Assembly (NCBI RefSeq): GCF_014876185.1
Contig: NZ_JADALJ010000001.1
Coordinates: 3,515,501 to 3,579,500 of the forward strand
From: Rufibacter sp. LB8
Lineage (GTDB): Bacteria > Bacteroidota > Bacteroidia > Cytophagales > Hymenobacteraceae
Direction of reading: 5' to 3'
Length of the DNA stretch: 64,000 nucleotides
Shown here in pieces: positions 1-64,000 of this stretch (within the stretch, counting starts at the first letter, position 1; every line of letters starts with the position of its first letter). The notes beneath the pieces are model-generated. The model was not told the origin of the DNA. It saw only the letters and a program-made list of their open reading frames with translations, and searched no databases. The position numbers and the translations under genes are program-made.

Positions 1-44
1 ACCTCATGAAAGGAAACCGCGTCTTCCGATTGACAACATTGCAT

Positions 45-506
45 TTACCTTGTGACCTTCCTGATTACTCTTAACGGGGAGGCTAGTACTATCTCGGAGC
101 ATTCGATGTTCTCCCAAGTTTCTACCGATGTTTTAAGCCCATATTCCCAGTATAGATTCGCTATTTGCCACATATTATAGGAGACACTAGACAAAGGCTC
201 GATGGCATTGAAATCTCCTTTATGGACCGGTGCCGTATTATCCTCAATTGAAACTTCGTAAATGAAACCATCGGGATTATTCTTAGAGTGGTAACACTTC
301 ATAGTCTCTAAATTATCACAGGCAAAGGTGGACTTCAACCTAGAAGGCTTATGCGGAAAGTGCCAAGCTCTTACCGCCTCTAAAGCCATTTCCCTATTCC
401 AGCTTTGATGTTCAAGGCCGATTTTAAAAAGAAAATTCCCCCAATTACCAGTGGGTATGATAGAGTTATTTGGGTAATCTATAGTTGAAGAATGGTATAA
501 TGTCAT
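45..506 (-). CDS. DUF2441-like protein of unknown function
   Basis: No function is established. The 153-residue product carries GNWG, FPHKPSRLKSTFAC and IYEVSIED segments that resemble DUF2441, small bacterial proteins of unknown role; this assignment is from memory. I see no signal peptide or membrane segment, so it is probably cytoplasmic. The ATG at 506 overlaps (as ATGA) the TGA that closes a decayed frame just upstream, so the gene was probably once the second member of a translationally coupled operon. It sits next to a toxin-antitoxin pair in a region with broken reading frames, which suggests accessory DNA. The start is the first in-frame ATG and matches the family's usual beginning. 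Confidence 0.6.
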   Translation of the reverse strand: MTLYHSSTIDYPNNSIIPTGNWGNFLFKIGLEHQSWNREMALEAVRAWHFPHKPSRLKSTFACDNLETMKCYHSKNNPDGFIYEVSIEDNTAPVHKGDFNAIEPLSSVSYNMWQIANLYWEYGLKTSVETWENIECSEIVLASPLRVIRKVTR

Positions 507-656
507 ATTGCCTGCATGTACGCTGTCACTAAAATTTGTCTACTTCCATCTGAGTGCCAAGTAATCGGTCTGTCAATCAGGTTTACAAACTGCTCAATTT
601 GTCAGGCTTCTTCAGATACGCTTCTAGCGCTGTGCAGTTCCCTAAAACTGAACCAT
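503..656 (-). pseudogene. decayed 3' end of an unidentified gene upstream of the DUF2441 gene
   Basis: On the minus strand the frame ending at the TGA at 505-503 reads protein-like text from about 601 (QIEQFVNLIDRPITWHSDGS, then a short tail). Upstream of 601 the same frame continues (FRELHSARSVSEEA) after one TGA at 604-602 that could derive from a TGG tryptophan codon. Further upstream, towards 760, another frame looks coding (GTGLRIGFCTVQPYYSS). The terminal TGA overlaps the next gene's ATG, as in coupled operons. I cannot name the family. The alternative is chance open frames in non-coding DNA. From 660 to 895 I see no intact gene. Confidence 0.3.
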
Positions 657-895
657 GTCCATGTTGACAATATTTAATTTTATAGCCGGATTAAATGAAC
701 TGTAGTAAGGTTGAACAGTGCAAAACCCAATACGTAATCCTGTTCCCGTGCTTAGAACATATGCTCAAGGGGTTATACCCACACGTTAGTAAAGGCCTCC
801 CATCGAGAGCGTTGACACTGCATCTGGTGCTGGTCAAGCAGCTAGCCAACATAATTGCACCTGAAACGGGTCAACAACGCATAAGGCTTCATTCT

Positions 896-1918
896 CTACT
901 CAAACTTGAGGGAGAATACCCAGGAAAGCGATAGCAGTTTGTTTTTGAGTTGTTCAATATTTATAATCAGGTCTTCAAAAGTAGGTGGTGTCTGCTCGTA
1001 GATCATTTCGCTCTGCATTTTCTTGTAATCATTTTCCCACGCCTTTACAAAGTCGGGATGCGGCGTGGGATTCAGAGTTTTGGGATTATGCAAGTTATAG
1101 TCCACCCCGCCAACTTTGGCATATCTATGACGGTGGCCTACAATCGTCTCGTAAAGGTCTTGGTCTTCCATGGCGGTTAAAATATCTGCATTTTGTGACA
1201 AATGGTAAACGTCATACATATGGCGACTCAGCCTGTCTACCCGGATTTTCTCGGCGGGGCGGCTGAACTCCTCATGCAGGAGGAATAACTTCTCTAAGAA
1301 AGTTCTCTTCGCATCTACAGTTGGCACATGGATATATGGTGAGGCAAACGGACGGTCCTGGTATATTTCATCTACTAATGAACCAAACTCCTTAACGGAA
1401 AAGGGTTCTATCAACGAACGGCAGCCTATCTCAATTTGGACCCTTGGACGAACATAATCAGGGTGCTCCGTCACGTTAGGGTAGTGTACCTCAATGATTC
1501 TTGGATCCTGGTCGCTATCAATGGCAGCCACAGGGACCAGGTCAACATTAGCGAACCCCTTCTCTTGGAAACGCTCTTTCAATTCCTCAAGAAATTCTCC
1601 TGTTGTGTATTCGCCGGCAGTTTTCCTTAGCTTAGTGCGTTCTTTTTTGGAAAGCTCCCCTGCAAACCCCAAAAATTTTCGGTCAATTGCCAAATCTATG
1701 TCTTCTGAGAACCGGTCAATTAGTTTCCATGCTTTGCTTAGAGAAGTACCGCCTTTGAACACCAGATGCTTCCCAGCCTCCATTTCAAATATGATGGCAA
1801 GTGTCTGCGTGACCCACCAATCTTTTTCGACAGCAAAGGCAGGCATGCCTGTTTTGTTACTAATTGCGTTGAAAATATTTCTTTTCTCTTCGGGCTCTAT
1901 TCTGTGAAAGTCAGTCAT
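896..1918 (-). CDS. abiEii: AbiEii-type nucleotidyltransferase toxin
   Basis: This is the toxin half of an AbiE type IV toxin-antitoxin system, a cytoplasmic nucleotidyltransferase that blocks growth and can abort phage infection. From the ATG at 1918 the product has 340 residues. It has EKDWWVTQ at about 31-38, FKGGTSLSK at 54-62 and SEDIDLAI at 71-78, which is the GG(T)S plus DxD signature of the nucleotidyltransferase fold. An ATG exists 11 codons upstream (1951), but I prefer 1918 because it overlaps the antitoxin stop as TAATG, the usual coupling in these operons. The remaining sequence (ERFQEKGF, EIGCRSLIEPF, ARTFLEKLFLLHEE-like text) is typical of the AbiEii/AbiGii family. Expression is probably set by the operator upstream of the antitoxin. 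Confidence 0.88.
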   Translation of the reverse strand: MTDFHRIEPEEKRNIFNAISNKTGMPAFAVEKDWWVTQTLAIIFEMEAGKHLVFKGGTSLSKAWKLIDRFSEDIDLAIDRKFLGFAGELSKKERTKLRKTAGEYTTGEFLEELKERFQEKGFANVDLVPVAAIDSDQDPRIIEVHYPNVTEHPDYVRPRVQIEIGCRSLIEPFSVKEFGSLVDEIYQDRPFASPYIHVPTVDAKRTFLEKLFLLHEEFSRPAEKIRVDRLSRHMYDVYHLSQNADILTAMEDQDLYETIVGHRHRYAKVGGVDYNLHNPKTLNPTPHPDFVKAWENDYKKMQSEMIYEQTPPTFEDLIINIEQLKNKLLSLSWVFSLKFE

Positions 1919-2511
1919 TATAAAGCTTTCTTCATTATTTTTTGTATCCATGCTGGGGCTAGTGAGATGTCATGTTCCAAATCTTTCCTGTCTTCCTTCT
2001 TCAATAGATCGATAATCCTAAACTCCTCTTTTTCACTCACATTTCCGTTCCCAATCTCCTTCAGGGCTTGGATAACCAGGCGACTGATTTTCCCCTTTGC
2101 CAATAAATTGCTCGGGGTTGTCTTCCTGAAGTTAATCGTCCTTTTCCCTATTCTTATTTCACGGGGGGAACCATCTGTAAGTAAGATAATTTTCATCGGG
2201 ATTTGTGTGCTTAACCCCAAGGCGTTCAAAGCATAAATCCCTGTGGGAACTGTCCGTAGCTTGTCTCGTTTAATAATGGCTTCGGCAATCTCCTCAGCTG
2301 AAGGCATAGCAACGCCGATGTATTTACTCTCCTTAGGCCTTGCATAAATTCCCTGAGCCACCCGAATAATGTGCTCCTTAGCAGTGAGGCGTTCCAAAGC
2401 TTTCCTGACGGCATCAGACGAACCAAACTTGCTAAAATCATCAGGGAAAAACAATGTCCCCTTTGGTCTTCTCTTTATGGATCGTTCAATTTGCTTCTCT
2501 GTGCTTTCCAT
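1918..2511 (-). CDS. abiEi: AbiEi-type antitoxin and autorepressor (DUF6088 family)
   Basis: This is the antitoxin of the AbiE pair. In characterised AbiE systems the antitoxin does not bind the toxin but represses the operon through its N-terminal winged helix-turn-helix, and the C-terminal domain is needed to counter toxicity. Here the 197-residue protein opens with a basic HTH region (about residues 5-60, ending GIYARPK), then SAEEIAEAII and YALNALGLSTQIP, then a C-terminal domain ending in a basic helix (IQKIMKKAL). It is the first gene of the operon and overlaps the toxin start by one base. A compact array of four palindromic sites lies 19-94 bp upstream of the ATG and overlaps the likely promoter, fitting autoregulation. 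Confidence 0.85.
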   Translation of the reverse strand: MESTEKQIERSIKRRPKGTLFFPDDFSKFGSSDAVRKALERLTAKEHIIRVAQGIYARPKESKYIGVAMPSAEEIAEAIIKRDKLRTVPTGIYALNALGLSTQIPMKIILLTDGSPREIRIGKRTINFRKTTPSNLLAKGKISRLVIQALKEIGNGNVSEKEEFRIIDLLKKEDRKDLEHDISLAPAWIQKIMKKAL

Positions 2512-2529
2512 CGTGAACCATATTTAAAC

Positions 2530-2605
2530 TTGTCACAAATTTAATCAATATTTGTGACAAGTTTTACAATAATTTTGTCACAAAAGTTGTCAATATTTGT
2601 GACAA
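2530..2605. promoter_or_regulatory. operator array of the abiE operon: four palindromes in a 45-bp direct repeat
   Basis: Four near-palindromes TTGT(C/G)ACAA lie at 2530-2539, 2551-2560, 2575-2584 and 2596-2605, alternating in orientation. Sites 1 and 3, and sites 2 and 4, are each exactly 45 bp apart, so the array is a tandem duplication of a two-site unit with 21-bp internal spacing. Known AbiEi antitoxins bind inverted repeats ahead of their own gene; binding here is inferred. Confidence 0.7.
2536..2543 (-). promoter_or_regulatory. candidate -7 element (TAnnTTTG) of the abiE operon
   Basis: Read on the minus strand, 2543-2536 is TAAATTTG, a full match to the Bacteroidota -7 consensus TAnnTTTG, about 25 bp from the abiEi ATG. 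It overlaps the first operator palindrome, so a bound repressor would cover it. I find no convincing -33 TTTG at the ideal spacing. Confidence 0.45.
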
Positions 2606-3132
2606 AAAAATATTTTAAGGGATTGATAGACTTAATAAATTGGGAGGCACTGCTGTATGTAATAAAGAGCAGCAGCATCGGGCTTTGAAGCGTAGAGAAG
2701 TCACCTTCTCAGAGGAGGTCTGGCTATGTGCTAATTGCTTCCATTGAAAGGTAGATGGTCACAACACCTACTTTCAGTACATGTTTAATGCAGCAGGAAG
2801 CACTGAGCATGTACTGGGAGTCCAGAATCGCTTCCTTGGGTAATCCTGAATCTAGTTCTTGAAAATAGACCTGCTCTCTCCTTGATACGGATACGAATAG
2901 GGCTACAGCCATTAACCAAAACCTATTTTATGTCAATCCCAAAGCTTTCCAATGGAATGTGGTCAAGAATGGAGGCAACTGAAAATTTAACGTATTGACA
3001 TAGTGTGATTTTTGAGTAAGGAAGTAAAATAAGTTAAAAGTTGGGCTTAGCAAGTTTACAGCAGAGCCAAGAGCTCTAAAGACCTCATAAAATGGTGCGA
3101 AATATGTACTGTAGGGTCTACCTCAGATAAAG

Positions 3133-3166
3133 AAAAAGCCTTGTAAGGAAACTTGCAAGGCTTTTT
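3133..3166. terminator. orphan terminator-like hairpin
   Basis: A 15-bp stem (AAAAAGCCTTGTAAG pairing with 3152-3166, with one mismatch) closes a four-base loop and is followed by TTTTTTC, so it could end transcripts in the plus direction. No gene lies just upstream. Confidence 0.6.
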
Positions 3167-3235
3167 TCGTTTTACAGGTGACCAAATAGATGACAATTTC
3201 TTGTGTTTTGTGAGGTACATTAGGTAGTGGAATTT

Positions 3236-3275
3236 CCGTTTTCGGGCTCATTTCTGGAAACGAAGCCAAAAACAG
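3236..3275. repeat. GCTC palindrome P1 (degenerate)
   Basis: Left arm CCGTTTTCGGGCTCATTT is canonical. The right arm has drifted (AAACGAAGCCAAAAACAG), breaking several pairs. Intergenic. Confidence 0.8.
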
Positions 3276-3596
3276 AAGTGTCTTGCTTAGAAAGGCCGCA
3301 CCTGTATTTGTTCCCGGCACAACTTGTTTAAAGTACAGAACGAGACTGGTTTATTTACTTAGCTACAAACTGCACAAATAGGCAAACTATAGAAATCTGG
3401 ATTACCCTTTTTGCTAATGCCCTGCTTTTTTGCGGCCGGATTACTGCTTTTTGCTTCCTTTAAAATTTCAGGCAGAAGCTCAAGGCCACATTTTCAAGGC
3501 AGCACTTTCTATAAATACACAAGCACCCGATAAAATGAAAAGGATAGTGCCCAGCCTTGCTTCCATAACATGCTACTTGGAAAATGCTGATTTATA

Positions 3597-3626
3597 AAAA
3601 AGGCCTTCTATATAGAAGGCCTTTTT
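3597..3626. terminator. orphan perfect-palindrome terminator
   Basis: A 30-bp perfect palindrome (AAAAAGGCCTTCTA and its complement) with A and T tracts on both sides could act as a bidirectional terminator. No gene lies immediately next to it on either side; the nearest is the amidase, whose own terminator lies at 3703-3744. Confidence 0.6.
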
Positions 3627-3702
3627 ATTTGTGGGAAAGAAAGCTTGTAATAACGCTGAGTTAGATCCTAGAGAATCAAGTTGCACCAGCGGGAAGATAA
3701 AA

Positions 3703-3744
3703 AAAGCAGCCTTTGATGCACCAAAGTACACCAAAGACTGCTTT
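3703..3744 (-). terminator. terminator of the amidase operon
   Basis: AAAGCAG plus CTTTG at 3703-3715 pair with CAAAG plus CTGCTTT at 3732-3744. Read on the minus strand the hairpin is followed by a T tract. It lies 6 bp beyond the amidase stop. Confidence 0.6.
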
Positions 3745-3750
3745 CATACA

Positions 3751-5073
3751 TTATCGCTTAATGAACCGCTTAGAGACTTTCTTGCCGTCAATGACCATGT
3801 CTAAGATATAGACACCGCTACTGAGGGAAGTGATATCAATAGGTTGGTCGCTGGTTAAGGTGGGCAAGTCAAGGACGGTCTGTCCTGCGGTGTTAAGAAC
3901 CCTTGCGTTGGTGGCAGTTCCGGTGAAGCGAAGGGACAGCTCATTTTCAGCAGGGTTAGGGTAAGCGACAACTTCTTCATCTGCCTCAGCCTTGGCAACC
4001 GCCATTCTTGCCGTTGTTTGTTTGGTTACTCTTAGCCAGTTCAGGTTCCAGCCGCCCGCAATGGCCTTTAGGCGCAGCGTAAAGGTACCGCCCGTTGTGA
4101 TGCTAACCGTTTGGGAAATGGTTGTCCAGCCTGTCTGCCAACCCCCTGTAGAAGGTACGTTCACGCGTCCAAGCACTTTCACGCCAGTGAGGATGGACTC
4201 TATGGTGCCCCCGCCGTTCAAGCTGGCTACCCGGTATTCAATTGTGTAGTTGCCTGCGGTTGGAAAGCTGACGTTGCTGTAAGAGAACTCATCTCCGGTA
4301 TCAATATGGCTCACGTTCAGACCGGCACCGGTGTCAGAGCAAGTTTCTGTTTGCACTGCGCCAACCTGCACAGAAGAGTAAGTCTCTGCCTGTATGAGGG
4401 TGCCGGTGCTTACTGGCGGGGTACAGGTGGTGGTGCCAAGGCTGTTCTTGAGCGCGGTCAGGTAAGCGGTGGCAAACTTGTCTCGCCAGGTATTGTCCAG
4501 GAGTTTGGTGGCGTCACCTGAATCCACAAAGCCTATCTCGTTTAGTACGCCAATGGCGTTGTTGCCATTCAGAACGCCCAAATGATAGATATAGGTGGCA
4601 TCTTCCACAGAACGCCGGTTGGTCCAGCTGCCGCCTGCCGCCATGCGGTTCTGGACTTCCAGAGAGAAGTTGCTGTTGGCAGTGGTGCCTGACGTGCTTC
4701 TGTTGCACCAGAAAGTTTCTGTGCCGCTTCCGCCGCCGGCGTTGCAGTGAATGCTCAGGAACCGGTCTGCGCCCCAGCTGTTAGACATGTCACGGCGCTG
4801 CGTAACAGAGATCCAGCCATTAGCGGTAGTTCTCGTCATTTTCACTGAATAGCTGGCGCATTGGCTGTTTAACAGGTCGCGCAATTTAAGACCTACAGAA
4901 AGGGCGGTGGCAATCTCTGTACTGGTACGGCCGTCTGGGTTGCTGCCGTCTGCGGCGTAGCCGTGCCCCGGGTCAATCACTACCACTATCTGCGCCTGAA
5001 CGGCCAGTGTGAAAAAAGCCAGGCAGAAAGTCAATGCCACCCGTAGGAAGTTGTTTTGTATATGTTTGGTCAT
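3751..5073 (-). CDS. secreted N-acetylmuramoyl-L-alanine amidase with C-terminal carbohydrate-binding-like domain and T9SS tail
   Basis: This 440-residue enzyme should cleave the bond between muramic acid and the stem peptide of peptidoglycan. A signal peptide ends at about residue 28 (AVQAQ). The amidase_3 domain (about 29-215) shows all the zinc and catalytic residues: H37 in DPGHG, E53 in STEIA, H110 in LSIHCNAG and E180 in NEIGF. A beta-sandwich like family 6 carbohydrate-binding modules follows at about 225-350 (QAETYSSVQ to NLNWLRV). The C-terminus (VAYPNPAENELSLRF to SKRFIKR) is a T9SS type A sorting domain, so the enzyme is probably exported across the outer membrane. It lies 6 bp after the beta-propeller gene and is presumably co-transcribed. 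A defensive, nutritional or cell-division role cannot be told apart from sequence. Confidence 0.88.
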   Translation of the reverse strand: MTKHIQNNFLRVALTFCLAFFTLAVQAQIVVVIDPGHGYAADGSNPDGRTSTEIATALSVGLKLRDLLNSQCASYSVKMTRTTANGWISVTQRRDMSNSWGADRFLSIHCNAGGGSGTETFWCNRSTSGTTANSNFSLEVQNRMAAGGSWTNRRSVEDATYIYHLGVLNGNNAIGVLNEIGFVDSGDATKLLDNTWRDKFATAYLTALKNSLGTTTCTPPVSTGTLIQAETYSSVQVGAVQTETCSDTGAGLNVSHIDTGDEFSYSNVSFPTAGNYTIEYRVASLNGGGTIESILTGVKVLGRVNVPSTGGWQTGWTTISQTVSITTGGTFTLRLKAIAGGWNLNWLRVTKQTTARMAVAKAEADEEVVAYPNPAENELSLRFTGTATNARVLNTAGQTVLDLPTLTSDQPIDITSLSSGVYILDMVIDGKKVSKRFIKR

Positions 5074-5079
5074 AGTATG

Positions 5080-5976
5080 TTACTTTTTGATTTTTAAATC
5101 GGCCACATAGATTTTGCCTGACTTTTCATCGGAGAAAGCAATGCGCTTTCCGTCCGGCGAGACGTCTGCCCACATCTCAATTCTGTCTGGGGTGTTGGTG
5201 AGCTTGGTCTTGGCGCCGTTACTGACAGCCACAAAGTAGAGTTCTGAGCCGGAGATGGAGTGACCGTCTTTGCTTTCGTCTTCAAACGTGAGGATGCCGC
5301 TGCCGTCTGGAAGCCAGCTGCTGGGAAGGCCCATTCCAAGGTTTTTGCGTTTGGCTTTGCCGTCAATGGAGTAGAGGTACATGTTGGCACCTTCGTTCAC
5401 AATAACCGATTTCCCGTCTGGCGACACCAGGGGGCTGTAGAACTGGCCTTCCTCCTTGGTGATAACCCAAGGCTCACCGTTTCCTTTTCTGGCCTCCAGC
5501 TTGAGGGTCTCGGGGTTGATGTACACTTTCAGCGAAGGGCTTTTTCTGGCAGAGAAAGTACGGTTGGCCTTTGTGTCTTTCGCCTCTGAAAGCACGCGCT
5601 CCCGGCCGCCGCTCACGGCAATGCTTTTTTCTACCAGCGTTCTGGCGCCGGCAGGAGAGGTTTGTTTTTCATAGAAGACTATGTCCTTGCCGTCTGCGGT
5701 CCAGCGGGCCTTGTAGCCAATGCCTTGGCCACTTTTTAACTTCCGCACGGCGCCATTGCCGGCCACATCTTTGATGTAGAGCGCGTCGTTGTGGTGGTCT
5801 GTGAACAGAATTCTTTGTCCGTCTGGCGACCACACCGGGCTGCTGTACTCGTTGGTGCCGGAGGTGACTTCCCGCACGTTCTGCAAGGCCGGTGCCTGCG
5901 CTTGTGCCTGGAGGCTCACGCTACCTAGTGATAAACCCAGGTAGGTTAAACAACTGAATGTTTTTTTTAGAATCAT
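5080..5976 (-). CDS. exported TolB-like beta-propeller protein (PD40 repeats)
   Basis: The 298-residue product starts with a signal peptide (MILKKTFSCLTYLGLSLGS, cleavage near SLQAQA). It then carries successive WSPDGQRILFT, WTADGKDIVFY, VSPDGKSVIVN, WLPDGSGILTF and VSPDGKRIAFS blades, the PD40/WD40-like repeats of TolB propellers. Such propellers bind proteins or peptides in the periplasm; no catalytic residues are visible. It is the first gene of a two-gene operon with the amidase, so a role in positioning or regulating that enzyme is possible but inferred. The ATG at 5976 is the only start that gives a full signal peptide. Confidence 0.75.
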   Translation of the reverse strand: MILKKTFSCLTYLGLSLGSVSLQAQAQAPALQNVREVTSGTNEYSSPVWSPDGQRILFTDHHNDALYIKDVAGNGAVRKLKSGQGIGYKARWTADGKDIVFYEKQTSPAGARTLVEKSIAVSGGRERVLSEAKDTKANRTFSARKSPSLKVYINPETLKLEARKGNGEPWVITKEEGQFYSPLVSPDGKSVIVNEGANMYLYSIDGKAKRKNLGMGLPSSWLPDGSGILTFEDESKDGHSISGSELYFVAVSNGAKTKLTNTPDRIEMWADVSPDGKRIAFSDEKSGKIYVADLKIKK

Positions 5977-6983
5977 ACTGTTTGTTGGTTAGGGGTAAGG
6001 TTAAATAATAAAAAAAGCGGAATAGACTAATCACGCAGCCATGGGACAGAATTAAGGAACTGTGCCAGCGCTGTGAATCTTTGAAAAGCTGCTTATACGG
6101 TGATTTTTGAGCGCTCTCTTTTATGGCTATTGCCAATGTCAAAAGACCTGCGCCAAGCAGTACTATTGCTGCCTGTATGTCACTTTAATAAACTGGTAAG
6201 AAGGGTTTGTGGCTAGAAAGGGAATTTTCTAGGTGTGTAGGAAAGAGCGGGTAAAGGTGTGCATTGCCTGGGCATTTCTTCACATGTGCCTGGTGGCGCC
6301 TACTATAGTAGACAAGGAGGATGACGTGATATTGGGCGGTTCCTTCTTGGCGAAATCCTCTTGTGGAGAATAAAGAGATAAAGCTCGGCCTGAGCGTGAT
6401 AATAAAGTGGAGTTAGCTACTTTAAACGGAAGGATTTTCATGTGTAAAACGTGTTAAGTTTAAAGCAGAAAAAAAGCTAAATCAATGAATCGTAATTTTA
6501 AGTGGTTTTGGTGTAGTCTATAATCTAAAGCGAACTCCTGTACTAGGTTGGTTTTCAGTTCTTCAATAGAAAATTCACCTAAGTTTTGTTGTTAAAATGT
6601 TTTTCTAAGGTGTTGTAGCTAATTAAAGAATATAAGCCAAGATGGGTGAATTAATAACCCTTAAAAAGGAAACTTACGCTAATAAGTAACTATAATTATT
6701 TACAAGATAAATAACATTATTATTAGAGACTTAATAGCGTCTGCTATTAAGACCGTGATTAAACTCCTGCTTCGTACTGGCGATGGATAAGCAAAGAACC
6801 TGATTTCGTCTTTTTGGTCACTGGAGAGGACCAATATGGTGTGATAAAAAAGCGCTTAGCCAGAGAATTTTATCCTGGCTTTCTGTTGCAACACTAAGAT
6901 TTAAACCAGCTTTTACTTGAGGAATTCACTTAAACACTTCAGAAGGATTTAAGTGAAGTTCCTGACTATAGTTGAAAAAAAGC

Positions 6984-7017
6984 AAAAGCAATGCATTCTC
7001 TTGAATGCATTGCTTTT
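6984..7017. terminator. orphan bidirectional terminator
   Basis: A perfect 15-bp stem (AAAAGCAATGCATTC pairing with 7003-7017) closes a TCTT loop, with A runs before and T runs after. It is more than 250 bp from any gene I can support. Confidence 0.6.
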
Positions 7018-7201
7018 GTTTACGCCTATAGAATTAGGGATTTTTGGAATTGAGAGTCTGGAAGCAACCTTGAAGAAGGTCAAGCAATTTCCTGACAGAT
7101 AAAATAACCATTCAGGAAACTCTGGCTCCTTTAACTGCAAAGAACAAATATAGGTGTCTGCTAATACTACTCGTCACCTGCCATTAACTTGTCTCAAAAA
7201 A

Positions 7202-7245
7202 TTCCGTTTTCGGGCTCATTTCTGGAAATGAGCCCGAAAACGGAA
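7202..7245. repeat. GCTC palindrome P2 (44 bp)
   Basis: Arms from TTCCGTTTTCGGGCTCATTT to its complement, broken only at the centre (CTGG). It lies about 70 bp downstream of the metallopeptidase stop. Confidence 0.9.
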
Positions 7246-7316
7246 GGACAGTCCCACGAAACCATGGGAAAATAGCTTTGGGTACTATTCTGAACGACTA
7301 CTAAGCGGCTGTGACG

Positions 7317-8219
7317 CTATAACACGGTAGCGTTGAACGTGTCTCCCTGCGCCAGGTCGCCGGTGTCAAAGCCTTTCTTAAACCACCGCACGCGCTGGGC
7401 CGAGGTGCCGTGCGTGAACGAATCTGGCACCACCCGGCCAGTGGATTGTTTTTGGAGGCGGTCATCGCCAATGGCGCTGGCGGCATTGAGGGCTTCCTCC
7501 AGATCGCCGGGCTCCATCACGCCTTTGGTGCGTTGGGTGTGGTGCGCCCACACGCCCGCCAGAAAATCGGCTTGCAATTCCACGCGTACCATGAGTTTGT
7601 TGAATTCCACTTCAGAGAGTTGGCCCCGCATGGCGTTCACCTGATCCATGGTGCCGGTGATTTTCTGCACGTGGTGCCCCACTTCATGGCCCACTACATA
7701 GGCCTGCGCGAAGTCGCCGGCGGCGCCCAGCTTATGCTCCATCTCGGCGAAGAAGCTCAGGTCAATGTACAGTTTTTCATCGCCGGGGCAGTAGAACGGG
7801 CCGGAGGCCGACGAGGCCTGTCCGCAGGCCGAACTCACCTGGTTGGAGAATAACACCAGGGTAGGTTCTCGGTACCCTTGCAGCAAGGTATTCCAGACAT
7901 CTTCGGTGTCTGCCAGCACAATAGCGGTCTGCTCTGCCAGTTGCTGTTCTTCGGGGCTGTGCTGGGCAGGGGAAGAGGTTTGTGCGTATTGCGGCTCCCC
8001 GCCTATGAACTGCTGCAGGAGCGTAAGCGGATTGGTGCCGGTTAAAAACAGGCCAGCCGCCACAATGGCCAGCACCACCAACCCCGCTTTGGAGAAAAGG
8101 AGCCGGAACAAGGGAATCAACAGCATGGGATTGATGCCACCACCGCCGCCAAAACCGCCGGCTCCCTGGCCTCTGCGGTCTTCTACATTACTGCTTTTTC
8201 TTCTGCCTAGCCATTTCAT
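7317..8219 (-). CDS. ypfJ: YpfJ-like neutral zinc metallopeptidase
   Basis: This 300-residue membrane-anchored protein belongs to the putative neutral zinc metallopeptidase family (YpfJ/KPN_02809). A glycine-rich cytoplasmic N-terminus (residues 17-30) leads into one transmembrane helix at about 45-60 (AGLVVLAIVAAGLFL). The periplasmic domain has VGHEVGHHVQ with H178, E179 and H182 as the HExxH zinc site, followed by VELQADFLAGVWAHH, the second conserved block. No substrate is established for the family. It appears to be monocistronic, with palindromes P2 and P3 on either side. The start is the ATG at 8219. Confidence 0.9.
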   Translation of the reverse strand: MKWLGRRKSSNVEDRRGQGAGGFGGGGGINPMLLIPLFRLLFSKAGLVVLAIVAAGLFLTGTNPLTLLQQFIGGEPQYAQTSSPAQHSPEEQQLAEQTAIVLADTEDVWNTLLQGYREPTLVLFSNQVSSACGQASSASGPFYCPGDEKLYIDLSFFAEMEHKLGAAGDFAQAYVVGHEVGHHVQKITGTMDQVNAMRGQLSEVEFNKLMVRVELQADFLAGVWAHHTQRTKGVMEPGDLEEALNAASAIGDDRLQKQSTGRVVPDSFTHGTSAQRVRWFKKGFDTGDLAQGDTFNATVL

Positions 8220-8358
8220 AAGAGTCTCTTTTAAGGAAGTGAAGGATAGTATGTTGAGCAGTTGTAACGTCTTTCCCTGGAAATCTCACCATGTGCCCGA
8301 ACCCTATAACGGAGGGCAGCCTCACTTAGATGCGCCCAATTTCTCAGGGCGGCCCAAG

Positions 8359-8398
8359 CCGTTTTCGGGCTCATTTCCGGAAATGAGCCCGAAAACGG
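8359..8398. repeat. GCTC palindrome P3 (perfect, 40 bp)
   Basis: A perfect palindrome with arm CCGTTTTCGGGCTCATTTCC. It lies in the 291-bp gap between the divergent metallopeptidase and macroglobulin genes, one of the few copies that sit upstream of genes on both sides. Confidence 0.9.
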
Positions 8399-8510
8399 AA
8401 AATCGCGCCCGCTACCACCTCGTTAAAATGAATATTTCTATATAGTTCCCATCAAATAAACCGCAGGTTGTGTAAGTTTAGAGAAGGAAACCTCTACCCG
8501 CCCAAACTGC

Positions 8511-11500
8511 ATGAAATCCACCCCCACCGCCACTTTTACCCGTGCACTGCTGCAAGGGCTGGCACTGTTTGTTTTGTTGGCCACGTTCAGTTGCCGCGGA
8601 AAAAGTGACGAGCTGGCGCTAGAACAGAAAAACTTTGAGCAGGAGATTGCCCAGGAGCAGAACCTGGTGTTCACCTTTGACAAACGGCTGGTGGCAGATT
8701 CCCTGCTGAACCAATGGGACACCGTGCCATACATCAAATTCACGCCCAAGGTAGAAGGCAAATTCAAGTGGGCCGGGCCCGATGAACTGGTGTTTTCACC
8801 CACGCAGCCCTTCGCGCCAGCTACCAATTACAAAGCCGAACTGACGCCGCACTTACTCAACCATTCAGAGAAGAAATACAAAATTTCGGCGGAGCCGGAA
8901 ATCAGATTCCATACGCCTTATCTGGCCCTGGAGCAAACCAGAACCTTTTGGGTGCGCAACCCCAACAGCCCCAATGAGCTGGAAGGCAGCCTAGAACTGA
9001 ACTTCAACTACCCCGTGGCCTATGCCAAGCTGCGAGATTTGCTGAAGGTGTACCAGGCCCAGACCAATTTGCCGCTGGAACTGGTGAGCAGCAACGGCCG
9101 CCAGCTTACGCTCAAGGTAAAGCAGGTCAACCAGAACTTCACGGGTCCTATTCTGCTGCGCTTGAACATTGCCAAAGGCCTCACCACCGCGGGCAGTTCC
9201 TATGCCACTCCTCAGGCCATTGACCAGGAAATTACCTTACCCACGCGGTCTCAAATGCAGGTGCGGGAAGTGTACGGCACCCAGGAAGAAGGACAGGAAA
9301 GTATTTACATCTACACCTCGCAACCCGTCACCAACCCAGATATTCAGCAACTGGTGACGGTGAACCCGTACCGCGCCTTTACGGTGGAACGACTGGACAA
9401 CGGTTTGGTGCTGCGGGGAAGTTTTACGGGCAGTTCAGTGTACACCGTGAGCGTGTCCGGGGAATTGAACGGCCTGGTGGGGCAGCCGCTGGGCCAGACG
9501 TCACAACATAGAGTAGACTTCGGAAACACCACGCCTACGCTTTCTTTTGTGGACCAGAAGGCCGTGTATTTGAGCAGCCAGGGTGCCCGCAACGTGGCGT
9601 TGAACCTGGCGCAGGTACCGCGCATCAAAGTGACCATCAGCAAGGTGTTTGAGAACAACATCCTCCGGTTTTTGCAAGAAGGCAAAATGTATGATGGCTT
9701 CTACAACGAGGAAACCGAGGAATACCATGACTATGAAACCTACCAGGTCAACGAGCAGAACGGGAAAGTCATCTATGAACGGGAATACGAAGCTGCGAAC
9801 CTGCCCCGCGGCGACGGCCAAACCCTGCTCAACCTGGACCTAGCCGACCTGGATTTCGACAGTCAGTTCAAAGGGCTATATGTGCTCACCGTGGCCAGTG
9901 CCGATAAAATCTGGATGCAGGATTCCAAAATCATTTCGGTCTCAGACATTGGCTTGATTGCCAAACAAGGCCAGAACGAAGTGCTGGTGTTCGCCAATTC
10001 CATCAAAACCGCCGAGACGCTGTCGGGTGTGGAAGTCCGGTTCATCAGTACCAACAACCAGGTGGTCTACAAAGCCACCACTGACAAAGACGGCGTGGCC
10101 CGCTTCCCAGACATGGCCCGCAACGCGCCTGACTTTAAGGTTAGCCTGATTACCGCGCGCCAGGGCCAGGATTTCAACTACCTGCCCTACAGCCAGACCA
10201 CCGTGAACACCTCCCGGTTTGATGTGGGTGGCAAGCGGCTGGAAGGCGTGACCTATGACGCGTTCATCTACGGCGACCGTGATTTGTACCGGCCCGGTGA
10301 CACCGTGCACGTGAATACGCTGGTGCGCACCCCAGATTGGAAAACTGTGGCCGGCCTGCCCATCAAACTCAAGTTGCTGCTGCCCAACGGCAAGGAATAC
10401 CGCAGCCAAAAAGGCACCTTAAACCAAGAAGGAGCGCGTACCACAGATTTCGTTCTGCCTGCCTCGGCGGTGACCGGGACGTACACGCTGGAAGTCTATT
10501 CCGGCAATGACGTGCTTTTAAACTCGCAGAAAATTGGCGTGGAGGAATTCATGCCAGACCGCCTCAAAGTCACTACCAAACTCAACAAATCTGATTTCAA
10601 AACCGGCGAACAAGTGCAGGTGAATCTGAACGCGATGAACCTCTTCGGGCCACCGGCCGCGGGGCGTAATTACGAAGTGCAACTGAGCCTGAAGAAGAAA
10701 ACTCTGGAACCCAAGAATTACCCAGACTATACCTTCGAGATTAACACGTCCAGCGAAGTGGAGATTCAGACGAACGTGCGCCAAGGCGAAACCGATGCGC
10801 AGGGCAACGGCCAGGAACAGTTTGAATTGATGGGCCACCGCGATATTGGGATGCTGGAAGGCTCTTTGTTTACCTCGGTGTTTGATGAAACGGGTCGGCC
10901 CGTGAACCGCCTCAACCGGTTTAGCGTGAGCACGCAGGAAAGCTTCTATGGCATCAAGAAATTTGACACGTATGTGAGTACCCAAACCGCCATGCACGTG
11001 CCCATCATTGCCCTGAACAGCAAAGAAAAGCCCACCTTCGCCCGGGCGCGGGTGCAGGTGGTGCGCTACACCTATGAATCTGTGATTGAGCGCAACCAAC
11101 AGAACTACGGCTACAACTCCCAGCGCAAAGAAACTGTGGTGTATGATGAAGCCCTAGATATTCCCGCCGCCGGGAAAGCGGTGACGTTCACGCCTTCGGC
11201 CTCCGGGGAATATGAACTGCGCATCATGCGGCCCAACGCCTACAACTACGTGGCGCAGCGGTTTTACGCCTACGGCTGGGGTGATACGCAGAGCACCTCC
11301 TTTGAAGTGAGCAAAGAGGGCGAAGTGGGGATTTCCCTGGACAAAGAAACCTATGAAGTGGGCGAGAAAGCCAAAGTCCTGTTCAAGTCGCCGTTTGCGG
11401 GCAAAATTCTGGTGACCGTGGAGCAAAACAGAGTGCTGAGCTATCATTACCTGGACACCGATAAAAAAGCGGCCTCGTTCACCTTGCCCATTCAAGACGA

Positions 11501-13946
11501 ATTCCTGCCCACGGTCTACATCTCGGCCATCGCGCTCCGCGAAATCAAAGACAACAGCCTGCCCATGACCATTGCCCGCGGGTTCAAAGCCGTGGCCGTG
11601 ACCAAAAAAGCGACGAAATTAGACGTAGCCGTCTTGGCCCCAGAACTTACCCGCTCCAAAAGGACGCAGCAGGTAAAAGTGAAAACCGTGCCCAATGCCC
11701 AGGTGACCTTGGCGGTGGTAGACGAAGGCATTCTGCAGCTCAAAGATTTCAAGACCCCCGACCCACACGGCTTCTTCTACCAGAAACGCGCCTTGGAAGT
11801 GAGTGCCTTTGACTTGTACCCGTACCTGTTTCCGGAGATTGGCAACCGAAGGTCCAGCGTGGGCGGCGATGGCTATGACCTGGAGAAACGGGTGAATCCC
11901 TTGACTTCTAAACGCGTGAAGTTGGTCTCTATCTGGAGCGGTCACCTCAAAACCAACAGCAACGGCGAGGCCTCCGTGAATGTAAAAGTGCCCGAGTTCT
12001 CGGGTTCCCTACGCGTGATGGCGGTGGCGTACAAAGGCAACGCGTTCGGCTCTGCCGAAAAGATGCTGCGCGTGGCGGACCCCATTGTGCTGAGCGCCGC
12101 CTTGCCGCGCTTCGCCAGCCCGAAAGACACCTTGCAGGTTCCCGTGCTGGTGAGCAATACCACTGCCAAAGCAACCGACGTAAGCAGCAGCATTTCCGTG
12201 ACCGGGCCATTGCGCGTGGTGGGTGCTACTGCCAAAACCGCCAGAGTCAACGGCAATACTGAAACCCAGGTAATCTACCAGGTAGTGGCGGAGCAGGCCA
12301 CTGGGCAGGCGTCGGTGGTGGTGAAAGTAAACGCCTTAGGCGAGCAGTTCAGCAACACCACTGACTTGACCATTCGGCCGACGGCGCCGTTGACCAAGAT
12401 TACTGGAACCGGTTCTCTGAAAGATGCGGCTACGGCAGCTATTACGCCTACCCATGATTTTATTCCGAGTTCGGTGGCGTCTAAAGTAGTGGTGAGTAGT
12501 TCGCCGCTGGCGCAGTTCACCGATGATATCACGTACCTGTTACAGTACCCGCACGGTTGTCTGGAGCAGATTACGTCTACCGCGTTCCCGCTGCTGTACT
12601 ACGCAGATTTGGCCAGAGCCCTGAACCAAGGCCAGAAAGGCCGCGCGGTGAATCCGAACCATCTGGTGCAGGAAGCCATCACCAAAATTGAGTTAATGCA
12701 GCAGTATGACGGCGGTTTCACTTATTGGCCCGGTGCTACCCAAACCGATTGGTGGAGCAGCGCCTACGCTGCGCATTTCCTGCTGGAAGCCAGAAAAGCC
12801 GGCTATCCGGTGAGCCAGCAAGTGGAGAACAAAGCCATTGCTTATCTCCAGAACAAGGTAAAAACCAAGGCCACCGAAGTCTACAAATTCTACAACACCC
12901 AGCGCAAAGTAGAAAGCAAACTGATTGCCGTCCATGAAGCGGCTTACTCGCTGTACGTGCTCAGCCTGGCCGGCAAACCCGATTGGCCCACCATGAACTA
13001 TTACAAGTCCAAGCCTGAACTGCTGGCGCTGGATTCCCGCTACCTGTTGGCCAGCACGTACGCGCTCAACGGCAGTTTCCAGAGCTTCAGTCAACTCTTG
13101 CCTAAGTCTTTTGCGGGTGAGACCTCAGTAAGAGCCTTAGACGGAAGTTTCTACTCTCCGGTGCGGGACATGGCCATCTCTTTGAACAGTTTGGTGGAGG
13201 CCAACCCCGAGCATCCGCAGGTGGGCACCTTGTCTAGGAATTTGTCGCAGGAACTCAGGTCCAAGCGCTGGTTCAACACCCAGGAACGGGCCTTTGCGCT
13301 GTTGGCCCTGGGTAAATTGGCCAGCCGAAGCAAAGGAACCCAAACGGCGCAACTCTTGCAGAACGGTAAAATGCTAGGGACATATGCGGACAAAGACCTC
13401 ATCGTGGCAAACAAACTGAATACAGCACCCGTGAACCTCCAGAGCAAAGGCAAAGGTCTGTTGTATTACTATTGGGAACTGGAAGGCATCAGCCAGAGCG
13501 GCGCGTTCAAGCAGGAAGACAGCTACCTGAAAGTGCGCAAAACCTTCTTTGACCGCGACGGAAAAGTGCTCACCAGCAACACCTTCAAGCAGAATGATTT
13601 GGTGATTGTGCGGGTGGAGTTGCAGACCCTGGATACGCGCTCCATCCCCAACGTAGCCATCACCGACATGCTGCCGGCCGGCTTCGAGATAGAGAACCCG
13701 CGCCTGATGACCACCCGCGAATTCCAGTGGCTCCAGAAGATGAACCCCGCCACCCCAGATCACCTGGACATTCGGGATGACCGCATCAACCTGTACACCA
13801 CCGCCCGCCCCAAGCCGCAGTACTTCTTCTACCAGGTGCGCGCCGTGAGCAAAGGCACGTTTCAGATGGGGCCCATAGGCGCAGATGCCATGTACAATGC
13901 TGAGTACCATTCGTATCATGGTGCCGGCGTGGTGCGGGTGAAGTAA
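8511..13946 (+). CDS. bacterial alpha-2-macroglobulin lipoprotein with intact thioester
   Basis: This 1,811-residue protein should trap proteases that reach the periplasm: cleavage of a bait region exposes a thioester that binds the attacker covalently. A lipobox (LATFSC) ends the signal peptide, so it is a lipoprotein. MG-type beta domains run through the first 1,000 residues, including the MG2 motif YGDRDLYRPGDTVHVNT. The A2M core (IWSGHLKTNSNGEASVNV) is followed by the thioester motif YPHGCLEQ with Cys1350, and by the alpha-helical TED domain. Penicillin-binding protein 1C follows, the usual partner, thought to repair the wall after a breach. The 391-bp gap between the two carries repeats, so co-transcription is uncertain. 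Confidence 0.93.
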   Translation: MKSTPTATFTRALLQGLALFVLLATFSCRGKSDELALEQKNFEQEIAQEQNLVFTFDKRLVADSLLNQWDTVPYIKFTPKVEGKFKWAGPDELVFSPTQPFAPATNYKAELTPHLLNHSEKKYKISAEPEIRFHTPYLALEQTRTFWVRNPNSPNELEGSLELNFNYPVAYAKLRDLLKVYQAQTNLPLELVSSNGRQLTLKVKQVNQNFTGPILLRLNIAKGLTTAGSSYATPQAIDQEITLPTRSQMQVREVYGTQEEGQESIYIYTSQPVTNPDIQQLVTVNPYRAFTVERLDNGLVLRGSFTGSSVYTVSVSGELNGLVGQPLGQTSQHRVDFGNTTPTLSFVDQKAVYLSSQGARNVALNLAQVPRIKVTISKVFENNILRFLQEGKMYDGFYNEETEEYHDYETYQVNEQNGKVIYEREYEAANLPRGDGQTLLNLDLADLDFDSQFKGLYVLTVASADKIWMQDSKIISVSDIGLIAKQGQNEVLVFANSIKTAETLSGVEVRFISTNNQVVYKATTDKDGVARFPDMARNAPDFKVSLITARQGQDFNYLPYSQTTVNTSRFDVGGKRLEGVTYDAFIYGDRDLYRPGDTVHVNTLVRTPDWKTVAGLPIKLKLLLPNGKEYRSQKGTLNQEGARTTDFVLPASAVTGTYTLEVYSGNDVLLNSQKIGVEEFMPDRLKVTTKLNKSDFKTGEQVQVNLNAMNLFGPPAAGRNYEVQLSLKKKTLEPKNYPDYTFEINTSSEVEIQTNVRQGETDAQGNGQEQFELMGHRDIGMLEGSLFTSVFDETGRPVNRLNRFSVSTQESFYGIKKFDTYVSTQTAMHVPIIALNSKEKPTFARARVQVVRYTYESVIERNQQNYGYNSQRKETVVYDEALDIPAAGKAVTFTPSASGEYELRIMRPNAYNYVAQRFYAYGWGDTQSTSFEVSKEGEVGISLDKETYEVGEKAKVLFKSPFAGKILVTVEQNRVLSYHYLDTDKKAASFTLPIQDEFLPTVYISAIALREIKDNSLPMTIARGFKAVAVTKKATKLDVAVLAPELTRSKRTQQVKVKTVPNAQVTLAVVDEGILQLKDFKTPDPHGFFYQKRALEVSAFDLYPYLFPEIGNRRSSVGGDGYDLEKRVNPLTSKRVKLVSIWSGHLKTNSNGEASVNVKVPEFSGSLRVMAVAYKGNAFGSAEKMLRVADPIVLSAALPRFASPKDTLQVPVLVSNTTAKATDVSSSISVTGPLRVVGATAKTARVNGNTETQVIYQVVAEQATGQASVVVKVNALGEQFSNTTDLTIRPTAPLTKITGTGSLKDAATAAITPTHDFIPSSVASKVVVSSSPLAQFTDDITYLLQYPHGCLEQITSTAFPLLYYADLARALNQGQKGRAVNPNHLVQEAITKIELMQQYDGGFTYWPGATQTDWWSSAYAAHFLLEARKAGYPVSQQVENKAIAYLQNKVKTKATEVYKFYNTQRKVESKLIAVHEAAYSLYVLSLAGKPDWPTMNYYKSKPELLALDSRYLLASTYALNGSFQSFSQLLPKSFAGETSVRALDGSFYSPVRDMAISLNSLVEANPEHPQVGTLSRNLSQELRSKRWFNTQERAFALLALGKLASRSKGTQTAQLLQNGKMLGTYADKDLIVANKLNTAPVNLQSKGKGLLYYYWELEGISQSGAFKQEDSYLKVRKTFFDRDGKVLTSNTFKQNDLVIVRVELQTLDTRSIPNVAITDMLPAGFEIENPRLMTTREFQWLQKMNPATPDHLDIRDDRINLYTTARPKPQYFFYQVRAVSKGTFQMGPIGADAMYNAEYHSYHGAGVVRVK

Positions 13947-13962
13947 GGGCCTCACCCCCTAA

Positions 13963-13985
13963 CCCCCTCTCCAATTGAGAGGGGG
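13963..13985. repeat. C-rich hairpin after the macroglobulin gene
   Basis: CCCCCTCTC at 13963-13971 pairs with GAGAGGGGG at 13977-13985 around a CAATT loop, preceded by ACCCCCTAA. It resembles a short intergenic repeat I recall from other Bacteroidota genomes, and it may help stop transcription. Confidence 0.55.
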
Positions 13986-13998
13986 AATTCTGTAAATG

Positions 13999-14036
13999 CG
14001 TTTTGGGCTTCATTTCCAGAAATGAAGCCCAAAACG
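13999..14036. repeat. GCTC palindrome P4
   Basis: Arms CGTTTTGGGCTTCATTT and the exact complement. The GCTTC arm is matched by GAAGC on the other side, a compensated variant. Confidence 0.9.
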
Positions 14037-14083
14037 GAATGCAAATTTTAAGGGGCAGCAATGATAGCTTACGGTATCTGATT

Positions 14084-14232
14084 GTCCCCCTTTGAAGGGG
14101 GTAGGGGGATGATAAAGCCCGCTAAAAAATTTAAAACTAATGCTATAAAGAGAAGACAAGTGATTCTCGGGGATGCCTTGAATCAGCAAAAGTAAATCAT
14201 CCCCCTACCCCCTTCAAAGGGGGACGGAATGC
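14084..14232. mobile_element. MITE-like element, copy A
   Basis: About 149 bp. The terminal inverted repeats are 14084-14113 (GTCCCCCTTTGAAGGGGG, then TAGGGGGATGAT) and 14196-14224. The interior shares blocks with copies B and C: GATGATAAAG, GCTATAAA, TTCTCGGG and AATCAGCAAA. It has the same orientation as B and encodes no protein. It sits between the macroglobulin and pbpC genes. Confidence 0.75.
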
Positions 14233-14266
14233 GTCACCAGGTTCTGGGTGGGCAATACCATAGACG

Positions 14267-14304
14267 CGTTTTGGGCTCCGTTTCCAGAATAGAGGTCAAA
14301 AACG
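14267..14304. repeat. GCTC palindrome P5 (degenerate)
   Basis: Left arm CGTTTTGGGCTCCGTTT; right arm AATAGAGGTCAAAAACG. Only the outer part still pairs. It lies 34 bp before pbpC. Confidence 0.7.
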
Positions 14305-14337
14305 GAAATTAACTTTATAGATTACACTTTTACCAGA

Positions 14338-16680
14338 ATGCCGCTTTTTCAATCCTCGCTATTTCACTTAAAAATACTTTTCAGAAAGAAGTGGCTCATG
14401 CGTGCATTGGCGTTGGTAGCTGCTCCAGTGGTGATATTTCTGTTGTTGAACTGGGCGTTTCCGTTGCAGATGAAGGTGTCGTACTCGCCGGTGATTACGG
14501 CAGCCGATGGCAGCGTGGTGCATGCGTTTTTGAGCCGGGATGACAAGTGGCGGATGCAGCTGGAGCCAGATGAAATAAACCCAGTGCTGAAAAAAGCGGT
14601 GCTTCTGAAAGAGGACCAGTATTTCTATGCCCACCCCGGGGTGAACCCGTTGGCGGTGGCGCGGGCGGTGGTGAACAACCTGACCAAAGGCCGGAAAACC
14701 TCGGGAGCGTCTACCATTACCATGCAGGTGGCGCGGCTGCTGTACCCCAAAGACCGCACGTACGTGAACAAGCTGGTGGAGGTGTTCCGGGCGCTGCAGT
14801 TGGAGTGGCGCTATAGCAAAGACGAGATTCTGCAACTTTACCTTAATTTGGTGCCCTACGGCGGGAATATTGAGGGCGTGAAAGCGGCTTCGGTGCTGTA
14901 TTTTCAGCAGTCGCCAAGGGTGTTGAGTCTGGCGCAGGCGGTGGCGCTCACGGTGATTCCCAACAAGCCTTCGTCTTTGCGGATTGGCGTGCAGAACGAC
15001 CGCATTGTGGCCTTCCGGAACAAGTGGCTGAAGGCTTACGGGCAACTGAACGCCTTCCCGAAGGAGGCGATTGAAGACGCGCTGTTTGAACCTTTAGATG
15101 CAGCTAGGGTGCAGGTACCCAAGCTGGCGCCGCATTACGCGTACCGGTTGCTACAAAAATATCCCGGCAAGGCCATTATTAAAACTACGTTGAACCCGGC
15201 GGTGCAGGAGAAGGTGCAGCAGTTGGCCTATAATTACCTGCAACGCCTCAAGGCCCAGAACATTCACAACGCCGCGGTGCTGGTGCTCAACAACCAAACC
15301 AAGGCCGTGGAAGCCTACCTCGGCTCCGCCGATTTTACGGATGGTATGCACGCCGGGCAGGTGGATGGGGTGCGGGCACTGCGGTCGCCGGGGAGTACGC
15401 TGAAGCCGTTTCTGTACGCCGCCGCTTTTGACAAAGGCCTGATTACGCCCAAAACCATGGTCTCTGATGTGCCCATTGATTATTCCGGGTACCGGCCCGA
15501 GAACTACTACGGCACCTATAACGGCAACGTGACCATTGAGCGCGCGCTGGCTACGTCGTTGAACATTCCGGCGGTGAAAGTACTGGACCAAATGGGCGTG
15601 GAGGCCTTCGTGCAGAAATTGCAGCAGGCCGAGTTCTCTGAGATGAAACGCCGTGGCCAGCACTTGGGTCTGTCCATGATTCTGGGCGGCTGCGGCGCAA
15701 CGCTGGAAGAACTGACGGCGTTGTATTCCGCCTTCGCGAATGGCGGGAAACAGGCGCCGCTCCGGTGGTTGCAGCAAGATACGGTCAAACAGGAAAAGCA
15801 GTTGCTGTCGGCGGCTTCGGCGTTTATGGTGAACCAGATTCTGACCCAGCTGCAGCGCCCCGATTTGCCGCATAATGCCCAGAATAGTGCTTATCTGCCT
15901 AAAATCGCCTGGAAAACCGGTACTTCTTACGGCCGGAAAGACGCCTGGAGCATTGGCTACAACCAGAACTATACCATTGGCGTGTGGGTGGGTAATTTCT
16001 CCGGCGAGGGTGTGCCCGAACTCAACGGCACCGAGACGGCCACGCCGTTGCTGTTTTCCCTGTTCAATACCATTGATTACAACAGCACCAAAAGTTGGTA
16101 CCAGGCCCCGAAGAGTGTGGGTTTTAGAAGCGTCTGCCCCGAAAGTGGTTTGCCCGTGAACAGCTTCTGCCAAGATTTGGTGATTGATACCTACATTCCA
16201 GGAACGTCTGGGGTAAACAAATGCGCGCATTTAAAACAGGTGACGGTTTCTGTGGACGGAAAGTTCGCCTACTGCACCAGTTGTCAGCCCGAGAGCGGTT
16301 TCACGCAGAAATGGTATCCCAACCTGGCTCCGGAGCTGCTCAGTTTCTATGCCCAGGAAAACCTCCCTTTCCAGAAGCTGCCGCCGCACAACCCCGGCTG
16401 TAACCGTATTTTTCAGGAGTTCTCGCCGGTCATCACCTCGCCCACGGCCAACATGGAATTCCTGCTGGAGCGCGACGAACGCCAGAAACTCATGCTGCAC
16501 TGCAACACCCTCAACGAGGTTAAAAAAGTCTACTGGTACGTGAACGACAAACTCCTGCAGTCCGCCGCCGCAGATGAACGCGTGTTCTTTGAACCGGACC
16601 GCGCGGGCAAATTCAAAATCTCCTGCACAGATGACCAGGGAAGGAATGCCAACAGCTACATCACGGTCAAGTTCTTGTAA
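14338..16680 (+). CDS. pbpC: penicillin-binding protein 1C (glycosyltransferase and transpeptidase)
   Basis: This 780-residue bifunctional enzyme polymerises and cross-links peptidoglycan in the periplasm. An N-terminal anchor (about residues 20-40) precedes the GT51 domain with EDQYFYAHPGV (E92) and the SGASTITMQVARLL block. The transpeptidase has S353-T-L-K356 (SPGSTLKP), the SLN motif in TSLNIPA and K526-T-G-T. The C-terminal about 100 residues match the BiPBP_C domain of PBP1C. It directly follows the alpha-2-macroglobulin gene, the same pairing as E. coli yfhM-pbpC, which suggests wall repair linked to protease trapping. The start at 14338 gives a short basic leader before the membrane helix. 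Confidence 0.93.
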   Translation: MPLFQSSLFHLKILFRKKWLMRALALVAAPVVIFLLLNWAFPLQMKVSYSPVITAADGSVVHAFLSRDDKWRMQLEPDEINPVLKKAVLLKEDQYFYAHPGVNPLAVARAVVNNLTKGRKTSGASTITMQVARLLYPKDRTYVNKLVEVFRALQLEWRYSKDEILQLYLNLVPYGGNIEGVKAASVLYFQQSPRVLSLAQAVALTVIPNKPSSLRIGVQNDRIVAFRNKWLKAYGQLNAFPKEAIEDALFEPLDAARVQVPKLAPHYAYRLLQKYPGKAIIKTTLNPAVQEKVQQLAYNYLQRLKAQNIHNAAVLVLNNQTKAVEAYLGSADFTDGMHAGQVDGVRALRSPGSTLKPFLYAAAFDKGLITPKTMVSDVPIDYSGYRPENYYGTYNGNVTIERALATSLNIPAVKVLDQMGVEAFVQKLQQAEFSEMKRRGQHLGLSMILGGCGATLEELTALYSAFANGGKQAPLRWLQQDTVKQEKQLLSAASAFMVNQILTQLQRPDLPHNAQNSAYLPKIAWKTGTSYGRKDAWSIGYNQNYTIGVWVGNFSGEGVPELNGTETATPLLFSLFNTIDYNSTKSWYQAPKSVGFRSVCPESGLPVNSFCQDLVIDTYIPGTSGVNKCAHLKQVTVSVDGKFAYCTSCQPESGFTQKWYPNLAPELLSFYAQENLPFQKLPPHNPGCNRIFQEFSPVITSPTANMEFLLERDERQKLMLHCNTLNEVKKVYWYVNDKLLQSAAADERVFFEPDRAGKFKISCTDDQGRNANSYITVKFL

Positions 16681-16690
16681 TAAGGTACAT

Positions 16691-16734
16691 TTCCGTTTTT
16701 GGCTCCGTTTCTGAAAATGAGCCCGAAAACAGGA
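16691..16734. repeat. GCTC palindrome P6
   Basis: It starts 11 bp after the pbpC stop. Arms TTCCGTTTTTGGCTCCGTTT and AAAATGAGCCCGAAAACAGG, with some mismatches. Its position suggests a role in ending or protecting the transcript. Confidence 0.8.
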
Positions 16735-16815
16735 ATGACTGCCCCTGCTATGCGCACTTATCACTACCTACGCTGTTGCCGTCAATGAGCCCCAGAGACG
16801 GTGAAAGGCAAGTTC

Positions 16816-17265
16816 TTAGAGCACCGTCTCTGGCAGGTTGGTGATGAAATATTGCCCAGACGCCACCCCATCAACCAGGTTCTGCATGGTCTTGGTGCTA
16901 AACACGTTCAGTAATTGATTGCGGTAGGCTTTAATGTCATCATGCAGCGGACAGGGGTGCGTATCTGAGCAGTGCTTCATGCCCATGCCACATTTCTTGA
17001 AAGCCTCAAGGCCGTCAATGGTGCGCACCACTTCCAGAATGGTAATGTCTGCGGCCGGCCGGTGTAGGAAAAAGCCGCCGGTAGGGCCCTTTAAAGAAGC
17101 AATCACCCCTTTCCTGACTAAATCCTGCAGAATCTTACCCATAAAGGGGCTGGGTAACTCCAGTTCTTGCGCCAGTTCCTTGATGCCAATTCTCTTGCCG
17201 GTCTCCTGCTGGAGGGCAAGGTACACAATCGCCCGAAGGGCATATTCCGTGGTTTTTGACAGCAT
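16816..17265 (-). CDS. Rrf2-family Fe-S transcriptional regulator (NsrR/IscR-like)
   Basis: The 149-residue protein has an N-terminal winged helix (about residues 1-60: TEYALRAIVYLAL, then IKELAQELELPSPFMGKILQ) and three cysteines, C92, C99 and C105 (KKCGMGMKHCSDTHPC). This C-x6-C-x5-C spacing is typical of Rrf2 regulators that hold a [2Fe-2S] or [4Fe-4S] cluster. Its place at the end of a nitric oxide and nitrite gene island makes an NO-sensing, NsrR-like repressor the best guess. IscR or RsrR roles cannot be excluded from sequence alone. It is transcribed in the same direction as the Fe-S and DUF2249 genes and is probably last in that unit. Confidence 0.85.
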   Translation of the reverse strand: MLSKTTEYALRAIVYLALQQETGKRIGIKELAQELELPSPFMGKILQDLVRKGVIASLKGPTGGFFLHRPAADITILEVVRTIDGLEAFKKCGMGMKHCSDTHPCPLHDDIKAYRNQLLNVFSTKTMQNLVDGVASGQYFITNLPETVL

Positions 17266-17304
17266 GGCGTTTCTGGGTGATTTCTAAGCGCAAAGGTAGT
17301 GGTT

Positions 17305-17613
17305 CTAGCGCAGTTGCCGCCTGCCTTCGTCGGTAATCATGTCGGGGGTCCACATAGGTGACCAAACCAGGTTTACCTGCACCGTGAGTTCTGGGAACCT
17401 ACGGGCCAGAATATGCTCTACCGCCGTGATGATGGTACTGCTCATGGGGCAGCCAGGAGTGGTGAGCGTGAGGTCAACGCCCAATACCTCCTGGTCTAGT
17501 GACACCTGGTACACCAGGCCCAGATCTACAATGTTGATTCCAATCTCGGGGTCTATGACTTGCCGCAGGGCTTCAAGAACAAGTTGGCCGGTATCAGGCG
17601 GGTGCGTTTGCAT
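17305..17613 (-). CDS. MIP18/PaaD-like Fe-S assembly factor (DUF59)
   Basis: The 102-residue product has IDPEIGINIVDLGLVYQV and LTLTTPGCPMSSTI, the hallmarks of the MIP18 (DUF59) family, including the conserved cysteine of TPGCPM. Members help assemble or deliver Fe-S clusters. I chose the ATG at 17613: it overlaps the end of the upstream membrane-protein gene by 20 bp and starts just before the conserved core. An ATG at 17664 would add 17 residues with an unlikely CCC run. In an NO island its likely task is rebuilding clusters damaged by NO, which is an inference from context. Confidence 0.8.
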   Translation of the reverse strand: MQTHPPDTGQLVLEALRQVIDPEIGINIVDLGLVYQVSLDQEVLGVDLTLTTPGCPMSSTIITAVEHILARRFPELTVQVNLVWSPMWTPDMITDEGRRQLR

Positions 17614-18901
17614 GCGTGAAAGGTTGTAGCTGGTGCGCACGGTGCAGCAGCAGGTGAAACACATTGATGGTGTAAACCAACGCTGCTACGGCAAACACTA
17701 CACTGCCCGCCATAATAACCAAGGGTGCCTGAAGTAAAACACCTGCCAGCAGCACCGCATAGCCCACCAGGTAACAGCTGTTCTGCGCCTGCACCACACG
17801 GCTATGGTACAGGTCTTTAGGAAGCGGCGTTTTGCACCGGCCTACGTGTGGCTCGTACGCATGCATCCATACAATAAAAGGCAGGGTCTTAAAAGTCTGC
17901 CCCAGAATTAACCCTGATACAAAGCCCAAAAAAACCGACAACCCATACACCAGATACAGCGCAGAAAGCGACCTGGGCGGCAAGCCGACATTGCTGCTCA
18001 CTAAAAACACCAGCACAACGGGCAGCAAAAGTAAAAACAAGGCCACAAAAGTCTGTTTCATGCCCAGATCCAAGTCTTTTCTAAGGGCAAGTTTACGGGC
18101 GTCATAGAGGTGCCACAGAAACAGCGCTATGCCTGCTACTACTAATGCGGCGTACCACGGCATAAACGGTGATTGGTAAAAAAGTTGGTCTGCCAAAAAC
18201 AGCACCAGCCCGGCATTGATCAGGTTATAAGACCAATTGAGTTTGCGGGTGCCGGTGGGGTGTGACAACAGAAACATAGGAATCAACTTACTGCCTACGC
18301 CAATAATCAACAGCAGAAACCACCCGGCCATGCCCATGTGGGCGTGCAGTTTTAAATACTGCAGGTGGTCTTGCGGCAGAAACGGATTGGTAAAATTAAC
18401 GGCCATGAGTAGACCCAGAATACCAGTGAGTAAAAGCCAGAAGGCTGAGGTCACTACAAAGTCTGCTTCAATCGTCCATTTAGGAGCCTGCCGGGCGGTT
18501 TGGTATACATTAATGGTGAACAGCGTAAACGACAAGAGCAGGCAGCAGCCCGCCACGTGCAATAGCAGACCCAGGTTAAAAAACCAGAAACAATACGCCA
18601 GCAGAATGGTGCCCACCGCCAGTAAGCCGAACGTGGCATAGGCCAGCCGCTCACTGTACAGTCTACATTCTAGCACTACGGGCAGCAACTGGTAGAGCGC
18701 CCCAAAAATAAGCATAGTGGCCCAGCCCAATGCTGCCACGTGCGTGAGCGTTAAGAGTTTAGGGTGAAAGTAGTGCCCGGCAAAAGCGTCTGTAGAGAAA
18801 AGCAGCAGTACACTTAGCGTTAGAAAAGCGCAGGCGGCAAAGGCATAATGCGGCAGCACCACCCACTTGCCCGGCGAATTTGAAAGACTGGCGGTTGGCA
18901 T
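17594..18901 (-). CDS. 12-helix membrane protein, heme-copper oxidase/NnrS-like
   Basis: This 435-residue integral membrane protein has about 12 hydrophobic segments. It carries TLTHVAALGWATM (H54) and LKLHAHMGMAGW, histidines placed in helices as in heme-copper oxidase subunit I and NnrS-like proteins. The full set of oxidase ligands is not evident, so I do not call it a terminal oxidase. It lies 2 bp after the DUF2249 gene and overlaps the Fe-S factor gene, so the three form a tight operon. Function is unknown; NO handling or heme/copper binding is inferred from the island. The 420-residue protein at 21646 shares the HAH...GW layout. Confidence 0.6.
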   Translation of the reverse strand: MPTASLSNSPGKWVVLPHYAFAACAFLTLSVLLLFSTDAFAGHYFHPKLLTLTHVAALGWATMLIFGALYQLLPVVLECRLYSERLAYATFGLLAVGTILLAYCFWFFNLGLLLHVAGCCLLLSFTLFTINVYQTARQAPKWTIEADFVVTSAFWLLLTGILGLLMAVNFTNPFLPQDHLQYLKLHAHMGMAGWFLLLIIGVGSKLIPMFLLSHPTGTRKLNWSYNLINAGLVLFLADQLFYQSPFMPWYAALVVAGIALFLWHLYDARKLALRKDLDLGMKQTFVALFLLLLPVVLVFLVSSNVGLPPRSLSALYLVYGLSVFLGFVSGLILGQTFKTLPFIVWMHAYEPHVGRCKTPLPKDLYHSRVVQAQNSCYLVGYAVLLAGVLLQAPLVIMAGSVVFAVAALVYTINVFHLLLHRAHQLQPFTHANAPA

Positions 18902-18903
18902 GT

Positions 18904-19722
18904 TCAGGTTTGTTTATAGATGAGCAATTGCACCTGGTCTGGGCCCAGTTCCTGTAGGGCTAGGGCAAAACCCCGTTCCTGTACCTGCGGTATCAGGTAG
19001 CGTGGCACTCTGCGGTGCGCTACGAGCAAGGCCTGGTGGGCGGGCAATTTCTCCAATGCTTCCAGAATAGAGACCATGGGTTGGGGCATTTCCATCTCGC
19101 GTACATCAAGGGTCTGCAGTTGGCCTTTGAACGTCTTTTTTACTTTCTCAAAATCAGAAAGAAAAACAGCCGCCGCTTCTTCTGGAGCATCTGTGTGCGA
19201 GGTGCGCCAGAAATAGGTGTACACCAGGTTTTCTTCTTTGTGGTGCGCAAAGCTGGCCACTCCCCGTTTTTGTAGAATCTTGTACAGTGGCGTAGGCTCA
19301 AAGGTATTGATCAATACAAGGGCCTTGTTTTCTGGAAGGGCATCAACGGCGGCCATAATCTCCAGAAATGGGTCATGCCCGGTACGTATACTTTCCCGCA
19401 CATCTAAGTAAGTAAAGGCGCTTGGGGGCAGGCTCTCCAGCAACACGGGGAAAGCACCGGTAAGGGTTTCTTTAACCAAGTCTGGTGCTACTTTTTTGGT
19501 CGGAATAGTGAACCCCAATGGGCCCAGCTTCTCAAAAAAGGCCTCTACGGTACAGTTGCCAATGCGGGCAGCGTCTGCAATGGTCACCCGGCTGGCCAGC
19601 AGTTTCCGGAAGATGGGGTTGCGCAGTTTCTCAAAGTGCCGGTTTATGCTCACAATAGCTTCAAGGGCGGCGGGGTTGGCTTTAAGAATAACAGAAATTT
19701 TGGTGGCGGGGGCTAGTTCCAT
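18904..19722 (-). CDS. DUF1858-like plus double DUF2249 protein
   Basis: The 272-residue cytoplasmic protein has an N-terminal block (FRKLLASRVTIADAARIGN, about 38-56) like the ScdA_N/DUF1858 segment. Two DUF2249 domains follow: one opening YLDVRESIRTGHDPFLEIM, the other LDVREMEMPQPMVSILEAL. DUF2249 is a small TusA-like fold of unknown function that recurs near NO and denitrification genes. It is the first gene of the operon with the membrane protein, Fe-S factor and Rrf2 regulator. A role in sulfur or Fe-S chemistry under NO stress is a guess from fold and context. Confidence 0.75.
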   Translation of the reverse strand: MELAPATKISVILKANPAALEAIVSINRHFEKLRNPIFRKLLASRVTIADAARIGNCTVEAFFEKLGPLGFTIPTKKVAPDLVKETLTGAFPVLLESLPPSAFTYLDVRESIRTGHDPFLEIMAAVDALPENKALVLINTFEPTPLYKILQKRGVASFAHHKEENLVYTYFWRTSHTDAPEEAAAVFLSDFEKVKKTFKGQLQTLDVREMEMPQPMVSILEALEKLPAHQALLVAHRRVPRYLIPQVQERGFALALQELGPDQVQLLIYKQT

Positions 19723-19743
19723 GGCGGGTGAGGGGTAACTAAA

Positions 19744-19789
19744 AAGCCGTTTTCGGGCTCATTTCCGGAAATGAGCCCGAAAACGGCTT
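19744..19789. repeat. GCTC palindrome P7 (perfect, 46 bp)
   Basis: A perfect palindrome with arm AAGCCGTTTTCGGGCTCATT extended to the centre. It lies between the hemerythrin and DUF2249 genes, both read leftward, where a terminator would separate two units. Confidence 0.92.
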
Positions 19790-19813
19790 GCGTCTATACT
19801 TTTGTAGGTGGCA

Positions 19814-20308
19814 CTACTTCTTCCAGAACTCGGGGACAAAAGTATCCTGGGTGCTGTCATCGGGGTGACGTTTCTCCAGCAATTGGCTGGCTTCGGCTAG
19901 TTCTTCGGGGGGCACCACTTTCTGCAGGTACGGGAAAAGTTCACGCTCTTCCCAGCGTATGTGGGCCACCAGGTCTTGCTGCAGCGTTTGAAACTGTTCT
20001 GGCACCAGGCGCTTGCTGTCCAGAATCAGGTTGATGGTCCATTGCAGCAGACGGTGCTCTTCTTCTATGCGGGTTCTGAGCACGTCGTTGGGTACCAGCA
20101 ACCGCCGTAGCAACCATTCTTCTTCCTGGCAATGTGCATACAGGAGCTGCGCCCAGAAATACTTGACGTAGGCTTGCAGGGTGGCCAGGTCTGTGTTGTT
20201 TTTGAGACCTTGCCTCAGTTTCCAGCAGAACAGCAACCCATAATGGTGCTCCCTTGAAAGCGGAACCAAACTTTTGTCTCTCTTTTGGGGAATAATGACG
20301 GTCTCCAT
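19814..20308 (-). CDS. hemerythrin-domain protein
   Basis: The 164-residue protein is a four-helix hemerythrin-like domain. The visible ligand motifs are LSREHHYGLLF (first helix), HCQEEEWLL (second), EEHRLLQW (third) and HIRWEERELFPYL (fourth), fitting a histidine/carboxylate di-iron site. Hemerythrin proteins bind O2, NO or iron; the neighbours here favour NO or iron handling. It lies 66 bp after the Ric-like gene and may share its transcript. The start is the ATG at 20308. Confidence 0.85.
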   Translation of the reverse strand: METVIIPQKRDKSLVPLSREHHYGLLFCWKLRQGLKNNTDLATLQAYVKYFWAQLLYAHCQEEEWLLRRLLVPNDVLRTRIEEEHRLLQWTINLILDSKRLVPEQFQTLQQDLVAHIRWEERELFPYLQKVVPPEELAEASQLLEKRHPDDSTQDTFVPEFWKK

Positions 20309-20374
20309 GACGGTACTTTTATCTGGTTGTGGGAGAAAGGGCAGCCGCCAGTAACAACGGCTGCCCCACTCCGC

Positions 20375-21334
20375 TTACTTTAAAACTTCTTTCTCCAGGG
20401 CAATGGCTTTGGGGAACAAGATGTTGTTCTCTAAATGAATGTGCTGGAACAGGTCAGTTTCAAACTCCTGCAGTTTGGCGAAGGCCACCCGGTACGTGCC
20501 GCAGGCATCTGCAGGCAAGGCATAGTTATTGGTTAGGGCCCTAATGGCTTCCAGCTCACCGCCGGCGGCCTCATGCTCCATCTCCATCATGTTTATGGGG
20601 TTCTGAATGCTTCCAAAAGCCGGTCTGTCTACTTTTTCGCCTTTCTGGCTGGCCGCGTTCAATTGCTTAATGAACGGGAACAGCACGCGCTCTTCTTTGG
20701 GCATGTGGCTTTCCAGTTCATTGGCAATGTTGGTGAAATGCTTAGCCACCTGCACCAGTTCTGGGTGGTGGGCCCCATGCACGTGGGCAATTTTGGTGGT
20801 GTATTCCTGTAAGGTTGGTATGGCCTCCCGCGCGTATTTGTGGTGGATGTTCACAATGTAATCGGCCAGAAAGGTCAAATCCCAGGTTTTAAAGTCAGTG
20901 TCACCGGTGGTGTTGGACTCTGGAATGGCGCTCAGCTCCTGTTCTACCGTTACAGGGTTAATACCCTTTTCCTGGCACGCCTGTTCTAGGGTTTTTTTAC
21001 CGCCGCAGCAAAAGTCAATGCCGTATTTCTTGAACACCTGCGCTTTTCTGAAGTCTTTGGCCACCAGTTCACCTATACTCTCTTTGTCTGTGAGTGCGAG
21101 CTTGGTAATGGTTACTTCCCATATTTCGGGGCCTTGCTGCAGGTACTCCCACGTAAAGATGTTGCCGCGCTCGCCTAAAAGCTGGTAGTACAACGGTTTG
21201 GGATCGTGGTCATTATGGATGATGAATCCTTCGCCGGCCCTGAGGGCATCAAACCATTCAAAGATGGTAGGGTGCTTCATGCGCGGTTCTAAAACAGTCA
21301 CATCTAACATGTCAAGGGTTGCAGTAGTTGCCAT
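20375..21334 (-). CDS. ric: di-iron Fe-S cluster repair protein Ric with fused N-terminal DUF2249
   Basis: Ric (YtfE/ScdA) proteins repair Fe-S clusters damaged by NO or oxidants and can take part in NO reduction. From the ATG at 21334 the product has 319 residues: an N-terminal DUF2249 domain (about 1-80), the ScdA_N motif with KYGIDFCCGGKKTLEQA (the family's CC pair), and a hemerythrin domain with NIHHKYAREAIP, HHPELVQV, HMPKEERVLFP, MEHEAAGGE and HIHLENNILFP. A TTG 10 codons upstream is possible but less likely. The DUF2249 fusion links it to the neighbouring double-DUF2249 protein. Upstream, at about 21399-21424, is an AT-rich, partly symmetric stretch that could be a regulator site. Confidence 0.88.
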   Translation of the reverse strand: MATTATLDMLDVTVLEPRMKHPTIFEWFDALRAGEGFIIHNDHDPKPLYYQLLGERGNIFTWEYLQQGPEIWEVTITKLALTDKESIGELVAKDFRKAQVFKKYGIDFCCGGKKTLEQACQEKGINPVTVEQELSAIPESNTTGDTDFKTWDLTFLADYIVNIHHKYAREAIPTLQEYTTKIAHVHGAHHPELVQVAKHFTNIANELESHMPKEERVLFPFIKQLNAASQKGEKVDRPAFGSIQNPINMMEMEHEAAGGELEAIRALTNNYALPADACGTYRVAFAKLQEFETDLFQHIHLENNILFPKAIALEKEVLK

Positions 21335-21601
21335 AGTGGTAATGGTTTGGTTAAGAAGTATCAAAGAATGAGCGAAAGGTAAAACCCAATTTCTTTAAAT
21401 AAAAGATAAAGAGGTATTTTATTATTTTAACGCAAGATTCTTCTAGTTAGGTTCATTGGATGTCCATTATTTTTTATGGGACGATAGGCTGCCAACCTGT
21501 TGCTTTTAGGCTTTGCCACCCGCCTGTCAAAGGTAACGGAGAGCACAAAGGGTGTATATGATGCGGGTCTCCAGGGCCTATGATGCTGGTCATGAAACCC
21601 G

Positions 21602-21641
21602 CTGTTTTAGGGCTCACTTCTGAAAATGAGCCCTAAAACAG
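21602..21641. repeat. GCTC palindrome P8 (compensated variant)
   Basis: Arms CTGTTTTAGGGCTCACTT and the near-complement AAAATGAGCCCTAAAACAG. The A in TTTAGGG is matched by T in CCCTAAA. It begins 5 bp beyond the stop of the membrane-protein gene. Confidence 0.9.
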
Positions 21642-21645
21642 ATTG

Positions 21646-22908
21646 TCAGGTACGGGAGGTGCCAGACGCGGGCGTAGTGGTAAACTGGCCCAGAAAGAAA
21701 AGAAAAACCCCCAGCGGCAGCAGCGTGCTAAACCAGAACATAAGAGAGTGGTACTGCGGAAGGGCGCCCAGGCCTTGCCAGAAAAAAGTGCCCTGCAAAA
21801 GCATGACCACCTCCGTAACCAGGAAGGCCGCCAGAAATAACCCCATTCCGCATCGGCTCATCCATGACCTAAAATTCAGCCAGCCCAGCTTCCAGAAAAA
21901 GGCAAGCACCAGCGTGCTCAAAAAACCAATCAAGACCAGATGCAGGTACCCTATGATAAAAAGGCGCGTGCGGTACGCTAATTCTGCCACATACGGGAAC
22001 GCCGAGCAGAACTGTAAAAACACTTTTAAGCAGAACGCCAGGCCTGAGAACAGCAGAAGCGCTTTGGCCCAAGGGCCAAACAAGGCAAGAATCTGTTTGC
22101 TGTTTTGGTGAAGGAGCAGCAGGAGTTTGCCTGCGGCCATGAGCTGTACCAACGCGGCCGCGCCCGCAATGCCATAATAGACTGCAGCAGGTTTGACCCA
22201 GAGAACAGACAGCACGTAGGCGGGCAGGCAAGCCCAGAACAACAGCCAGAAAACCAACCTGAGTTGTTTGGCCGGCAACATGATCTGGTAGGTCTCCAGC
22301 AGCCAGACCAGCAGACCCAGGGCCGCAAACGTAAACCAGCCGTTGTATTGGAAGTGGAGGTAAAAGTAAATGGCGTTGAAGTAGAGTCTGCTCCCGGTTT
22401 GGCCGGTGGCCATTATAGGTCCCATGGCCCAGGGGCCCAATGACGAAAGCACCAGAAAAAACAAGGCGGCTTTTACAAATAGAAAAGACAACCGGTGTTT
22501 GCCATGGGCTACCCGGGCCTGGCGGGTATCTTTCAAGAATTGGTACACAAAATAATAGCTCAGCAAAATGTGCGCCGTGGAGAAAGTAATGGAGATGGCG
22601 GCGTACCCCTGCCATGCAAAACTCACCAGCATGCCTGCCACCGTGGCCTGTGACAACCAAAATTGCCAGGTATAGGTTTTCTGGTCTTGCCGTTCTTTGG
22701 GCAGGTACGCCACCACCAGCCCCACAAAAAACGCCGCGTACAGCCACCCCAACAACGCCACATGTGAGTGCGCGTGCAACACATGCTTGTAGGTAAAGCC
22801 ACCAGAAGAGCCCACTACCATCCACCGCAAAAAAAGCCCCAGTAACGCCACCACCAACAAATTAGCCAGGGTGACCAAAAACCATTTTCTTTTACTGTGT
22901 TGGGTCAT
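21646..22908 (-). CDS. polytopic membrane protein with HxxHxHxH motif, NO-island associated
   Basis: From the ATG at 22908 the 420-residue product has about 12 transmembrane segments. Near the N-terminus is HVLHAHSHVALLGW, with H42, H45, H47 and H49, and a long loop follows the second helix. The layout recalls subunit I-like proteins of the heme-copper oxidase superfamily, but I cannot place the full ligand set. It is transcribed away from the NO reductase gene, with a 493-bp shared upstream region. A TTG 2 codons upstream is a weaker start. Function is unknown; a heme, copper or NO role is inferred from position. Confidence 0.6.
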   Translation of the reverse strand: MTQHSKRKWFLVTLANLLVVALLGLFLRWMVVGSSGGFTYKHVLHAHSHVALLGWLYAAFFVGLVVAYLPKERQDQKTYTWQFWLSQATVAGMLVSFAWQGYAAISITFSTAHILLSYYFVYQFLKDTRQARVAHGKHRLSFLFVKAALFFLVLSSLGPWAMGPIMATGQTGSRLYFNAIYFYLHFQYNGWFTFAALGLLVWLLETYQIMLPAKQLRLVFWLLFWACLPAYVLSVLWVKPAAVYYGIAGAAALVQLMAAGKLLLLLHQNSKQILALFGPWAKALLLFSGLAFCLKVFLQFCSAFPYVAELAYRTRLFIIGYLHLVLIGFLSTLVLAFFWKLGWLNFRSWMSRCGMGLFLAAFLVTEVVMLLQGTFFWQGLGALPQYHSLMFWFSTLLPLGVFLFFLGQFTTTPASGTSRT

Positions 22909-23401
22909 GCGCAAAGGAGCGGTTTGCCTGGTAGGGCGCTGTTAAAAGGCAAAAATAGACCTTGCATCCCCTCAGATAAAAAGACAAATGTGTCTTCTAT
23001 CTATGATTAATATCATTTTTCTTTCTACTCCCCAAAATGACCTTTGTGCCAGACACGTGTCTAAAAAAAGAGGTGGCCTGTTGTTGGGGTTCCCATTAAA
23101 GACTAGGTAAAAAAGCCGACTGGGTTGATGTTTCTGCGGGTCAACCAGCGCTTAGGCCCTACGTCATTTTGCCAAAGAGCTGAGATTTCCATTTTGCCGG
23201 CCAAGAAGGGCAGATTAAGGTTCTTAAGAAGCATTTTTTGAGAAGCACGGCAACGCTACGGTTTCATAAAAAGGCGAACGCAGGTTCACGGTCTGGCAAG
23301 TTGCAGCGCACAAAAGAAATATAAATAGGCTCTAAAAAGCCCACCGCTTTGCTTTTAACTAACCCAATTCTATTTGTACACTTTTACCAAAACCTACCAT
23401 T
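22909..23401. promoter_or_regulatory. divergent promoter region of the NO island
   Basis: This 493-bp gap lies between the leftward membrane-protein gene and rightward norZ. It holds an imperfect inverted repeat at 22974-23002 (AGATA, AAGACA, four-base spacer, TGTCTT, TATCT) that could be an operator for the Rrf2-type regulator or for a CRP/FNR-type protein. A weak -7-like TCTATTTG at 23369-23376 lies ahead of norZ. Both are candidates only. Confidence 0.4.
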
Positions 23402-25711
23402 ATGAGGTATAAAAAACTCTGGCTCGGGTTCCTGGCCGTTATCGTCGGGTCCTTTGCTGTTCTCGGTTACTATGGTTCTGAAATTTACCGGCAAGCGCCC
23501 CCTATTCCGGAGCGCGTGGTCACTACTTCTGGCAAAACCATCTTTACGGCCCAAGACATCATGGATGGGCAAAACGTGTGGCAATCTACCGGAGGGCAGG
23601 AACTGGGTTCTATTTGGGGCCATGGCGCCTACACCGCGCCAGACTGGACCGCCGATTGGCTGCACAAAGAAGCCATGTTCTTTCTTGACACCTGGGCCCA
23701 GCAAGCCAAAGGCACTAACTATGACGCCCTTGATGCTGAAACCAAAGCCCAGTTACAGGCCCGCCTCCAAAAGCAAATTCGCCTGAACACTTATGATGTG
23801 GCCACCAAAACCCTTACCATCTCTAACCTAAGGGCCCAGGCCATTGCCCAGGTAAGCGCGCATTATACCGGGCTGTTCATGAATGACCCTGCCCTGGCTG
23901 CGCTACGCGATGCCTATGCCATGAAAAACTACACCGTAGAAGACCCTGAGCGCATGCGCAAGCTGAACGCCTTCCTCTTCTGGGCCACCTGGGCCTGCGT
24001 GACAGAGCGGCCCAACCAAGACATTACGTATACCAACAACTGGCCCGCCGAAGACCTGGTAGGCAACCGCCCCAGCCCAGACTTACTTATCTGGACAGGG
24101 TTTAGCGTGATTGTGCTCATTGCAGGTATTGGGTTGCTGGCCTTTTATTACGCCTCACACAAAGAAGAGGAACTGGACCACAGCAAGCTTCCCAAAGAAG
24201 ACCCGCTGCTGGGCTTACGGGCCACGCCGTCTATGCGGGCCACGCTTAAGTATTTCTGGATTGTGACAGCCCTTATTGTGGTACAGGTAACCCTTGGGGT
24301 AGTCACCGCCCACTACGGCGTAGAAGGCCAGGCCTTGTACGGTTTTCCGCTGGCAGATTACCTGCCGTACTCTATTTCCCGCACCTGGCATGTGCAGTTG
24401 GGTATTTTCTGGATTGCCACTTCCTGGCTGGCTACTGGTTTGTACATAGCCCCGGCGGTGTCTGGCTATGAACCTAAATTCCAGCGGCTGGGCGTTAACT
24501 TCCTGTTCATCTGCCTGCTCCTTATTGTGGCGGGGTCTTTGGCCGGTCAGTGGTTTGGCGTCATGCAGAAACTGGGCTACGGCGAGAACTTCTGGTTTGG
24601 GCACCAAGGCTATGAGTACGTAGACATGGGTCGGTTCTGGCAAGTGTTTCTGCTGGTAGGCTTGTTCCTGTGGCTGTTTTTGATGGTGCGGGCCATTCTG
24701 CCAGCCTTTAAAACAGATGCGGAAGGCCGCCATTTGCTGGGCATGTTTCTCATCTCTTCTGCCGCCATTGCCTTGTTCTGGGCTGCCGGCCTCATGTGGG
24801 GGCAGCATACCAACCTGGCCATTGCGGAGTACTGGCGCTGGTGGGTGGTACACCTTTGGGTAGAAGGATTCTTTGAGGTATTTGCCACCGTGGTCATTGC
24901 CTTTTTGTTTGTGCGCATGGGCTTGCTTGAAACCAAAATGGCCACCGCCACCGTGTTGTTCTCCACCATCATCTTCTTGTTTGGCGGTATCATTGGCACG
25001 TTCCACCATTTGTACTTCTCTGGTACGCCCACGTCTGTCATGGCCCTGGGTGCCACTTTTAGTGCGCTGGAAGTAGTGCCGCTGGTCTTGATTGGGTTTG
25101 AGGCGTACCACAATTTTACGCTAAGCCGGTCCACTACCTGGATCACGGCGTACAAATGGCCTATCTACTGCTTTATAGCCGTAGCCTTCTGGAATTTGGT
25201 GGGGGCTGGCATCTTCGGGTTTTTGATTAACCCGCCCATTGCGCTTTACTACATGCAGGGGCTCAACACCACCCCCGTGCATGCGCACACGGCCTTGTTT
25301 GGGGTGTACGGTGTGCTGGGCATAGGCCTCATGCTGTTTGTGCTCAAAGGGCTGTCTAGCCGAAGACGCTGGAAAGACGGGGTTATCCGCTTCGCGTTCT
25401 GGTCCATCAACATTGGGCTTGCGCTTATGGTCTTGATCAGTGTGCTGCCCATTGGCCTTATGCAAACCTGGGCCAGCGTGAAATACGGCCTCTGGTACGC
25501 CCGCTCTGCGGAGTTCCTGCAGACAGACACCATGGAGATCTTGCGCTGGCTACGCGTAATTGGGGACACCATCTTTGCGGTGGGAGTGCTGGCGCTGGCC
25601 TGGTTTGTCATTGGTCTTAAAACGGGGCGGTCTTTGCATGCAGAGGAGGATGTGTCCAAAGACATTCCGGCGCACCACCCCTTAGATGAGACCCAGCCAC
25701 CGGTGATTTAG
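23402..25711 (+). CDS. norZ: quinol-dependent nitric oxide reductase (qNor)
   Basis: This 769-residue membrane enzyme reduces two NO to N2O with electrons from quinol. It is the single-chain form: an N-terminal NorC-like extension (one anchor, then a periplasmic domain with GQNVWQSTGGQELGSIWGHG) is fused to the 12-helix NorB core. Ligand-bearing segments include TWHVQLGIFWIATSW, WWVVHLWVEGFFEVFATVV and GTFHHLYFSG, as expected for low-spin heme b, heme b3 and FeB. Length and architecture match qNor rather than cNor. nirK follows 262 bp downstream, so the pair converts nitrite through NO to N2O. It starts at the ATG at 23402. Confidence 0.95.
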   Translation: MRYKKLWLGFLAVIVGSFAVLGYYGSEIYRQAPPIPERVVTTSGKTIFTAQDIMDGQNVWQSTGGQELGSIWGHGAYTAPDWTADWLHKEAMFFLDTWAQQAKGTNYDALDAETKAQLQARLQKQIRLNTYDVATKTLTISNLRAQAIAQVSAHYTGLFMNDPALAALRDAYAMKNYTVEDPERMRKLNAFLFWATWACVTERPNQDITYTNNWPAEDLVGNRPSPDLLIWTGFSVIVLIAGIGLLAFYYASHKEEELDHSKLPKEDPLLGLRATPSMRATLKYFWIVTALIVVQVTLGVVTAHYGVEGQALYGFPLADYLPYSISRTWHVQLGIFWIATSWLATGLYIAPAVSGYEPKFQRLGVNFLFICLLLIVAGSLAGQWFGVMQKLGYGENFWFGHQGYEYVDMGRFWQVFLLVGLFLWLFLMVRAILPAFKTDAEGRHLLGMFLISSAAIALFWAAGLMWGQHTNLAIAEYWRWWVVHLWVEGFFEVFATVVIAFLFVRMGLLETKMATATVLFSTIIFLFGGIIGTFHHLYFSGTPTSVMALGATFSALEVVPLVLIGFEAYHNFTLSRSTTWITAYKWPIYCFIAVAFWNLVGAGIFGFLINPPIALYYMQGLNTTPVHAHTALFGVYGVLGIGLMLFVLKGLSSRRRWKDGVIRFAFWSINIGLALMVLISVLPIGLMQTWASVKYGLWYARSAEFLQTDTMEILRWLRVIGDTIFAVGVLALAWFVIGLKTGRSLHAEEDVSKDIPAHHPLDETQPPVI

Positions 25712-25766
25712 GGATTGTACAGGCGTCAGCAGAAGCAGCCTTGGTACCTGTGAATTGTACCAGAAC

Positions 25767-25820
25767 AGCCCTCCTGTTTTTGGCCTCATATTCAGAAATG
25801 AGGCCAAAAACAGGAGGGCT
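25767..25820. repeat. GCTC palindrome P9 (54 bp, long compensated variant)
   Basis: Arms AGCCCTCCTGTTTTTGGCCT and the complement, the longest copy. GGCC replaces GGGC on both sides. It lies 56 bp after norZ and is followed by a T-rich run. Confidence 0.92.
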
Positions 25821-25973
25821 GCTTTCTTTAGCTGCCTTTTGCGGCATGGCCCTTTTGCCTGGGCCCTAAACTAATCTTTATCAGGTTTTTGAATGACCAA
25901 TGTCATGTGATACCCGGTGCCCACCCCCGAGCTTTACAGAACTATAAAGTGTCCTTTCCTAATCCTAAAAATC

Positions 25974-27461
25974 ATGATACGCCCGTTGACCGCTTCCAGA
26001 ATATTTCGTGCCCTTGGCTTGGCCATCTACGCGCTGGGCCTGCTCTTTCTGGTCTCTTGCCAGAAAATGGACAGAGAAAAAGAAATTGCTGATGCTGCTG
26101 TGCAAAAAGGCAAGAACTACATGCCTCAGGTAGATGCCATTTTAACCTCGGCCCCGGCGGTGCCCAGGCCCATTACGCGCAAGTACCCGGCCAAGGTGGT
26201 GGTGCGCTTAGAAGTAACTGAAGTGGTGAAGAAACTGGCTGACGGCGTAGAATATACCTTCTGGACCTTTGGGGGCGTGGTGCCGGGCAAGTTCATAAGA
26301 ATCAGAGAAGGAGATGAAGTGGAGTTCCACCTCATGAACCACCCAGACAGCAAGAACCCGCATAACATTGACCTGCACGCCGTGAACGGACCCGGCGGCG
26401 GGGCCAACTCCACTTTTACCGCACCAGGCCATGAGACCGTCTTTAGTTTTAAAGCGCTTAACCCTGGCCTGTACGTGTACCATTGCGCCACCGCGCCGGT
26501 GGGCATGCACATTGCCAACGGCATGTATGGCCTTATTCTGGTAGAACCCAAAGAAGGCCTGCCGCCGGTAGACAAGGAATTTTACATCATGCAAGGTGAT
26601 TTCTATACCAAAGGCGATTTTGGTGCCCCGGGCCTGCAACCTTTTGACATGGCCAAAGCCCTCAAAGAGCAGCCTACCTATGTAGTGTTCAACGGTTCTG
26701 TGGGGTCCTTGTCCGGGGAGAATTCGCTGACCGCGCAGGTGGGTGAGACGGTAAGGTTATTTGTGGGCAATGGCGGACCTAACCTGGTATCTTCTTTTCA
26801 TGTGATTGGTGAAATTTTTGACAAAGTGTACCCAGAGGGCGGCACCAGATTAAATGAAAACGTGCAGACCACGCTGGTGCCAGCGGGCGGCGCAGCCATC
26901 ACAGAATTTAAAGTAGATGTGCCGGGTAACTACGTATTGGTAGATCACTCCATTTTCAGGGCATTCAACAAAGGTGCGCTGGGCATGCTAAAAGTACAGG
27001 GCAAAGAAGACAAGCGCACCTACTCTGGGCAGATCATGGATAAAATCTACCAGCCAGAGGGCTCTACCGTTCAGAACATGCCAGACTCTGAGGCTCCGGC
27101 CGCGCCGGTGGCTGGCACCAAAGATGGCCGTGTGGCCCTAGGCAAAGCGGTGTACGCCCAGAACTGCCAGGCCTGCCACCAGGCAGAGGGGCAAGGCATA
27201 AAAGGCGCTTTCCCGCCCCTGGCTAACTCTGATTACCTGAACGAAAACGTGGACCGTGCCATTGGCGTGGTGGTGCATGGCCTGGAAGGCCAGATCAAAG
27301 TCAACGGCGAACTTTACAACAGTACCATGCCCCAACTCAAACTCACCGATGAGCAAGTGGCCAACGTGATGACTTACGTCTACAGCCAATGGGGCAACAA
27401 AGGCGGTGAGGTGAAACCAGAGCAAGTGAAAAAAGCCCGCGCCAAAGCGCCTAATCATTAA
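25974..27461 (+). CDS. nirK: copper nitrite reductase with C-terminal cytochrome c domain, lipoprotein
   Basis: The 495-residue enzyme reduces nitrite to NO in the periplasm. The ATG at 25974 gives a leader with lipobox LVSCQK, so it is probably lipid-anchored; the GTG at 25917 would put 19 unlikely residues in front. Two cupredoxin domains carry [12 protein letters not shown] (copper histidines and the catalytic Asp), [12 protein letters not shown] (type 2 His, type 1 Cys and His) and FHVIGEIFD, with [16 protein letters not shown] near the end of the second. A class I cytochrome c domain follows, with C398-Q-A-C401-H402 and a Met in STMPQLK. The tethered heme should feed electrons to the type 1 copper. 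Confidence 0.93.
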
Positions 27462-27473
27462 GCAATACTTTTT

Positions 27474-27523
27474 CCATCGGCTGCCAGACGTAATTTTTTC
27501 CTGGCGGCTGATGGGGATTTTTT
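27474..27523 (+). terminator. terminator-like hairpin between nirK and nirV
   Basis: CCATCGGCTGCCAG at 27474-27487 pairs with 27501-27514 (one mismatch plus a G-U pair) and is followed by ATTTTTTATT. It could end nirK transcripts or thin out expression of the downstream genes. Confidence 0.55.
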
Positions 27524-27549
27524 ATTCAGATTCTTAAAGTCAACTTGAA

Positions 27550-28350
27550 ATGGGCCGATATTTTCTTCTCCTTTTTTTCCTTCTGGTGTTGGCCTTGCCC
27601 GGAGCCGGACAAAAGAAATCTACCGGCGCACCAGCCCTGCCTATCAAGGGCGGTTCTTTTGTGCCGCTGTACGGGTCAGATACGCAGCCGGTGACGGTGG
27701 CGCCCTTTCTGCTAGACAAATACCCGGTGACCAATGCAGCGTTTGAGGCCTTTCTCCAGGCCAACCCAAAGTGGGCCAAAAGCACCATTAAACGTATTTT
27801 CTCTGACCAGAATTACCTCAGGCACTGGAGCGCAGGGGCGGCCATGGGTCAGGAGAAAAGCAAAATCAGCCAGAGCCCGGTGATCAACGTGTCTTGGTTT
27901 GTAGCCAAAGCCTATTGTGAATGCCAGGGCAAGCGCCTGCCCACCACCAACGAGTGGGAATTTGCCGCGCTGGCCTCTGAGACCAAGGCCAACGCCACTA
28001 ATGACGAGAAATTCTACCAGCGCAGCCTGGAGTGGTACAGCAAACCCAACCCTAAATTCTTGCCGCCGGTGCAGGAGAGTTTTAAAAACTATTACGGCGT
28101 GCAAGGCATGATTGGCCTGGTCTGGGAATGGACCCAAGACTACAACTCTACCCTGCTGGTGGGCGAAGGCCGGTCAAACGCAAGCCTTGACAAGCAGGAA
28201 TTCTGCGGTTCCGGGGCCAGCGGGGCTACCAACGTCAAAAACTACGTGGCGTTTATGCGCTATGCGTTCAGGTCTAGTTTAAAGGCCAATTACACGGTGG
28301 GCAACCTGGGTTTCAGGTGCGCCCAAAGTCTGCCCCAGGCCTCCCGCTAA
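27550..28350 (+). CDS. nirV: NirV-like SUMF1/FGE-domain protein
   Basis: The 266-residue exported protein has a signal peptide (FLLLFFLLVLALPGAGQ) and a formylglycine-generating-enzyme-like (SUMF1) domain: GGSFVPLYG, LDKYPVTNAAFEAFL, PVINVSWFVAKAYCEC, GKRLPTTNEWEFAA, GLVWEWTQD and NLGFRCAQ. NirV proteins of this fold often sit next to nirK in denitrifiers and are thought to help maturation or copper loading, without proven chemistry. The two cysteines of true FGE enzymes are not obviously present, so it need not make formylglycine. It is followed directly by an SCO copper chaperone. Confidence 0.85.
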   Translation: MGRYFLLLFFLLVLALPGAGQKKSTGAPALPIKGGSFVPLYGSDTQPVTVAPFLLDKYPVTNAAFEAFLQANPKWAKSTIKRIFSDQNYLRHWSAGAAMGQEKSKISQSPVINVSWFVAKAYCECQGKRLPTTNEWEFAALASETKANATNDEKFYQRSLEWYSKPNPKFLPPVQESFKNYYGVQGMIGLVWEWTQDYNSTLLVGEGRSNASLDKQEFCGSGASGATNVKNYVAFMRYAFRSSLKANYTVGNLGFRCAQSLPQASR

Positions 28351-28370
28351 ATCTCCTTAAAAATCTGGTC

Positions 28371-28994
28371 ATGAAAAATATTCTATATTCCCTGGCGCTG
28401 GCAGGCGCTTTTTTTGCAACGGGCTGTCAAGATGCTGCCGTAGAGCAGCAAGAACCGGCAAAAACCAAAGCTACTGCGGGCGCTTCCAGCCCCACGTTAT
28501 CAGATTTGTCTATTTACCACCTCGGCTCAACATGGAAAAACCAAAAGCAGGAAACTGTTGAACTGGAAGAATTAAAGGGGAAGCCGGTGTTGGTGGCCAT
28601 GGTGTACACAAGCTGCGCGTTCGCGTGCCCCAGAACCCTGGCAGATCTGCAACGCATTGAAAAAGGCCTGACCAGATTTGCGACAGAGGATTTCAGGATT
28701 GTGCTGGTCTCCATTGATCCCGTCCGCGACACCCCGGCCCAACTGGCCAAGTTCACCGCCGAGCATGACCTGGACCAGAACCGCTGGACCCTGCTCACCG
28801 CCCCGGAGGAAACCACCCAGGAACTGGCCGCCGTCCTGAACGTGAAATACCGGAAGGCTCTGAACGGCGAGTTCGCGCATTCTAACCTGATCACCGTTTT
28901 GAACGCCCAAGGCGAAATTGTACACCAGCAGCAAGGCCTGGGCGCCGCGCCAGAAGAAACCATTACGGTCATGAAAAGCCTGTTAACCAACTAA
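28371..28994 (+). CDS. SCO1/SenC-family copper chaperone lipoprotein
   Basis: SCO proteins deliver copper to, or reduce thiols of, copper sites of periplasmic and membrane enzymes. The 207-residue product has a lipobox (FFATGC), a thioredoxin-like fold and the copper ligands C82 and C86 in SCAFACPRT plus H170 in EFAHSNLI. The ATG at 28371, 21 bp after nirV, gives the complete signal peptide. With nirK and nirV just upstream, loading copper into NirK is the most likely role; a cytochrome oxidase target elsewhere is also possible. Confidence 0.9.
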   Translation: MKNILYSLALAGAFFATGCQDAAVEQQEPAKTKATAGASSPTLSDLSIYHLGSTWKNQKQETVELEELKGKPVLVAMVYTSCAFACPRTLADLQRIEKGLTRFATEDFRIVLVSIDPVRDTPAQLAKFTAEHDLDQNRWTLLTAPEETTQELAAVLNVKYRKALNGEFAHSNLITVLNAQGEIVHQQQGLGAAPEETITVMKSLLTN

Positions 28995-29090
28995 GCAGAA
29001 GTTTAGGAGACCAGATCGATTTCTTTCGCCAGAAAAGTAGAAGGAAACAACACCAGACAGCATATGGCGATGTACAAACAGATACCTGGT

Positions 29091-29134
29091 TTCCGTTTTC
29101 GGCTCCGTTTCTGGAAATGAGCCCGAAAACAGGA
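29091..29134. repeat. GCTC palindrome P10
   Basis: Arms TTCCGTTTTCGGCTCCGTTT and AAATGAGCCCGAAAACAGGA with a few mismatches. It lies between the SCO and glutathione peroxidase genes. Confidence 0.85.
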
Positions 29135-29181
29135 TGGCTACAACTGGCGAGCGGCCGTAAAAAGGATAATTTTGTACCGCT

Positions 29182-29775
29182 ATGAAAAAGAAACTATTGA
29201 AATGGCTGTACCCGCTCATCATGAAACTGAGCAAGGGCACGGCCAAAGGAACAGTGCTGGAGAACAAGCAGAAAGCCGCCCCGGCGCAGCCGTTCCACAG
29301 CTTGCAGGCCACGCTCAACAACGGGCAGCCGCTGGATTTCAGCGCATTGAAAGGCAAGAAAGTGCTGCTGGTGAACACGGCCTCCAACTGTGGCTACACC
29401 GGCCAATATGAAGAACTGCAGGCCTTGCAGGAGCAGCACAAAGACCAACTGGCCATCATCGGGTTTCCGGCCAATGATTTCAAGGAACAGGAGAAAGATG
29501 ATGACCAGACCATCTCGCAGTTCTGCCAGGTGAATTACGGCGTCACGTTCCCGTTGTCCAAGAAAAGCGTGGTGGTGAAGAAAGACGGACAGCACCCGGT
29601 GTACGCCTGGCTCACAGAACCCCAGAAAAACGGCTGGAACCAACACCAACCCGACTGGAACTTCAGCAAATACCTGCTAGACGAGAACGGCGTGCTCACG
29701 CATTACTTCGGGCCGGCCGTTTCACCGCTGGGCGATGAATTGAAAAACGCCCTGGGGCAATCTGCCAAGCAATAA
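29182..29775 (+). CDS. glutathione peroxidase-family thiol peroxidase
   Basis: The 197-residue protein reduces peroxides with a catalytic cysteine. VNTASNCGYTGQYEELQ holds the peroxidatic Cys, IIGFPANDFKEQE replaces the usual FPCNQF, and DWNFSKYLLDENG supplies the Trp and Asn of the active-site tetrad. Bacterial members usually take electrons from thioredoxin. The Cys of FPCNQF is Ala here; the resolving cysteine may be the one in ISQFCQVNYG. An N-terminal hydrophobic stretch (LLKWLYPLIMKL) could attach it to the membrane. It appears to be monocistronic, with palindromes on both sides. Confidence 0.88.
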   Translation: MKKKLLKWLYPLIMKLSKGTAKGTVLENKQKAAPAQPFHSLQATLNNGQPLDFSALKGKKVLLVNTASNCGYTGQYEELQALQEQHKDQLAIIGFPANDFKEQEKDDDQTISQFCQVNYGVTFPLSKKSVVVKKDGQHPVYAWLTEPQKNGWNQHQPDWNFSKYLLDENGVLTHYFGPAVSPLGDELKNALGQSAKQ

Positions 29776-29784
29776 AGTCTGATT

Positions 29785-29830
29785 TTTCCGTTTTCGGGCT
29801 CGTTTCTGGAAATGAGCCCGAAAACGGAAA
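29785..29830. repeat. GCTC palindrome P11 (46 bp)
   Basis: Arms TTTCCGTTTTCGGGCTCGTT and the near-complement. It starts 10 bp after the glutathione peroxidase stop. Confidence 0.9.
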
Positions 29831-29933
29831 TTATTTTGGAGTGATTTAGCAGATAGCCAGCGGGTTACTGATTGTTGGGTTGGTTTCTTATATTTGACCC
29901 GAGCCCGATTATTACACCCATAAACAGACCGCT

Positions 29934-30386
29934 ATGCACAACGTGTTTTAGTCAGAATCGGTCACGGCCTTGGTGGCCCGGATCAACCGTTTAGAGCCAG
30001 ATTCCAGACCTTTGTGGGGGAAGATGACGGTGGGGCAGATGCTGGCGCATTGCAACGTGATGTACGAAATGGCGTTTGAGCAGAAGCACCCAAGGCCATC
30101 TTTTCTTATGCGGTTGCTGTTGAAACTGGTGGTGAAGCAAGCGGTGGTGGGCCCCAAGCCGTACCCCAAAAACAGCAGAACCGCGCCGGTGTTTCTTATG
30201 AAAGAGACGAAGGATTTTGCCCAGGAGAAAGCCCGGCTCACTGCGTACATCCAACAGACCCAGCAACTGGGCGAGGCGTATTTTGAAGGCAAGCCTTCGC
30301 TTTCATTTGGCGAACTCACCGCGCAGGAATGGAACACCATGTTTTACAAGCACCTGGACCACCACCTGCAACAGTTTGGGGTGTAG
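29934..30386 (+). pseudogene. DUF1569 (DinB-like) gene with an in-frame TAG at codon 6
   Basis: The reading frame from the ATG at 29934 reads MHNVF, then TAG (29949-29951), then SESVTALVARINRLEPDSRP and on to the stop at 30386. DUF1569 proteins normally begin with a short M-x-N-V-F-like segment leading into RINxLxPDxxPLWGKM, so the TAG seems to interrupt a normal start; CAG to TAG would explain it. The rest (WGKMTVGQMLAHCNVMYEMA, YKHLDHHLQQFGV) is intact, with the His residues of DinB-like four-helix proteins. Translation could restart at TTG 29970 and give 138 residues. So this is either a recent nonsense mutation, a base-calling error, or a gene using a TTG start. Confidence 0.6.
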
Positions 30387-30408
30387 TTTCCGTTTATCTT
30401 TGATACCG

Positions 30409-30448
30409 GCGTTTTGGGGCTCATTTCTGGAAATGAGCCCCAAAACGC
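30409..30448. repeat. GCTC palindrome P12 (compensated variant)
   Basis: Arms GCGTTTTGGGGCTCATTTC and the complement. GGGG on the left is matched by CCCC on the right. It lies between the DUF1569 frame and the next gene. Confidence 0.92.
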
Positions 30449-30505
30449 AGTTCATCTCCATTTTCTGCAAGTTATAAGCCTGCGTAACGTTATTCTCATT
30501 GTGCT

Positions 30506-31327
30506 ATGTCTGTTTTCCAATTCTTCTCTCTGAAAACCGCTGTGGGCCTGGTGCTGCTGGGCTGGCTCGGTTTTTTCATGTCTGATGCGAACATCTCTTC
30601 TGGTTTTCTGAGCACTGACTTCGCCCAGACCCAAACCGCGCCTGCCCCCGCAGACCTGGAAGGTGCCTGGCAACTGCTGAGCCCTGCCGCCGGTAAAAAC
30701 CAGACAGCCACCGTGGTCAAAACCCTGGCCGACGGTTTCTTCTCAGTGGCGCATTTTGACAAGGCCGGCAAGAAATTCCTGGGCACCTACGGCGGCACCT
30801 ACACGCTTTCTGAGGGTAAGTTCCAGGGTAAATTTGAGTTCCACACCTTTGACAGCACCAAGGTAGGTCAGTCCATTTTGGGCACGGTCAAAAAGCAGAA
30901 CGGCGCTTGGCAACTGACCCTGCCGGGTGAGGCTCAGGCTTCGCAGACCTGGGTGAAAGGGAAGGAAAAAACAGCGCGCTCGCCGTTGGCCGGCGCGTGG
31001 CGAATCAGCCATAGACTGGGGCAAGACGGGCAGCTTCGGCCCATGGTGCAAGGCCCCCGCAAGACCATCAAGATTCTTTCTGGTGACCGGTTCCAGTGGA
31101 TTGCCTTCAACTCTGAGACGGCGGCGTTCTCGGGCACCGGCGGCGGCACCTACACCGCCCAAGACGGAAAATACACCGAGCACATTGAGTTCTTCTCCCG
31201 TGACAGCAGCCGCGTGGGTATGCAGATAACGTTCAATTTTGAGATGAAAGACGGCCGCTGGCAGCACACCGGCCAAAGCAGCACCGGCAGTCCGGTTCAT
31301 GAAGTCTGGCAACGCCTGGCCCAGTAA
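30506..31327 (+). CDS. exported or anchored protein with two lipocalin-like repeats
   Basis: I do not recognise a characterised family. The 273-residue product has an N-terminal hydrophobic segment (TAVGLVLLGWLGFFMSD) and then two similar domains of about 100 residues: LEGAWQLLSP ... LGTYGGTYTLSEGKFQGKFE and LAGAWRISHR ... SGTGGGTYTAQDGKYTEHIE. Each starts with a GAW motif and has a GGTY hairpin, a charged E-F-x-S/T-x-D-S strand and a terminal W, a pattern reminiscent of lipocalin or DUF4488-like beta-barrels common in Bacteroidota. It probably acts in the periplasm or at the surface. An internal duplication is clear from the sequence. Confidence 0.6.
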   Translation: MSVFQFFSLKTAVGLVLLGWLGFFMSDANISSGFLSTDFAQTQTAPAPADLEGAWQLLSPAAGKNQTATVVKTLADGFFSVAHFDKAGKKFLGTYGGTYTLSEGKFQGKFEFHTFDSTKVGQSILGTVKKQNGAWQLTLPGEAQASQTWVKGKEKTARSPLAGAWRISHRLGQDGQLRPMVQGPRKTIKILSGDRFQWIAFNSETAAFSGTGGGTYTAQDGKYTEHIEFFSRDSSRVGMQITFNFEMKDGRWQHTGQSSTGSPVHEVWQRLAQ

Positions 31328-31389
31328 CCCAAAGCCAGCCTTTTCTGGAGGTGTAGCCTTGGCAAGTGAAGTTGTTTCCCTTAGGCATG

Positions 31390-31437
31390 AAAGCCGTTTT
31401 GGGGCTCATTTTCAGAAATGAGCCCCAAAACGGCTTT
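31390..31437. repeat. GCTC palindrome P13 (48 bp)
   Basis: Arms AAAGCCGTTTTGGGGCTCAT and the complement, followed by a T run (CTTTTTG), so it looks like a working terminator for the gene ending at 31327. Confidence 0.92.
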
Positions 31438-32076
31438 TTGTTTGCATCTGCTGCCAAAAACTACCTGTGAGTGTGTGTCTTGCTGTGCTTGTTTGCGTGA
31501 AATTTTAAGCGAAGTAGGGGTTTGGCGTGGTTGCCTTGTCTTTTTAGAAGCACCTTAGAGAAACTATGGCATGAACCGAGATGGTGACGCCAAAAGATTA
31601 CAGGCAGTTTTGCAATGGCAGCTACATTGTCAAAGTGCTATTGTGGTTTTGGGAAACGTACTCTTGCAGGCAAGCGCTTGTTATTTACGGTGGTATTACT
31701 GTTAATTTTATTATACTATATTTGTTGTTACCATATATTTATAATTAAATCTGGCATATAATCACGCTAATTCCTGACAGACGCAGTAGGAAAGGTTCTG
31801 GTTTTGGAGTTGTACTGTTGTCTGAAAATGAGCCTTTTGTACTTTTGAGGAGATTTATTTCCTTTGTAGAAAATTCAATATTGATTTTTATGGCTAAAAA
31901 ACATACCAATTGTATGGGCATTCTATGAATATAATTACAATTCAATTTCCCCGTACCTGCCCTCCACCACACACAAAAACATCAACCAATCAACCATTGC
32001 CTTTCTGGCTTTCCCCCGTTGCCAGAAACTGAACACAACCAAAGAAGCCTGCCTTATTGCATGATCCCTGCTGGTA

Positions 32077-32106
32077 TTTGCTGTTGACAGGTTCCGCTTA
32101 TATTTT
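32077..32106 (+). promoter_or_regulatory. candidate Bacteroidota promoter of the giant adhesin gene
   Basis: TTTG at 32077-32080 and TATATTTT at 32099-32106 (7 of 8 to TAnnTTTG) are separated by 18 bp, near the usual 19. It is unproven and rests on consensus matching alone. Confidence 0.3.
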
Positions 32107-32299
32107 ACGCTTACAGTACTTTTAGCTTTTACATATCGCGTTAAGTCTACTTGTAGTGCCCCCTGGGCGTGTTCTGGGCAACCAGACGGCCCCCTGAAAT
32201 TGACTGTTGGTTGAAAGAGCCAGCTGCCGCCTGTTGCTTTTAGGCGCGTATGTTGCCGGGGTATGCTAAGTGATTTTCCTGCGATTCATTAACTTCTGC

Positions 32300-35200
32300 A
32301 TGAAAACACGTTTACTTTTAATTGTGCTCCTGACACTTTTCTTACAAGAAGTGCGGGCACAAGTGAAGTCGCCGCTCCAGTCTCTAAGAAAAGTAACCCT
32401 TTTTAGCCATAACCCCCTGCTCCTTTCTGGCAACTCCTCTGTAAAAGGCGAGTTGATAGCCCCGGCGGTAGAAACCGCCAAATACGGCAAGACCCTTCCG
32501 GTAACAACAAAACTGAAGAGCCAGCAGCAGACCCAGGCGCAGGTGAACCGCCTCTACGCAGAGCTGGCCTCCACAAAACCCACCGCCACCCTTGACGGCA
32601 AAAACCTTTCGGGCGCTACCCTGGCGCCGGGCGTGTACCACATCAAAGGAAGTGCTCTTTTAAAAGGTACCCTCACGCTGCAGGGCACCGGCCAAAAAGA
32701 CGAACTGTACATCTTTAAAGTAGAGGGAAACCTGATTCTGTCACCGTCTGCGCAAGTAAAGCTCTCTAAGCGGTTGCGTTCCCGTAATGTGGTGTGGGTG
32801 GTGAACGGCAACGTAAAACTGAACGCCCAGAGCACCTTAAAAGGGTCTATTCTGGCCAAAGGTGACATCAACGCCGAACACGGCGCCCAAGTAGAAGGCA
32901 AGTTGCTCAGCCAGGAAGGCAGCGTGTCTTTGCTGGATAGCTTTGCCTCTGACCCAGCGGCGGCCATTGCAGATTTGACCATTTCTCAAACGGTGAGTCC
33001 GGCAGCTTCCCCTGATGGAAAATACGTAGTAAATGATGTTGTTACTTATACCGTTACAGTCACCAACACTGGGCCAGATAATGAGGAAGGTGTAGAGGTT
33101 AACTTTGGTTGGTTACCCAACAATGCCTTGGTTTTTATAAGTGCCACGCAAACCACAGGCACTTACAATGCGGCAGACGGGTATTGGGAAATCCCGGTTT
33201 TACCTGTGGGGCAAGTTGAGACACTAGAAGTGACCGTTCGGTTAAACAGAGCTAACTTTATAACTACTGCCACTGACGTTTCAGGAACTGGCATAGACGT
33301 AGATCTGGATAACAGTAGTTCCACCTTGATCATTTGCCCCGTTAATAAGAAACCAGCAGGAATTACAGGACCTGAATTTGCTTGTGTTCTGCAGGCGGGA
33401 GTAACAGATCCTTATACGTTTACTGTAGATCAACCCATTCCTGGCGCCAGGTATTCTTGGGATCTTCCTCCAGGATGGACTGCTATAGGTCCCAATAACG
33501 CCAGCAGTATTATTGTTACCACCGGAACTACGCCTGGTACGCAAACCATTTCCGCCCGGGCCGACAGTCCCTGTGGTTTAAGTGATTCTACTTCTTTCAA
33601 TGTTTACTTATACCCCTCTAAACCTACCATTGCCGGACCCATTAGCGGTAATTCAACGTATTGCGTAGGAAGTCAAGAGACATTCTCTATTCCCTCTGGT
33701 ACTCAAGCCAAAGATTACATCTGGACCGTGCCCGCTGACTGGACCATTATCACCAATGACAGTTCAGAGCAGATTACAGTACAGTTTGGGCCCACTAGTG
33801 GGAAGATACGAGTAGTTGCAAACAACCCATGCGGTAATAGTGCTGCTATTGAGAAAGACATAACGGTCATTTTAAGCGTACTTCCAGCACCAGGTGGTAT
33901 TACAGCATCTAATGATATTTTATGTGCTAATACTGGCACGGTTACCTATTCTATAAATTCAGTTGCAGGCGCTATAGATTATACATGGTCTGTGCCTACA
34001 AGTTGGGCAGTTTTGTCAGGACAGGGAACTACTTCTATTACTCTACAAGTAGGGGCTCCTAGTGACTCTATTTTTGTAGTCGCCAACAATATTTGTGGAC
34101 CAAGTTCCCCCAGAGTCAAAAAAATAATTGTTTCACCGGCTGCTCCTCAAATTGGAAGTATAAACGGTGATTTAACCATCTGTTCGTCAGATCCACCACA
34201 AACGTATTCAGTTGATCCTGTAGCTAATGCGCTAACATATTTTTGGGAAGTTCCGACTGGGTGGTCAATTCTTTCCGGCCAAGGAGGGACTAATGTTTCC
34301 GTTAAGCAAGGAACTTCTGGTGGACTATTAAAACTGACCGTTACAAATGGCTGCGGCCAAGATGTAAAAACTATTAATATAGAGGTAAGTAATTCTAGGC
34401 CAGCTGCTCCAGTATTTGTTCCTACTTCCCCAGAGGCCTTAGCGCCTTGTATTGGGCAGACGGGATTGGTATATTCTGTAAATAGCGTTCCTGGTGCGCA
34501 AAGTTATGATTGGGAACTTCCTGATGGGTGGGTAATTACCAACCGGTCAAATGGGGGCAGAACCATCACTGCTACCTCCAGTTCCACTCCGGGGCAAATC
34601 ACGATTAAGGCCGAAAACGGCTGTGGGTTCAGTACAGCTACCAGCATTAGTGTGGTTCCTTTTGGCTCTGCGCCTGACGCTCCTGTTAATTTTCTCGGAG
34701 ATCTTACTCCCTGTGCAGGTAGTATTATCACTTATCAGATTGAAAATCCAATAGCAGGTTTGTTCTATGACTGGTTTGTGCCTGCTGGTTGGGCTATCCA
34801 AAATGGGGATAGCACTTCTATGATAACGGTACTCGTTGGAAGCAATGCTGGAATTATCAGTGTAAAGGCTGGTAATGGTTGTGGTCCAAGCCCATCAGCC
34901 CTCGAAAAGCCAGTAACTCCTTTTAACGGTGTTCCTGTTTTCTCAAGCGAGATCATAACTCCCGGGCTAATTTGTGCAGGTGTGCCGGAAATAGTGTATT
35001 CTATAAATGCTGCAACAGGTGCCCGTTCTTACCAGTGGACTGTGCCGTCTGGGTGGACTATTAAATCTGGACATGGAAGCAACGCAATTGTGGTTACCCC
35101 GGGCAGTACCGGAGGGCAAGTGACCGTAACGGCTGAAAATACCTGCGGCAACAGCTTGCCCAAGTCTGTCAACCAAGTAGTATCCCCGGCTGCCCCAACT

Positions 35201-38200
35201 ACTCCTTCAGCAATTACCGGCTCAGCCATTATCTGCCAGGGTCAAACCACTACGTACACAGCTAATGCTTCGGCCAACGCAACTTCCTATGTGTGGACTA
35301 TTCCTGCTGACTGGACTGTGGTCTCTGGGGGAAATACAAGAGAAATTACCGTCGCTACTGGTTCAATCTCAGGTAATTTGACTGTGCAGGCCGTAAATTC
35401 TTGTGGTACAAGTTCTGCCACATCATTTAATGTACAGGTGGTGCCAAGTGCACTAAGTGCAGGTCCAATTACAGACATAGATGAAGTCTGCGGAACTACA
35501 AGTATTCAAACATACTCCATCGCACCCGTAGCAGGTGCTACCGGCTATACCTGGACCCTCCCCAATGGCTGGACGTTGCTTTCAGCCAATAATGGCCCAA
35601 GTGTGCAAGTTCGGGTAGGTGCCACGGGTACAATTTCAGTTACTGTCCAAAATCAATGCGGCTCTGGAACTGCTTCCACCAGAACCACTACTGTCAGAAC
35701 GGAGCCCCCAGCGGCACCAATTGCTATTAATGCTGACCCTTCCGCTCGCTTCCCCTGTGAAAACCAAGCAGGCCTTACTTACTCGGTCGCCCCGGTAACA
35801 GATGCCTCTAACTATATTTGGTCTGTTCCTTCTGGCTGGACCATTGTAGGAAGCCAAACCGGGCCAAGCATAAACGTGACCGCAGGCGTGGGAGCCGGAC
35901 AGGTAAGGGTGTTTACCCGCAATGCTTGTGGCGACAGCGCCCCTATTGCCATCAATGTCGCAACCGCTGGCACTGCCCCCTCACTGCCTGAGGCTGTTGA
36001 AGGTGATCCCGTGCCTTGTATTGGCGCGACCGGTAAAATATACAGCGTGCGGAACGCTGTAGCAGGAGTGCAGTATAACTGGTCCGTGCCTGCTAACTGG
36101 GTGGTTACCGCTGGTTTGGGTACTTCCCAGATTACCGTCACCATAGGAAGCGATACAGGTAATGTAGAGGTAACTGCTGAGAATGGTTGCGGTATTACGG
36201 CAGCTACCAGCCTGGCAGTAGCGCCTACTACCGGTCCACCGGCCATTGGCGGTGATATCACAGGAGAAGATGACGTTTGCCTTGGCGCGGTTCTTACTTA
36301 TAGAGTTCCGGCGGGAGGCGCTATTTCCTCTTACACATGGTCCACGCCAAGCGGTTGGGATATTACGGCTGGACAGGGTACCAATGAAATAACGGTGAAG
36401 GTGAACGCCGTCATTTCTGGAAAAGTGCTTGTGACCGCCGTCAACGGTTGCGGGAACAGTGTTACCAAAGAATTGCTAGTTATTTCTTCTCCCAACATAC
36501 CAGAGGTACCGCCTGTCATTACGGGCCCTACCGATCTTTGTATAGGAAGTCAATATACCTTTTTAGCCTCACCGGTAGACAACGCCACTGGTTACCAGTG
36601 GAACATTCCTGCCGGCTGGACAATTGTGTCTGGTCAGGGTACTGGCACGTTGGTCGTGACCATTGGTTCTACCTCTGGTGAAATCTCAGTTCTTAAGTCA
36701 AAGGCCACTAACGGTTGCGGCGGCAGTGAGGAAACCGTTTTCAACACCACCGTGAATCCTAACGCTCCTGGGGTAGTTGGTGCTATATCAGGTCCTGATA
36801 GATTATGCGCTACCAATACGGTGCAGGAGTATTCTGTAACGCCGGTCCCTTTTGCCACCAATTATTTCTGGACCGTTCCGGCCGGCTGGCAAATTGTGTC
36901 GGGGCAGACAGGCTCCACCTTACGCGTGATTCCGGGAACCCAGAGTGGCGAGGTGCGCTTAAGGACTTCCAATGCCTGCGGCAACAATGCCGCAGATGGT
37001 ACTTTGGCAGTCATCATCACCGGTTCTGCGCCATTGCGGCCAGCGGCCATTGCGGGAAGTGCCTTCGCGGCGAACCCATGCGTGGGCCAACCAGGCTTGA
37101 CTTATACTATCCCTGCAGTTTCAGGCGCCACTTCCTATAAGTGGGAAGTACCAAGTGGCTGGGCTATTACCGCAGGGCAGAATACTACCAGTATCACTGT
37201 GACGGCTGGAAGCCTACCCGGCGATATTTCTGTGATGGCGAACAACCTGTGCGGGGACAGCCCTGCCAGAACATTTGGTGTCACTCCATTTACAGAGCCT
37301 CCAGCTACTCCAGCAGGTATCACAGGCGCCCAAAGACCTTGTGTAGGCTCTCAGGTAACGTACCGGGTGGTGAGCCCACAGCCAAATGTAAACTACAATT
37401 GGTCTGTTCCTACGGGCTGGTCTGTGTCTTCTGGGCAAGGCACCGCCGAGGTGGTGATCACAATAGGTACAATTCCCGGGTCTGTGGAAGTTAAGGCAGA
37501 AAACGGTTGCGGTGAAAGTGCAGGTGCCATTCTTCCTATTACACCAAGTAGCGGAGTACCGGTGCTTGCTGGGAATATAAGTGGGGCGGGCATTATCTGT
37601 GCTGGTGCCACGGGCTTGGTGTATACCGTTCCTGTAGTAGCTACGGCAGAATCTTACCAGTGGACCTTGCCAGATGGCTGGAGTATCACCGCCGGATCTG
37701 AGACCAACAGCATTACCGTAACTGCCGGAACTGGCAGTGGTACAATCTCAGTGGCTGGAATCAATGCCTGCGGAACAGGGGTTGCCAAAACGCTTGCTGT
37801 GACTGCCACTCTTGGTGCACCTCAAAGTCCTATTGCCATTAGCGGGCCCACCAGCCTTTGTATTGGAGGCGGACCGGTTACGTATTCTATTGCTGCGGTT
37901 GCCAATGCCAGTTCTTATGACTGGACATACCCTGTTGGTTGGACTGTTTTAAATGGACAAGGCACCTTGAGCATCACCCTTCAGCCTAATGGAACCTCCG
38001 GAGCTGTAGCGGTGGCGGCAACCAATGTTTGCGGCACTGCTACTGGCACAACTAATGTTACTATCTTCCCTAATGCACCAGACGCTGCAGGGTCAATTTC
38101 AGGACCTGTCTCCTACTGTGCTGATAATACAGAATACACTTATTCTATTACACCGGTAGCAGGTGCCACCACCTACAACTGGACCATTCCTGTTGGCTGG

Positions 38201-41200
38201 ACCTTGGTGTCAGGTGAAGGAACTACATCTATTGTGGTAAGGCCCTCTACCAACAGCGGTTCTATTTCAGTGGCTGGAGTCAATGTCTGTGGTGAAGGTA
38301 TTGCCTCATCTCAAGCCATTACCATCACGGGTGTTAAACCCATACAGCCTGGCGCCATTTCAGGTAATCCACTACCATGCAGGGGAACAACGGTTACCTA
38401 TTCTATTGCGGCAGTAACAGGTGCAACAGGATATGTATGGGAAGTGCCCGCCGGCTGGACGTTAGAGAGCGGTCAAAATTCCACCAGCATTACTGTTACT
38501 ACCGGACTTGGTACTGGCAACGTAACCGTGAAAGCAGTAAGTGTCTGCGGCGAAAGCCCGGTGAGAACCCAGACAGTGACTTCTTCCACATTTCCACCTG
38601 TTCAGCCAGAGGCTATTGTAGGGCAGGAACTTCCATGTGCGAACAGCCAGAATATCACGTATTCTGTTAGAAATCCTATAGCTGACATGACGTATACCTG
38701 GTCATTGCCAGCGGGTATCACTATAGTTTCAGGGCAAGGCACTGCAGACTTAGTAGTGAACGTGGGTACCTCCGGTGGTGAAATCACGGTAACCGCAACC
38801 AACGGCTGCGGAACTAGTCCTGCTGCTTCCTTAACTGTGGCGCCAACATCTGGTTCACCAGCCTTAACCAGCAATATAGCTGGACAAGGGAATGTTTGTG
38901 CTGGTAGTTCTTATACCTACTCTGTCAGTGGAACAAACGCATCTTCCTTTGAGTGGAGTGTTCCTACAGGTTGGCTTGTTACTGCTGGCGCAGGCACCAA
39001 TACCATTACCGTGACGGCTGGTTCATTACCTGGAAACGTAGTTGTGGCGGCTGAAAACGGCTGTGCCATCAGTCCTAGCCGAACTTTGGCTGTTTCTGTT
39101 CTACCAGCAGCCCCACAGACACCGGGCACCATATCCGGCGTGGTCAACGCCTGTGCCAATCTAGAAGTAACCTATGAAGTAGCCGCAGTGGCTAACGCGA
39201 CTTCTTATATATGGACAGTACCAGCAGAAGCTACCATTCTGGCTGGCGGAACTTCCAGAAGTATTACTGTGAGACTGGGGAATGCCTCTGGGCAGGTGAC
39301 GGTGAAAGCTGTCAATAGCTGTGGCACTAGTGCAGAATCCATCCTGAACATCAATGTATCTCCAGGAGCTCCTGAGCCAGTTGGCCCTATTGCCGGTGCT
39401 TCGGCTTTCTGTGCCACGGCTGCCACACAGACCTATTCTATCGCCACGGTGGCAAGGGCAACCAACTATTCTTGGTCTTTCCCAACAGGTTGGACTATCA
39501 TTTCTGGACAAGGAACCACTACGGTGGAAGTTCAGCCTGGTACAACTGGCGGGGTGGCTACTATAACTGCTTCTAACGGTTGTGGACAAACATCCCGTAC
39601 CATGAGCATTACGGTTAACCAGGCAATTGCTTCTGCCCCAACGGGCTTAACAGGAAAATTAACGCCGTGTATTGGTGAGACAGGTCTTACCTATTCAGTG
39701 CCTTTTATTGCCGGTGCCACTGGGTACACGTGGACAATGCCAGCCGACTGGACCATCCAATCTGGACAGGGAACAAGAAGCATTACTCTGACAGCAGGTT
39801 CCTTATCTGGTGCCATTACAGTGACTGCTAACAATGATTGTGGCGCAAGCCCAGCGGCTAGTTTGACTGTGACGCCTTCGGGTACCGCACCAACCCAGCC
39901 TTCAGGAATCTCAAACGCTTCTGTCATCTGTGCCAATAGTCAACAAGTCTTCTCAGTAGATAATCCTCAGTCAGGCCTTACCTATAATTGGAACTATCCG
40001 GCTAACTGGACCTTGGTGTCTGGGCAAGGGACAGCGCAGATTACGTTGACGGTGAGCGGCTCTTCAGGAACGGTGTCTGTTGCAGCCCAAAATACCTGCG
40101 GCAATAGCCCGGTGCTTAGCAAACCGGTGACTGTGACCTCTGATGCACCAGCGCTGGCGGGCAACATCTCCGGTACTTCCAGCGGCTTCTGCCAAGGCAC
40201 CACGCAGACCTACACAGTTCCTGTTTCCGCTTCCGCCTCTGCCATTACCTGGACTGTGCCCGCCGGCTGGAGCATTCTTTCTGGTCAGGGCACGGCAAGT
40301 GTGCAGGTGAACGTAGGCAATAGCGGTTCTATCAGCGTAAGCGCTCTGAACGGCTGCGGTCAAACGACTAGCCGTTCTCTGGCGGTGACAGTTGCCCCTG
40401 CTCTTCCCGTGGCCATTGGACCTATTGCAGGTGACATTGAAAGCTGCACTAATGAAGTACAAACCTATTCTATTCCGGCCCTTGCGGGTGCTACCAGCTA
40501 TACCTGGCAAGTACCCTTGACCGCCAACATTCAAGCTGGACAAGGCACGAACAGCATTACCGTAAGAATGGGAACTGTATCTGGAGAAGTGCTGGTGTCT
40601 GTGACGGATATTTGTGGAAATACCCGGGTGGCTAAGATTAATGTAGAGCTGTCACAAGTGGCACCTAGCCCAATCTCCGCTATCTCAGGAGTAACCACAA
40701 TCTGTTCTACTGATGCCAGCCGCACGTATTCCATCTCTCCGGTAGCCAATGCCAAGAGCCTTACCTGGTCAATACCTACCGGCTGGACCCTTCTTTCGGG
40801 TCAGGGTTCTACCAGTATTACGGTGAAGCCGAATACGCAAAGTGGCACTCTCTCTGTAGAAGCTTGGAATTATTGTGGTACCTCCACTCAATCACTGGCT
40901 GTTACCGTAAACGGACCTATCTCAACGACGCCGGGTGCCATTAGCGGTAAACCTATGCCTTGTGAGAATGAAGTGGTCACGTATTCTATTGCAGCAGTAG
41001 CTGGTGCTACCGGTTATAACTGGACAGTGCCAGCAGGCTGGAGCATTATTGGAACCGCTACCTCTACTTCTATACAAGTGAAAGCAGGCGGCACAACAGG
41101 TTCCATTACAGTGGTAGCTTCTAATGACTGCGGCAACAGCCCGGCGGCAAGCCTTGTGGTCAGCCCATCTGGTAGTGTACCTGCCCGCCCTGACGGAATC

Positions 41201-44200
41201 AATGGGATGGCGCAGATTTGCGGTGTGACCGGGAATACGTATAAAGTGATTAACCCAGTGGCAGGTGTGACTTACACCTGGACTTTACCTGCTGGTTGGA
41301 CTTTCATTTCAAATGCTGGACTTATTATTGAAGTTGATATTACTGGTGGACCTGGCCCAGGAAACCTAACATTGGTGGCTTCTAATGCTTGCGGTGCCAG
41401 TGAGCCATTTGTTTTGGCAGTCACTGCCTCTCGTCCTCCGATTTTAACAGGAATTCAAGGGACTGACGTACTTTGTGCGAATGCTGGGCAATTGACGTAT
41501 TCTGTGAATGCCACTGTAGCGGGAGATACATATGCCTGGTCTTTCCCTGCTGGCTGGAATATTGTCTCAGGCCAAGGAACCGCACAGGTAACGGTAACCC
41601 CTGGGCCAACAAGTGGTGTTATTTCTGTGGTCGGAACAAATATGTGTGGAACGACAACCTCTACAAAAAATGTGGTGGTGTCACCGGCACCTCCTACAGA
41701 CCCGGGCCCTATTACTGGGTTAGATGAATACTGTTCTTCTTCAGCTACCTATACTTACTCTGTTCAACCTGTAGCCGGGGTAACCGGTTATACTTGGGCA
41801 GTGCCAGCTGGTTGGACATTAGTTTCTGGCCAGGGCACCAACCAAGTGACCATCAGACCAGGACTCACCAGCGGATTGATTTCGGTTAAAACCCTTAATG
41901 GCTGCGGCGAAAGCAATGGCGCAGCTTCTAGGTTTGTCTCCATCACAGGGCAGACCCCTGAGGCACCAGATGCCATCACCGGCACTACGGCACCATGTAT
42001 TGGTCTGGGAAATGTTGTTTACGCCACCAATGCGGTTGCCGGAGCTACATCTTATGTGTGGTCTGTGCCAGCTACCTGGACTATTGTGAGTGGACAGGGA
42101 ACTACCAGCCTTACGGTCACCCCCGGAAGCACTGCTGGTAACGTGTCTGTGAAAGCAACTTCTGCTTCCTGCGGAGATAGCCCAGTCACAACCTTGGCCG
42201 TAACGCCATTCTCCAATCCGCCAGCCATTCCTCAAAGCATTACGGGGCCGGCTGCCCCATGTACTAATGCAGTGGCTACCTATGCCGTTGTCAACCCAGT
42301 GGCCGGGCTTACCTATAATTGGTCTGTGCCAACAGGGTGGACTATAACCTCGGGTGCGGGAACAGCCAGCGTGCAAGTGACTGTTGGAAGTGTCACTGGA
42401 CAAGTAACCGTAAGCGCCAGCAATGCGTGTGGAACTGGAACAGCCGTGAACCTACAGGTAACACCTACCACCGGGGTAATTGCTTTGAACCCAATCACTG
42501 GCCCAGCCAGCGTTTGCCCTGCTGCCACGCCGCTTACTTATGCTGTGACTTCAACTGCTGGCATTACAAATTACCAATGGACGGTACCAACGGGCTGGAC
42601 ATTGCTCTCTGGGCAAGGTACTACTCAAATCACTGTAACAGCACCAACCAGCGGTTCAGGAAATTTAGTAGTCACCGGAGTCAATCAATGTGGTACCACT
42701 GTCTCGCGCAGCTTGGTAGTCATTATCACCTCGGGCGCACCACTGCCCATGCAGGCAATCAATGGACCTGCCACAGTTTGTGAGAATGGCGAATACACAT
42801 ATTCTGTGCCGGTAATAGCTGGGGCTACTACCTATACCTGGACAATTCCAGCAGGAGCTACTTTTGTCAACGGGCAAGGAACTTCGGCCATTACTGTGAA
42901 GATGGGTGCATCTGCTGGTAGCGTTTCTGTGGTGGCTTCTAATAATTGCAGCACCAGCCCGGTTGCCACCCTGGCTATTAATCAGCCAGGTACAAGGCCG
43001 TCAGCAGTAGGTGCTATTAGCGGTACTTCCATTATTTGTTCTACCAGCGCCAGCCAAACGTATTCAATTGCTGCCGTTGCCGGTGCCGCTGGTTATACCT
43101 GGACAGTACCTACCGGTTGGACCATAACTGGCGGGCAGGGTTCACGTTCCATCAACGTGGTACCGGGTACCGTAAGTGGCACAGTTAAGGTAGAGGCCAT
43201 AAATACATGTGGCACCACTACTAATACTTTGGCTGTTACTGTGGCGCAACCATTGGCCGCACTGCCAGCTATTGATGGCAATGAAGTGCCGTGTGAGAAC
43301 GAAACCAATGTTACCTATTCCATCTCGGCAGTGCCGGGTGCTACAGGGTATACATGGTCAGTGCCGAATGGCTGGGTCATTCAAAGTGGCCAGAATTCAC
43401 CGGCTATTATAGTGACTGCTGGAACTTCAATTGGGCAAATCACCGTGAAAGCGACGAATGCCTGCGGCGATAGTCCCATCAGCAGTCTGGCCGTGACACC
43501 GTCACAAGCGGCACCTACCACACCAACTGGTGTTCTTGGGCAGGTTGCTCCATGTGGCAATAGCCAAGGGCTGATTTATTCTGTTGTGAACCCTGTAGAA
43601 GGCATCGCCTATACCTGGACTTTGCCAGCAGGCTGGAGCATTGTCTCTGGCCAGAATTCACCTACCATTGAAGTAAACACTAGCACAAACGCCGGAAATA
43701 TTTTAGTAACGGCCTCTAATGGTTGTGGCACTAGCCCTGCATTTGCTTTTGCAGTCGCGCCAAATGCGGGTACGCCGGCTATTACCGGAGCCTTGTCGGG
43801 TCAAACGTCTGTCTGTGGTGGTACTACCTCCTTGGTGTACGCTGTGAATGGCGTTGCCGGTGCTACCTATAACTGGACTGTTCCAACAGGTTGGACTATT
43901 CGGTCTGGTCAGAACACGCCATCCATCACGGTAGATGCAGGCACCCTTGACGGAACAATCACCGTGGAAGGCAGCAACGGTTGCGGAACCATTGCCCGTA
44001 CCTTGGCAGTAACCATCCAGGATCCAATCACGGAGACCTTGTCGGCTATTGCTGGGAAACAGGCACCTTGCAGTGGCGAGGAGAATCTTACCTACACGGT
44101 GAATGCGGTAACAGGAGCTACGGGCTATACCTGGTCAGTACCTTTCGGGTGGACGATAGTGAGTGGAAGCACTTCCAATGCAATTACCGTAAAAGCCGGA

Positions 44201-46615
44201 AACAGCGCTGGATTTATAAGAGTGTTTGCCTCTAACAGTTGCGGCGACACGCCTGCGGTTGAGTTGCAGGTAACACCTGCCGCGGTGCCGGTACCGGCAG
44301 GCATTCTAGGCAACACAACGGTTTGTGCCAATGCCCAGCAAGTACAGTACGCCGTACAAAATCCGGTGGCAGGCATTACCTACACGTGGTTTGTCCCTGG
44401 CGGTTGGAACATTGTGTCAGGGCAGGGAACAGCGCAGGTACAGGTGAATGCAGGTACGGCAAGTGGCACTATTGCTGTCACCGCCACCAATACCTGCGGA
44501 ACCAGCGCCGCGGCAACGGTAGCCGTGGCCATTGGGCAGGCACCGGTCTTGGCTTCAGAGATACAGGGAGCAGCCACCGTGTGCGCTAATGCTACAGGAT
44601 TAACCTACTCCATGGCAGCTTCAGCCGCAGCTGCTACCTACACCTGGTCTGTGCCAGCCGGTTGGTCTATCATCAGCGGGCAAGGAGGAACTCAAATCAC
44701 AGTGCAGGCAGGTACCACAGAAGGTGATATTAGTGTAATAGCCTCTAATGGCTGCGGAACCAGCACCAAAGTGTTAGCCGTGAAATTGAACAGCGCTGTG
44801 GTGGCAACACCAGGCGCCATTACCGGAATTACCACTACTTGCCCTGGTACCAATAACTTAGTGTACACAGTGCCTGCCGTGAATGGGGCTACCTCTTATA
44901 CCTGGACAGTTCCTGCTGGTTGGACCTTACTGGCAGGCCAAGGGTCTGCCTCAGTAAGAGTTAGAGCGGGTACTACAGGCGGGCAAATCTCTGTGGAAGC
45001 AGTGAGTGCATGCGCCACCAGCGCAGCGTCTACCCTGGCGGTTCAGGTGACAGGCCCAGCGCCTGCCTTGGGTGCCATTAATGGAAACACTGCCATCTGT
45101 ATTGGGGGACCCCAAGTGTATTCTGTCCTGCCGGTGGCGGGTGTTACCACCTACCAATGGTCACTGCCTACGGGTTGGAGTTTTGTCTCAGGCCAAGGCA
45201 CAAATACCGTAACAGTCAACACGGGTACTACCGGCGGAACCATCAGAGTTATCTCCATAAATGCCTGTGTGAACAATCCGGTGCCTGCTACGTTGGCGGT
45301 GGTGGTAAACGGGACCAAGCCAGCCAGACCGGCCGCCATCACACCCACTACTGCCACGCCTTGTGCTAGCCAAACAGGCTTGGTATACAGCATTGCTGCA
45401 GTTCCGGGCGCTACAGAATATGTATGGAGCGTGCCACCTGGTTGGGCCATTGTCTCCGGTCAGGGAACTACCACCCTGACAGCCACGGCTGGTGCCACGG
45501 CTGGAAATATTATGGTCATCGCCAGAAATTCCTGCGGAGACAGTGATAGCCGTACGCTGACCGTCACGCCTACTCCAAATAACCTACAGGTAGGGAATGT
45601 GCAAGGACCAGACAAACCATGTGGCAACAACACCTTGGTGACGTACACGGTCATGAATGTGACAGGCGCCTCTAGTTATGCCTGGACCATACCAGCTACC
45701 TGGACCTTGGTCTCCGGGGCCGGAACAGCTTCTGTTCAGGTACGGCCATCACAGGAAGCCGGAAACGTGAGCGTAGTGGTTTCTAATTCTTGCGGAAGCA
45801 GCCTCACCAGAATTCTAGCCGTGACCCCAAGCAGCATTACCCCCGCAACTCCGGGAGCCATTGCCGGTCCGGCTGTGGTCTGCGGTACTACTGCCGGCAT
45901 CAGATATGAAATCACGCCGGTAGCAGGGGCCACCGGGTACACGTGGTCTGTGCCAACTGGTTGGAACATTCAGTCTGGCCAGGGAACCACGGTGCTGGTA
46001 GTACAGGCAGGAACATCTGGCCAGGTGAGCGTTATGGCGACCACCGCGTGTGGCAGCAGTGCACCGTCTACCCTGGCGGTAACCGTAGGCGATGCCTTGG
46101 GAACCATCACGCAGATCCAGAACATCAGCAGCCCTTGCGGTGGCTATCGGTTCGCGGTGGAGGCTGTGCCTGGGGCTACCTCATACGCATGGACGTTGCC
46201 GGCTGGCTGGCAGATTACCGCGGGCCAGGGAACCAGGGAAATACAAGTGACAGGTTCTGGCAACGTTCCGGTGCAATTAAGAGTAGAAGCCCGCAACAGC
46301 ACCTGTACCACGGCTCCTGCCACCCTCACGGTGCAACCTATTACCATTGCCGCTGAACTGATGGTGCCAAACACCTTCTCGCCTAACAATGACGGCAAGA
46401 ACGATGTCTGGAAAGTAAGAAACCTAGAGGCGTTCTCAGACAATGAATTGGTGGTAGTGAACCGTTATGGTGGGGAAGTGCACCGTGTGAAAGGCTACAG
46501 AAATGACTGGGCTGGTGCCGGCTTGGCAGAAGGTACCTATTATTATGTGCTCAAAGTTCGCTTGTGTGATAACCGGGTAGAAACCTACCGTGGCTACATC
46601 ATGCTCAAGCGTTAG
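32300..46615 (+). CDS. giant T9SS-secreted surface protein: DUF3494, DUF11, about 50 PKD-like repeats, type B sorting domain
   Basis: The 4,771-residue protein (ATG at 32300; the in-frame GTG at 32270 is less likely) has a signal peptide (LLIVLLTLFLQEVRAQ). A DUF3494 ice-binding-like beta-solenoid follows at about 20-225 (SGATLAPGVYHIKGSALLKG, RSRNVVWVVNGNVKLNAQ). Next is one DUF11 domain (about 225-345, VVTYTVTVTNTGPDNEEG). From about 350 to 4,680 run about 50 repeats of some 85 residues, each with a Cys near the start, a YTWTVPAGWTIVSGQGT core and a NxCG end. The tail (NTFSPNNDGKNDVWKV to YIMLKR) is the CHU_C type B sorting domain, so it should cross the outer membrane by T9SS and stay on the cell surface. 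PorP/SprF follows directly. It is likely an adhesin; DUF3494 also allows ice or surface binding. Confidence 0.9.
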   Translation: MKTRLLLIVLLTLFLQEVRAQVKSPLQSLRKVTLFSHNPLLLSGNSSVKGELIAPAVETAKYGKTLPVTTKLKSQQQTQAQVNRLYAELASTKPTATLDGKNLSGATLAPGVYHIKGSALLKGTLTLQGTGQKDELYIFKVEGNLILSPSAQVKLSKRLRSRNVVWVVNGNVKLNAQSTLKGSILAKGDINAEHGAQVEGKLLSQEGSVSLLDSFASDPAAAIADLTISQTVSPAASPDGKYVVNDVVTYTVTVTNTGPDNEEGVEVNFGWLPNNALVFISATQTTGTYNAADGYWEIPVLPVGQVETLEVTVRLNRANFITTATDVSGTGIDVDLDNSSSTLIICPVNKKPAGITGPEFACVLQAGVTDPYTFTVDQPIPGARYSWDLPPGWTAIGPNNASSIIVTTGTTPGTQTISARADSPCGLSDSTSFNVYLYPSKPTIAGPISGNSTYCVGSQETFSIPSGTQAKDYIWTVPADWTIITNDSSEQITVQFGPTSGKIRVVANNPCGNSAAIEKDITVILSVLPAPGGITASNDILCANTGTVTYSINSVAGAIDYTWSVPTSWAVLSGQGTTSITLQVGAPSDSIFVVANNICGPSSPRVKKIIVSPAAPQIGSINGDLTICSSDPPQTYSVDPVANALTYFWEVPTGWSILSGQGGTNVSVKQGTSGGLLKLTVTNGCGQDVKTINIEVSNSRPAAPVFVPTSPEALAPCIGQTGLVYSVNSVPGAQSYDWELPDGWVITNRSNGGRTITATSSSTPGQITIKAENGCGFSTATSISVVPFGSAPDAPVNFLGDLTPCAGSIITYQIENPIAGLFYDWFVPAGWAIQNGDSTSMITVLVGSNAGIISVKAGNGCGPSPSALEKPVTPFNGVPVFSSEIITPGLICAGVPEIVYSINAATGARSYQWTVPSGWTIKSGHGSNAIVVTPGSTGGQVTVTAENTCGNSLPKSVNQVVSPAAPTTPSAITGSAIICQGQTTTYTANASANATSYVWTIPADWTVVSGGNTREITVATGSISGNLTVQAVNSCGTSSATSFNVQVVPSALSAGPITDIDEVCGTTSIQTYSIAPVAGATGYTWTLPNGWTLLSANNGPSVQVRVGATGTISVTVQNQCGSGTASTRTTTVRTEPPAAPIAINADPSARFPCENQAGLTYSVAPVTDASNYIWSVPSGWTIVGSQTGPSINVTAGVGAGQVRVFTRNACGDSAPIAINVATAGTAPSLPEAVEGDPVPCIGATGKIYSVRNAVAGVQYNWSVPANWVVTAGLGTSQITVTIGSDTGNVEVTAENGCGITAATSLAVAPTTGPPAIGGDITGEDDVCLGAVLTYRVPAGGAISSYTWSTPSGWDITAGQGTNEITVKVNAVISGKVLVTAVNGCGNSVTKELLVISSPNIPEVPPVITGPTDLCIGSQYTFLASPVDNATGYQWNIPAGWTIVSGQGTGTLVVTIGSTSGEISVLKSKATNGCGGSEETVFNTTVNPNAPGVVGAISGPDRLCATNTVQEYSVTPVPFATNYFWTVPAGWQIVSGQTGSTLRVIPGTQSGEVRLRTSNACGNNAADGTLAVIITGSAPLRPAAIAGSAFAANPCVGQPGLTYTIPAVSGATSYKWEVPSGWAITAGQNTTSITVTAGSLPGDISVMANNLCGDSPARTFGVTPFTEPPATPAGITGAQRPCVGSQVTYRVVSPQPNVNYNWSVPTGWSVSSGQGTAEVVITIGTIPGSVEVKAENGCGESAGAILPITPSSGVPVLAGNISGAGIICAGATGLVYTVPVVATAESYQWTLPDGWSITAGSETNSITVTAGTGSGTISVAGINACGTGVAKTLAVTATLGAPQSPIAISGPTSLCIGGGPVTYSIAAVANASSYDWTYPVGWTVLNGQGTLSITLQPNGTSGAVAVAATNVCGTATGTTNVTIFPNAPDAAGSISGPVSYCADNTEYTYSITPVAGATTYNWTIPVGWTLVSGEGTTSIVVRPSTNSGSISVAGVNVCGEGIASSQAITITGVKPIQPGAISGNPLPCRGTTVTYSIAAVTGATGYVWEVPAGWTLESGQNSTSITVTTGLGTGNVTVKAVSVCGESPVRTQTVTSSTFPPVQPEAIVGQELPCANSQNITYSVRNPIADMTYTWSLPAGITIVSGQGTADLVVNVGTSGGEITVTATNGCGTSPAASLTVAPTSGSPALTSNIAGQGNVCAGSSYTYSVSGTNASSFEWSVPTGWLVTAGAGTNTITVTAGSLPGNVVVAAENGCAISPSRTLAVSVLPAAPQTPGTISGVVNACANLEVTYEVAAVANATSYIWTVPAEATILAGGTSRSITVRLGNASGQVTVKAVNSCGTSAESILNINVSPGAPEPVGPIAGASAFCATAATQTYSIATVARATNYSWSFPTGWTIISGQGTTTVEVQPGTTGGVATITASNGCGQTSRTMSITVNQAIASAPTGLTGKLTPCIGETGLTYSVPFIAGATGYTWTMPADWTIQSGQGTRSITLTAGSLSGAITVTANNDCGASPAASLTVTPSGTAPTQPSGISNASVICANSQQVFSVDNPQSGLTYNWNYPANWTLVSGQGTAQITLTVSGSSGTVSVAAQNTCGNSPVLSKPVTVTSDAPALAGNISGTSSGFCQGTTQTYTVPVSASASAITWTVPAGWSILSGQGTASVQVNVGNSGSISVSALNGCGQTTSRSLAVTVAPALPVAIGPIAGDIESCTNEVQTYSIPALAGATSYTWQVPLTANIQAGQGTNSITVRMGTVSGEVLVSVTDICGNTRVAKINVELSQVAPSPISAISGVTTICSTDASRTYSISPVANAKSLTWSIPTGWTLLSGQGSTSITVKPNTQSGTLSVEAWNYCGTSTQSLAVTVNGPISTTPGAISGKPMPCENEVVTYSIAAVAGATGYNWTVPAGWSIIGTATSTSIQVKAGGTTGSITVVASNDCGNSPAASLVVSPSGSVPARPDGINGMAQICGVTGNTYKVINPVAGVTYTWTLPAGWTFISNAGLIIEVDITGGPGPGNLTLVASNACGASEPFVLAVTASRPPILTGIQGTDVLCANAGQLTYSVNATVAGDTYAWSFPAGWNIVSGQGTAQVTVTPGPTSGVISVVGTNMCGTTTSTKNVVVSPAPPTDPGPITGLDEYCSSSATYTYSVQPVAGVTGYTWAVPAGWTLVSGQGTNQVTIRPGLTSGLISVKTLNGCGESNGAASRFVSITGQTPEAPDAITGTTAPCIGLGNVVYATNAVAGATSYVWSVPATWTIVSGQGTTSLTVTPGSTAGNVSVKATSASCGDSPVTTLAVTPFSNPPAIPQSITGPAAPCTNAVATYAVVNPVAGLTYNWSVPTGWTITSGAGTASVQVTVGSVTGQVTVSASNACGTGTAVNLQVTPTTGVIALNPITGPASVCPAATPLTYAVTSTAGITNYQWTVPTGWTLLSGQGTTQITVTAPTSGSGNLVVTGVNQCGTTVSRSLVVIITSGAPLPMQAINGPATVCENGEYTYSVPVIAGATTYTWTIPAGATFVNGQGTSAITVKMGASAGSVSVVASNNCSTSPVATLAINQPGTRPSAVGAISGTSIICSTSASQTYSIAAVAGAAGYTWTVPTGWTITGGQGSRSINVVPGTVSGTVKVEAINTCGTTTNTLAVTVAQPLAALPAIDGNEVPCENETNVTYSISAVPGATGYTWSVPNGWVIQSGQNSPAIIVTAGTSIGQITVKATNACGDSPISSLAVTPSQAAPTTPTGVLGQVAPCGNSQGLIYSVVNPVEGIAYTWTLPAGWSIVSGQNSPTIEVNTSTNAGNILVTASNGCGTSPAFAFAVAPNAGTPAITGALSGQTSVCGGTTSLVYAVNGVAGATYNWTVPTGWTIRSGQNTPSITVDAGTLDGTITVEGSNGCGTIARTLAVTIQDPITETLSAIAGKQAPCSGEENLTYTVNAVTGATGYTWSVPFGWTIVSGSTSNAITVKAGNSAGFIRVFASNSCGDTPAVELQVTPAAVPVPAGILGNTTVCANAQQVQYAVQNPVAGITYTWFVPGGWNIVSGQGTAQVQVNAGTASGTIAVTATNTCGTSAAATVAVAIGQAPVLASEIQGAATVCANATGLTYSMAASAAAATYTWSVPAGWSIISGQGGTQITVQAGTTEGDISVIASNGCGTSTKVLAVKLNSAVVATPGAITGITTTCPGTNNLVYTVPAVNGATSYTWTVPAGWTLLAGQGSASVRVRAGTTGGQISVEAVSACATSAASTLAVQVTGPAPALGAINGNTAICIGGPQVYSVLPVAGVTTYQWSLPTGWSFVSGQGTNTVTVNTGTTGGTIRVISINACVNNPVPATLAVVVNGTKPARPAAITPTTATPCASQTGLVYSIAAVPGATEYVWSVPPGWAIVSGQGTTTLTATAGATAGNIMVIARNSCGDSDSRTLTVTPTPNNLQVGNVQGPDKPCGNNTLVTYTVMNVTGASSYAWTIPATWTLVSGAGTASVQVRPSQEAGNVSVVVSNSCGSSLTRILAVTPSSITPATPGAIAGPAVVCGTTAGIRYEITPVAGATGYTWSVPTGWNIQSGQGTTVLVVQAGTSGQVSVMATTACGSSAPSTLAVTVGDALGTITQIQNISSPCGGYRFAVEAVPGATSYAWTLPAGWQITAGQGTREIQVTGSGNVPVQLRVEARNSTCTTAPATLTVQPITIAAELMVPNTFSPNNDGKNDVWKVRNLEAFSDNELVVVNRYGGEVHRVKGYRNDWAGAGLAEGTYYYVLKVRLCDNRVETYRGYIMLKR

Positions 46616-46618
46616 TAA

Positions 46619-47584
46619 ATGAAGTTTATGAAGAAGCGTACTATACAAATTTTCTTGCTGGTGGTGCTGGGCCTTTCCTCTTTGGGGAATGCCTACGCCC
46701 AGCAGGACCCCCAGTTTACCCAGTACATGTTCAACGGTTTGCTGCTCAACCCAGCGTACGCGGGCAGCAAGGGCTTCTCCAGTTTCAGTGGGTCTTTCCG
46801 GAGCCAGTGGACAGGTTTAGAAGGCGCCCCATTAAGCCAGACCGTTAGTTTTGACGCCAACCTTAACAAAAAACTAGGCGCAGGGGCCGTAATTACGCAT
46901 GACCGCCTGGGCGCGCAGCGCTACACAGAAGTTACCGGCAACGTGGCCGCCCGCATCTCGCTTAACCGCACCACCCGCCTGGCGGTGGGCATCTCTTTGG
47001 GCGCGGCCCAGCAAGTAGTAGACGGTACCATGCTCAGACCAGAGGAACGCGATGACCTGGCTTTGCCTTTCGGGATTGAGCGGGCCTTTACGCCTACGGC
47101 CAAAATAGGCGCGTACCTGCACAGCAATCTTTTCTACGCCGGTGCCTCTGTCAGTAACTTGCTGTTCTTTAAAGATGACGTTTTGCTAGCCCCCACGCCC
47201 CACCTGTTCTTAACGGCAGGCGGTGTGATTGACCTGGGCCCGGAGCTTAAATTCAAGCCCAGCTTTTTGCTGAAGGAGGATTTCAGCGGTCCGGCGGCCA
47301 TTGACCTGAACGCCTTTGTGCTGTTCAGCGAGAGATTCTGGGTAGGTGCCTCTTACAGGACCAGCCTAAGTATTCTGAACAGTGACACCCAAAGCCCCAA
47401 CACGCGCCTGAGCAATACCCTGGCCGGCATTCTGGAAGTGTATGCCTCGCCCCGGCTTCGGTTTGGGTACTCCTATGACTTTTCAGTGGGAGGGTTGCAG
47501 AACTATTCCAGCCATGAGATTTCAGTAGGCTACTATCTGCTCAAGAACGTGAATGGCCGCATGCTCACGCCAAGATATTTTTAA
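46619..47584 (+). CDS. PorP/SprF-family T9SS outer membrane protein
   Basis: The 321-residue beta-barrel protein has a signal peptide (LVVLGLSSLGNAYAQ) and the family start QQDPQFTQYMFNGLLLNPAY. PorP/SprF-like proteins are needed to secrete or attach the surface protein encoded next to them; SprF does this for the SprB adhesin of Flavobacterium. It starts 3 bp after the stop of the giant gene, so the two are co-translated, and its partner is almost surely that protein. The ATG at 46619 or the one at 46628 (MKKRTIQ) could be used. Confidence 0.92.
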   Translation: MKFMKKRTIQIFLLVVLGLSSLGNAYAQQDPQFTQYMFNGLLLNPAYAGSKGFSSFSGSFRSQWTGLEGAPLSQTVSFDANLNKKLGAGAVITHDRLGAQRYTEVTGNVAARISLNRTTRLAVGISLGAAQQVVDGTMLRPEERDDLALPFGIERAFTPTAKIGAYLHSNLFYAGASVSNLLFFKDDVLLAPTPHLFLTAGGVIDLGPELKFKPSFLLKEDFSGPAAIDLNAFVLFSERFWVGASYRTSLSILNSDTQSPNTRLSNTLAGILEVYASPRLRFGYSYDFSVGGLQNYSSHEISVGYYLLKNVNGRMLTPRYF

Positions 47585-47603
47585 TACTATTTCTTCATAA
47601 AAG

Positions 47604-47639
47604 CCGTTTTTGGCCTCTATTTTCAAAATGGAAGAAAAA
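47604..47639. repeat. GCTC palindrome P14 (degenerate)
   Basis: Left arm GCCGTTTTTGGCCTCTATTT; right arm reduced to AAAATGGAAGAAAAAC. It lies 20 bp after the PorP/SprF stop, ahead of the next gene. Confidence 0.55.
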
Positions 47640-47684
47640 CTAGACCCAGCTGTGCAAACAGCGCCTCCCGCCCGACCAAACCCT

Positions 47685-49661
47685 ATGAAAACGTTTATTG
47701 CCACTGTCTTCTTTCTGTTTGCCCTGGTGTTGAGCCCGCTTGCCAGCTGGGCGCAGGAAGACACCAAACAGGCCGACAAACATTTTGATGATTTTGAGTA
47801 CGCCCTGGCCTTAAAGGGTTACCAATCGGCGCTGGAGAAAAACCAGCCCACCCTGGAACTGGTAGAGAAAATAGCGCATTGCTACCGTTTCATGAACCAG
47901 CCCAAAAACGCCGCCTTCTGGTACCGCCAGGTGATTGGGTTTGCCGGTTCGGCGCCCGTTAACTTGTTCTATTTTGCCGAAGCCAGCAAGCAGAACGGTG
48001 ATTACCTCACCGCCAAGCGCCATTACCTTTTGTTTGCGGAGCGCGAGCCGGCAAGAAGAGACGAAGCCCTGCAGTTTGCCAAGGGCTGCGATTGGGCCAT
48101 GGCCTGGATTGACCGCCCCATGGCTTTTGAAATAACCCAGGAACAAGCGCTGAACTCCACCTACGCAGATTTTAGCCCAGTTTTCTACCAAGACGGCCTG
48201 GTGTTTTCCTCAGACCGCCTCACCAGCAATGACCAGAAAGTTTATGGTTGGACCGGCACGCCGTACCTGCAGCTGTACTACGCACCCCGCTTAGACAACA
48301 ACTGGGGCGCCATCAAACCCCTGGACAACACCATCAATACTGAATACCACAACGCCACCGCCACGTTCTCTGAGAGTTTCCAGGAAGTCTTTTTTACCCG
48401 TACCAAGCAGGTGAAAAACCGCGTGCTGCCAGAGGAAGTGCAGGGAGCCAACGTGTGGCAGAAATTCTCCAAAAACGACAAATTCATCAACCGCCTGGAG
48501 ATTTACAGCGCCACGCTCAAGAACGGGAAATGGCAGGAGCCGGTGCCGTTCGCCTTTAACAAGGGCGAGTCTTATTCCATGGGCCACCCGGCACTTTCGC
48601 AAGACGGCAACCTGCTTTATTTTGTCTCTGACATGCCCGGCGGCTACGGCCAAACCGATATCTATTTCTCTGAACGCCGCCCAGACGGTTCCTGGACAGA
48701 CCCCAAGAACGTAGGGCCAGAGATCAACACGCCAGGCAAGGAGGTGTTCCCGGTGATCAACAAAGACGGCAAGCTTTATTTTTCCTCAGACGGGCACATA
48801 GGCATGGGCGGCTTGGATATCTTCTCCGCGGTGGGCAACAAGAATGCCTGGAAACAGGTGGAGAACCTGTACTATCCCTTTAATTCGCCCAGGGATGATT
48901 TTGGCCTCATTTACGAAAAGGACGGCAAAAACGGCTTTTTCTCTTCTAACCGAGACTCAGACGTGGGCTCAGACAACATTTTTAGGTTTGCGCCCAAGTT
49001 CATTCCGTGTAAACTGGCCGGTGTGACGTTTGTGCGCATCACCAGCAAAAACGGCACGTCTACGTCTTCGCCGGTTGAAGGCGTGACGCTGTCTGTGCAA
49101 GCCACCGGCGGCGACACGCTCAAATCGTTCCAGGTGACTTCTAATGCCAAAGGCGAATTCCTGTTTGAGGTGGAAGCCAACACGCTCTATACCATTAAAG
49201 GCAGCAAGCGCGGCTACCTGAACCAAACCATTCACGTGGCCCCAGACTGCCGGAAAGTGACTGACACGGTCTCCATGGAAATGGTGCTCAACCGCGACAC
49301 GCCTAACAAGGCCATTGTGCTGGAGAACATTTACTATGATTTGGACAAATATGACCTTCGGGCGGAATCTATTGCCGAGCTGGACAAGGTGGTAGCCATG
49401 CTGCAGGACAACCCCACCATCCGCATTGAGCTGGGGTCGCACACAGACAGCCGCCAGACCATGAAATACAACCAACTGCTGTCGCAGATGCGCGCTGCCA
49501 CCGCCGTCAAGTACATTCTCTCCAAAGGCATAAATCCCAAACGAGTCATTGCCAAAGGCTACGGCGAAACCAAGTTGCGCAACAAGTGTACTGACGGCGC
49601 CACCTGCTCTGAGGAAGAACACCAACTCAACCGCCGCACCGAATTCAAAATCCTTCGGTAA
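47685..49661 (+). CDS. PorE-like TPR, PD40 propeller and OmpA peptidoglycan-binding protein
   Basis: The 658-residue exported protein (signal peptide ending near LASWAQ) has TPR-like helices (about 25-140), a WD40/PD40 propeller (about 150-445, including FSPVFYQDGLVFSS and GHPALSQDGNLLYFVS), a carboxypeptidase-regulatory-like domain (about 455-545) and a C-terminal OmpA domain with IELGSHTDSRQTMKYNQL. PorE of Porphyromonas gingivalis has this domain order and anchors T9SS to peptidoglycan. Third in a row with the giant protein and PorP/SprF, it probably serves the same export route. I chose the ATG at 47685 because upstream in-frame codons (from 47610) run through palindrome P14. Confidence 0.88.
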   Translation: MKTFIATVFFLFALVLSPLASWAQEDTKQADKHFDDFEYALALKGYQSALEKNQPTLELVEKIAHCYRFMNQPKNAAFWYRQVIGFAGSAPVNLFYFAEASKQNGDYLTAKRHYLLFAEREPARRDEALQFAKGCDWAMAWIDRPMAFEITQEQALNSTYADFSPVFYQDGLVFSSDRLTSNDQKVYGWTGTPYLQLYYAPRLDNNWGAIKPLDNTINTEYHNATATFSESFQEVFFTRTKQVKNRVLPEEVQGANVWQKFSKNDKFINRLEIYSATLKNGKWQEPVPFAFNKGESYSMGHPALSQDGNLLYFVSDMPGGYGQTDIYFSERRPDGSWTDPKNVGPEINTPGKEVFPVINKDGKLYFSSDGHIGMGGLDIFSAVGNKNAWKQVENLYYPFNSPRDDFGLIYEKDGKNGFFSSNRDSDVGSDNIFRFAPKFIPCKLAGVTFVRITSKNGTSTSSPVEGVTLSVQATGGDTLKSFQVTSNAKGEFLFEVEANTLYTIKGSKRGYLNQTIHVAPDCRKVTDTVSMEMVLNRDTPNKAIVLENIYYDLDKYDLRAESIAELDKVVAMLQDNPTIRIELGSHTDSRQTMKYNQLLSQMRAATAVKYILSKGINPKRVIAKGYGETKLRNKCTDGATCSEEEHQLNRRTEFKILR

Positions 49662-49688
49662 CCGGTACTTGTAAGAAAGAGTAAGCAG

Positions 49689-49740
49689 CCGTCTGCGTTT
49701 TGGGACTCATTTCCAGAAATGAGCCCCAAAACGCAGACGG
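49689..49740. repeat. GCTC palindrome P15 (52 bp, with T tract)
   Basis: Arms CCGTCTGCGTTTTGGGACTC and the complement with one mismatch, followed by TTTTTTGTG. It lies 28 bp after the OmpA-protein stop and looks like its terminator. Confidence 0.92.
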
Positions 49741-49960
49741 TTTTTTGTGTCTGCTACTCTATGGTGCCGTTGCCCTGTCTCTGGTATTCGCCTTTGGTCA
49801 AGCTCCGCACCGCATCAGTCCAAATCTTTAACATGAAAGGGCACCTGGTCATATAGGCTAAATGGGAAAGTGCTGCTCAAATACCGTTTGTTCATTCAAT
49901 GGAATGAATTGGCTCAGAGTTTCAGATTGGTTGCCTTTAACAGGCAAACGCACCAGCCTT

Positions 49961-50000
49961 CCGTTTTCGGGCTCATTTCCGGAAATGAGCCCGAAAATGA
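49961..50000. repeat. GCTC palindrome P16
   Basis: Core 49964-49997 is perfect (TTTTCGGGCTCATTTCC and its complement); the outermost pairs are lost on the right. Confidence 0.9.
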
Positions 50001-50233
50001 GGAAACATTCCAAGGATAATAATCCCAATAGCATCCATGTATAGGTTTTGCTCTGAAGGAATACCTGACCCCTATTTTCGGAAGTCTGACTTATAGGCTT
50101 GAAGTCGATAAGGTTTTTCAATCGCCCTATTTAAATTCAGTAAATGGATTACTTAAATGGACTACTACTAGAAGAAGCCGGTAGCTTCTATCGAGGCATT
50201 TTTGGTTTCCAGCCGACAAATAGATTTACAAAA

Positions 50234-50266
50234 AAGCGCCCCTGCCAACATTTGGCAGGGGCGCTT
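50234..50266 (-). terminator. terminator of the repeat-rich T9SS protein gene
   Basis: AAGCGCCCCTGCCAA at 50234-50248 pairs perfectly with 50252-50266. On the minus strand it is followed by TTTTTTG. It lies 25 bp beyond the stop of the gene ending at 50291. Confidence 0.85.
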
Positions 50267-50290
50267 GGGTTTCTTTATTTGCCGGTGTGG

Positions 50291-53200
50291 TTACCGGGAG
50301 ATAACAATCTTTCTGGTAGTGGTGGCGGCTGCGGTGCGGTAGTGCAACACATACAAGCCTTGCGGCAATTGCCCTACCTGAATCTCATGTTTCAGTTCAC
50401 CAGCGCTGGCCTTTATTGATTTCTGGTAGACAACGTTTCCTTTCATATCTACCAACTGTAAGGCAATGCTCTCCGTCTTGGTTACTGAAGCTGTCACCAA
50501 CAACTCCGTCTGTGCCGGGTTAGGGTAGGCACTCAAGGTAGCGGCTTGGGCCTCGTCGGCGGCGCTGAGGCAATTGGCAATGGTCACCGGCTGCGTCACT
50601 GTAACAGGGCAGTCTACTGCCGGATCACTGTAGGTATAAGAAATGGTAAAGGTGCCCTCACCGGCGGCCCGTGGGTCCAGAATGTTGTTTGTGATGCCCG
50701 GGCCAGTATAGGTTCCTCCGGCAGGTGAACCACCAGTCAAGGTTATGTTTCCTTTTTCCAGGCAAATCGGGCCAAATGGATCTAAGGTTACCTGCGGCAA
50801 TGGTTTAACGGTCACTGTCACCTGCGCGGTACTAGAGCAGCCGGCCGCGTTGTAACCTGTCACTGTGTACGTGGTGGTTTCGGTAGGCGTAGCCACTGGG
50901 TTGGCGATGGCCGGGTTGCTCAGGCCTGTTTCCGGGAACCATGTGTACCTGGTACCGCCGGTGGCTGTAAGGTTCACAGGACTGCCAGGGCAGATATTAG
51001 TTTCAGACGTGGTGGCGGCAATGGTAGGGAAAGTGCCCATCGTTACCCTAACACTTGAGGAGGAGGTGCAAAGGCCGTCTGGGTTGGTCACCGTCACCGT
51101 GTACGTGGTAGTAGCCGTTGGAGAGGCGATTGGGTTAGCAATAGTGGGGTCGCTCAGGCCAGTGGCCGGGCTCCAGCTGTATGAGGCACCACCAGAAGCC
51201 TGCAACTGAGTACTACCGCCTGGGCAAATAGTGACAGCCGGTCCTGCATAAGCCGTAGGGTTCACAGTGACTTCCACCACATCTGTAGAAGAGCAGCCGT
51301 TGGCGGTTACAGTCAAGGTGTAAGTAACTTTAAAGCGAGTTGTACTATCCCCCGGATACGTAAGCGTTGGGTTGGCTGCTTTTGGATTGTTAAGGCCAGT
51401 AGCCGGTGACCAAGAATAGGTATAACCAGGTACTGCTGGTACCCCTACTATTGTGGCTTGTCTAGAACAAACGGTCTTATCTAATCCTGCATTGGCAATG
51501 GGGTAGGGGTTTACTCTAACGGTTATTGTTTTAGCCGCACTGGCACAACCTGCAGCAGAATACCCAATAACTGTATAAGTAGTGGTTGCTGAAGGAGAAG
51601 CAATGGGATTGGCAGTTGTTGAATCACTTAGGCCAGTGGCCGGGCTCCAAGCATAGGTTACGGCACCTGTGGCCTGTAACTGCACAGAGGAACCAATACA
51701 GATAGAAGGAGCAGCCGGAGTCACCGTCACTACCGGTACTGGGTTCACGTTTACAAATACTGTATCATTGCGGCTACAGCCTTCAGCATTGGTGACTGTT
51801 ACAATGTAACGGGTGGTGGCCGTAGGAAAAGCAACAGGATTTGGGCTGTTAGGGTCACTTAAGTTAGTAGTAGGAGACCATCGGTAACCAGTGCCACCGG
51901 TTGCATTTAACTGTGTGCTTCCACCTAGGCAAATAGCTCGGTCAGGCCCAGCGTTAGCTGGAACGGAGGGGTTTACGGTGATTGCTACTTCGTCAGTATT
52001 GGTACATCCGTTGGAAATTACTGTCAACTTATAAATGGTGGTGATAGGCTGTGAGGTGGTATTCTGTAGGGTTACCAAAGGGTTTTTGAGAGTAGCACTG
52101 GACAATCCTATGGCTGGTTCCCACAAATAAACACCGTTGGTGGTATTGGTGCCGCCTAGCGTAAGAGCTTGCCCTGAACAAATACTTCTATCAAAACCGG
52201 CATTAGCAATTGGCAGAGCCTTTACAGTTACCACCACGGTTTTTGTGTTCACGCAGCCAGCCGCCGATGTTCCGGTAACCGTGTAGGTAGTAGTGGCGGT
52301 TGGGCTGGCGATAGGTGTGGCGCTGGTGGGGTCATCCAAGCCAATAGCTGGGCTCCACGAATAAGAAACAGCGCCAGAGGCCTGCAATTGCACAGAAGAA
52401 CCAATACAGATGGAAGCAGCCGCCGGCGCAATGGTTAAAACGGGCAACGGAGCCACTGTTATAACTACCTGGTCTGTGCGCACGCAACCGTTTTCATTGG
52501 TGACGGTTACTGTATAGGTAGTGGTAGCTGTGGGCGTGGCAACTGGGTTGGCAATCTTTGGGTCATTAAGAGTAGTAGTGGGAGACCAGCTATAAGATAC
52601 ACCGCCGGTAGCCTCCAATTGCACAGACTGCCCAATACAAATAGTTCTATCCGGGCCGGCATCGGCGGTAGCCGGTTTAATGGTGATTTCTCTACTGGCG
52701 CTGTTAGTACAACCGCGTAAGGTCACTACCACAGTATACATGCCGGCAGCCGCAGTGCTCACATTAGGAATAGTAGGTGTGCGGCTGGTGGAGGTAAAGT
52801 TGTTAGGCCCGGTCCAAGCGTAAGTGGCGCCACTGATGTTATTAGCGCTTAAGCTTAACGTGCCACCGGCGCAAAGACCGTCATTGGCGGTGATGGTAGG
52901 AGCGGCGAAGGGCGTTCCAATGGTTAGATTGGTGCCGTTGTCTCTCACCACCAGGTCAGTCGGGGGCTTGGAGGCGACTACTCTAATTCTATAAGCTGTG
53001 CCAGACGTGATGTTCAGCGGCAACGTGACCTCAATAGACCCTGAACCAGTTCCAGCGGCAGTTCCCAAGGCTCTGGGCGACGTGAAAGCGCCACTGGAGC
53101 TGGACAACTGCACGGTGAAGACGTTGTCACTCGGGAAAGTGTATTCGGTCTCAAACGGGACTGTGAACGTGCTTCCCACACAATACGTGTTGCCTGCCAG

Positions 53201-53320
53201 CGGCAGAGTTTTGAGGGAGTCTGTGTTGGCAAGCAAAAGAGTTGGGTTGGCTTGAACGCTCTGGGTGGTCAAGAACAGGCCAATAAGTACATTCAGAAAG
53301 AAGAGGAAAGATATACGCAT
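50291..53320 (-). CDS. T9SS-secreted protein with tandem PKD/Ig-like repeats
   Basis: From the ATG at 53320 the product has 1,009 residues (the TTG at 53344 is less likely). A signal peptide (ISFLFFLNVLIGLFLTTQSV) leads into two N-terminal beta domains. Then come eight repeats of about 85 residues with ICIGxSVQLxATGxVSYSWSP cores and TTTYTVTVTNxxGC ends, plus a ninth shorter one (GGTYTGPGI). The C-terminus (LSAYPNPAQTELLVTASV to TTRKIVISR) is a type A T9SS sorting domain. It is probably a surface or released structural protein. No catalytic motif is visible. The repeats fall into groups of three, a higher-order pattern like that of the giant protein. Confidence 0.88.
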   Translation of the reverse strand: MRISFLFFLNVLIGLFLTTQSVQANPTLLLANTDSLKTLPLAGNTYCVGSTFTVPFETEYTFPSDNVFTVQLSSSSGAFTSPRALGTAAGTGSGSIEVTLPLNITSGTAYRIRVVASKPPTDLVVRDNGTNLTIGTPFAAPTITANDGLCAGGTLSLSANNISGATYAWTGPNNFTSTSRTPTIPNVSTAAAGMYTVVVTLRGCTNSASREITIKPATADAGPDRTICIGQSVQLEATGGVSYSWSPTTTLNDPKIANPVATPTATTTYTVTVTNENGCVRTDQVVITVAPLPVLTIAPAAASICIGSSVQLQASGAVSYSWSPAIGLDDPTSATPIASPTATTTYTVTGTSAAGCVNTKTVVVTVKALPIANAGFDRSICSGQALTLGGTNTTNGVYLWEPAIGLSSATLKNPLVTLQNTTSQPITTIYKLTVISNGCTNTDEVAITVNPSVPANAGPDRAICLGGSTQLNATGGTGYRWSPTTNLSDPNSPNPVAFPTATTRYIVTVTNAEGCSRNDTVFVNVNPVPVVTVTPAAPSICIGSSVQLQATGAVTYAWSPATGLSDSTTANPIASPSATTTYTVIGYSAAGCASAAKTITVRVNPYPIANAGLDKTVCSRQATIVGVPAVPGYTYSWSPATGLNNPKAANPTLTYPGDSTTRFKVTYTLTVTANGCSSTDVVEVTVNPTAYAGPAVTICPGGSTQLQASGGASYSWSPATGLSDPTIANPIASPTATTTYTVTVTNPDGLCTSSSSVRVTMGTFPTIAATTSETNICPGSPVNLTATGGTRYTWFPETGLSNPAIANPVATPTETTTYTVTGYNAAGCSSTAQVTVTVKPLPQVTLDPFGPICLEKGNITLTGGSPAGGTYTGPGITNNILDPRAAGEGTFTISYTYSDPAVDCPVTVTQPVTIANCLSAADEAQAATLSAYPNPAQTELLVTASVTKTESIALQLVDMKGNVVYQKSIKASAGELKHEIQVGQLPQGLYVLHYRTAAATTTRKIVISR

Positions 53321-53504
53321 ACGGGATGTGATTGATGAAAACAATAGTATAATCTGAGATGCAATCTGGTATGATGCAAAGGTACTTAAAGGGCAGAACC
53401 AGGTGGGGGAGATTCGATTAACTGCCTGATATGAACGATAAATGAATGTATTTGGATGCTAACTTTCTATAATAAAATTTAATATTAGCAAAGGTATAAA
53501 ATTT

Positions 53505-55286
53505 TTAGAACTTCTCCTCTACCCAGAGAAAAGCGGCGCACAAAAGGAGAACAAGCCAGAACGGCCATAGGGGAAAGGGCTGGGAATGAGTTTTTGGCTG
53601 CGCGCCAGCCGGGTATTGCTCTGACGCCAGAGATGCTTTTTTCAGGCGCTGTTGGTTTGCCCATACATGACGCGTTTCCCAGGCGCTGGCAGCGTTGACA
53701 TAGACAGATGATAAGGTGTCGCCAGCGCTTTCAAAAGTACGCCAGCCGCTGCTCTGGGGCCACCAAAGACCGGTGTTGTATGCCAAAGAAGATTCTCGCT
53801 GCAAAGACAATGACACACGTGGTTCACTACCGGCTTTCAGAACCTGTATATCTTGCTCCGTAGTGGTAAGCAAAAGCGGTTGGTTAACGGCCGGATAAGT
53901 GGGCGAAAAAGCAAAAGGCTTCGCTGGGGCAGGCTTGGCCAGGGCACTCAACAGCGTGGCCCAGAATTGCTGATAGTGGGCTTCTTTTCCTTCCAAGGCC
54001 CACGGGAACGTCTCCAGTAGTAGGCTCACGCCCACCTGACCCATACCTTTTCTGGAGTGTATTGCCCAGGCGTGCGCGCGTGTTTTCCCCCAGGCCAAAA
54101 TTTGCTGATGTTCCCGTGGTTTCAGAAATACGTTTGGCGCGGGAACCGCACCTTGGCTAGAAGATTGTCCCGCCCACTGCACCGGGGCGTTTTTGGCCTC
54201 ATTTCCGGAAACGGAGCCAAAAACGGCTTCAATGAAAAAAGGGATTGGTTTGGGCCGCGTTTGGGAAACAGAGGTCAAAATCCCGAGGCCCTGCTGCCGC
54301 ACGGCCTGCTGCAAAATCTGCTTCTCACTGCCGGACAAACCTTGCAAGGTCACGTCATCTATCAGCACCACGTCAAATTTCTGAAGCAGCGCTGTGGTGA
54401 GTCGGGGCAACGCAAGGGTTAGCAAATTCACGGTCTCGGTTTGGAACACGCCTTTGCTCACCTGCGTGCGCACCGCCACGCCGTGCCCCTGCCGGGCCAG
54501 CGCGTTCTTCAAAAACTTGGTTTCAAACGAAGGTGAGGACGAAAGAAACAACACGCTCAACAGACGAGGCGCCTCCACCTGCACGGGCACGGGTTCCTGG
54601 TACGTGGAATCGTCTTGCTGCCACCGCAACTGGTACACAAAACGCCCCGCAGACTTGGGTTTGAACCGAAGCGAAAATGCCTGCCCCACACCTTTTTTCA
54701 CTTCCACCGAATCTCGGTTCAGACCAGCGGCGTGCAAATACAACCTAGTAGCCTTTTCCGGCGAAGTGAATTTCCCCTGCACCACCAGGTCTTTGCCCAG
54801 CGTGATTTTCTGCGGCCACGAGGCAGCCAGCACGCCCGTTGGCAACGGTGATAAATGCGGCACCAGCCTGATAGAATCTAACGCCGCCAATTCTTCTTCT
54901 CTCAGCCCGTGGCCCAACACGTGCAGCGTCTGCACTGCCGGGTGCTCTTGTTGAAAAGCCGTCAAGTCTTTTACCAGATTGCCCGGTTTGTTTTCAGTTA
55001 CGCCGAAGTAAAAAACCTGCGGCTTGGGTTTGAGGCGTTTCAATAACTGCTCAAGCGTGTCTGTGCTGTAGCCTTCGGTTATTAAAATAGCTTCAGAGGC
55101 ATTATAGATGCGCGTGATTTTGGGCGGCGAAACCAGGAAAAACAGGCACGCCACCGCCAGCAAATTTGCCACTAACCGCGCCCACAGCCAACGGCGGTCT
55201 GCCCGGCGCACGGCCAGCCACGTGAGCCAGGCGCCCAACAGCAATGCCAAGGAAAGAAGAAGCGGCAGCGGGATGGTCACGGTCAA
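53505..55286 (-). CDS. membrane protein of the MoxR/BatA operon, GATase-like core
   Basis: This 593-residue protein has two N-terminal helices (LLLSLALLLGAWLTWLAV and LVANLLAVACLFFLV), a large periplasmic part and a C-terminal helix (PLWPFWLVLLLCAAFLW). Text such as VLFLSSSPSFETKFLKNAL and KFDVVLIDDVTLQGLS resembles the glutamine-amidotransferase-like domains of uncharacterised MoxR-operon proteins. It is last in the operon and its TTG start overlaps the upstream TGA (TTGA); no ATG is nearby. Palindrome P17 lies in frame and encodes EAVFGSVSGNEAKNAPV. Function is unknown; envelope stress or assembly is inferred from the operon. Confidence 0.65.
   Translation of the reverse strand: MTVTIPLPLLLSLALLLGAWLTWLAVRRADRRWLWARLVANLLAVACLFFLVSPPKITRIYNASEAILITEGYSTDTLEQLLKRLKPKPQVFYFGVTENKPGNLVKDLTAFQQEHPAVQTLHVLGHGLREEELAALDSIRLVPHLSPLPTGVLAASWPQKITLGKDLVVQGKFTSPEKATRLYLHAAGLNRDSVEVKKGVGQAFSLRFKPKSAGRFVYQLRWQQDDSTYQEPVPVQVEAPRLLSVLFLSSSPSFETKFLKNALARQGHGVAVRTQVSKGVFQTETVNLLTLALPRLTTALLQKFDVVLIDDVTLQGLSGSEKQILQQAVRQQGLGILTSVSQTRPKPIPFFIEAVFGSVSGNEAKNAPVQWAGQSSSQGAVPAPNVFLKPREHQQILAWGKTRAHAWAIHSRKGMGQVGVSLLLETFPWALEGKEAHYQQFWATLLSALAKPAPAKPFAFSPTYPAVNQPLLLTTTEQDIQVLKAGSEPRVSLSLQRESSLAYNTGLWWPQSSGWRTFESAGDTLSSVYVNAASAWETRHVWANQQRLKKASLASEQYPAGAQPKTHSQPFPLWPFWLVLLLCAAFLWVEEKF
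54187..54227. repeat. GCTC palindrome P17, inside a coding sequence
   Basis: Arms GCGTTTTTGGCCTCATTTCC and GGAAACGGAGCCAAAAACGG. It is translated without a stop in the 593-residue protein, with the first G of the minus-strand GTTTTT run at codon position 1. Confidence 0.88.
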
Positions 55287-57496
55287 TTTAAACGGTTAAA
55301 GTAGTCTTGGGCCAGTTTTTTCTTAGCGGCGGCCGAGGGGCGTTTTTGGGCTCGTTTTTCAGAATGAGGCAAAAAACGATGCAGCGCGGTCTGTACCCGC
55401 ACCAAGCAGTCGGCGCAAACGTTGCGTTTGGCCCGCAGGTCCTGCACCACGCGCCGCAGATCTTGCAGCGCCCGCAGGTAATTGCCCGGTTCCCGGATGG
55501 CGGCCTTGCCCAGCTCCTGCCCAGCCTGTTCCAGCACCGCGGCGTCATCTGGCTGGGGGGTGCCGCCCGTTTTCAGATTCTCCACGCGCTGCAATGCCTG
55601 CCGCACCACAGGGTAAGAGGCCTCGGGCTTTTCTTCGCGGCGCAGGGCTACGGTCTGTACTTTGCTGAGGTCACCGCTCAGGCGCTTCTCAGGTACTTTG
55701 AGCGGCGGCGGCTCGTAGCCAGATTTCTTCACGTACACCCTGGAACTTTGCTGCACGTCTTTGAGCAGCCGTAGCGCCTTGTACTCAAACGGCAGCGCTT
55801 CCTTGGGCCGACCGGTGCGCAGCCGGAGTTCGGCTTCCCACATCTGGGCGAGCGCGCCTTTGAGTTTGGCTTTCACGGCGGGCTCAAAAAACGTGGCGGC
55901 CTCTTCCTGGTCATGTTTGTGCAGGTAAGGGTCCAGGAGTTCGTTCATTTGGGTTTGGTGCTCGCTTTCGCCTTGCTTGGGCGCATGGTCATGGCCGTCG
56001 TCCGCAGAGTGGCCTTCGGGTAAGCCGGCGGCGCCGATGTTGGACTCAAACTCCTCGCCCAGGAATTTGCCGTAGCGCAACCGCAGCAGTTTTTGGTCCA
56101 CGCCAATGTTGTTGGCCCGGTCGTTGAACACCGCCGGAGCCAGGCTTTTCTGCTCTTGAATCAGTTTCTCCGTGTCAATAATGATCTGGCGTTGGCTCCG
56201 GAAATACTCTGGGTTGGGGTTCACGCCCAATGACAGATCATCCATGGATTCTACCACGGTGGTGTCTTCAATCTCTACCAAAAAAGCCTCGGTGCGGAAG
56301 GAGCCGCGGTGGTTGTCCTGGGTCTGCAGGTAAAAATAGAGTTCATCGCCGTAGGTCATGCCCAGTTTCTGTAAATCCAGGGTCTGGTTCAGTTGCAAAC
56401 GCCTGGGCTGACCGGCAAACGACAGATTCAAGGGAATGCGCTGCTCCCGGAATTTCACGGCCTCGCCTTCGCCTTTGGCCACCGTGGCCACCAGCTCGGC
56501 GCTGCGCAGGCCGTAGTCGTCTTGCAGCGTGGCCTGAACAGTTACGCGCTGCGGCTGGCCAAACAGAATCTCTGTGTAAGCGGCAGGTTTCTGCACGGTA
56601 ATGCTGGGAGGCTGGTCTGGAATCACTTCCAGTGAATAAAAATCTGAGGCCTGCCCGTTCAACTTGAGATGGTACAGTGAGGACTGCGTAGCCATGGTGC
56701 TGGCCGAATACGTGTTCTCCTTCCCTCTCACGGGCCGTAACGGAATGGGTTTATGATTGCTCAGCACCAGTTGCAATGATTTTACGGCTTGGTTAGTCTG
56801 CACCGTCCAGGTCACCTGCGCGCCCGCCTCTACCTTAAACGACGGCGTGGTCACGGCATACGGTGCCTTGCGCGTGTACGCCGGTGGCGAAATGCGCACG
56901 TGCAGTTGTTCTATGGCCGGTAAAATTGCCTTCGGTGCAACAACGGGCGTTTCTACGTTAGCCGAAGTTCCGGGCCGTTCGGCGGCGGTTGGTTTCTCAG
57001 CCCGCGGGAAGCCTGGTACCAGCCAAATCACACCAGCCAGCAGAAGTCCGGCCATCAGCGCCCACCAACCATTCCTGGCGTTGACGTGCGCCGCCTGCGC
57101 GACCGGTAGCTGTTCCAAGGCTGGCATGATGCGCTGTTTCTGAAGCTGGGCTAATAAGGTCAAGTCATGGTAGGGCACCAGAAACAGTTCGGCGCTTTCT
57201 TCCAGTTGCGGGAATTTCCGGTTCAGGTGCTGGGCTATTTGCCGGGTACTGGTCTTTCTCTTGAGCTGTGCCCAGCGCACTACCTGCAAGAGTAAGAGCA
57301 AGACGCCCAGCAGGCCAGCGGCAATGGCCGCTTCGCCCGTTCCCTGGTGCCAGCTTCTATACGCCCACACCGCTAACGGCAACATCACGCCCAGCGCCTG
57401 CCACGCAAAAAGCCACGCCTTGCGCGCCAAATACTTGCTGCGGACCTGGTACAGGACGGCGGTGGCTGGGATGGTATGGGAGGTGGGGTGTGGCAA
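55283..57496 (-). CDS. DUF4175-like membrane protein of the MoxR/BatA operon
   Basis: The 737-residue protein has an N-terminal segment with transmembrane helices (AWQALGVMLPLAVWAY, AIAAGLLGVLLLLLQVV, WWALMAGLLLAGVIWLV) and a long periplasmic region of beta domains (ISPPAYTRKAPYAVTTPSF) and charged helices, as in DUF4175 proteins of MoxR clusters. Start is TTG at 57496, since no ATG or GTG occurs near. It overlaps the next gene by TTGA. Palindrome P18 lies in frame near the C-terminus and encodes HRFLPHSEKRAQKRPS. Function is unestablished. Confidence 0.7.
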   Translation of the reverse strand: MPHPTSHTIPATAVLYQVRSKYLARKAWLFAWQALGVMLPLAVWAYRSWHQGTGEAAIAAGLLGVLLLLLQVVRWAQLKRKTSTRQIAQHLNRKFPQLEESAELFLVPYHDLTLLAQLQKQRIMPALEQLPVAQAAHVNARNGWWALMAGLLLAGVIWLVPGFPRAEKPTAAERPGTSANVETPVVAPKAILPAIEQLHVRISPPAYTRKAPYAVTTPSFKVEAGAQVTWTVQTNQAVKSLQLVLSNHKPIPLRPVRGKENTYSASTMATQSSLYHLKLNGQASDFYSLEVIPDQPPSITVQKPAAYTEILFGQPQRVTVQATLQDDYGLRSAELVATVAKGEGEAVKFREQRIPLNLSFAGQPRRLQLNQTLDLQKLGMTYGDELYFYLQTQDNHRGSFRTEAFLVEIEDTTVVESMDDLSLGVNPNPEYFRSQRQIIIDTEKLIQEQKSLAPAVFNDRANNIGVDQKLLRLRYGKFLGEEFESNIGAAGLPEGHSADDGHDHAPKQGESEHQTQMNELLDPYLHKHDQEEAATFFEPAVKAKLKGALAQMWEAELRLRTGRPKEALPFEYKALRLLKDVQQSSRVYVKKSGYEPPPLKVPEKRLSGDLSKVQTVALRREEKPEASYPVVRQALQRVENLKTGGTPQPDDAAVLEQAGQELGKAAIREPGNYLRALQDLRRVVQDLRAKRNVCADCLVRVQTALHRFLPHSEKRAQKRPSAAAKKKLAQDYFNRLN
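55340..55378. repeat. GCTC palindrome P18, inside a coding sequence
   Basis: Arms GCGTTTTTGGGCTCGTTTTT and GAATGAGGCAAAAAACG. It is read in a different frame from P17; the frame stays open because the usual TGA site is CGA on the coding strand. Confidence 0.8.
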
Positions 57497-57533
57497 GGTG
57501 GTTTTGGCTAGAATTTAAAGAATGGCAGAGTAA

Positions 57534-58376
57534 TTAATCTACATCATCACAATCAGAATCCATTTTAACGAAAAGCTTGTTAAACTCTTCTTCCATTGGC
57601 ATTTCTCTGTAGAGACTGTTATACTTTCTTTGATGATTGGCGCAGTTCCACCAACCAAATGTCATAAGTTCAATTTTTGCATATTGAAGTCTTTCAGGAG
57701 ATTGCCTTTGCTCCTTGAATTTTGCAGCTAATTTTTCTGGGGCACCATTGTTCTTTTTCTTTTCTTCTATAAGATTCTCCCAGGCCTTGAATAACAAAAC
57801 GCTGTCTTCAGATGCCAACGCGTTAACATAGACTTCACATTTTTTTGAATAACTATTGTTGAGAAGTATAACTGGTGTTCTATATGCTTCAATGGTTAGT
57901 TTCCTCAACGCATATAATTCCTCAAGCTCTTTTAGTTTTAAATCTTTAACGGTAGCCCAGAACTTAGATGGAATCAACTTCAAGTTTTTTAACCTATCTG
58001 TAGCGCTTCGGTAATCAGCATCAAGCTTAATGCTTTTTCTTTTAATGGTGTCAGCAGTCAACTCCTGTAGAGACATAAAAGTAACGTCTTCTAATTCATT
58101 GAGACTTTCAAACTTATGCCATAAATAATGAGTGTCCTTTAATTGTTTCGCTGAATATAGCTTAGAATTGTATTTGCCTTGATGTTCACAATAACTGCTT
58201 TCCCATGCAAAATTCTGAAGAGAATCTGTTTTGGCATTAGTAGCATGAGGAAGTGCCGTTTCTTGTGTGGGCACAGGAGGATCAACAATAGCCGTACTTC
58301 TACTTTTACAAGAAAATAGAAAAGCCAAAATAGTCAAGGCCATAAGGAGAAGCTGACTTGAGCTAAAGAACTTCAT
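57534..58376 (-). CDS. lipoprotein of unknown function inserted in the MoxR/BatA operon
   Basis: From the ATG at 58376 the product has 280 residues, a signal peptide with lipobox (LAFLFSCKS), then a mostly helical, charged sequence with several cysteines (SSYCEHQG, KKCEVYV, WWNCANHQRKYN, DSDCDDVD). I recognise no family. The ATG overlaps the BatA-like stop as ATGA, so translation is coupled. Its DNA is visibly more AT-rich than the flanking genes, which suggests separate ancestry. It is not part of the usual MoxR-DUF58-BatA gene set as I know it. Confidence 0.6.
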   Translation of the reverse strand: MKFFSSSQLLLMALTILAFLFSCKSRSTAIVDPPVPTQETALPHATNAKTDSLQNFAWESSYCEHQGKYNSKLYSAKQLKDTHYLWHKFESLNELEDVTFMSLQELTADTIKRKSIKLDADYRSATDRLKNLKLIPSKFWATVKDLKLKELEELYALRKLTIEAYRTPVILLNNSYSKKCEVYVNALASEDSVLLFKAWENLIEEKKKNNGAPEKLAAKFKEQRQSPERLQYAKIELMTFGWWNCANHQRKYNSLYREMPMEEEFNKLFVKMDSDCDDVD

Positions 58377-59929
58377 TTCAGTGTAGATAATTGGTTTCCC
58401 CTCCTCCCCGCCAACCATCTTTCCAATGCCAGCAACAGCGCCGCCAAAGCCACCAGCCACGGTTTTAGGTCCAATACTTCTTCCGTTTTTGGCTTCATTT
58501 CCAGAAACGAGCCCGAAAACGCGCGGGGGATTTCCACGGCGGCGGGCAGGGTGCGGGCGTCATATAAGGTTTTCCAGGCAGTGTTTTCTGGGAAGAGCAG
58601 GCGCAACAGCAGTTCCGGGAAGTGACCATTGTCTACCAAAGCGTTCCAGGCTGGGTGAAACCGACTGTAAAACCGGTACTGCGTGTGGCGCGCGGCTTGT
58701 TCCTGGGTGAGCATAGGCTGCCCGAAACCATCTTGCCAGAGCACAGCCGCGGCAGGGTTTACGGGGGCGGGTACGCGCTGATGCAGGGACACGGGTTGCG
58801 CGAGGCCGGGAATCTGGAGCCAGCTTTCGGATTTCTGGATGCGGGCCGAGGTAGGTGCGTCTTGCAGCGTTTTCAGGCTCGTTTCTGGAAATGAGGCCAA
58901 AAACGGGGCCAGTGGTTCGTCTGTGAGCCAGAAAACCCAGTGGGGCGCGGCGGTGGGCATGGCTTGCGGAGCCGAGGAAACGGTGAGGTCAACCGCAGCT
59001 CCGCGGTAATTCAGCGCCGTTTGCAACGCGGCTTTGAGATACCGCACATCGGCTTGCCGCGCCTGGTCAAAACGGACCAAGACCCGAAGCGGCGCGGTAG
59101 TCACTGGAATTGAATTTCGGGCACCGCCTTGCAGCGTGAGGGAGTCCAAAGTAGCATTTTGTGAGAATCGAACCGAGGGGAATTCTGGTAGTGTGAGGAT
59201 TTGCCCCGGCACGGGTTTCGGTACTTTTCTCTCCAGGAACGTGACTTCCTGGCCATTGCTTTTCCCGAACTGGAGCCGCAACTGGCCCGAAGTAGTGTAG
59301 AACGCCTCTTGCAACCAGACGTTTGTCTGCGGAACGCTCACCGGCACCCACGTCATGTTGGGCGCTAGCGCAGGGAATTCGCCGCGGTGGTGCCGGAGCA
59401 AATCTGTGCTGAACACCCAGGCCTGCGCATGCGCCGGAAGACTTCTGTTGAGAACCCGCAATAGGGCCCAGGCATTGGTAGTATCTGTGGCCGAGGCATC
59501 TGCCTGAAAAGTAGTGATGGACGTTTCTGGGTTTACCGGAAGATTAGGGAAACCAGGGGTCAACAGGTGAATTCGCCACCCGTTCTGTGCCAATGAATCT
59601 ACAGTTTTGGCAATCTGGGGAAGATAGTTTTCTTGCAGCATCGCCGGATGCAGATAGGCGTGCCGTTCAGGCTGGGCGGTTATCTGGCGCTTGTAGAAAG
59701 GCTGGGCCAACACCAAGGCCAATACTACCAACAACAGGCAGCGGAACAACAGCAGCCAGGGCTCCGACAGTTGGAGTCGGCTGAGTTTCTGGCTCTGCGA
59801 CGCCTGCAACCACCTAATACTGCCCACCAGCACCGTCTGGGGCGGGCGCTTGTTCCAAAGATGAATGGCAATGGGCACCGCCACCGCTACCGCCGCCCAT
59901 AACCAACTGGGGTGTAGAAACTGGAACAA
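58373..59929 (-). CDS. BatA-like membrane protein
   Basis: The 518-residue product begins FQFLHPSWLWAAVAVAVPIA followed by HLWNKR, the diagnostic N-terminal BatA motif (PF07584), then a second helix (LLLFRCLLLVVLALVLAQP) and a large periplasmic part. It ends with a third helix (LVALAALLLALERWLAG). BatA-type proteins work with MoxR and DUF58 proteins in Bacteroidota envelope stress and assembly. The start is TTG at 59929; the conserved motif begins at the next codon and no ATG is available. Two palindromes lie in frame: P20 (FLASFPETSLKTLQ) and P19 (AFSGSFLEMKPKTEE, just before the last helix). Confidence 0.82.
   Translation of the reverse strand: MFQFLHPSWLWAAVAVAVPIAIHLWNKRPPQTVLVGSIRWLQASQSQKLSRLQLSEPWLLLFRCLLLVVLALVLAQPFYKRQITAQPERHAYLHPAMLQENYLPQIAKTVDSLAQNGWRIHLLTPGFPNLPVNPETSITTFQADASATDTTNAWALLRVLNRSLPAHAQAWVFSTDLLRHHRGEFPALAPNMTWVPVSVPQTNVWLQEAFYTTSGQLRLQFGKSNGQEVTFLERKVPKPVPGQILTLPEFPSVRFSQNATLDSLTLQGGARNSIPVTTAPLRVLVRFDQARQADVRYLKAALQTALNYRGAAVDLTVSSAPQAMPTAAPHWVFWLTDEPLAPFLASFPETSLKTLQDAPTSARIQKSESWLQIPGLAQPVSLHQRVPAPVNPAAAVLWQDGFGQPMLTQEQAARHTQYRFYSRFHPAWNALVDNGHFPELLLRLLFPENTAWKTLYDARTLPAAVEIPRAFSGSFLEMKPKTEEVLDLKPWLVALAALLLALERWLAGRRGNQLSTLK
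58483..58522. repeat. GCTC palindrome P19, inside a coding sequence
   Basis: Arms CCGTTTTTGGCTTCATTTCC and AAACGAGCCCGAAAACGCG. It encodes a linker directly before the C-terminal transmembrane helix of the BatA-like protein. Confidence 0.85.
58867..58906. repeat. GCTC palindrome P20, inside a coding sequence
   Basis: Arms GCGTTTTCAGGCTCGTTTC and GAAATGAGGCCAAAAACGG. It lies mid-gene in the BatA-like protein, in the same frame phase as P19. Confidence 0.85.
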
Positions 59930-60074
59930 ACTACCTTTTTAGATGCAAGAAGTACCACATAAATCGCAAGCCATTGAAGAGGTCAACGGCAGGAACCAAG
60001 TTACTGGCTTGGCGCGGTATTTCCTATCTCCTGGCCAGTATTCCGCCGGAATTCATGCACGCAAAAACGCCTGC

Positions 60075-60527
60075 TCACTTCTGGCCGAGTTGCTTTTTGA
60101 AATGGCGGTCATACAAGACCACCGTCCCCGCCGAGGCCACGTTCAACGACGTTTTGCCCGGCAACTGCACCAGGTGGTGGCATTTGGAGAGCACGGTGGG
60201 CGGAAGTCCGTGGTCTTCGGCACCCAACAGATACACGCAGCGCTCTGGGTGCTGAAACTGCTCCACGGGCACGGCTTTTTCATCCAACTCCACACCTACC
60301 AACTGGCAGCTGTAGGGCAAATGCCGGAAGAAATCCTCGAAATCTGTGTAGTTATACAGCGGAATCTGGGCCCAGCTTTTGTTGGTGTCTGAGCTCTGTT
60401 TCTGGTAGCGCCGGCCAATGGTGAAAATAAAACTGGCCCCCAGCAAAGACGCCGACCGCCACAGCGTGCCCATGTTGGTCTCACTCCTCGGCATGAAAAT
60501 GCCAATGCCCACGTAACCCTCTGCCAT
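60075..60527 (-). CDS. SpoU/TrmH-family RNA methyltransferase
   Basis: The 150-residue protein is a SPOUT methyltransferase that probably 2'-O-methylates tRNA or rRNA with S-adenosylmethionine. Motifs seen: RSETNMGTLWRSASLLGAS (motif 1), CVYLLGAEDHGLPPTVLSKC (motif 2) and VQLPGKTSLNVASAGTVVLY (motif 3, knot region). It is short and lacks an extra N-terminal RNA-binding domain, like TrmL-type enzymes. I chose the ATG at 60527 because the upstream in-frame codons run through palindrome P21. It separates BatA from DUF58, genes that are normally adjacent, so it looks like an insertion into the operon. Confidence 0.85.
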   Translation of the reverse strand: MAEGYVGIGIFMPRSETNMGTLWRSASLLGASFIFTIGRRYQKQSSDTNKSWAQIPLYNYTDFEDFFRHLPYSCQLVGVELDEKAVPVEQFQHPERCVYLLGAEDHGLPPTVLSKCHHLVQLPGKTSLNVASAGTVVLYDRHFKKQLGQK

Positions 60528-60568
60528 AGTTGTTCTTTTGTTGCGGGTAAAGATAAGGAGCAAGCGTT

Positions 60569-60609
60569 CTGTTTTCGGCTTCATTTCTGAAAACAAGCCC
60601 GAAAACGGG
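60569..60609. repeat. GCTC palindrome P21
   Basis: Arms CTGTTTTCGGCTTCATTTC and GAAAACAAGCCCGAAAACGG with mismatches. It lies about 40 bp upstream of the methyltransferase ATG. Confidence 0.8.
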
Positions 60610-60729
60610 AATTGGCGCAGACACTCGTAGGAACTGCGCGCACTACGAGGTCATTTGAGCAAAGGCTTTTGGGTATTTGAAGGATTATTTCTTTGCCTGC
60701 TTTAAACTTATTCTGGCGTGAATTTTTGA

Positions 60730-60887
60730 CGCATTTCGTCCCCCTTTGAAGGGGGTAGGGGGATGATAAAGGCCGCTGAAGATGCATTAGCTATAAAAAT
60801 GCAGCTGGTAGAATTGGTTCTCGGGAATGTTTATAATCAGCACGAGTACATCATCCCCCTACCCCCTTCAAAGGGGGACGAAATGCG
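60730..60887. mobile_element. MITE-like element, copy B (perfect 38-bp terminal inverted repeats)
   Basis: A 158-bp element. The terminal repeat 60730-60767 begins CGCATTTCGTCCCCCTTTGA and ends GGGGGATGAT; it is matched without error by 60850-60887. A smaller palindrome (CCCCCTTTGAAGGGGG class) is nested in each terminus. The interior holds GATGCATTAGCTATAAAAA and TTCTCGGGAATG, shared with copies A and C. It has no coding capacity. No clear target-site duplication is visible. Confidence 0.85.
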
Positions 60888-60900
60888 CGAAAAAATCCAA

Positions 60901-60942
60901 GCCGTTTTCGGCTTCATTTCTGAATTTGAGCCCAGAAACGGC
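60901..60942. repeat. GCTC palindrome P22
   Basis: Arms GCCGTTTTCGGCTTCATTTC and GAATTTGAGCCCAGAAACGG. It starts 13 bp after MITE copy B and 37 bp beyond the DUF58 stop. Confidence 0.8.
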
Positions 60943-60978
60943 AACTCAGGACTCAGAACTCAAGACTCAGAACTCCTC

Positions 60979-61863
60979 TTATTGTCTCGCCCGGCTCAGC
61001 AGAAACGCCCGAAGTGCCTTGTCCAGCGGTTCATGCAGGTGGAAGCGTTCATAGTGGATCTGTTTTTTGCGGGTTTCGGTTTCCAGGGCCTGGAGCCAGG
61101 TCTGGAGGTGTTGTAGGTAGGCTTCGCGCTGGGTGTCTGGGTTAAGTTGCAGGGTTTGGCCGGTCTCTAGATCTTGGAACTGCAGTTGGCCCTGGTAGTT
61201 GAATTCCAGTTCGTTGCGGCCCATGAGGTGAAATAGAAGCGTGTCTTTTTCGCGGGCGCCAATCTTGCGGAGCGTGTCAGAAATCTCTGTGGTCTGCTCG
61301 TACATATCCGTGACCAGCACGGTGATTTCACGTTGCCGTTTTCTGGCGAACACCGGGGCCAACCGGTCTGCCGCGGGGAACTGGCCGTTGGGTTTCACGT
61401 GGCTGAGCTGGTGGAAGAACCGCTGCATGTGCTGGCTGCCCTGCTGCGGCGCGAGCTGCACCAACTGGTTTTCCTGCAAGATAAAAAGCCCGACGGCATC
61501 GCCTTGCTGGGTGGCCAGGTAGGCCAGCGCCGCCACCAGAAACCGGGCGTAGTCCAGCTTGCTGAGGTCTCCGTCTTGGTGGGCCATGGAGCCGCTGGCA
61601 TCTACCACAAACCGCACGGCCACGCTGCTGTCCACCTCAGACTCCCTGATGTAATACCTGTCTGACCGCGCGAACATCTTCCAGTCCAGCTGCCGCAAAT
61701 CATCGCCGGGCTGGTAACTTCTATACTGCGCAAACTCAATGCCCGCCCCCCGCCGGATGCTCTGGTTCTGCCCCAGCAGAAACCCATCTACCACGGCCTT
61801 GGCCACCAGGCGCAAGTCTTTGATAGCGGCAAAGGTCTGGGGATTGAGAAGGCGGTGGGGCAT
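60979..61863 (-). CDS. DUF58-domain protein
   Basis: The 294-residue protein carries the DUF58 signature YRSYQPGDDLRQLDWKMFAR (about 48-67) and a VWA-like DASGSMAHQDGD segment with an Asp-x-Ser-x-Ser metal site. DUF58 proteins accompany MoxR ATPases and BatA proteins; they are cytoplasmic or peripheral and may act as adaptors of the MoxR chaperone. Here the gene is bracketed by inverted MITE copies B and C, which separate it from its natural neighbours. The start is the ATG at 61863. Confidence 0.9.
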   Translation of the reverse strand: MPHRLLNPQTFAAIKDLRLVAKAVVDGFLLGQNQSIRRGAGIEFAQYRSYQPGDDLRQLDWKMFARSDRYYIRESEVDSSVAVRFVVDASGSMAHQDGDLSKLDYARFLVAALAYLATQQGDAVGLFILQENQLVQLAPQQGSQHMQRFFHQLSHVKPNGQFPAADRLAPVFARKRQREITVLVTDMYEQTTEISDTLRKIGAREKDTLLFHLMGRNELEFNYQGQLQFQDLETGQTLQLNPDTQREAYLQHLQTWLQALETETRKKQIHYERFHLHEPLDKALRAFLLSRARQ

Positions 61864-61900
61864 TGTTACTTAGTGTTGAGTAATTATTGAATTTTTAGGA

Positions 61901-62061
61901 GCTTTTTCGTCCCCCCTTTGAAGGGGGGGTAGGGGATGATTTACATTTGCTGATTGAAAGCATTCCCGAGAAATATTTTAACATGTTGCTTTTTTTATAG
62001 CTAATGCATCTTCAGTGGTCTAAATCATCCCCCTACCCCCTTCAAAGGGGGACGATATGCG
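61901..62061. mobile_element. MITE-like element, copy C (inverted relative to A and B)
   Basis: About 161 bp between the DUF58 and DUF559 genes. The left terminus reads CGTCCCCCCTTTGAAGGGGG, with one extra C and one extra G; the right reads CCCCCTACCCCCTTCAAAGG and ends ATATGCG. Its interior contains, in reverse orientation, the TTCTCGGGAATG, TATAGCTAATGCATC and GATTTACATTTGCTGATT blocks of the family. Confidence 0.8.
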
Positions 62062-62072
62062 TGCACAAAAAA

Positions 62073-62447
62073 TTATAAATTTGGAGCCTTCTTTTCTGCA
62101 ATCCAAGTTTCCAATGTTCGCTGTATATTGGGCAAATCATGCATCACTTCATTGTCTGAGAACCTAAGAACTGTAAAGCCTAAGTCAGACAATACTTTGT
62201 CTCTTGCGGAATCTTCGTCTGATTTAAAGTTGTGGGAATAACCGTCAACTTCAATAATCAGCATCAGTTCCTTGCATAAAAAATCTGCAATGTAGTTTCC
62301 CACGGGCCGCTGCCGAAGAAAAGAGACGCCTAGCTTTCCTTTGTTCAACAATTCACACCATAACCTGATTTCGGCTTTGGTGGAACCTTGCCGGTGGTTT
62401 TTGGCGAAAGCCTTCAGGTGTTTGTTGTAGTGCTGGTTGAAAGGCAT
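62073..62447 (-). CDS. DUF559 endonuclease-like protein (Vsr-type fold)
   Basis: The 124-residue protein has the DUF559 pattern: AKNHRQGSTKAEIRLWCEL, FLRQRPVGNYIADFLC, LIIEVDGYSHN (the E-x-D of a restriction-like fold) and DLGFTVLRFSDNEV. DUF559 proteins relate to very-short-patch-repair endonucleases; their biological role is poorly known. The gene lies 34 bp after moxR in the same direction and ends 12 bp from MITE copy C. It is not a usual member of MoxR operons, so gene and element may have arrived together. The start is the ATG at 62447. Confidence 0.85.
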   Translation of the reverse strand: MPFNQHYNKHLKAFAKNHRQGSTKAEIRLWCELLNKGKLGVSFLRQRPVGNYIADFLCKELMLIIEVDGYSHNFKSDEDSARDKVLSDLGFTVLRFSDNEVMHDLPNIQRTLETWIAEKKAPNL

Positions 62448-62481
62448 AAGCAGGCCAAGTTTCTCAGGCCTTATACGTGCT

Positions 62482-63477
62482 TTATCGCAACACCTCCTTC
62501 GGCAGCTCCACGCCTTTCAGGAGTTCTTCCACTACTCTATCTGTGGAAATATTCTCTGCCTCTGCCGTGAAATTCACTAACACTCTATGCCGTAGCACGG
62601 GGTAGGCCATGGTCTGCAGGTCAGGCAAGGTTACCGCGAACCTGCCTTGGAGCAACGCTCTGGCTTTGGCGGTGAGAATGAGGGCCTGTCCTGCTCTGGG
62701 ACCGGCGCCCCACCGTACAAATTCCTGCACGAAGGGCACCGGGCTGTCTTCTGGCCTGGTGGCGCGCACCAGACGGGCAACATAGCTGACCAATTCGTCT
62801 GAGATGGCCAGCTCGCGCACCAGACTTTGCAAGGCCAGAACCTCGGGCCCAGACAGAATAGGCTGCACTTTTTCACGAGCGCCGCCGGTGGTGCTTTTCA
62901 ACACGGAGATTTCCTCCAGCTCGGTGGGGTACTTGATTTTGATGTAGAGCAGGAAACGGTCCAGTTGGGCCTCGGGCAAGGGGTACGTGCCGCTCTGTTC
63001 AATGGGGTTCTGCGTGGCGAGCAGGAAAAACGGCCGGGGCAAAGGATAGGTTTTGCCGGCGTAGGTCACCTCAAATTCCTGCATGGCCTCCAGCAGCGCA
63101 GCCTGGGTTTTGGGCGGCGTGCGGTTGATTTCGTCGGCGAGTACAATGCTGGCGAAGATGGGGCCTTGGTTAAACTGGAAGAAACGCTTGCCGGTCACAT
63201 GGTCCTCTTCCAAAACTTCGGTGCCCAGAATGTCAGTAGGCATCAAATCTGGCGTGAACTGGATGCGCCGGAACGGCAACTCCATGGCGCTGGCCAGGGT
63301 GCGGACCAAAAGCGTTTTGGCGAGGCCGGGCACGCCTTCCAGCAGGCCGTGGCCGCCGGCCAGAAGCGTGATGAGCACTTCGTCCAGTACTTCCTGCTGG
63401 CCTACAATAATTTTACCTATTTCCTGCCGCAGCGTGGGCAGTTTGCTTAACAACTGGGTTACTTCTTGTGCAGTCAA
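62482..63477 (-). CDS. MoxR-family AAA+ ATPase
   Basis: The 331-residue ATPase has Walker A in GVPGLAKT (about 55-62), Walker B in SIVLADEINRTPPKTQAAL, sensor 1 in LLATQNPIEQSGTYPLPEAQ and an arginine-finger region (LDRFLLYIK). MoxR proteins act as chaperones for partner proteins, typically the DUF58 and VWA/BatA proteins encoded downstream, and affect stress resistance and envelope assembly. It is the first gene of the operon. The start appears to be TTG at 63477, since no ATG or GTG is close. Confidence 0.92.
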   Translation of the reverse strand: MTAQEVTQLLSKLPTLRQEIGKIIVGQQEVLDEVLITLLAGGHGLLEGVPGLAKTLLVRTLASAMELPFRRIQFTPDLMPTDILGTEVLEEDHVTGKRFFQFNQGPIFASIVLADEINRTPPKTQAALLEAMQEFEVTYAGKTYPLPRPFFLLATQNPIEQSGTYPLPEAQLDRFLLYIKIKYPTELEEISVLKSTTGGAREKVQPILSGPEVLALQSLVRELAISDELVSYVARLVRATRPEDSPVPFVQEFVRWGAGPRAGQALILTAKARALLQGRFAVTLPDLQTMAYPVLRHRVLVNFTAEAENISTDRVVEELLKGVELPKEVLR

Positions 63478-63537
63478 GGGCGGGGTGAAAGCTAAACGGT
63501 TCGTATTGGCTAAAGTAAGCGATTAGACTGGATTTGT

Positions 63538-63585
63538 CTTTCTGTTTTTGGCCTCGTTTTCAGAAATGAGCCGAAAAACAGAAAG
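63538..63585. repeat. GCTC palindrome P23
   Basis: Arms CTTTCTGTTTTTGGCCTCGT and AAATGAGCCGAAAAACAGAA. It lies between the divergent moxR and TPR-protein genes, so it cannot be a simple 3' terminator here. Confidence 0.85.
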
Positions 63586-63650
63586 AGCTTTGCCACCGGC
63601 AAAATTTTTCTGAGTACCTTAGGTTCACCACTTTTTACAAAATTCCGCGC

Positions 63651-64000
63651 ATGAAAAAGCTCTTCTGCCTCTTTTTGTTCTTGTCGTCTGTTTTCCAAGC
63701 GCACGCGCAGTCTGATTTATGGAAAGAGTGGCAGAAGCGCGGCGAAAAGAAGCCCAGTTTGTTGCCGATGTATGGCGGCAAACCTAAATCAAAGAGCATG
63801 TTGGCAGCAGACCAGAAATTTTTGGCTACCGTGGATAAACAAGGCGGAACTAGACCCGCGAGTAGTAAGGAATTTTCAGCCATGGGATGGCAATATGTCC
63901 AGAACAGAGAAGTAATTACGGCTATGTACCGGTTCAACCAGGCGTGGCTGCTGGACTCAACCAATGCAGAGGCGTACCATGGTTTTGGGTATATAACGGG
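63651..64000 (+). CDS. exported TPR-like protein (partial, runs off the window)
   Basis: An open frame starts at the ATG at 63651 and continues to the last base (116 codons visible). It has a clear signal peptide (KKLFCLFLFLSSVFQAHAQ), a charged segment (WKEWQKRGEKKPSLLPMYGG) and then a TPR-like helix pair (ITAMYRFNQAWLLDSTNAEA, YHGFGYI). It probably encodes a periplasmic tetratricopeptide protein. Its full length and role cannot be judged from this window. Confidence 0.75.
   Translation, partial: MKKLFCLFLFLSSVFQAHAQSDLWKEWQKRGEKKPSLLPMYGGKPKSKSMLAADQKFLATVDKQGGTRPASSKEFSAMGWQYVQNREVITAMYRFNQAWLLDSTNAEAYHGFGYIT

Follow-up and report, generated by a model that had tools for sequence, protein, structure and literature searches.

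We observed that a 64,000-nucleotide stretch of the Rufibacter chromosome (the window) carries 24 copies of a 46-bp palindrome, each scoring at least 14 bits with a symmetrised weight matrix, and that these belong to a genus-wide family of hairpins which very probably stay at fixed sites. We tentatively propose that they are DNA hairpin signals of one genus, read by a host factor and maintained by an in-place drive, and not currently moving transposons. The same weight matrix gave zero matches in a reversed control of 464 kb, both at 14 bits and at 10 bits. The dense dispersed family of the original prediction, put at 23 or more copies in this window, is therefore real and larger than claimed.

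More than 40 bits were reached by 21 of the 24 copies. Copies were seen at 3233..3278 (66.9 bits), 7201..7246 (72.3 bits), 8356..8401 (69.6 bits), 13995..14040 (61.2 bits), 21599..21644 (46.6 bits), 29785..29830 (73.2 bits), 30406..30451 (56.2 bits), 49958..50003 (61.6 bits), 60566..60611 (59.3 bits) and 60899..60944 (48.4 bits). The arms are partly mismatched at 14263..14308 (43.8 bits), and they are unlike each other at 16690..16735 (62.7 bits) and 29090..29135 (63.9 bits). Outer flanks are paired at 19744..19789 (64.0 bits; inverted repeat I4 with 23-bp arms and the flank AAGCCG/CGGCTT), 31391..31436 (58.7 bits; I5) and 63539..63584 (60.8 bits). Through a unique paired flank, the inverted repeat is lengthened at 25771..25816 (55.9 bits; I3) to 25766-25821 and at 49692..49737 (55.2 bits; I2) to 49689-49740, where a T run follows. 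Intragenic copies lie at 54184..54229 (50.4 bits; reading frame 53505-55286, minus strand) and twice in the BatA-type gene 58373-59884 (minus strand), at 58480..58525 (59.8 bits) and 58864..58909 (50.2 bits). The weak copies are at 47601..47646 (20.1 bits; possibly decayed or chance, the site in a relative having no strong inverted repeat), at 48892..48937 (25.6 bits; possibly chance, within an OmpA-family gene) and at 55337..55382 (30.1 bits; within the DUF4175-type gene 55283-57496, minus strand, towards its 3' end).

We further estimated the abundance of the family. A 464-kb sample of the own genome held 217 copies, from which we extrapolate a total of about 2,150 for the main chromosome. 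With up to 2 mismatches allowed, the sequence CTCATTTNNNNAAATGAG was found at 1487 places in the own genome and its reversal at 16; with up to 1 mismatch the counts were 957 and 0. The spacing was more even than random, with 15.5% of the intervals below 300 bp as compared to 29.2 ± 2.9% in simulations (0/500), and no strand or replichore bias was evident. The second contig, probably a plasmid, gave 3 weak matches in 100 kb (of 155 kb) as compared to about 47 per 100 kb. This near-absence corresponds to the behaviour of DNA uptake sequences, which mark the core genome and are scarce in acquired DNA. Among the genomes searched, the family was found in 16/16 of the genus and in 0/82 outside it; the search pattern undercounts because of its 3-base centre (only 5 in the own genome), and indicates presence in the relatives rather than copy number. 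A second detector also undercounts the own genome (114 copies as against 217). Rfam had no match in the window, and a named search with the exact own sequence, which may not cover the own genome or close neighbours of it, returned 0 matches. The scan of related genomes that the original prediction had called for extended the family to all 16 genomes of the genus searched. No described counterpart had been known when that prediction was made, and none was found in Rfam or the literature searched.

The two arms nearly always occur together, unpaired arms amounting to 2/220 in the own genome and 19/299 in the relatives. Orphan arms were at control level in 464 kb (7 and 7), the best of them being a copy cut by the end of a stretch, and one further orphan arm (L034, 20.5 bits) was above the control maximum. 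In the 464 kb we saw no larger element bounded by one arm on either side. A parent transposon with the arm as its terminal repeat was rejected, since orphan arms other than L034 and the cut copy did not exceed the control.

In the 24 window copies, 84.1% of the cells paired as compared to 78.2 ± 1.1 after shuffling, the covariation score was 0.233 as compared to 0.139 ± 0.015, and 45 cells were changed on both sides as compared to 23.7 ± 3.9 (0/500 shuffles in each case). Pairs showing two-sided change at all were not more numerous than after shuffling (8 and 8.4), and further pair types were only slightly raised (29 and 25.4; 25/500 shuffles). Among the 183 copies scoring at least 40 (of the 217 in 464 kb), pairing was in excess of independence at position -4 (111 pairs, 71.0 expected) and also at positions -10 to -14. 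It was at or below expectation at positions -1, 0, 1, 3 and 7 (88/93, 100/111, 147/150, 102/118 and 107/119, observed/expected), and far under it at the centre (25/85). The inner fold had a z of 0.5, that is, no loop-proximal pairing excess in the own species, and here the loop-proximal arm varies one-sidedly. In the relatives the variable positions paired above shuffle, with z values that are inflated because the copies were chosen by pairing and most palindromes were counted on both strands. The data support conserved hairpin pairing of the outer stem and of position -4. The variable block had been expected to change in matched pairs; this was borne out for its first base (-4) and for the outer flank, while the rest of the block did not follow it in the own species. 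Identical copies with no compensated change, named beforehand as evidence against a conserved hairpin, were not what we found, the 183 copies comprising 162 distinct 38-mers.

When we compared the species, the dialect core of the own genome was CGTTTTNGGGCTCATTTC-NN-GAAATGAGCCCNAAAACG, and that of the relatives was mostly ...CTGTTTT/AAAACAG..., with an outer part of the stem that is site-specific yet paired. Dialects of one motif by species or clade are likewise a property of DNA uptake sequences. Three coding sites scored 55.3, 50.2 and 59.8 in the own dialect, as compared to medians of 17.3, 21.1 and 16.9 in the relatives, although two relatives scored 51.6 in the own-species dialect at one BatA site. 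The intragenic copies were at homologous codons in 13 (EgtB-type) and 15 (BatA-type) relatives, the length being within one codon; the BatA copy at 58480..58525 had its orthologous site in 15 relatives. None of 22 outgroup BatA homologues had a gap of 12-15 residues at the palindrome sites, 58864..58909 being included in both comparisons. The two tested coding copies are thus collinear with the outgroup proteins and are not inserts.

In close species pairs, the partner had an inverted repeat (score at least 10) at 34/60 anchored sites, as compared to 2.5-7.5% of random windows; 53 of 114 sites could not be anchored, and in the pair G001/G005 the region compared was largely non-collinear and contributed little. 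For window copies compared with relatives, retention was partial, 8/29 reaching a score of 10 (control 7.2%) and 13/29 a score of 8 (control 10%). At one intergenic site the gap was 60-72 bp in 7/13 species, and the inverted-repeat scores there ranged from 24 to as low as 2-4. Its length was kept whether the palindrome was perfect, degenerate or absent; only 4/13 species reached a score of 8. Neither this site nor the two tested coding sites showed an insertion at a new place. Species could also differ in the perfect stem that they had at one and the same site.

Together, these comparisons are best read as in-place formation, decay and rewriting of hairpins in the dialect of each species, a behaviour whose population genetics would be closer to that of DNA uptake sequences than to that of moving REPs. 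A putative host factor of the genus may recognise the two-armed hairpin or palindrome at the DNA level, and better or current-dialect versions may be passed between cells when the same chromosomal site recombines, by analogy with the molecular drive of DNA uptake sequences. Under such a drive, about 2,000 sites could switch dialect in concert with no insertion being needed. Template switching from arm to arm during replication could alter the two sides of the stem simultaneously, and would give outer stems that are perfect yet peculiar to the site and the species. In its boldest form, which we consider rather unlikely, the hairpin would be a self-recognition signal of new shape, with species dialects and about 2,000 fixed sites under recombination-driven molecular drive. 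The lack of loop-proximal pairing excess counts against the proposal, as it is predicted neither by simple hairpin selection nor by template switching, and so does the near-absence of single arms, which sets the palindrome apart from DNA uptake sequences. The partial retention in the relatives and the two relatives that score in the own-species dialect at one BatA site also count against it, and we found neither a receptor nor a cognate gene.

We consider it unlikely that the palindromes are miniature transposons of the REP kind, mobilised by a RAYT or another HUH enzyme, many copies predating the species and the dialects being successive subfamilies. High copy number, extragenic preference, positions just after stop codons and species-specific sequence are described for REPs in PMC3733652, and the family shares them, 56/206 of its 3'-distances being 0-20 bp after the stop codon (gene positions from a home-made gene finder). 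RAYT-type genes were present in 16/16 genomes, and the unlike, mismatched arms in the own species recall bulged REPs. Against this, no GTAG/CGTC foot was seen in 182 oriented copies (at most 0.15 bits of information per position beyond the stem), and there was no consistent target duplication in 702 column pairs (top z 4.2, 3.8 and 3.7, at differing offsets and with no run). The coding copies are not inserts, and the gap length was unchanged at the tested intergenic site.

We also evaluated the RAYT/Y1 genes, of which the own genome has 10 by NF047646, 4 above cut-off; the flanks of nine were examined, C1:2896954 being left out. Other hairpins were carried by 7/9, none was found at L296, and L041 had short repeats, seen by eye. 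Only L037 and L041 had palindrome copies on both sides within 500 bp, as expected, because about half of the larger gaps hold a copy. The idea that a RAYT gene is flanked by the same palindrome as a unit was thus not supported, and the moving element that it implied fits poorly with site-conserved, length-neutral behaviour. L041, the IS200-like gene with two-sided copies, was present in only 3/16 genomes and was rejected as a candidate, as was RAYT L027 (in 14/16 genomes, its start codon inside a palindrome copy), whose own hairpins are GGACAGGTCGCGACCTGTCC. An 'inside-out' arrangement near RAYT L295, at 1-4 places in each of 16 genomes, was also set aside: it adjoins an ABC-F-type gene in 6/8 loci looked at and is therefore read as a conserved terminator.

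Equally unlikely, in our judgement, is a role of the palindromes as binding sites for a protein of chromosome organisation or of replication/repair, which would read the palindrome or cruciform and co-evolve with its sites. The requirement for two arms, the even spacing at fixed sites and the location on the chromosome rather than the second contig would agree with this, but a dialect change at about 2,000 sites would be hard if each matters, the replichores and strands had no pattern, no candidate protein was found, and the site-specific outer stems are left unexplained.

RNA-level 3'-end hairpins (terminators or mRNA stabilisers) sharing a genus sequence seem still less probable. Of gaps of at least 60 bp, the palindrome was held by 34/43 convergent, 80/157 tandem and 29/56 divergent ones, and this enrichment, with the stop-codon proximity, favours such a role, as do pairing kept despite loss of the motif (17796 in G013 compared with G007) and copies within longer stems followed by T, as at 49689-49740. 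However, the U tract of intrinsic terminators was mostly missing, a T run following on the mRNA strand in only 12/90 tandem copies (7/90 on the other strand); half of the divergent gaps hold a copy, intragenic copies are conserved, and there was no indication that one orientation favoured T.G over C.A mismatches. Least probable is a mutational by-product, in which replication template switching, described in PMC8794818 as able to create and maintain hairpins, keeps and extends palindromes without function: unique, perfectly paired flanks (22/182 copies extend by at least 7 pairs, about 1.6 when shuffled) and coordinated stem change at the same site would fit, but the shared dialect core, the even spacing and the persistence of loop-proximal mismatches are left unexplained.

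If fixed-site signals under in-place drive are the right explanation, thousands of hairpins per genome would evolve in concert without moving, carrying a species dialect even within protein-coding genes. Transposition and in-place drive, usually merged for repeated palindromes, would be split, and the known orthologous sites would serve as many natural replicates of hairpin rewriting. The marking of own DNA by bacteria beyond Neisseria and Pasteurellaceae would become testable; we know of no uptake signal in Bacteroidota.

Among known systems, MITEs with terminal inverted repeats are also short, palindromic and numerous, but the Rufibacter palindrome has no consistent target duplication and no larger single-arm-ended element in 464 kb. 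The highly iterated palindrome HIP1 of cyanobacteria (topic of PMC4390886) is likewise of very high frequency across a lineage, but is a fixed 8-bp word linked to methyltransferases, whereas ours is a long hairpin whose paired flanks vary. REPs with RAYT/TnpAREP (PMC3733652, PMC6006769, PMC8266576) are similarly short, abundant, mostly extragenic, located after genes and species-specific, with some intragenic copies. Unlike them, the Rufibacter palindromes lack the GTAG/CGTC foot and a cognate RAYT unit in the flanks examined, are kept across species at length-neutral sites where tested, and have outer stems that differ from site to site yet pair. The DNA uptake sequences of Neisseria (DUS) and Pasteurellaceae (USS) differ in that a single 10-12-nt DUS unit works alone (PMC2397512, PMC3630211), while the Rufibacter palindrome is a two-armed hairpin of about 38-52 bp. 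They resemble it in a copy number of about 2,000, in having dialects of a single family, a place in the core genome and not in acquired DNA, permissive positions that include genes, inverted pairs near gene ends and evolution in place.

The original prediction of a dense palindrome family, with at least 23 copies, held up. Scanning with a symmetrised weight matrix, we found 24 copies of one 46-bp palindrome in the window (at least 14 bits; 21 of the 24 above 40 bits) and none with the reversed control. The consensus derived from this matrix is TTTCCGTTTTCGGGCTCATTTCYRGAAATGAGCCCGAAAACGGAAA. In a 464-kb sample, which joined the window to 20 other stretches (five positioned at RAYT/Y1 genes, RAYT being REP-associated tyrosine transposase), the matrix gave 217 copies, against none in the reversed control, which extrapolates to about 2,150 copies on the 4.59-Mb contig. 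Pattern counts over the whole genome were 957 with at most one mismatch (reversed pattern, 0) and 1487 with at most two (reversed pattern, 16).

All 16 genomes of the genus contained the palindrome family, and it was absent from 82 genomes of other members of the taxonomic family and order; a single match to the reversed control pattern occurred in one of these 82. A form taken from relatives was found in at least 120 stretches of the named genome collection, and among the matches listed 80 of 80 were Rufibacter or Sabulibacter. Long inverted repeats were counted in four members of the genus, which had 24-32 per 100 kb. The figure for 22 outgroup loci was 1 per 100 kb, a biased sample because these loci are centred on genes. 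No earlier description of such Rufibacter or Cytophagales palindromic repeats was found in the open-licence literature.

The second contig of LB8 (L383-L387; 155 kb) carries metal-efflux-like gene sets in repeat. It had 3 weak matches in 100 kb to the matrix in the LB8 dialect (the species-specific version of the core), and a species-neutral detector gave 4 palindromes, whose listed arms were mostly of the relatives' TGTTTT type. The arms of these few family-like palindromes are mostly in the dialect of other species, as if the contig had come from a relative.

We also examined the placement of the copies, using gene positions from a home-made gene finder. Among the 217 copies, 188 lay between two known neighbouring genes (in tandem for 100 copies, convergent for 53 and divergent for 35), 17 lay within genes and 12 at stretch ends. 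Gaps of at least 60 bp contained a copy in 34/43 convergent, 80/157 tandem and 29/56 divergent cases. The copy lay 0-20 bp from a stop codon in 56 of 206 distances, 12 of 90 tandem copies were followed by a T run on the mRNA strand, and the intervals between copies were more even than random intergenic placement. In the window, positions 32270-46615 form a reading frame of 4781 codons, and family copies are absent between 31391 and 47601.

The claim that the two arms change in matched pairs stood for only part of the stem. The covariation score of the 24 window copies was above 500 of 500 shuffles, and the 183 stronger copies showed a pairing excess at stem columns -4 and -10 to -14. This excess was absent at positions -1 to 7, and the number of pairs changed on both sides in the window copies was not raised above shuffles. 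The centre is asymmetric (CTGG/CTGA, in the 183 stronger copies), so that copies can be oriented by it. Unlike arms exist (e.g. GGGCTCA opposite GGCTCCG); arm types were identical in 54 cases against 23.7 expected over -4 to 3, and in merely 62 against 54.4 over -1 to 3. Exchanging arms among copies weakened the full hairpin (z -7.5 as RNA, -7.0 as DNA) but not its inner part (z 0.5 and 0.8). The outer stem can have up to 10-15 unique paired bases, and outer pairing was extended by at least 7 in 22 of 182 copies, versus about 1.6 by shuffle. A one-arm pattern found 299 arms in nine relatives, and 258 of them had a partner arm that paired at 11 or more of 17 positions. Among the variable positions in relatives, all those from -7 to 13 apart from 12 (z 1.9) paired more often than in shuffles, and -8 did not, with z values inflated by an arm set picked by pairing and by most palindromes being counted twice.

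Three intragenic copies were traced. One is in an EgtB-type gene, for which 13 relatives were aligned after exclusion of two whose matches were split, and the other two are in a BatA-type gene (15 relatives). We observed family-like sequence on the same codons in most relatives, with the length within one codon. The LB8 copies scored 55.3, 50.2 and 59.8 in their own matrix and the relatives' medians were 17.3, 21.1 and 16.9, respectively, except that two relatives scored 51.6 at one site. The BatA protein was collinear at both sites in 22 outgroup homologues (30-37% identical) with no gap of 12-15 residues, one homologue being short by 5 residues at one site. If the alignment in this part of the protein is reliable, neither of the two BatA-type copies is therefore an insertion.

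In close species pairs, 60 of 114 copies (both directions counted) could be anchored on both sides, and the partner had an inverted repeat of score at least 10 at 34 of these 60, against 2.5-7.5% of random windows. By eye, G007 had a family-like palindrome at all 16 anchored sites of G013 (the script marked only 8 of them as shared), and G001 and G005 shared it at 10 of 13, two copies in one stretch being absent from G005 and one doubtful. Beside the EgtB-type gene, four species had differing, well-paired outer stems at one site, whose identity across the two species pairs was judged by eye. At a second site, which was not located in G002, 7 of 13 species had a gap of 60-72 bp and 6 had a longer one. 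Inverted-repeat scores there were 24 in LB8, 19 in G005, 13 in G013 and 10 in G006, and 2-6 elsewhere (control mean 4.3); by eye, six of the low-score species had degenerate copies and three (G015, G008, G009) had none. Window copies compared with six relatives scored at least 10 in 8 of 29 comparisons (control 7.2%) and at least 8 in 13 of 29 (control 10.0%). Retention across relatives is thus real, though only partial.

A search for a RAYT-type transposase gene flanked by the same palindrome had been proposed as a check, and such a unit was not supported by the genes inspected. Ten genes in LB8 matched the NF047646 profile, four above its cut-off. Hairpins other than the family lay beside 7 of nine RAYT/Y1 genes inspected (e.g. 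GGGGATTTATCAATCCCC, GGACAGGTCGCGACCTGTCC, TTGTTGGTGTTATCACCAACAA), in agreement with the atypical structures reported alongside Bacteroidetes subclass 2.6 (PMC6006769). Two genes, L037 and L041, had family copies no more than 500 bp away on each side, and some other genes had them on a single side. RAYT-type genes each with their own small hairpin type included L032:9606-10801, L035:9059-9625, L037:9783-10331, L027:11216-11839, L295:2313-2831 and L297:2164-2772; one of the hairpins of the L027 type lies within the L027 reading frame. Internal stop codons listed in some RAYT-type genes of relatives (L085, L086, L299, L279, L289 and others) suggest decay.

Other palindromes were also seen. A similar arm in inverse arrangement, AAACAGAGCCCGAAAAC..GTTTTCGGGCTCTGTTT (L295:1711-1748 and 3420-3457), occurred at one to four places per genome in 16 genomes, and 6 of the 8 loci inspected adjoined an ABC-F-type gene; it is probably a conserved terminator. 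Window positions 2526-2607 hold an inverted-repeat cluster, TTGTCACAAA..TTTGTGACAA, not related to the family. Two further dispersed palindromes were each listed at three places: AGACCTCACAGGTTTTGGAAACCTGTGAGGTCT (L033:359, L034:3268, L038:14154) and GTAGAGACAAGGC..GCCTTGTCTCTAC (L033:457, L034:3186, L035:5828), the latter with an end carrying GTAG.

The copies behave as fixed sites at the tested places, occur in dialects, and have paired stems and two nearly obligatory arms. A factor of the genus may read the palindrome or hairpin as DNA. The current dialect could have spread at existing sites through recombination between cells, and both arms would have been rewritten via template switching, which can create and repair stems (as described in PMC8794818). 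Unlike DNA uptake sequences, the family has a two-armed hairpin as its unit, and for this reason we do not class it among them.
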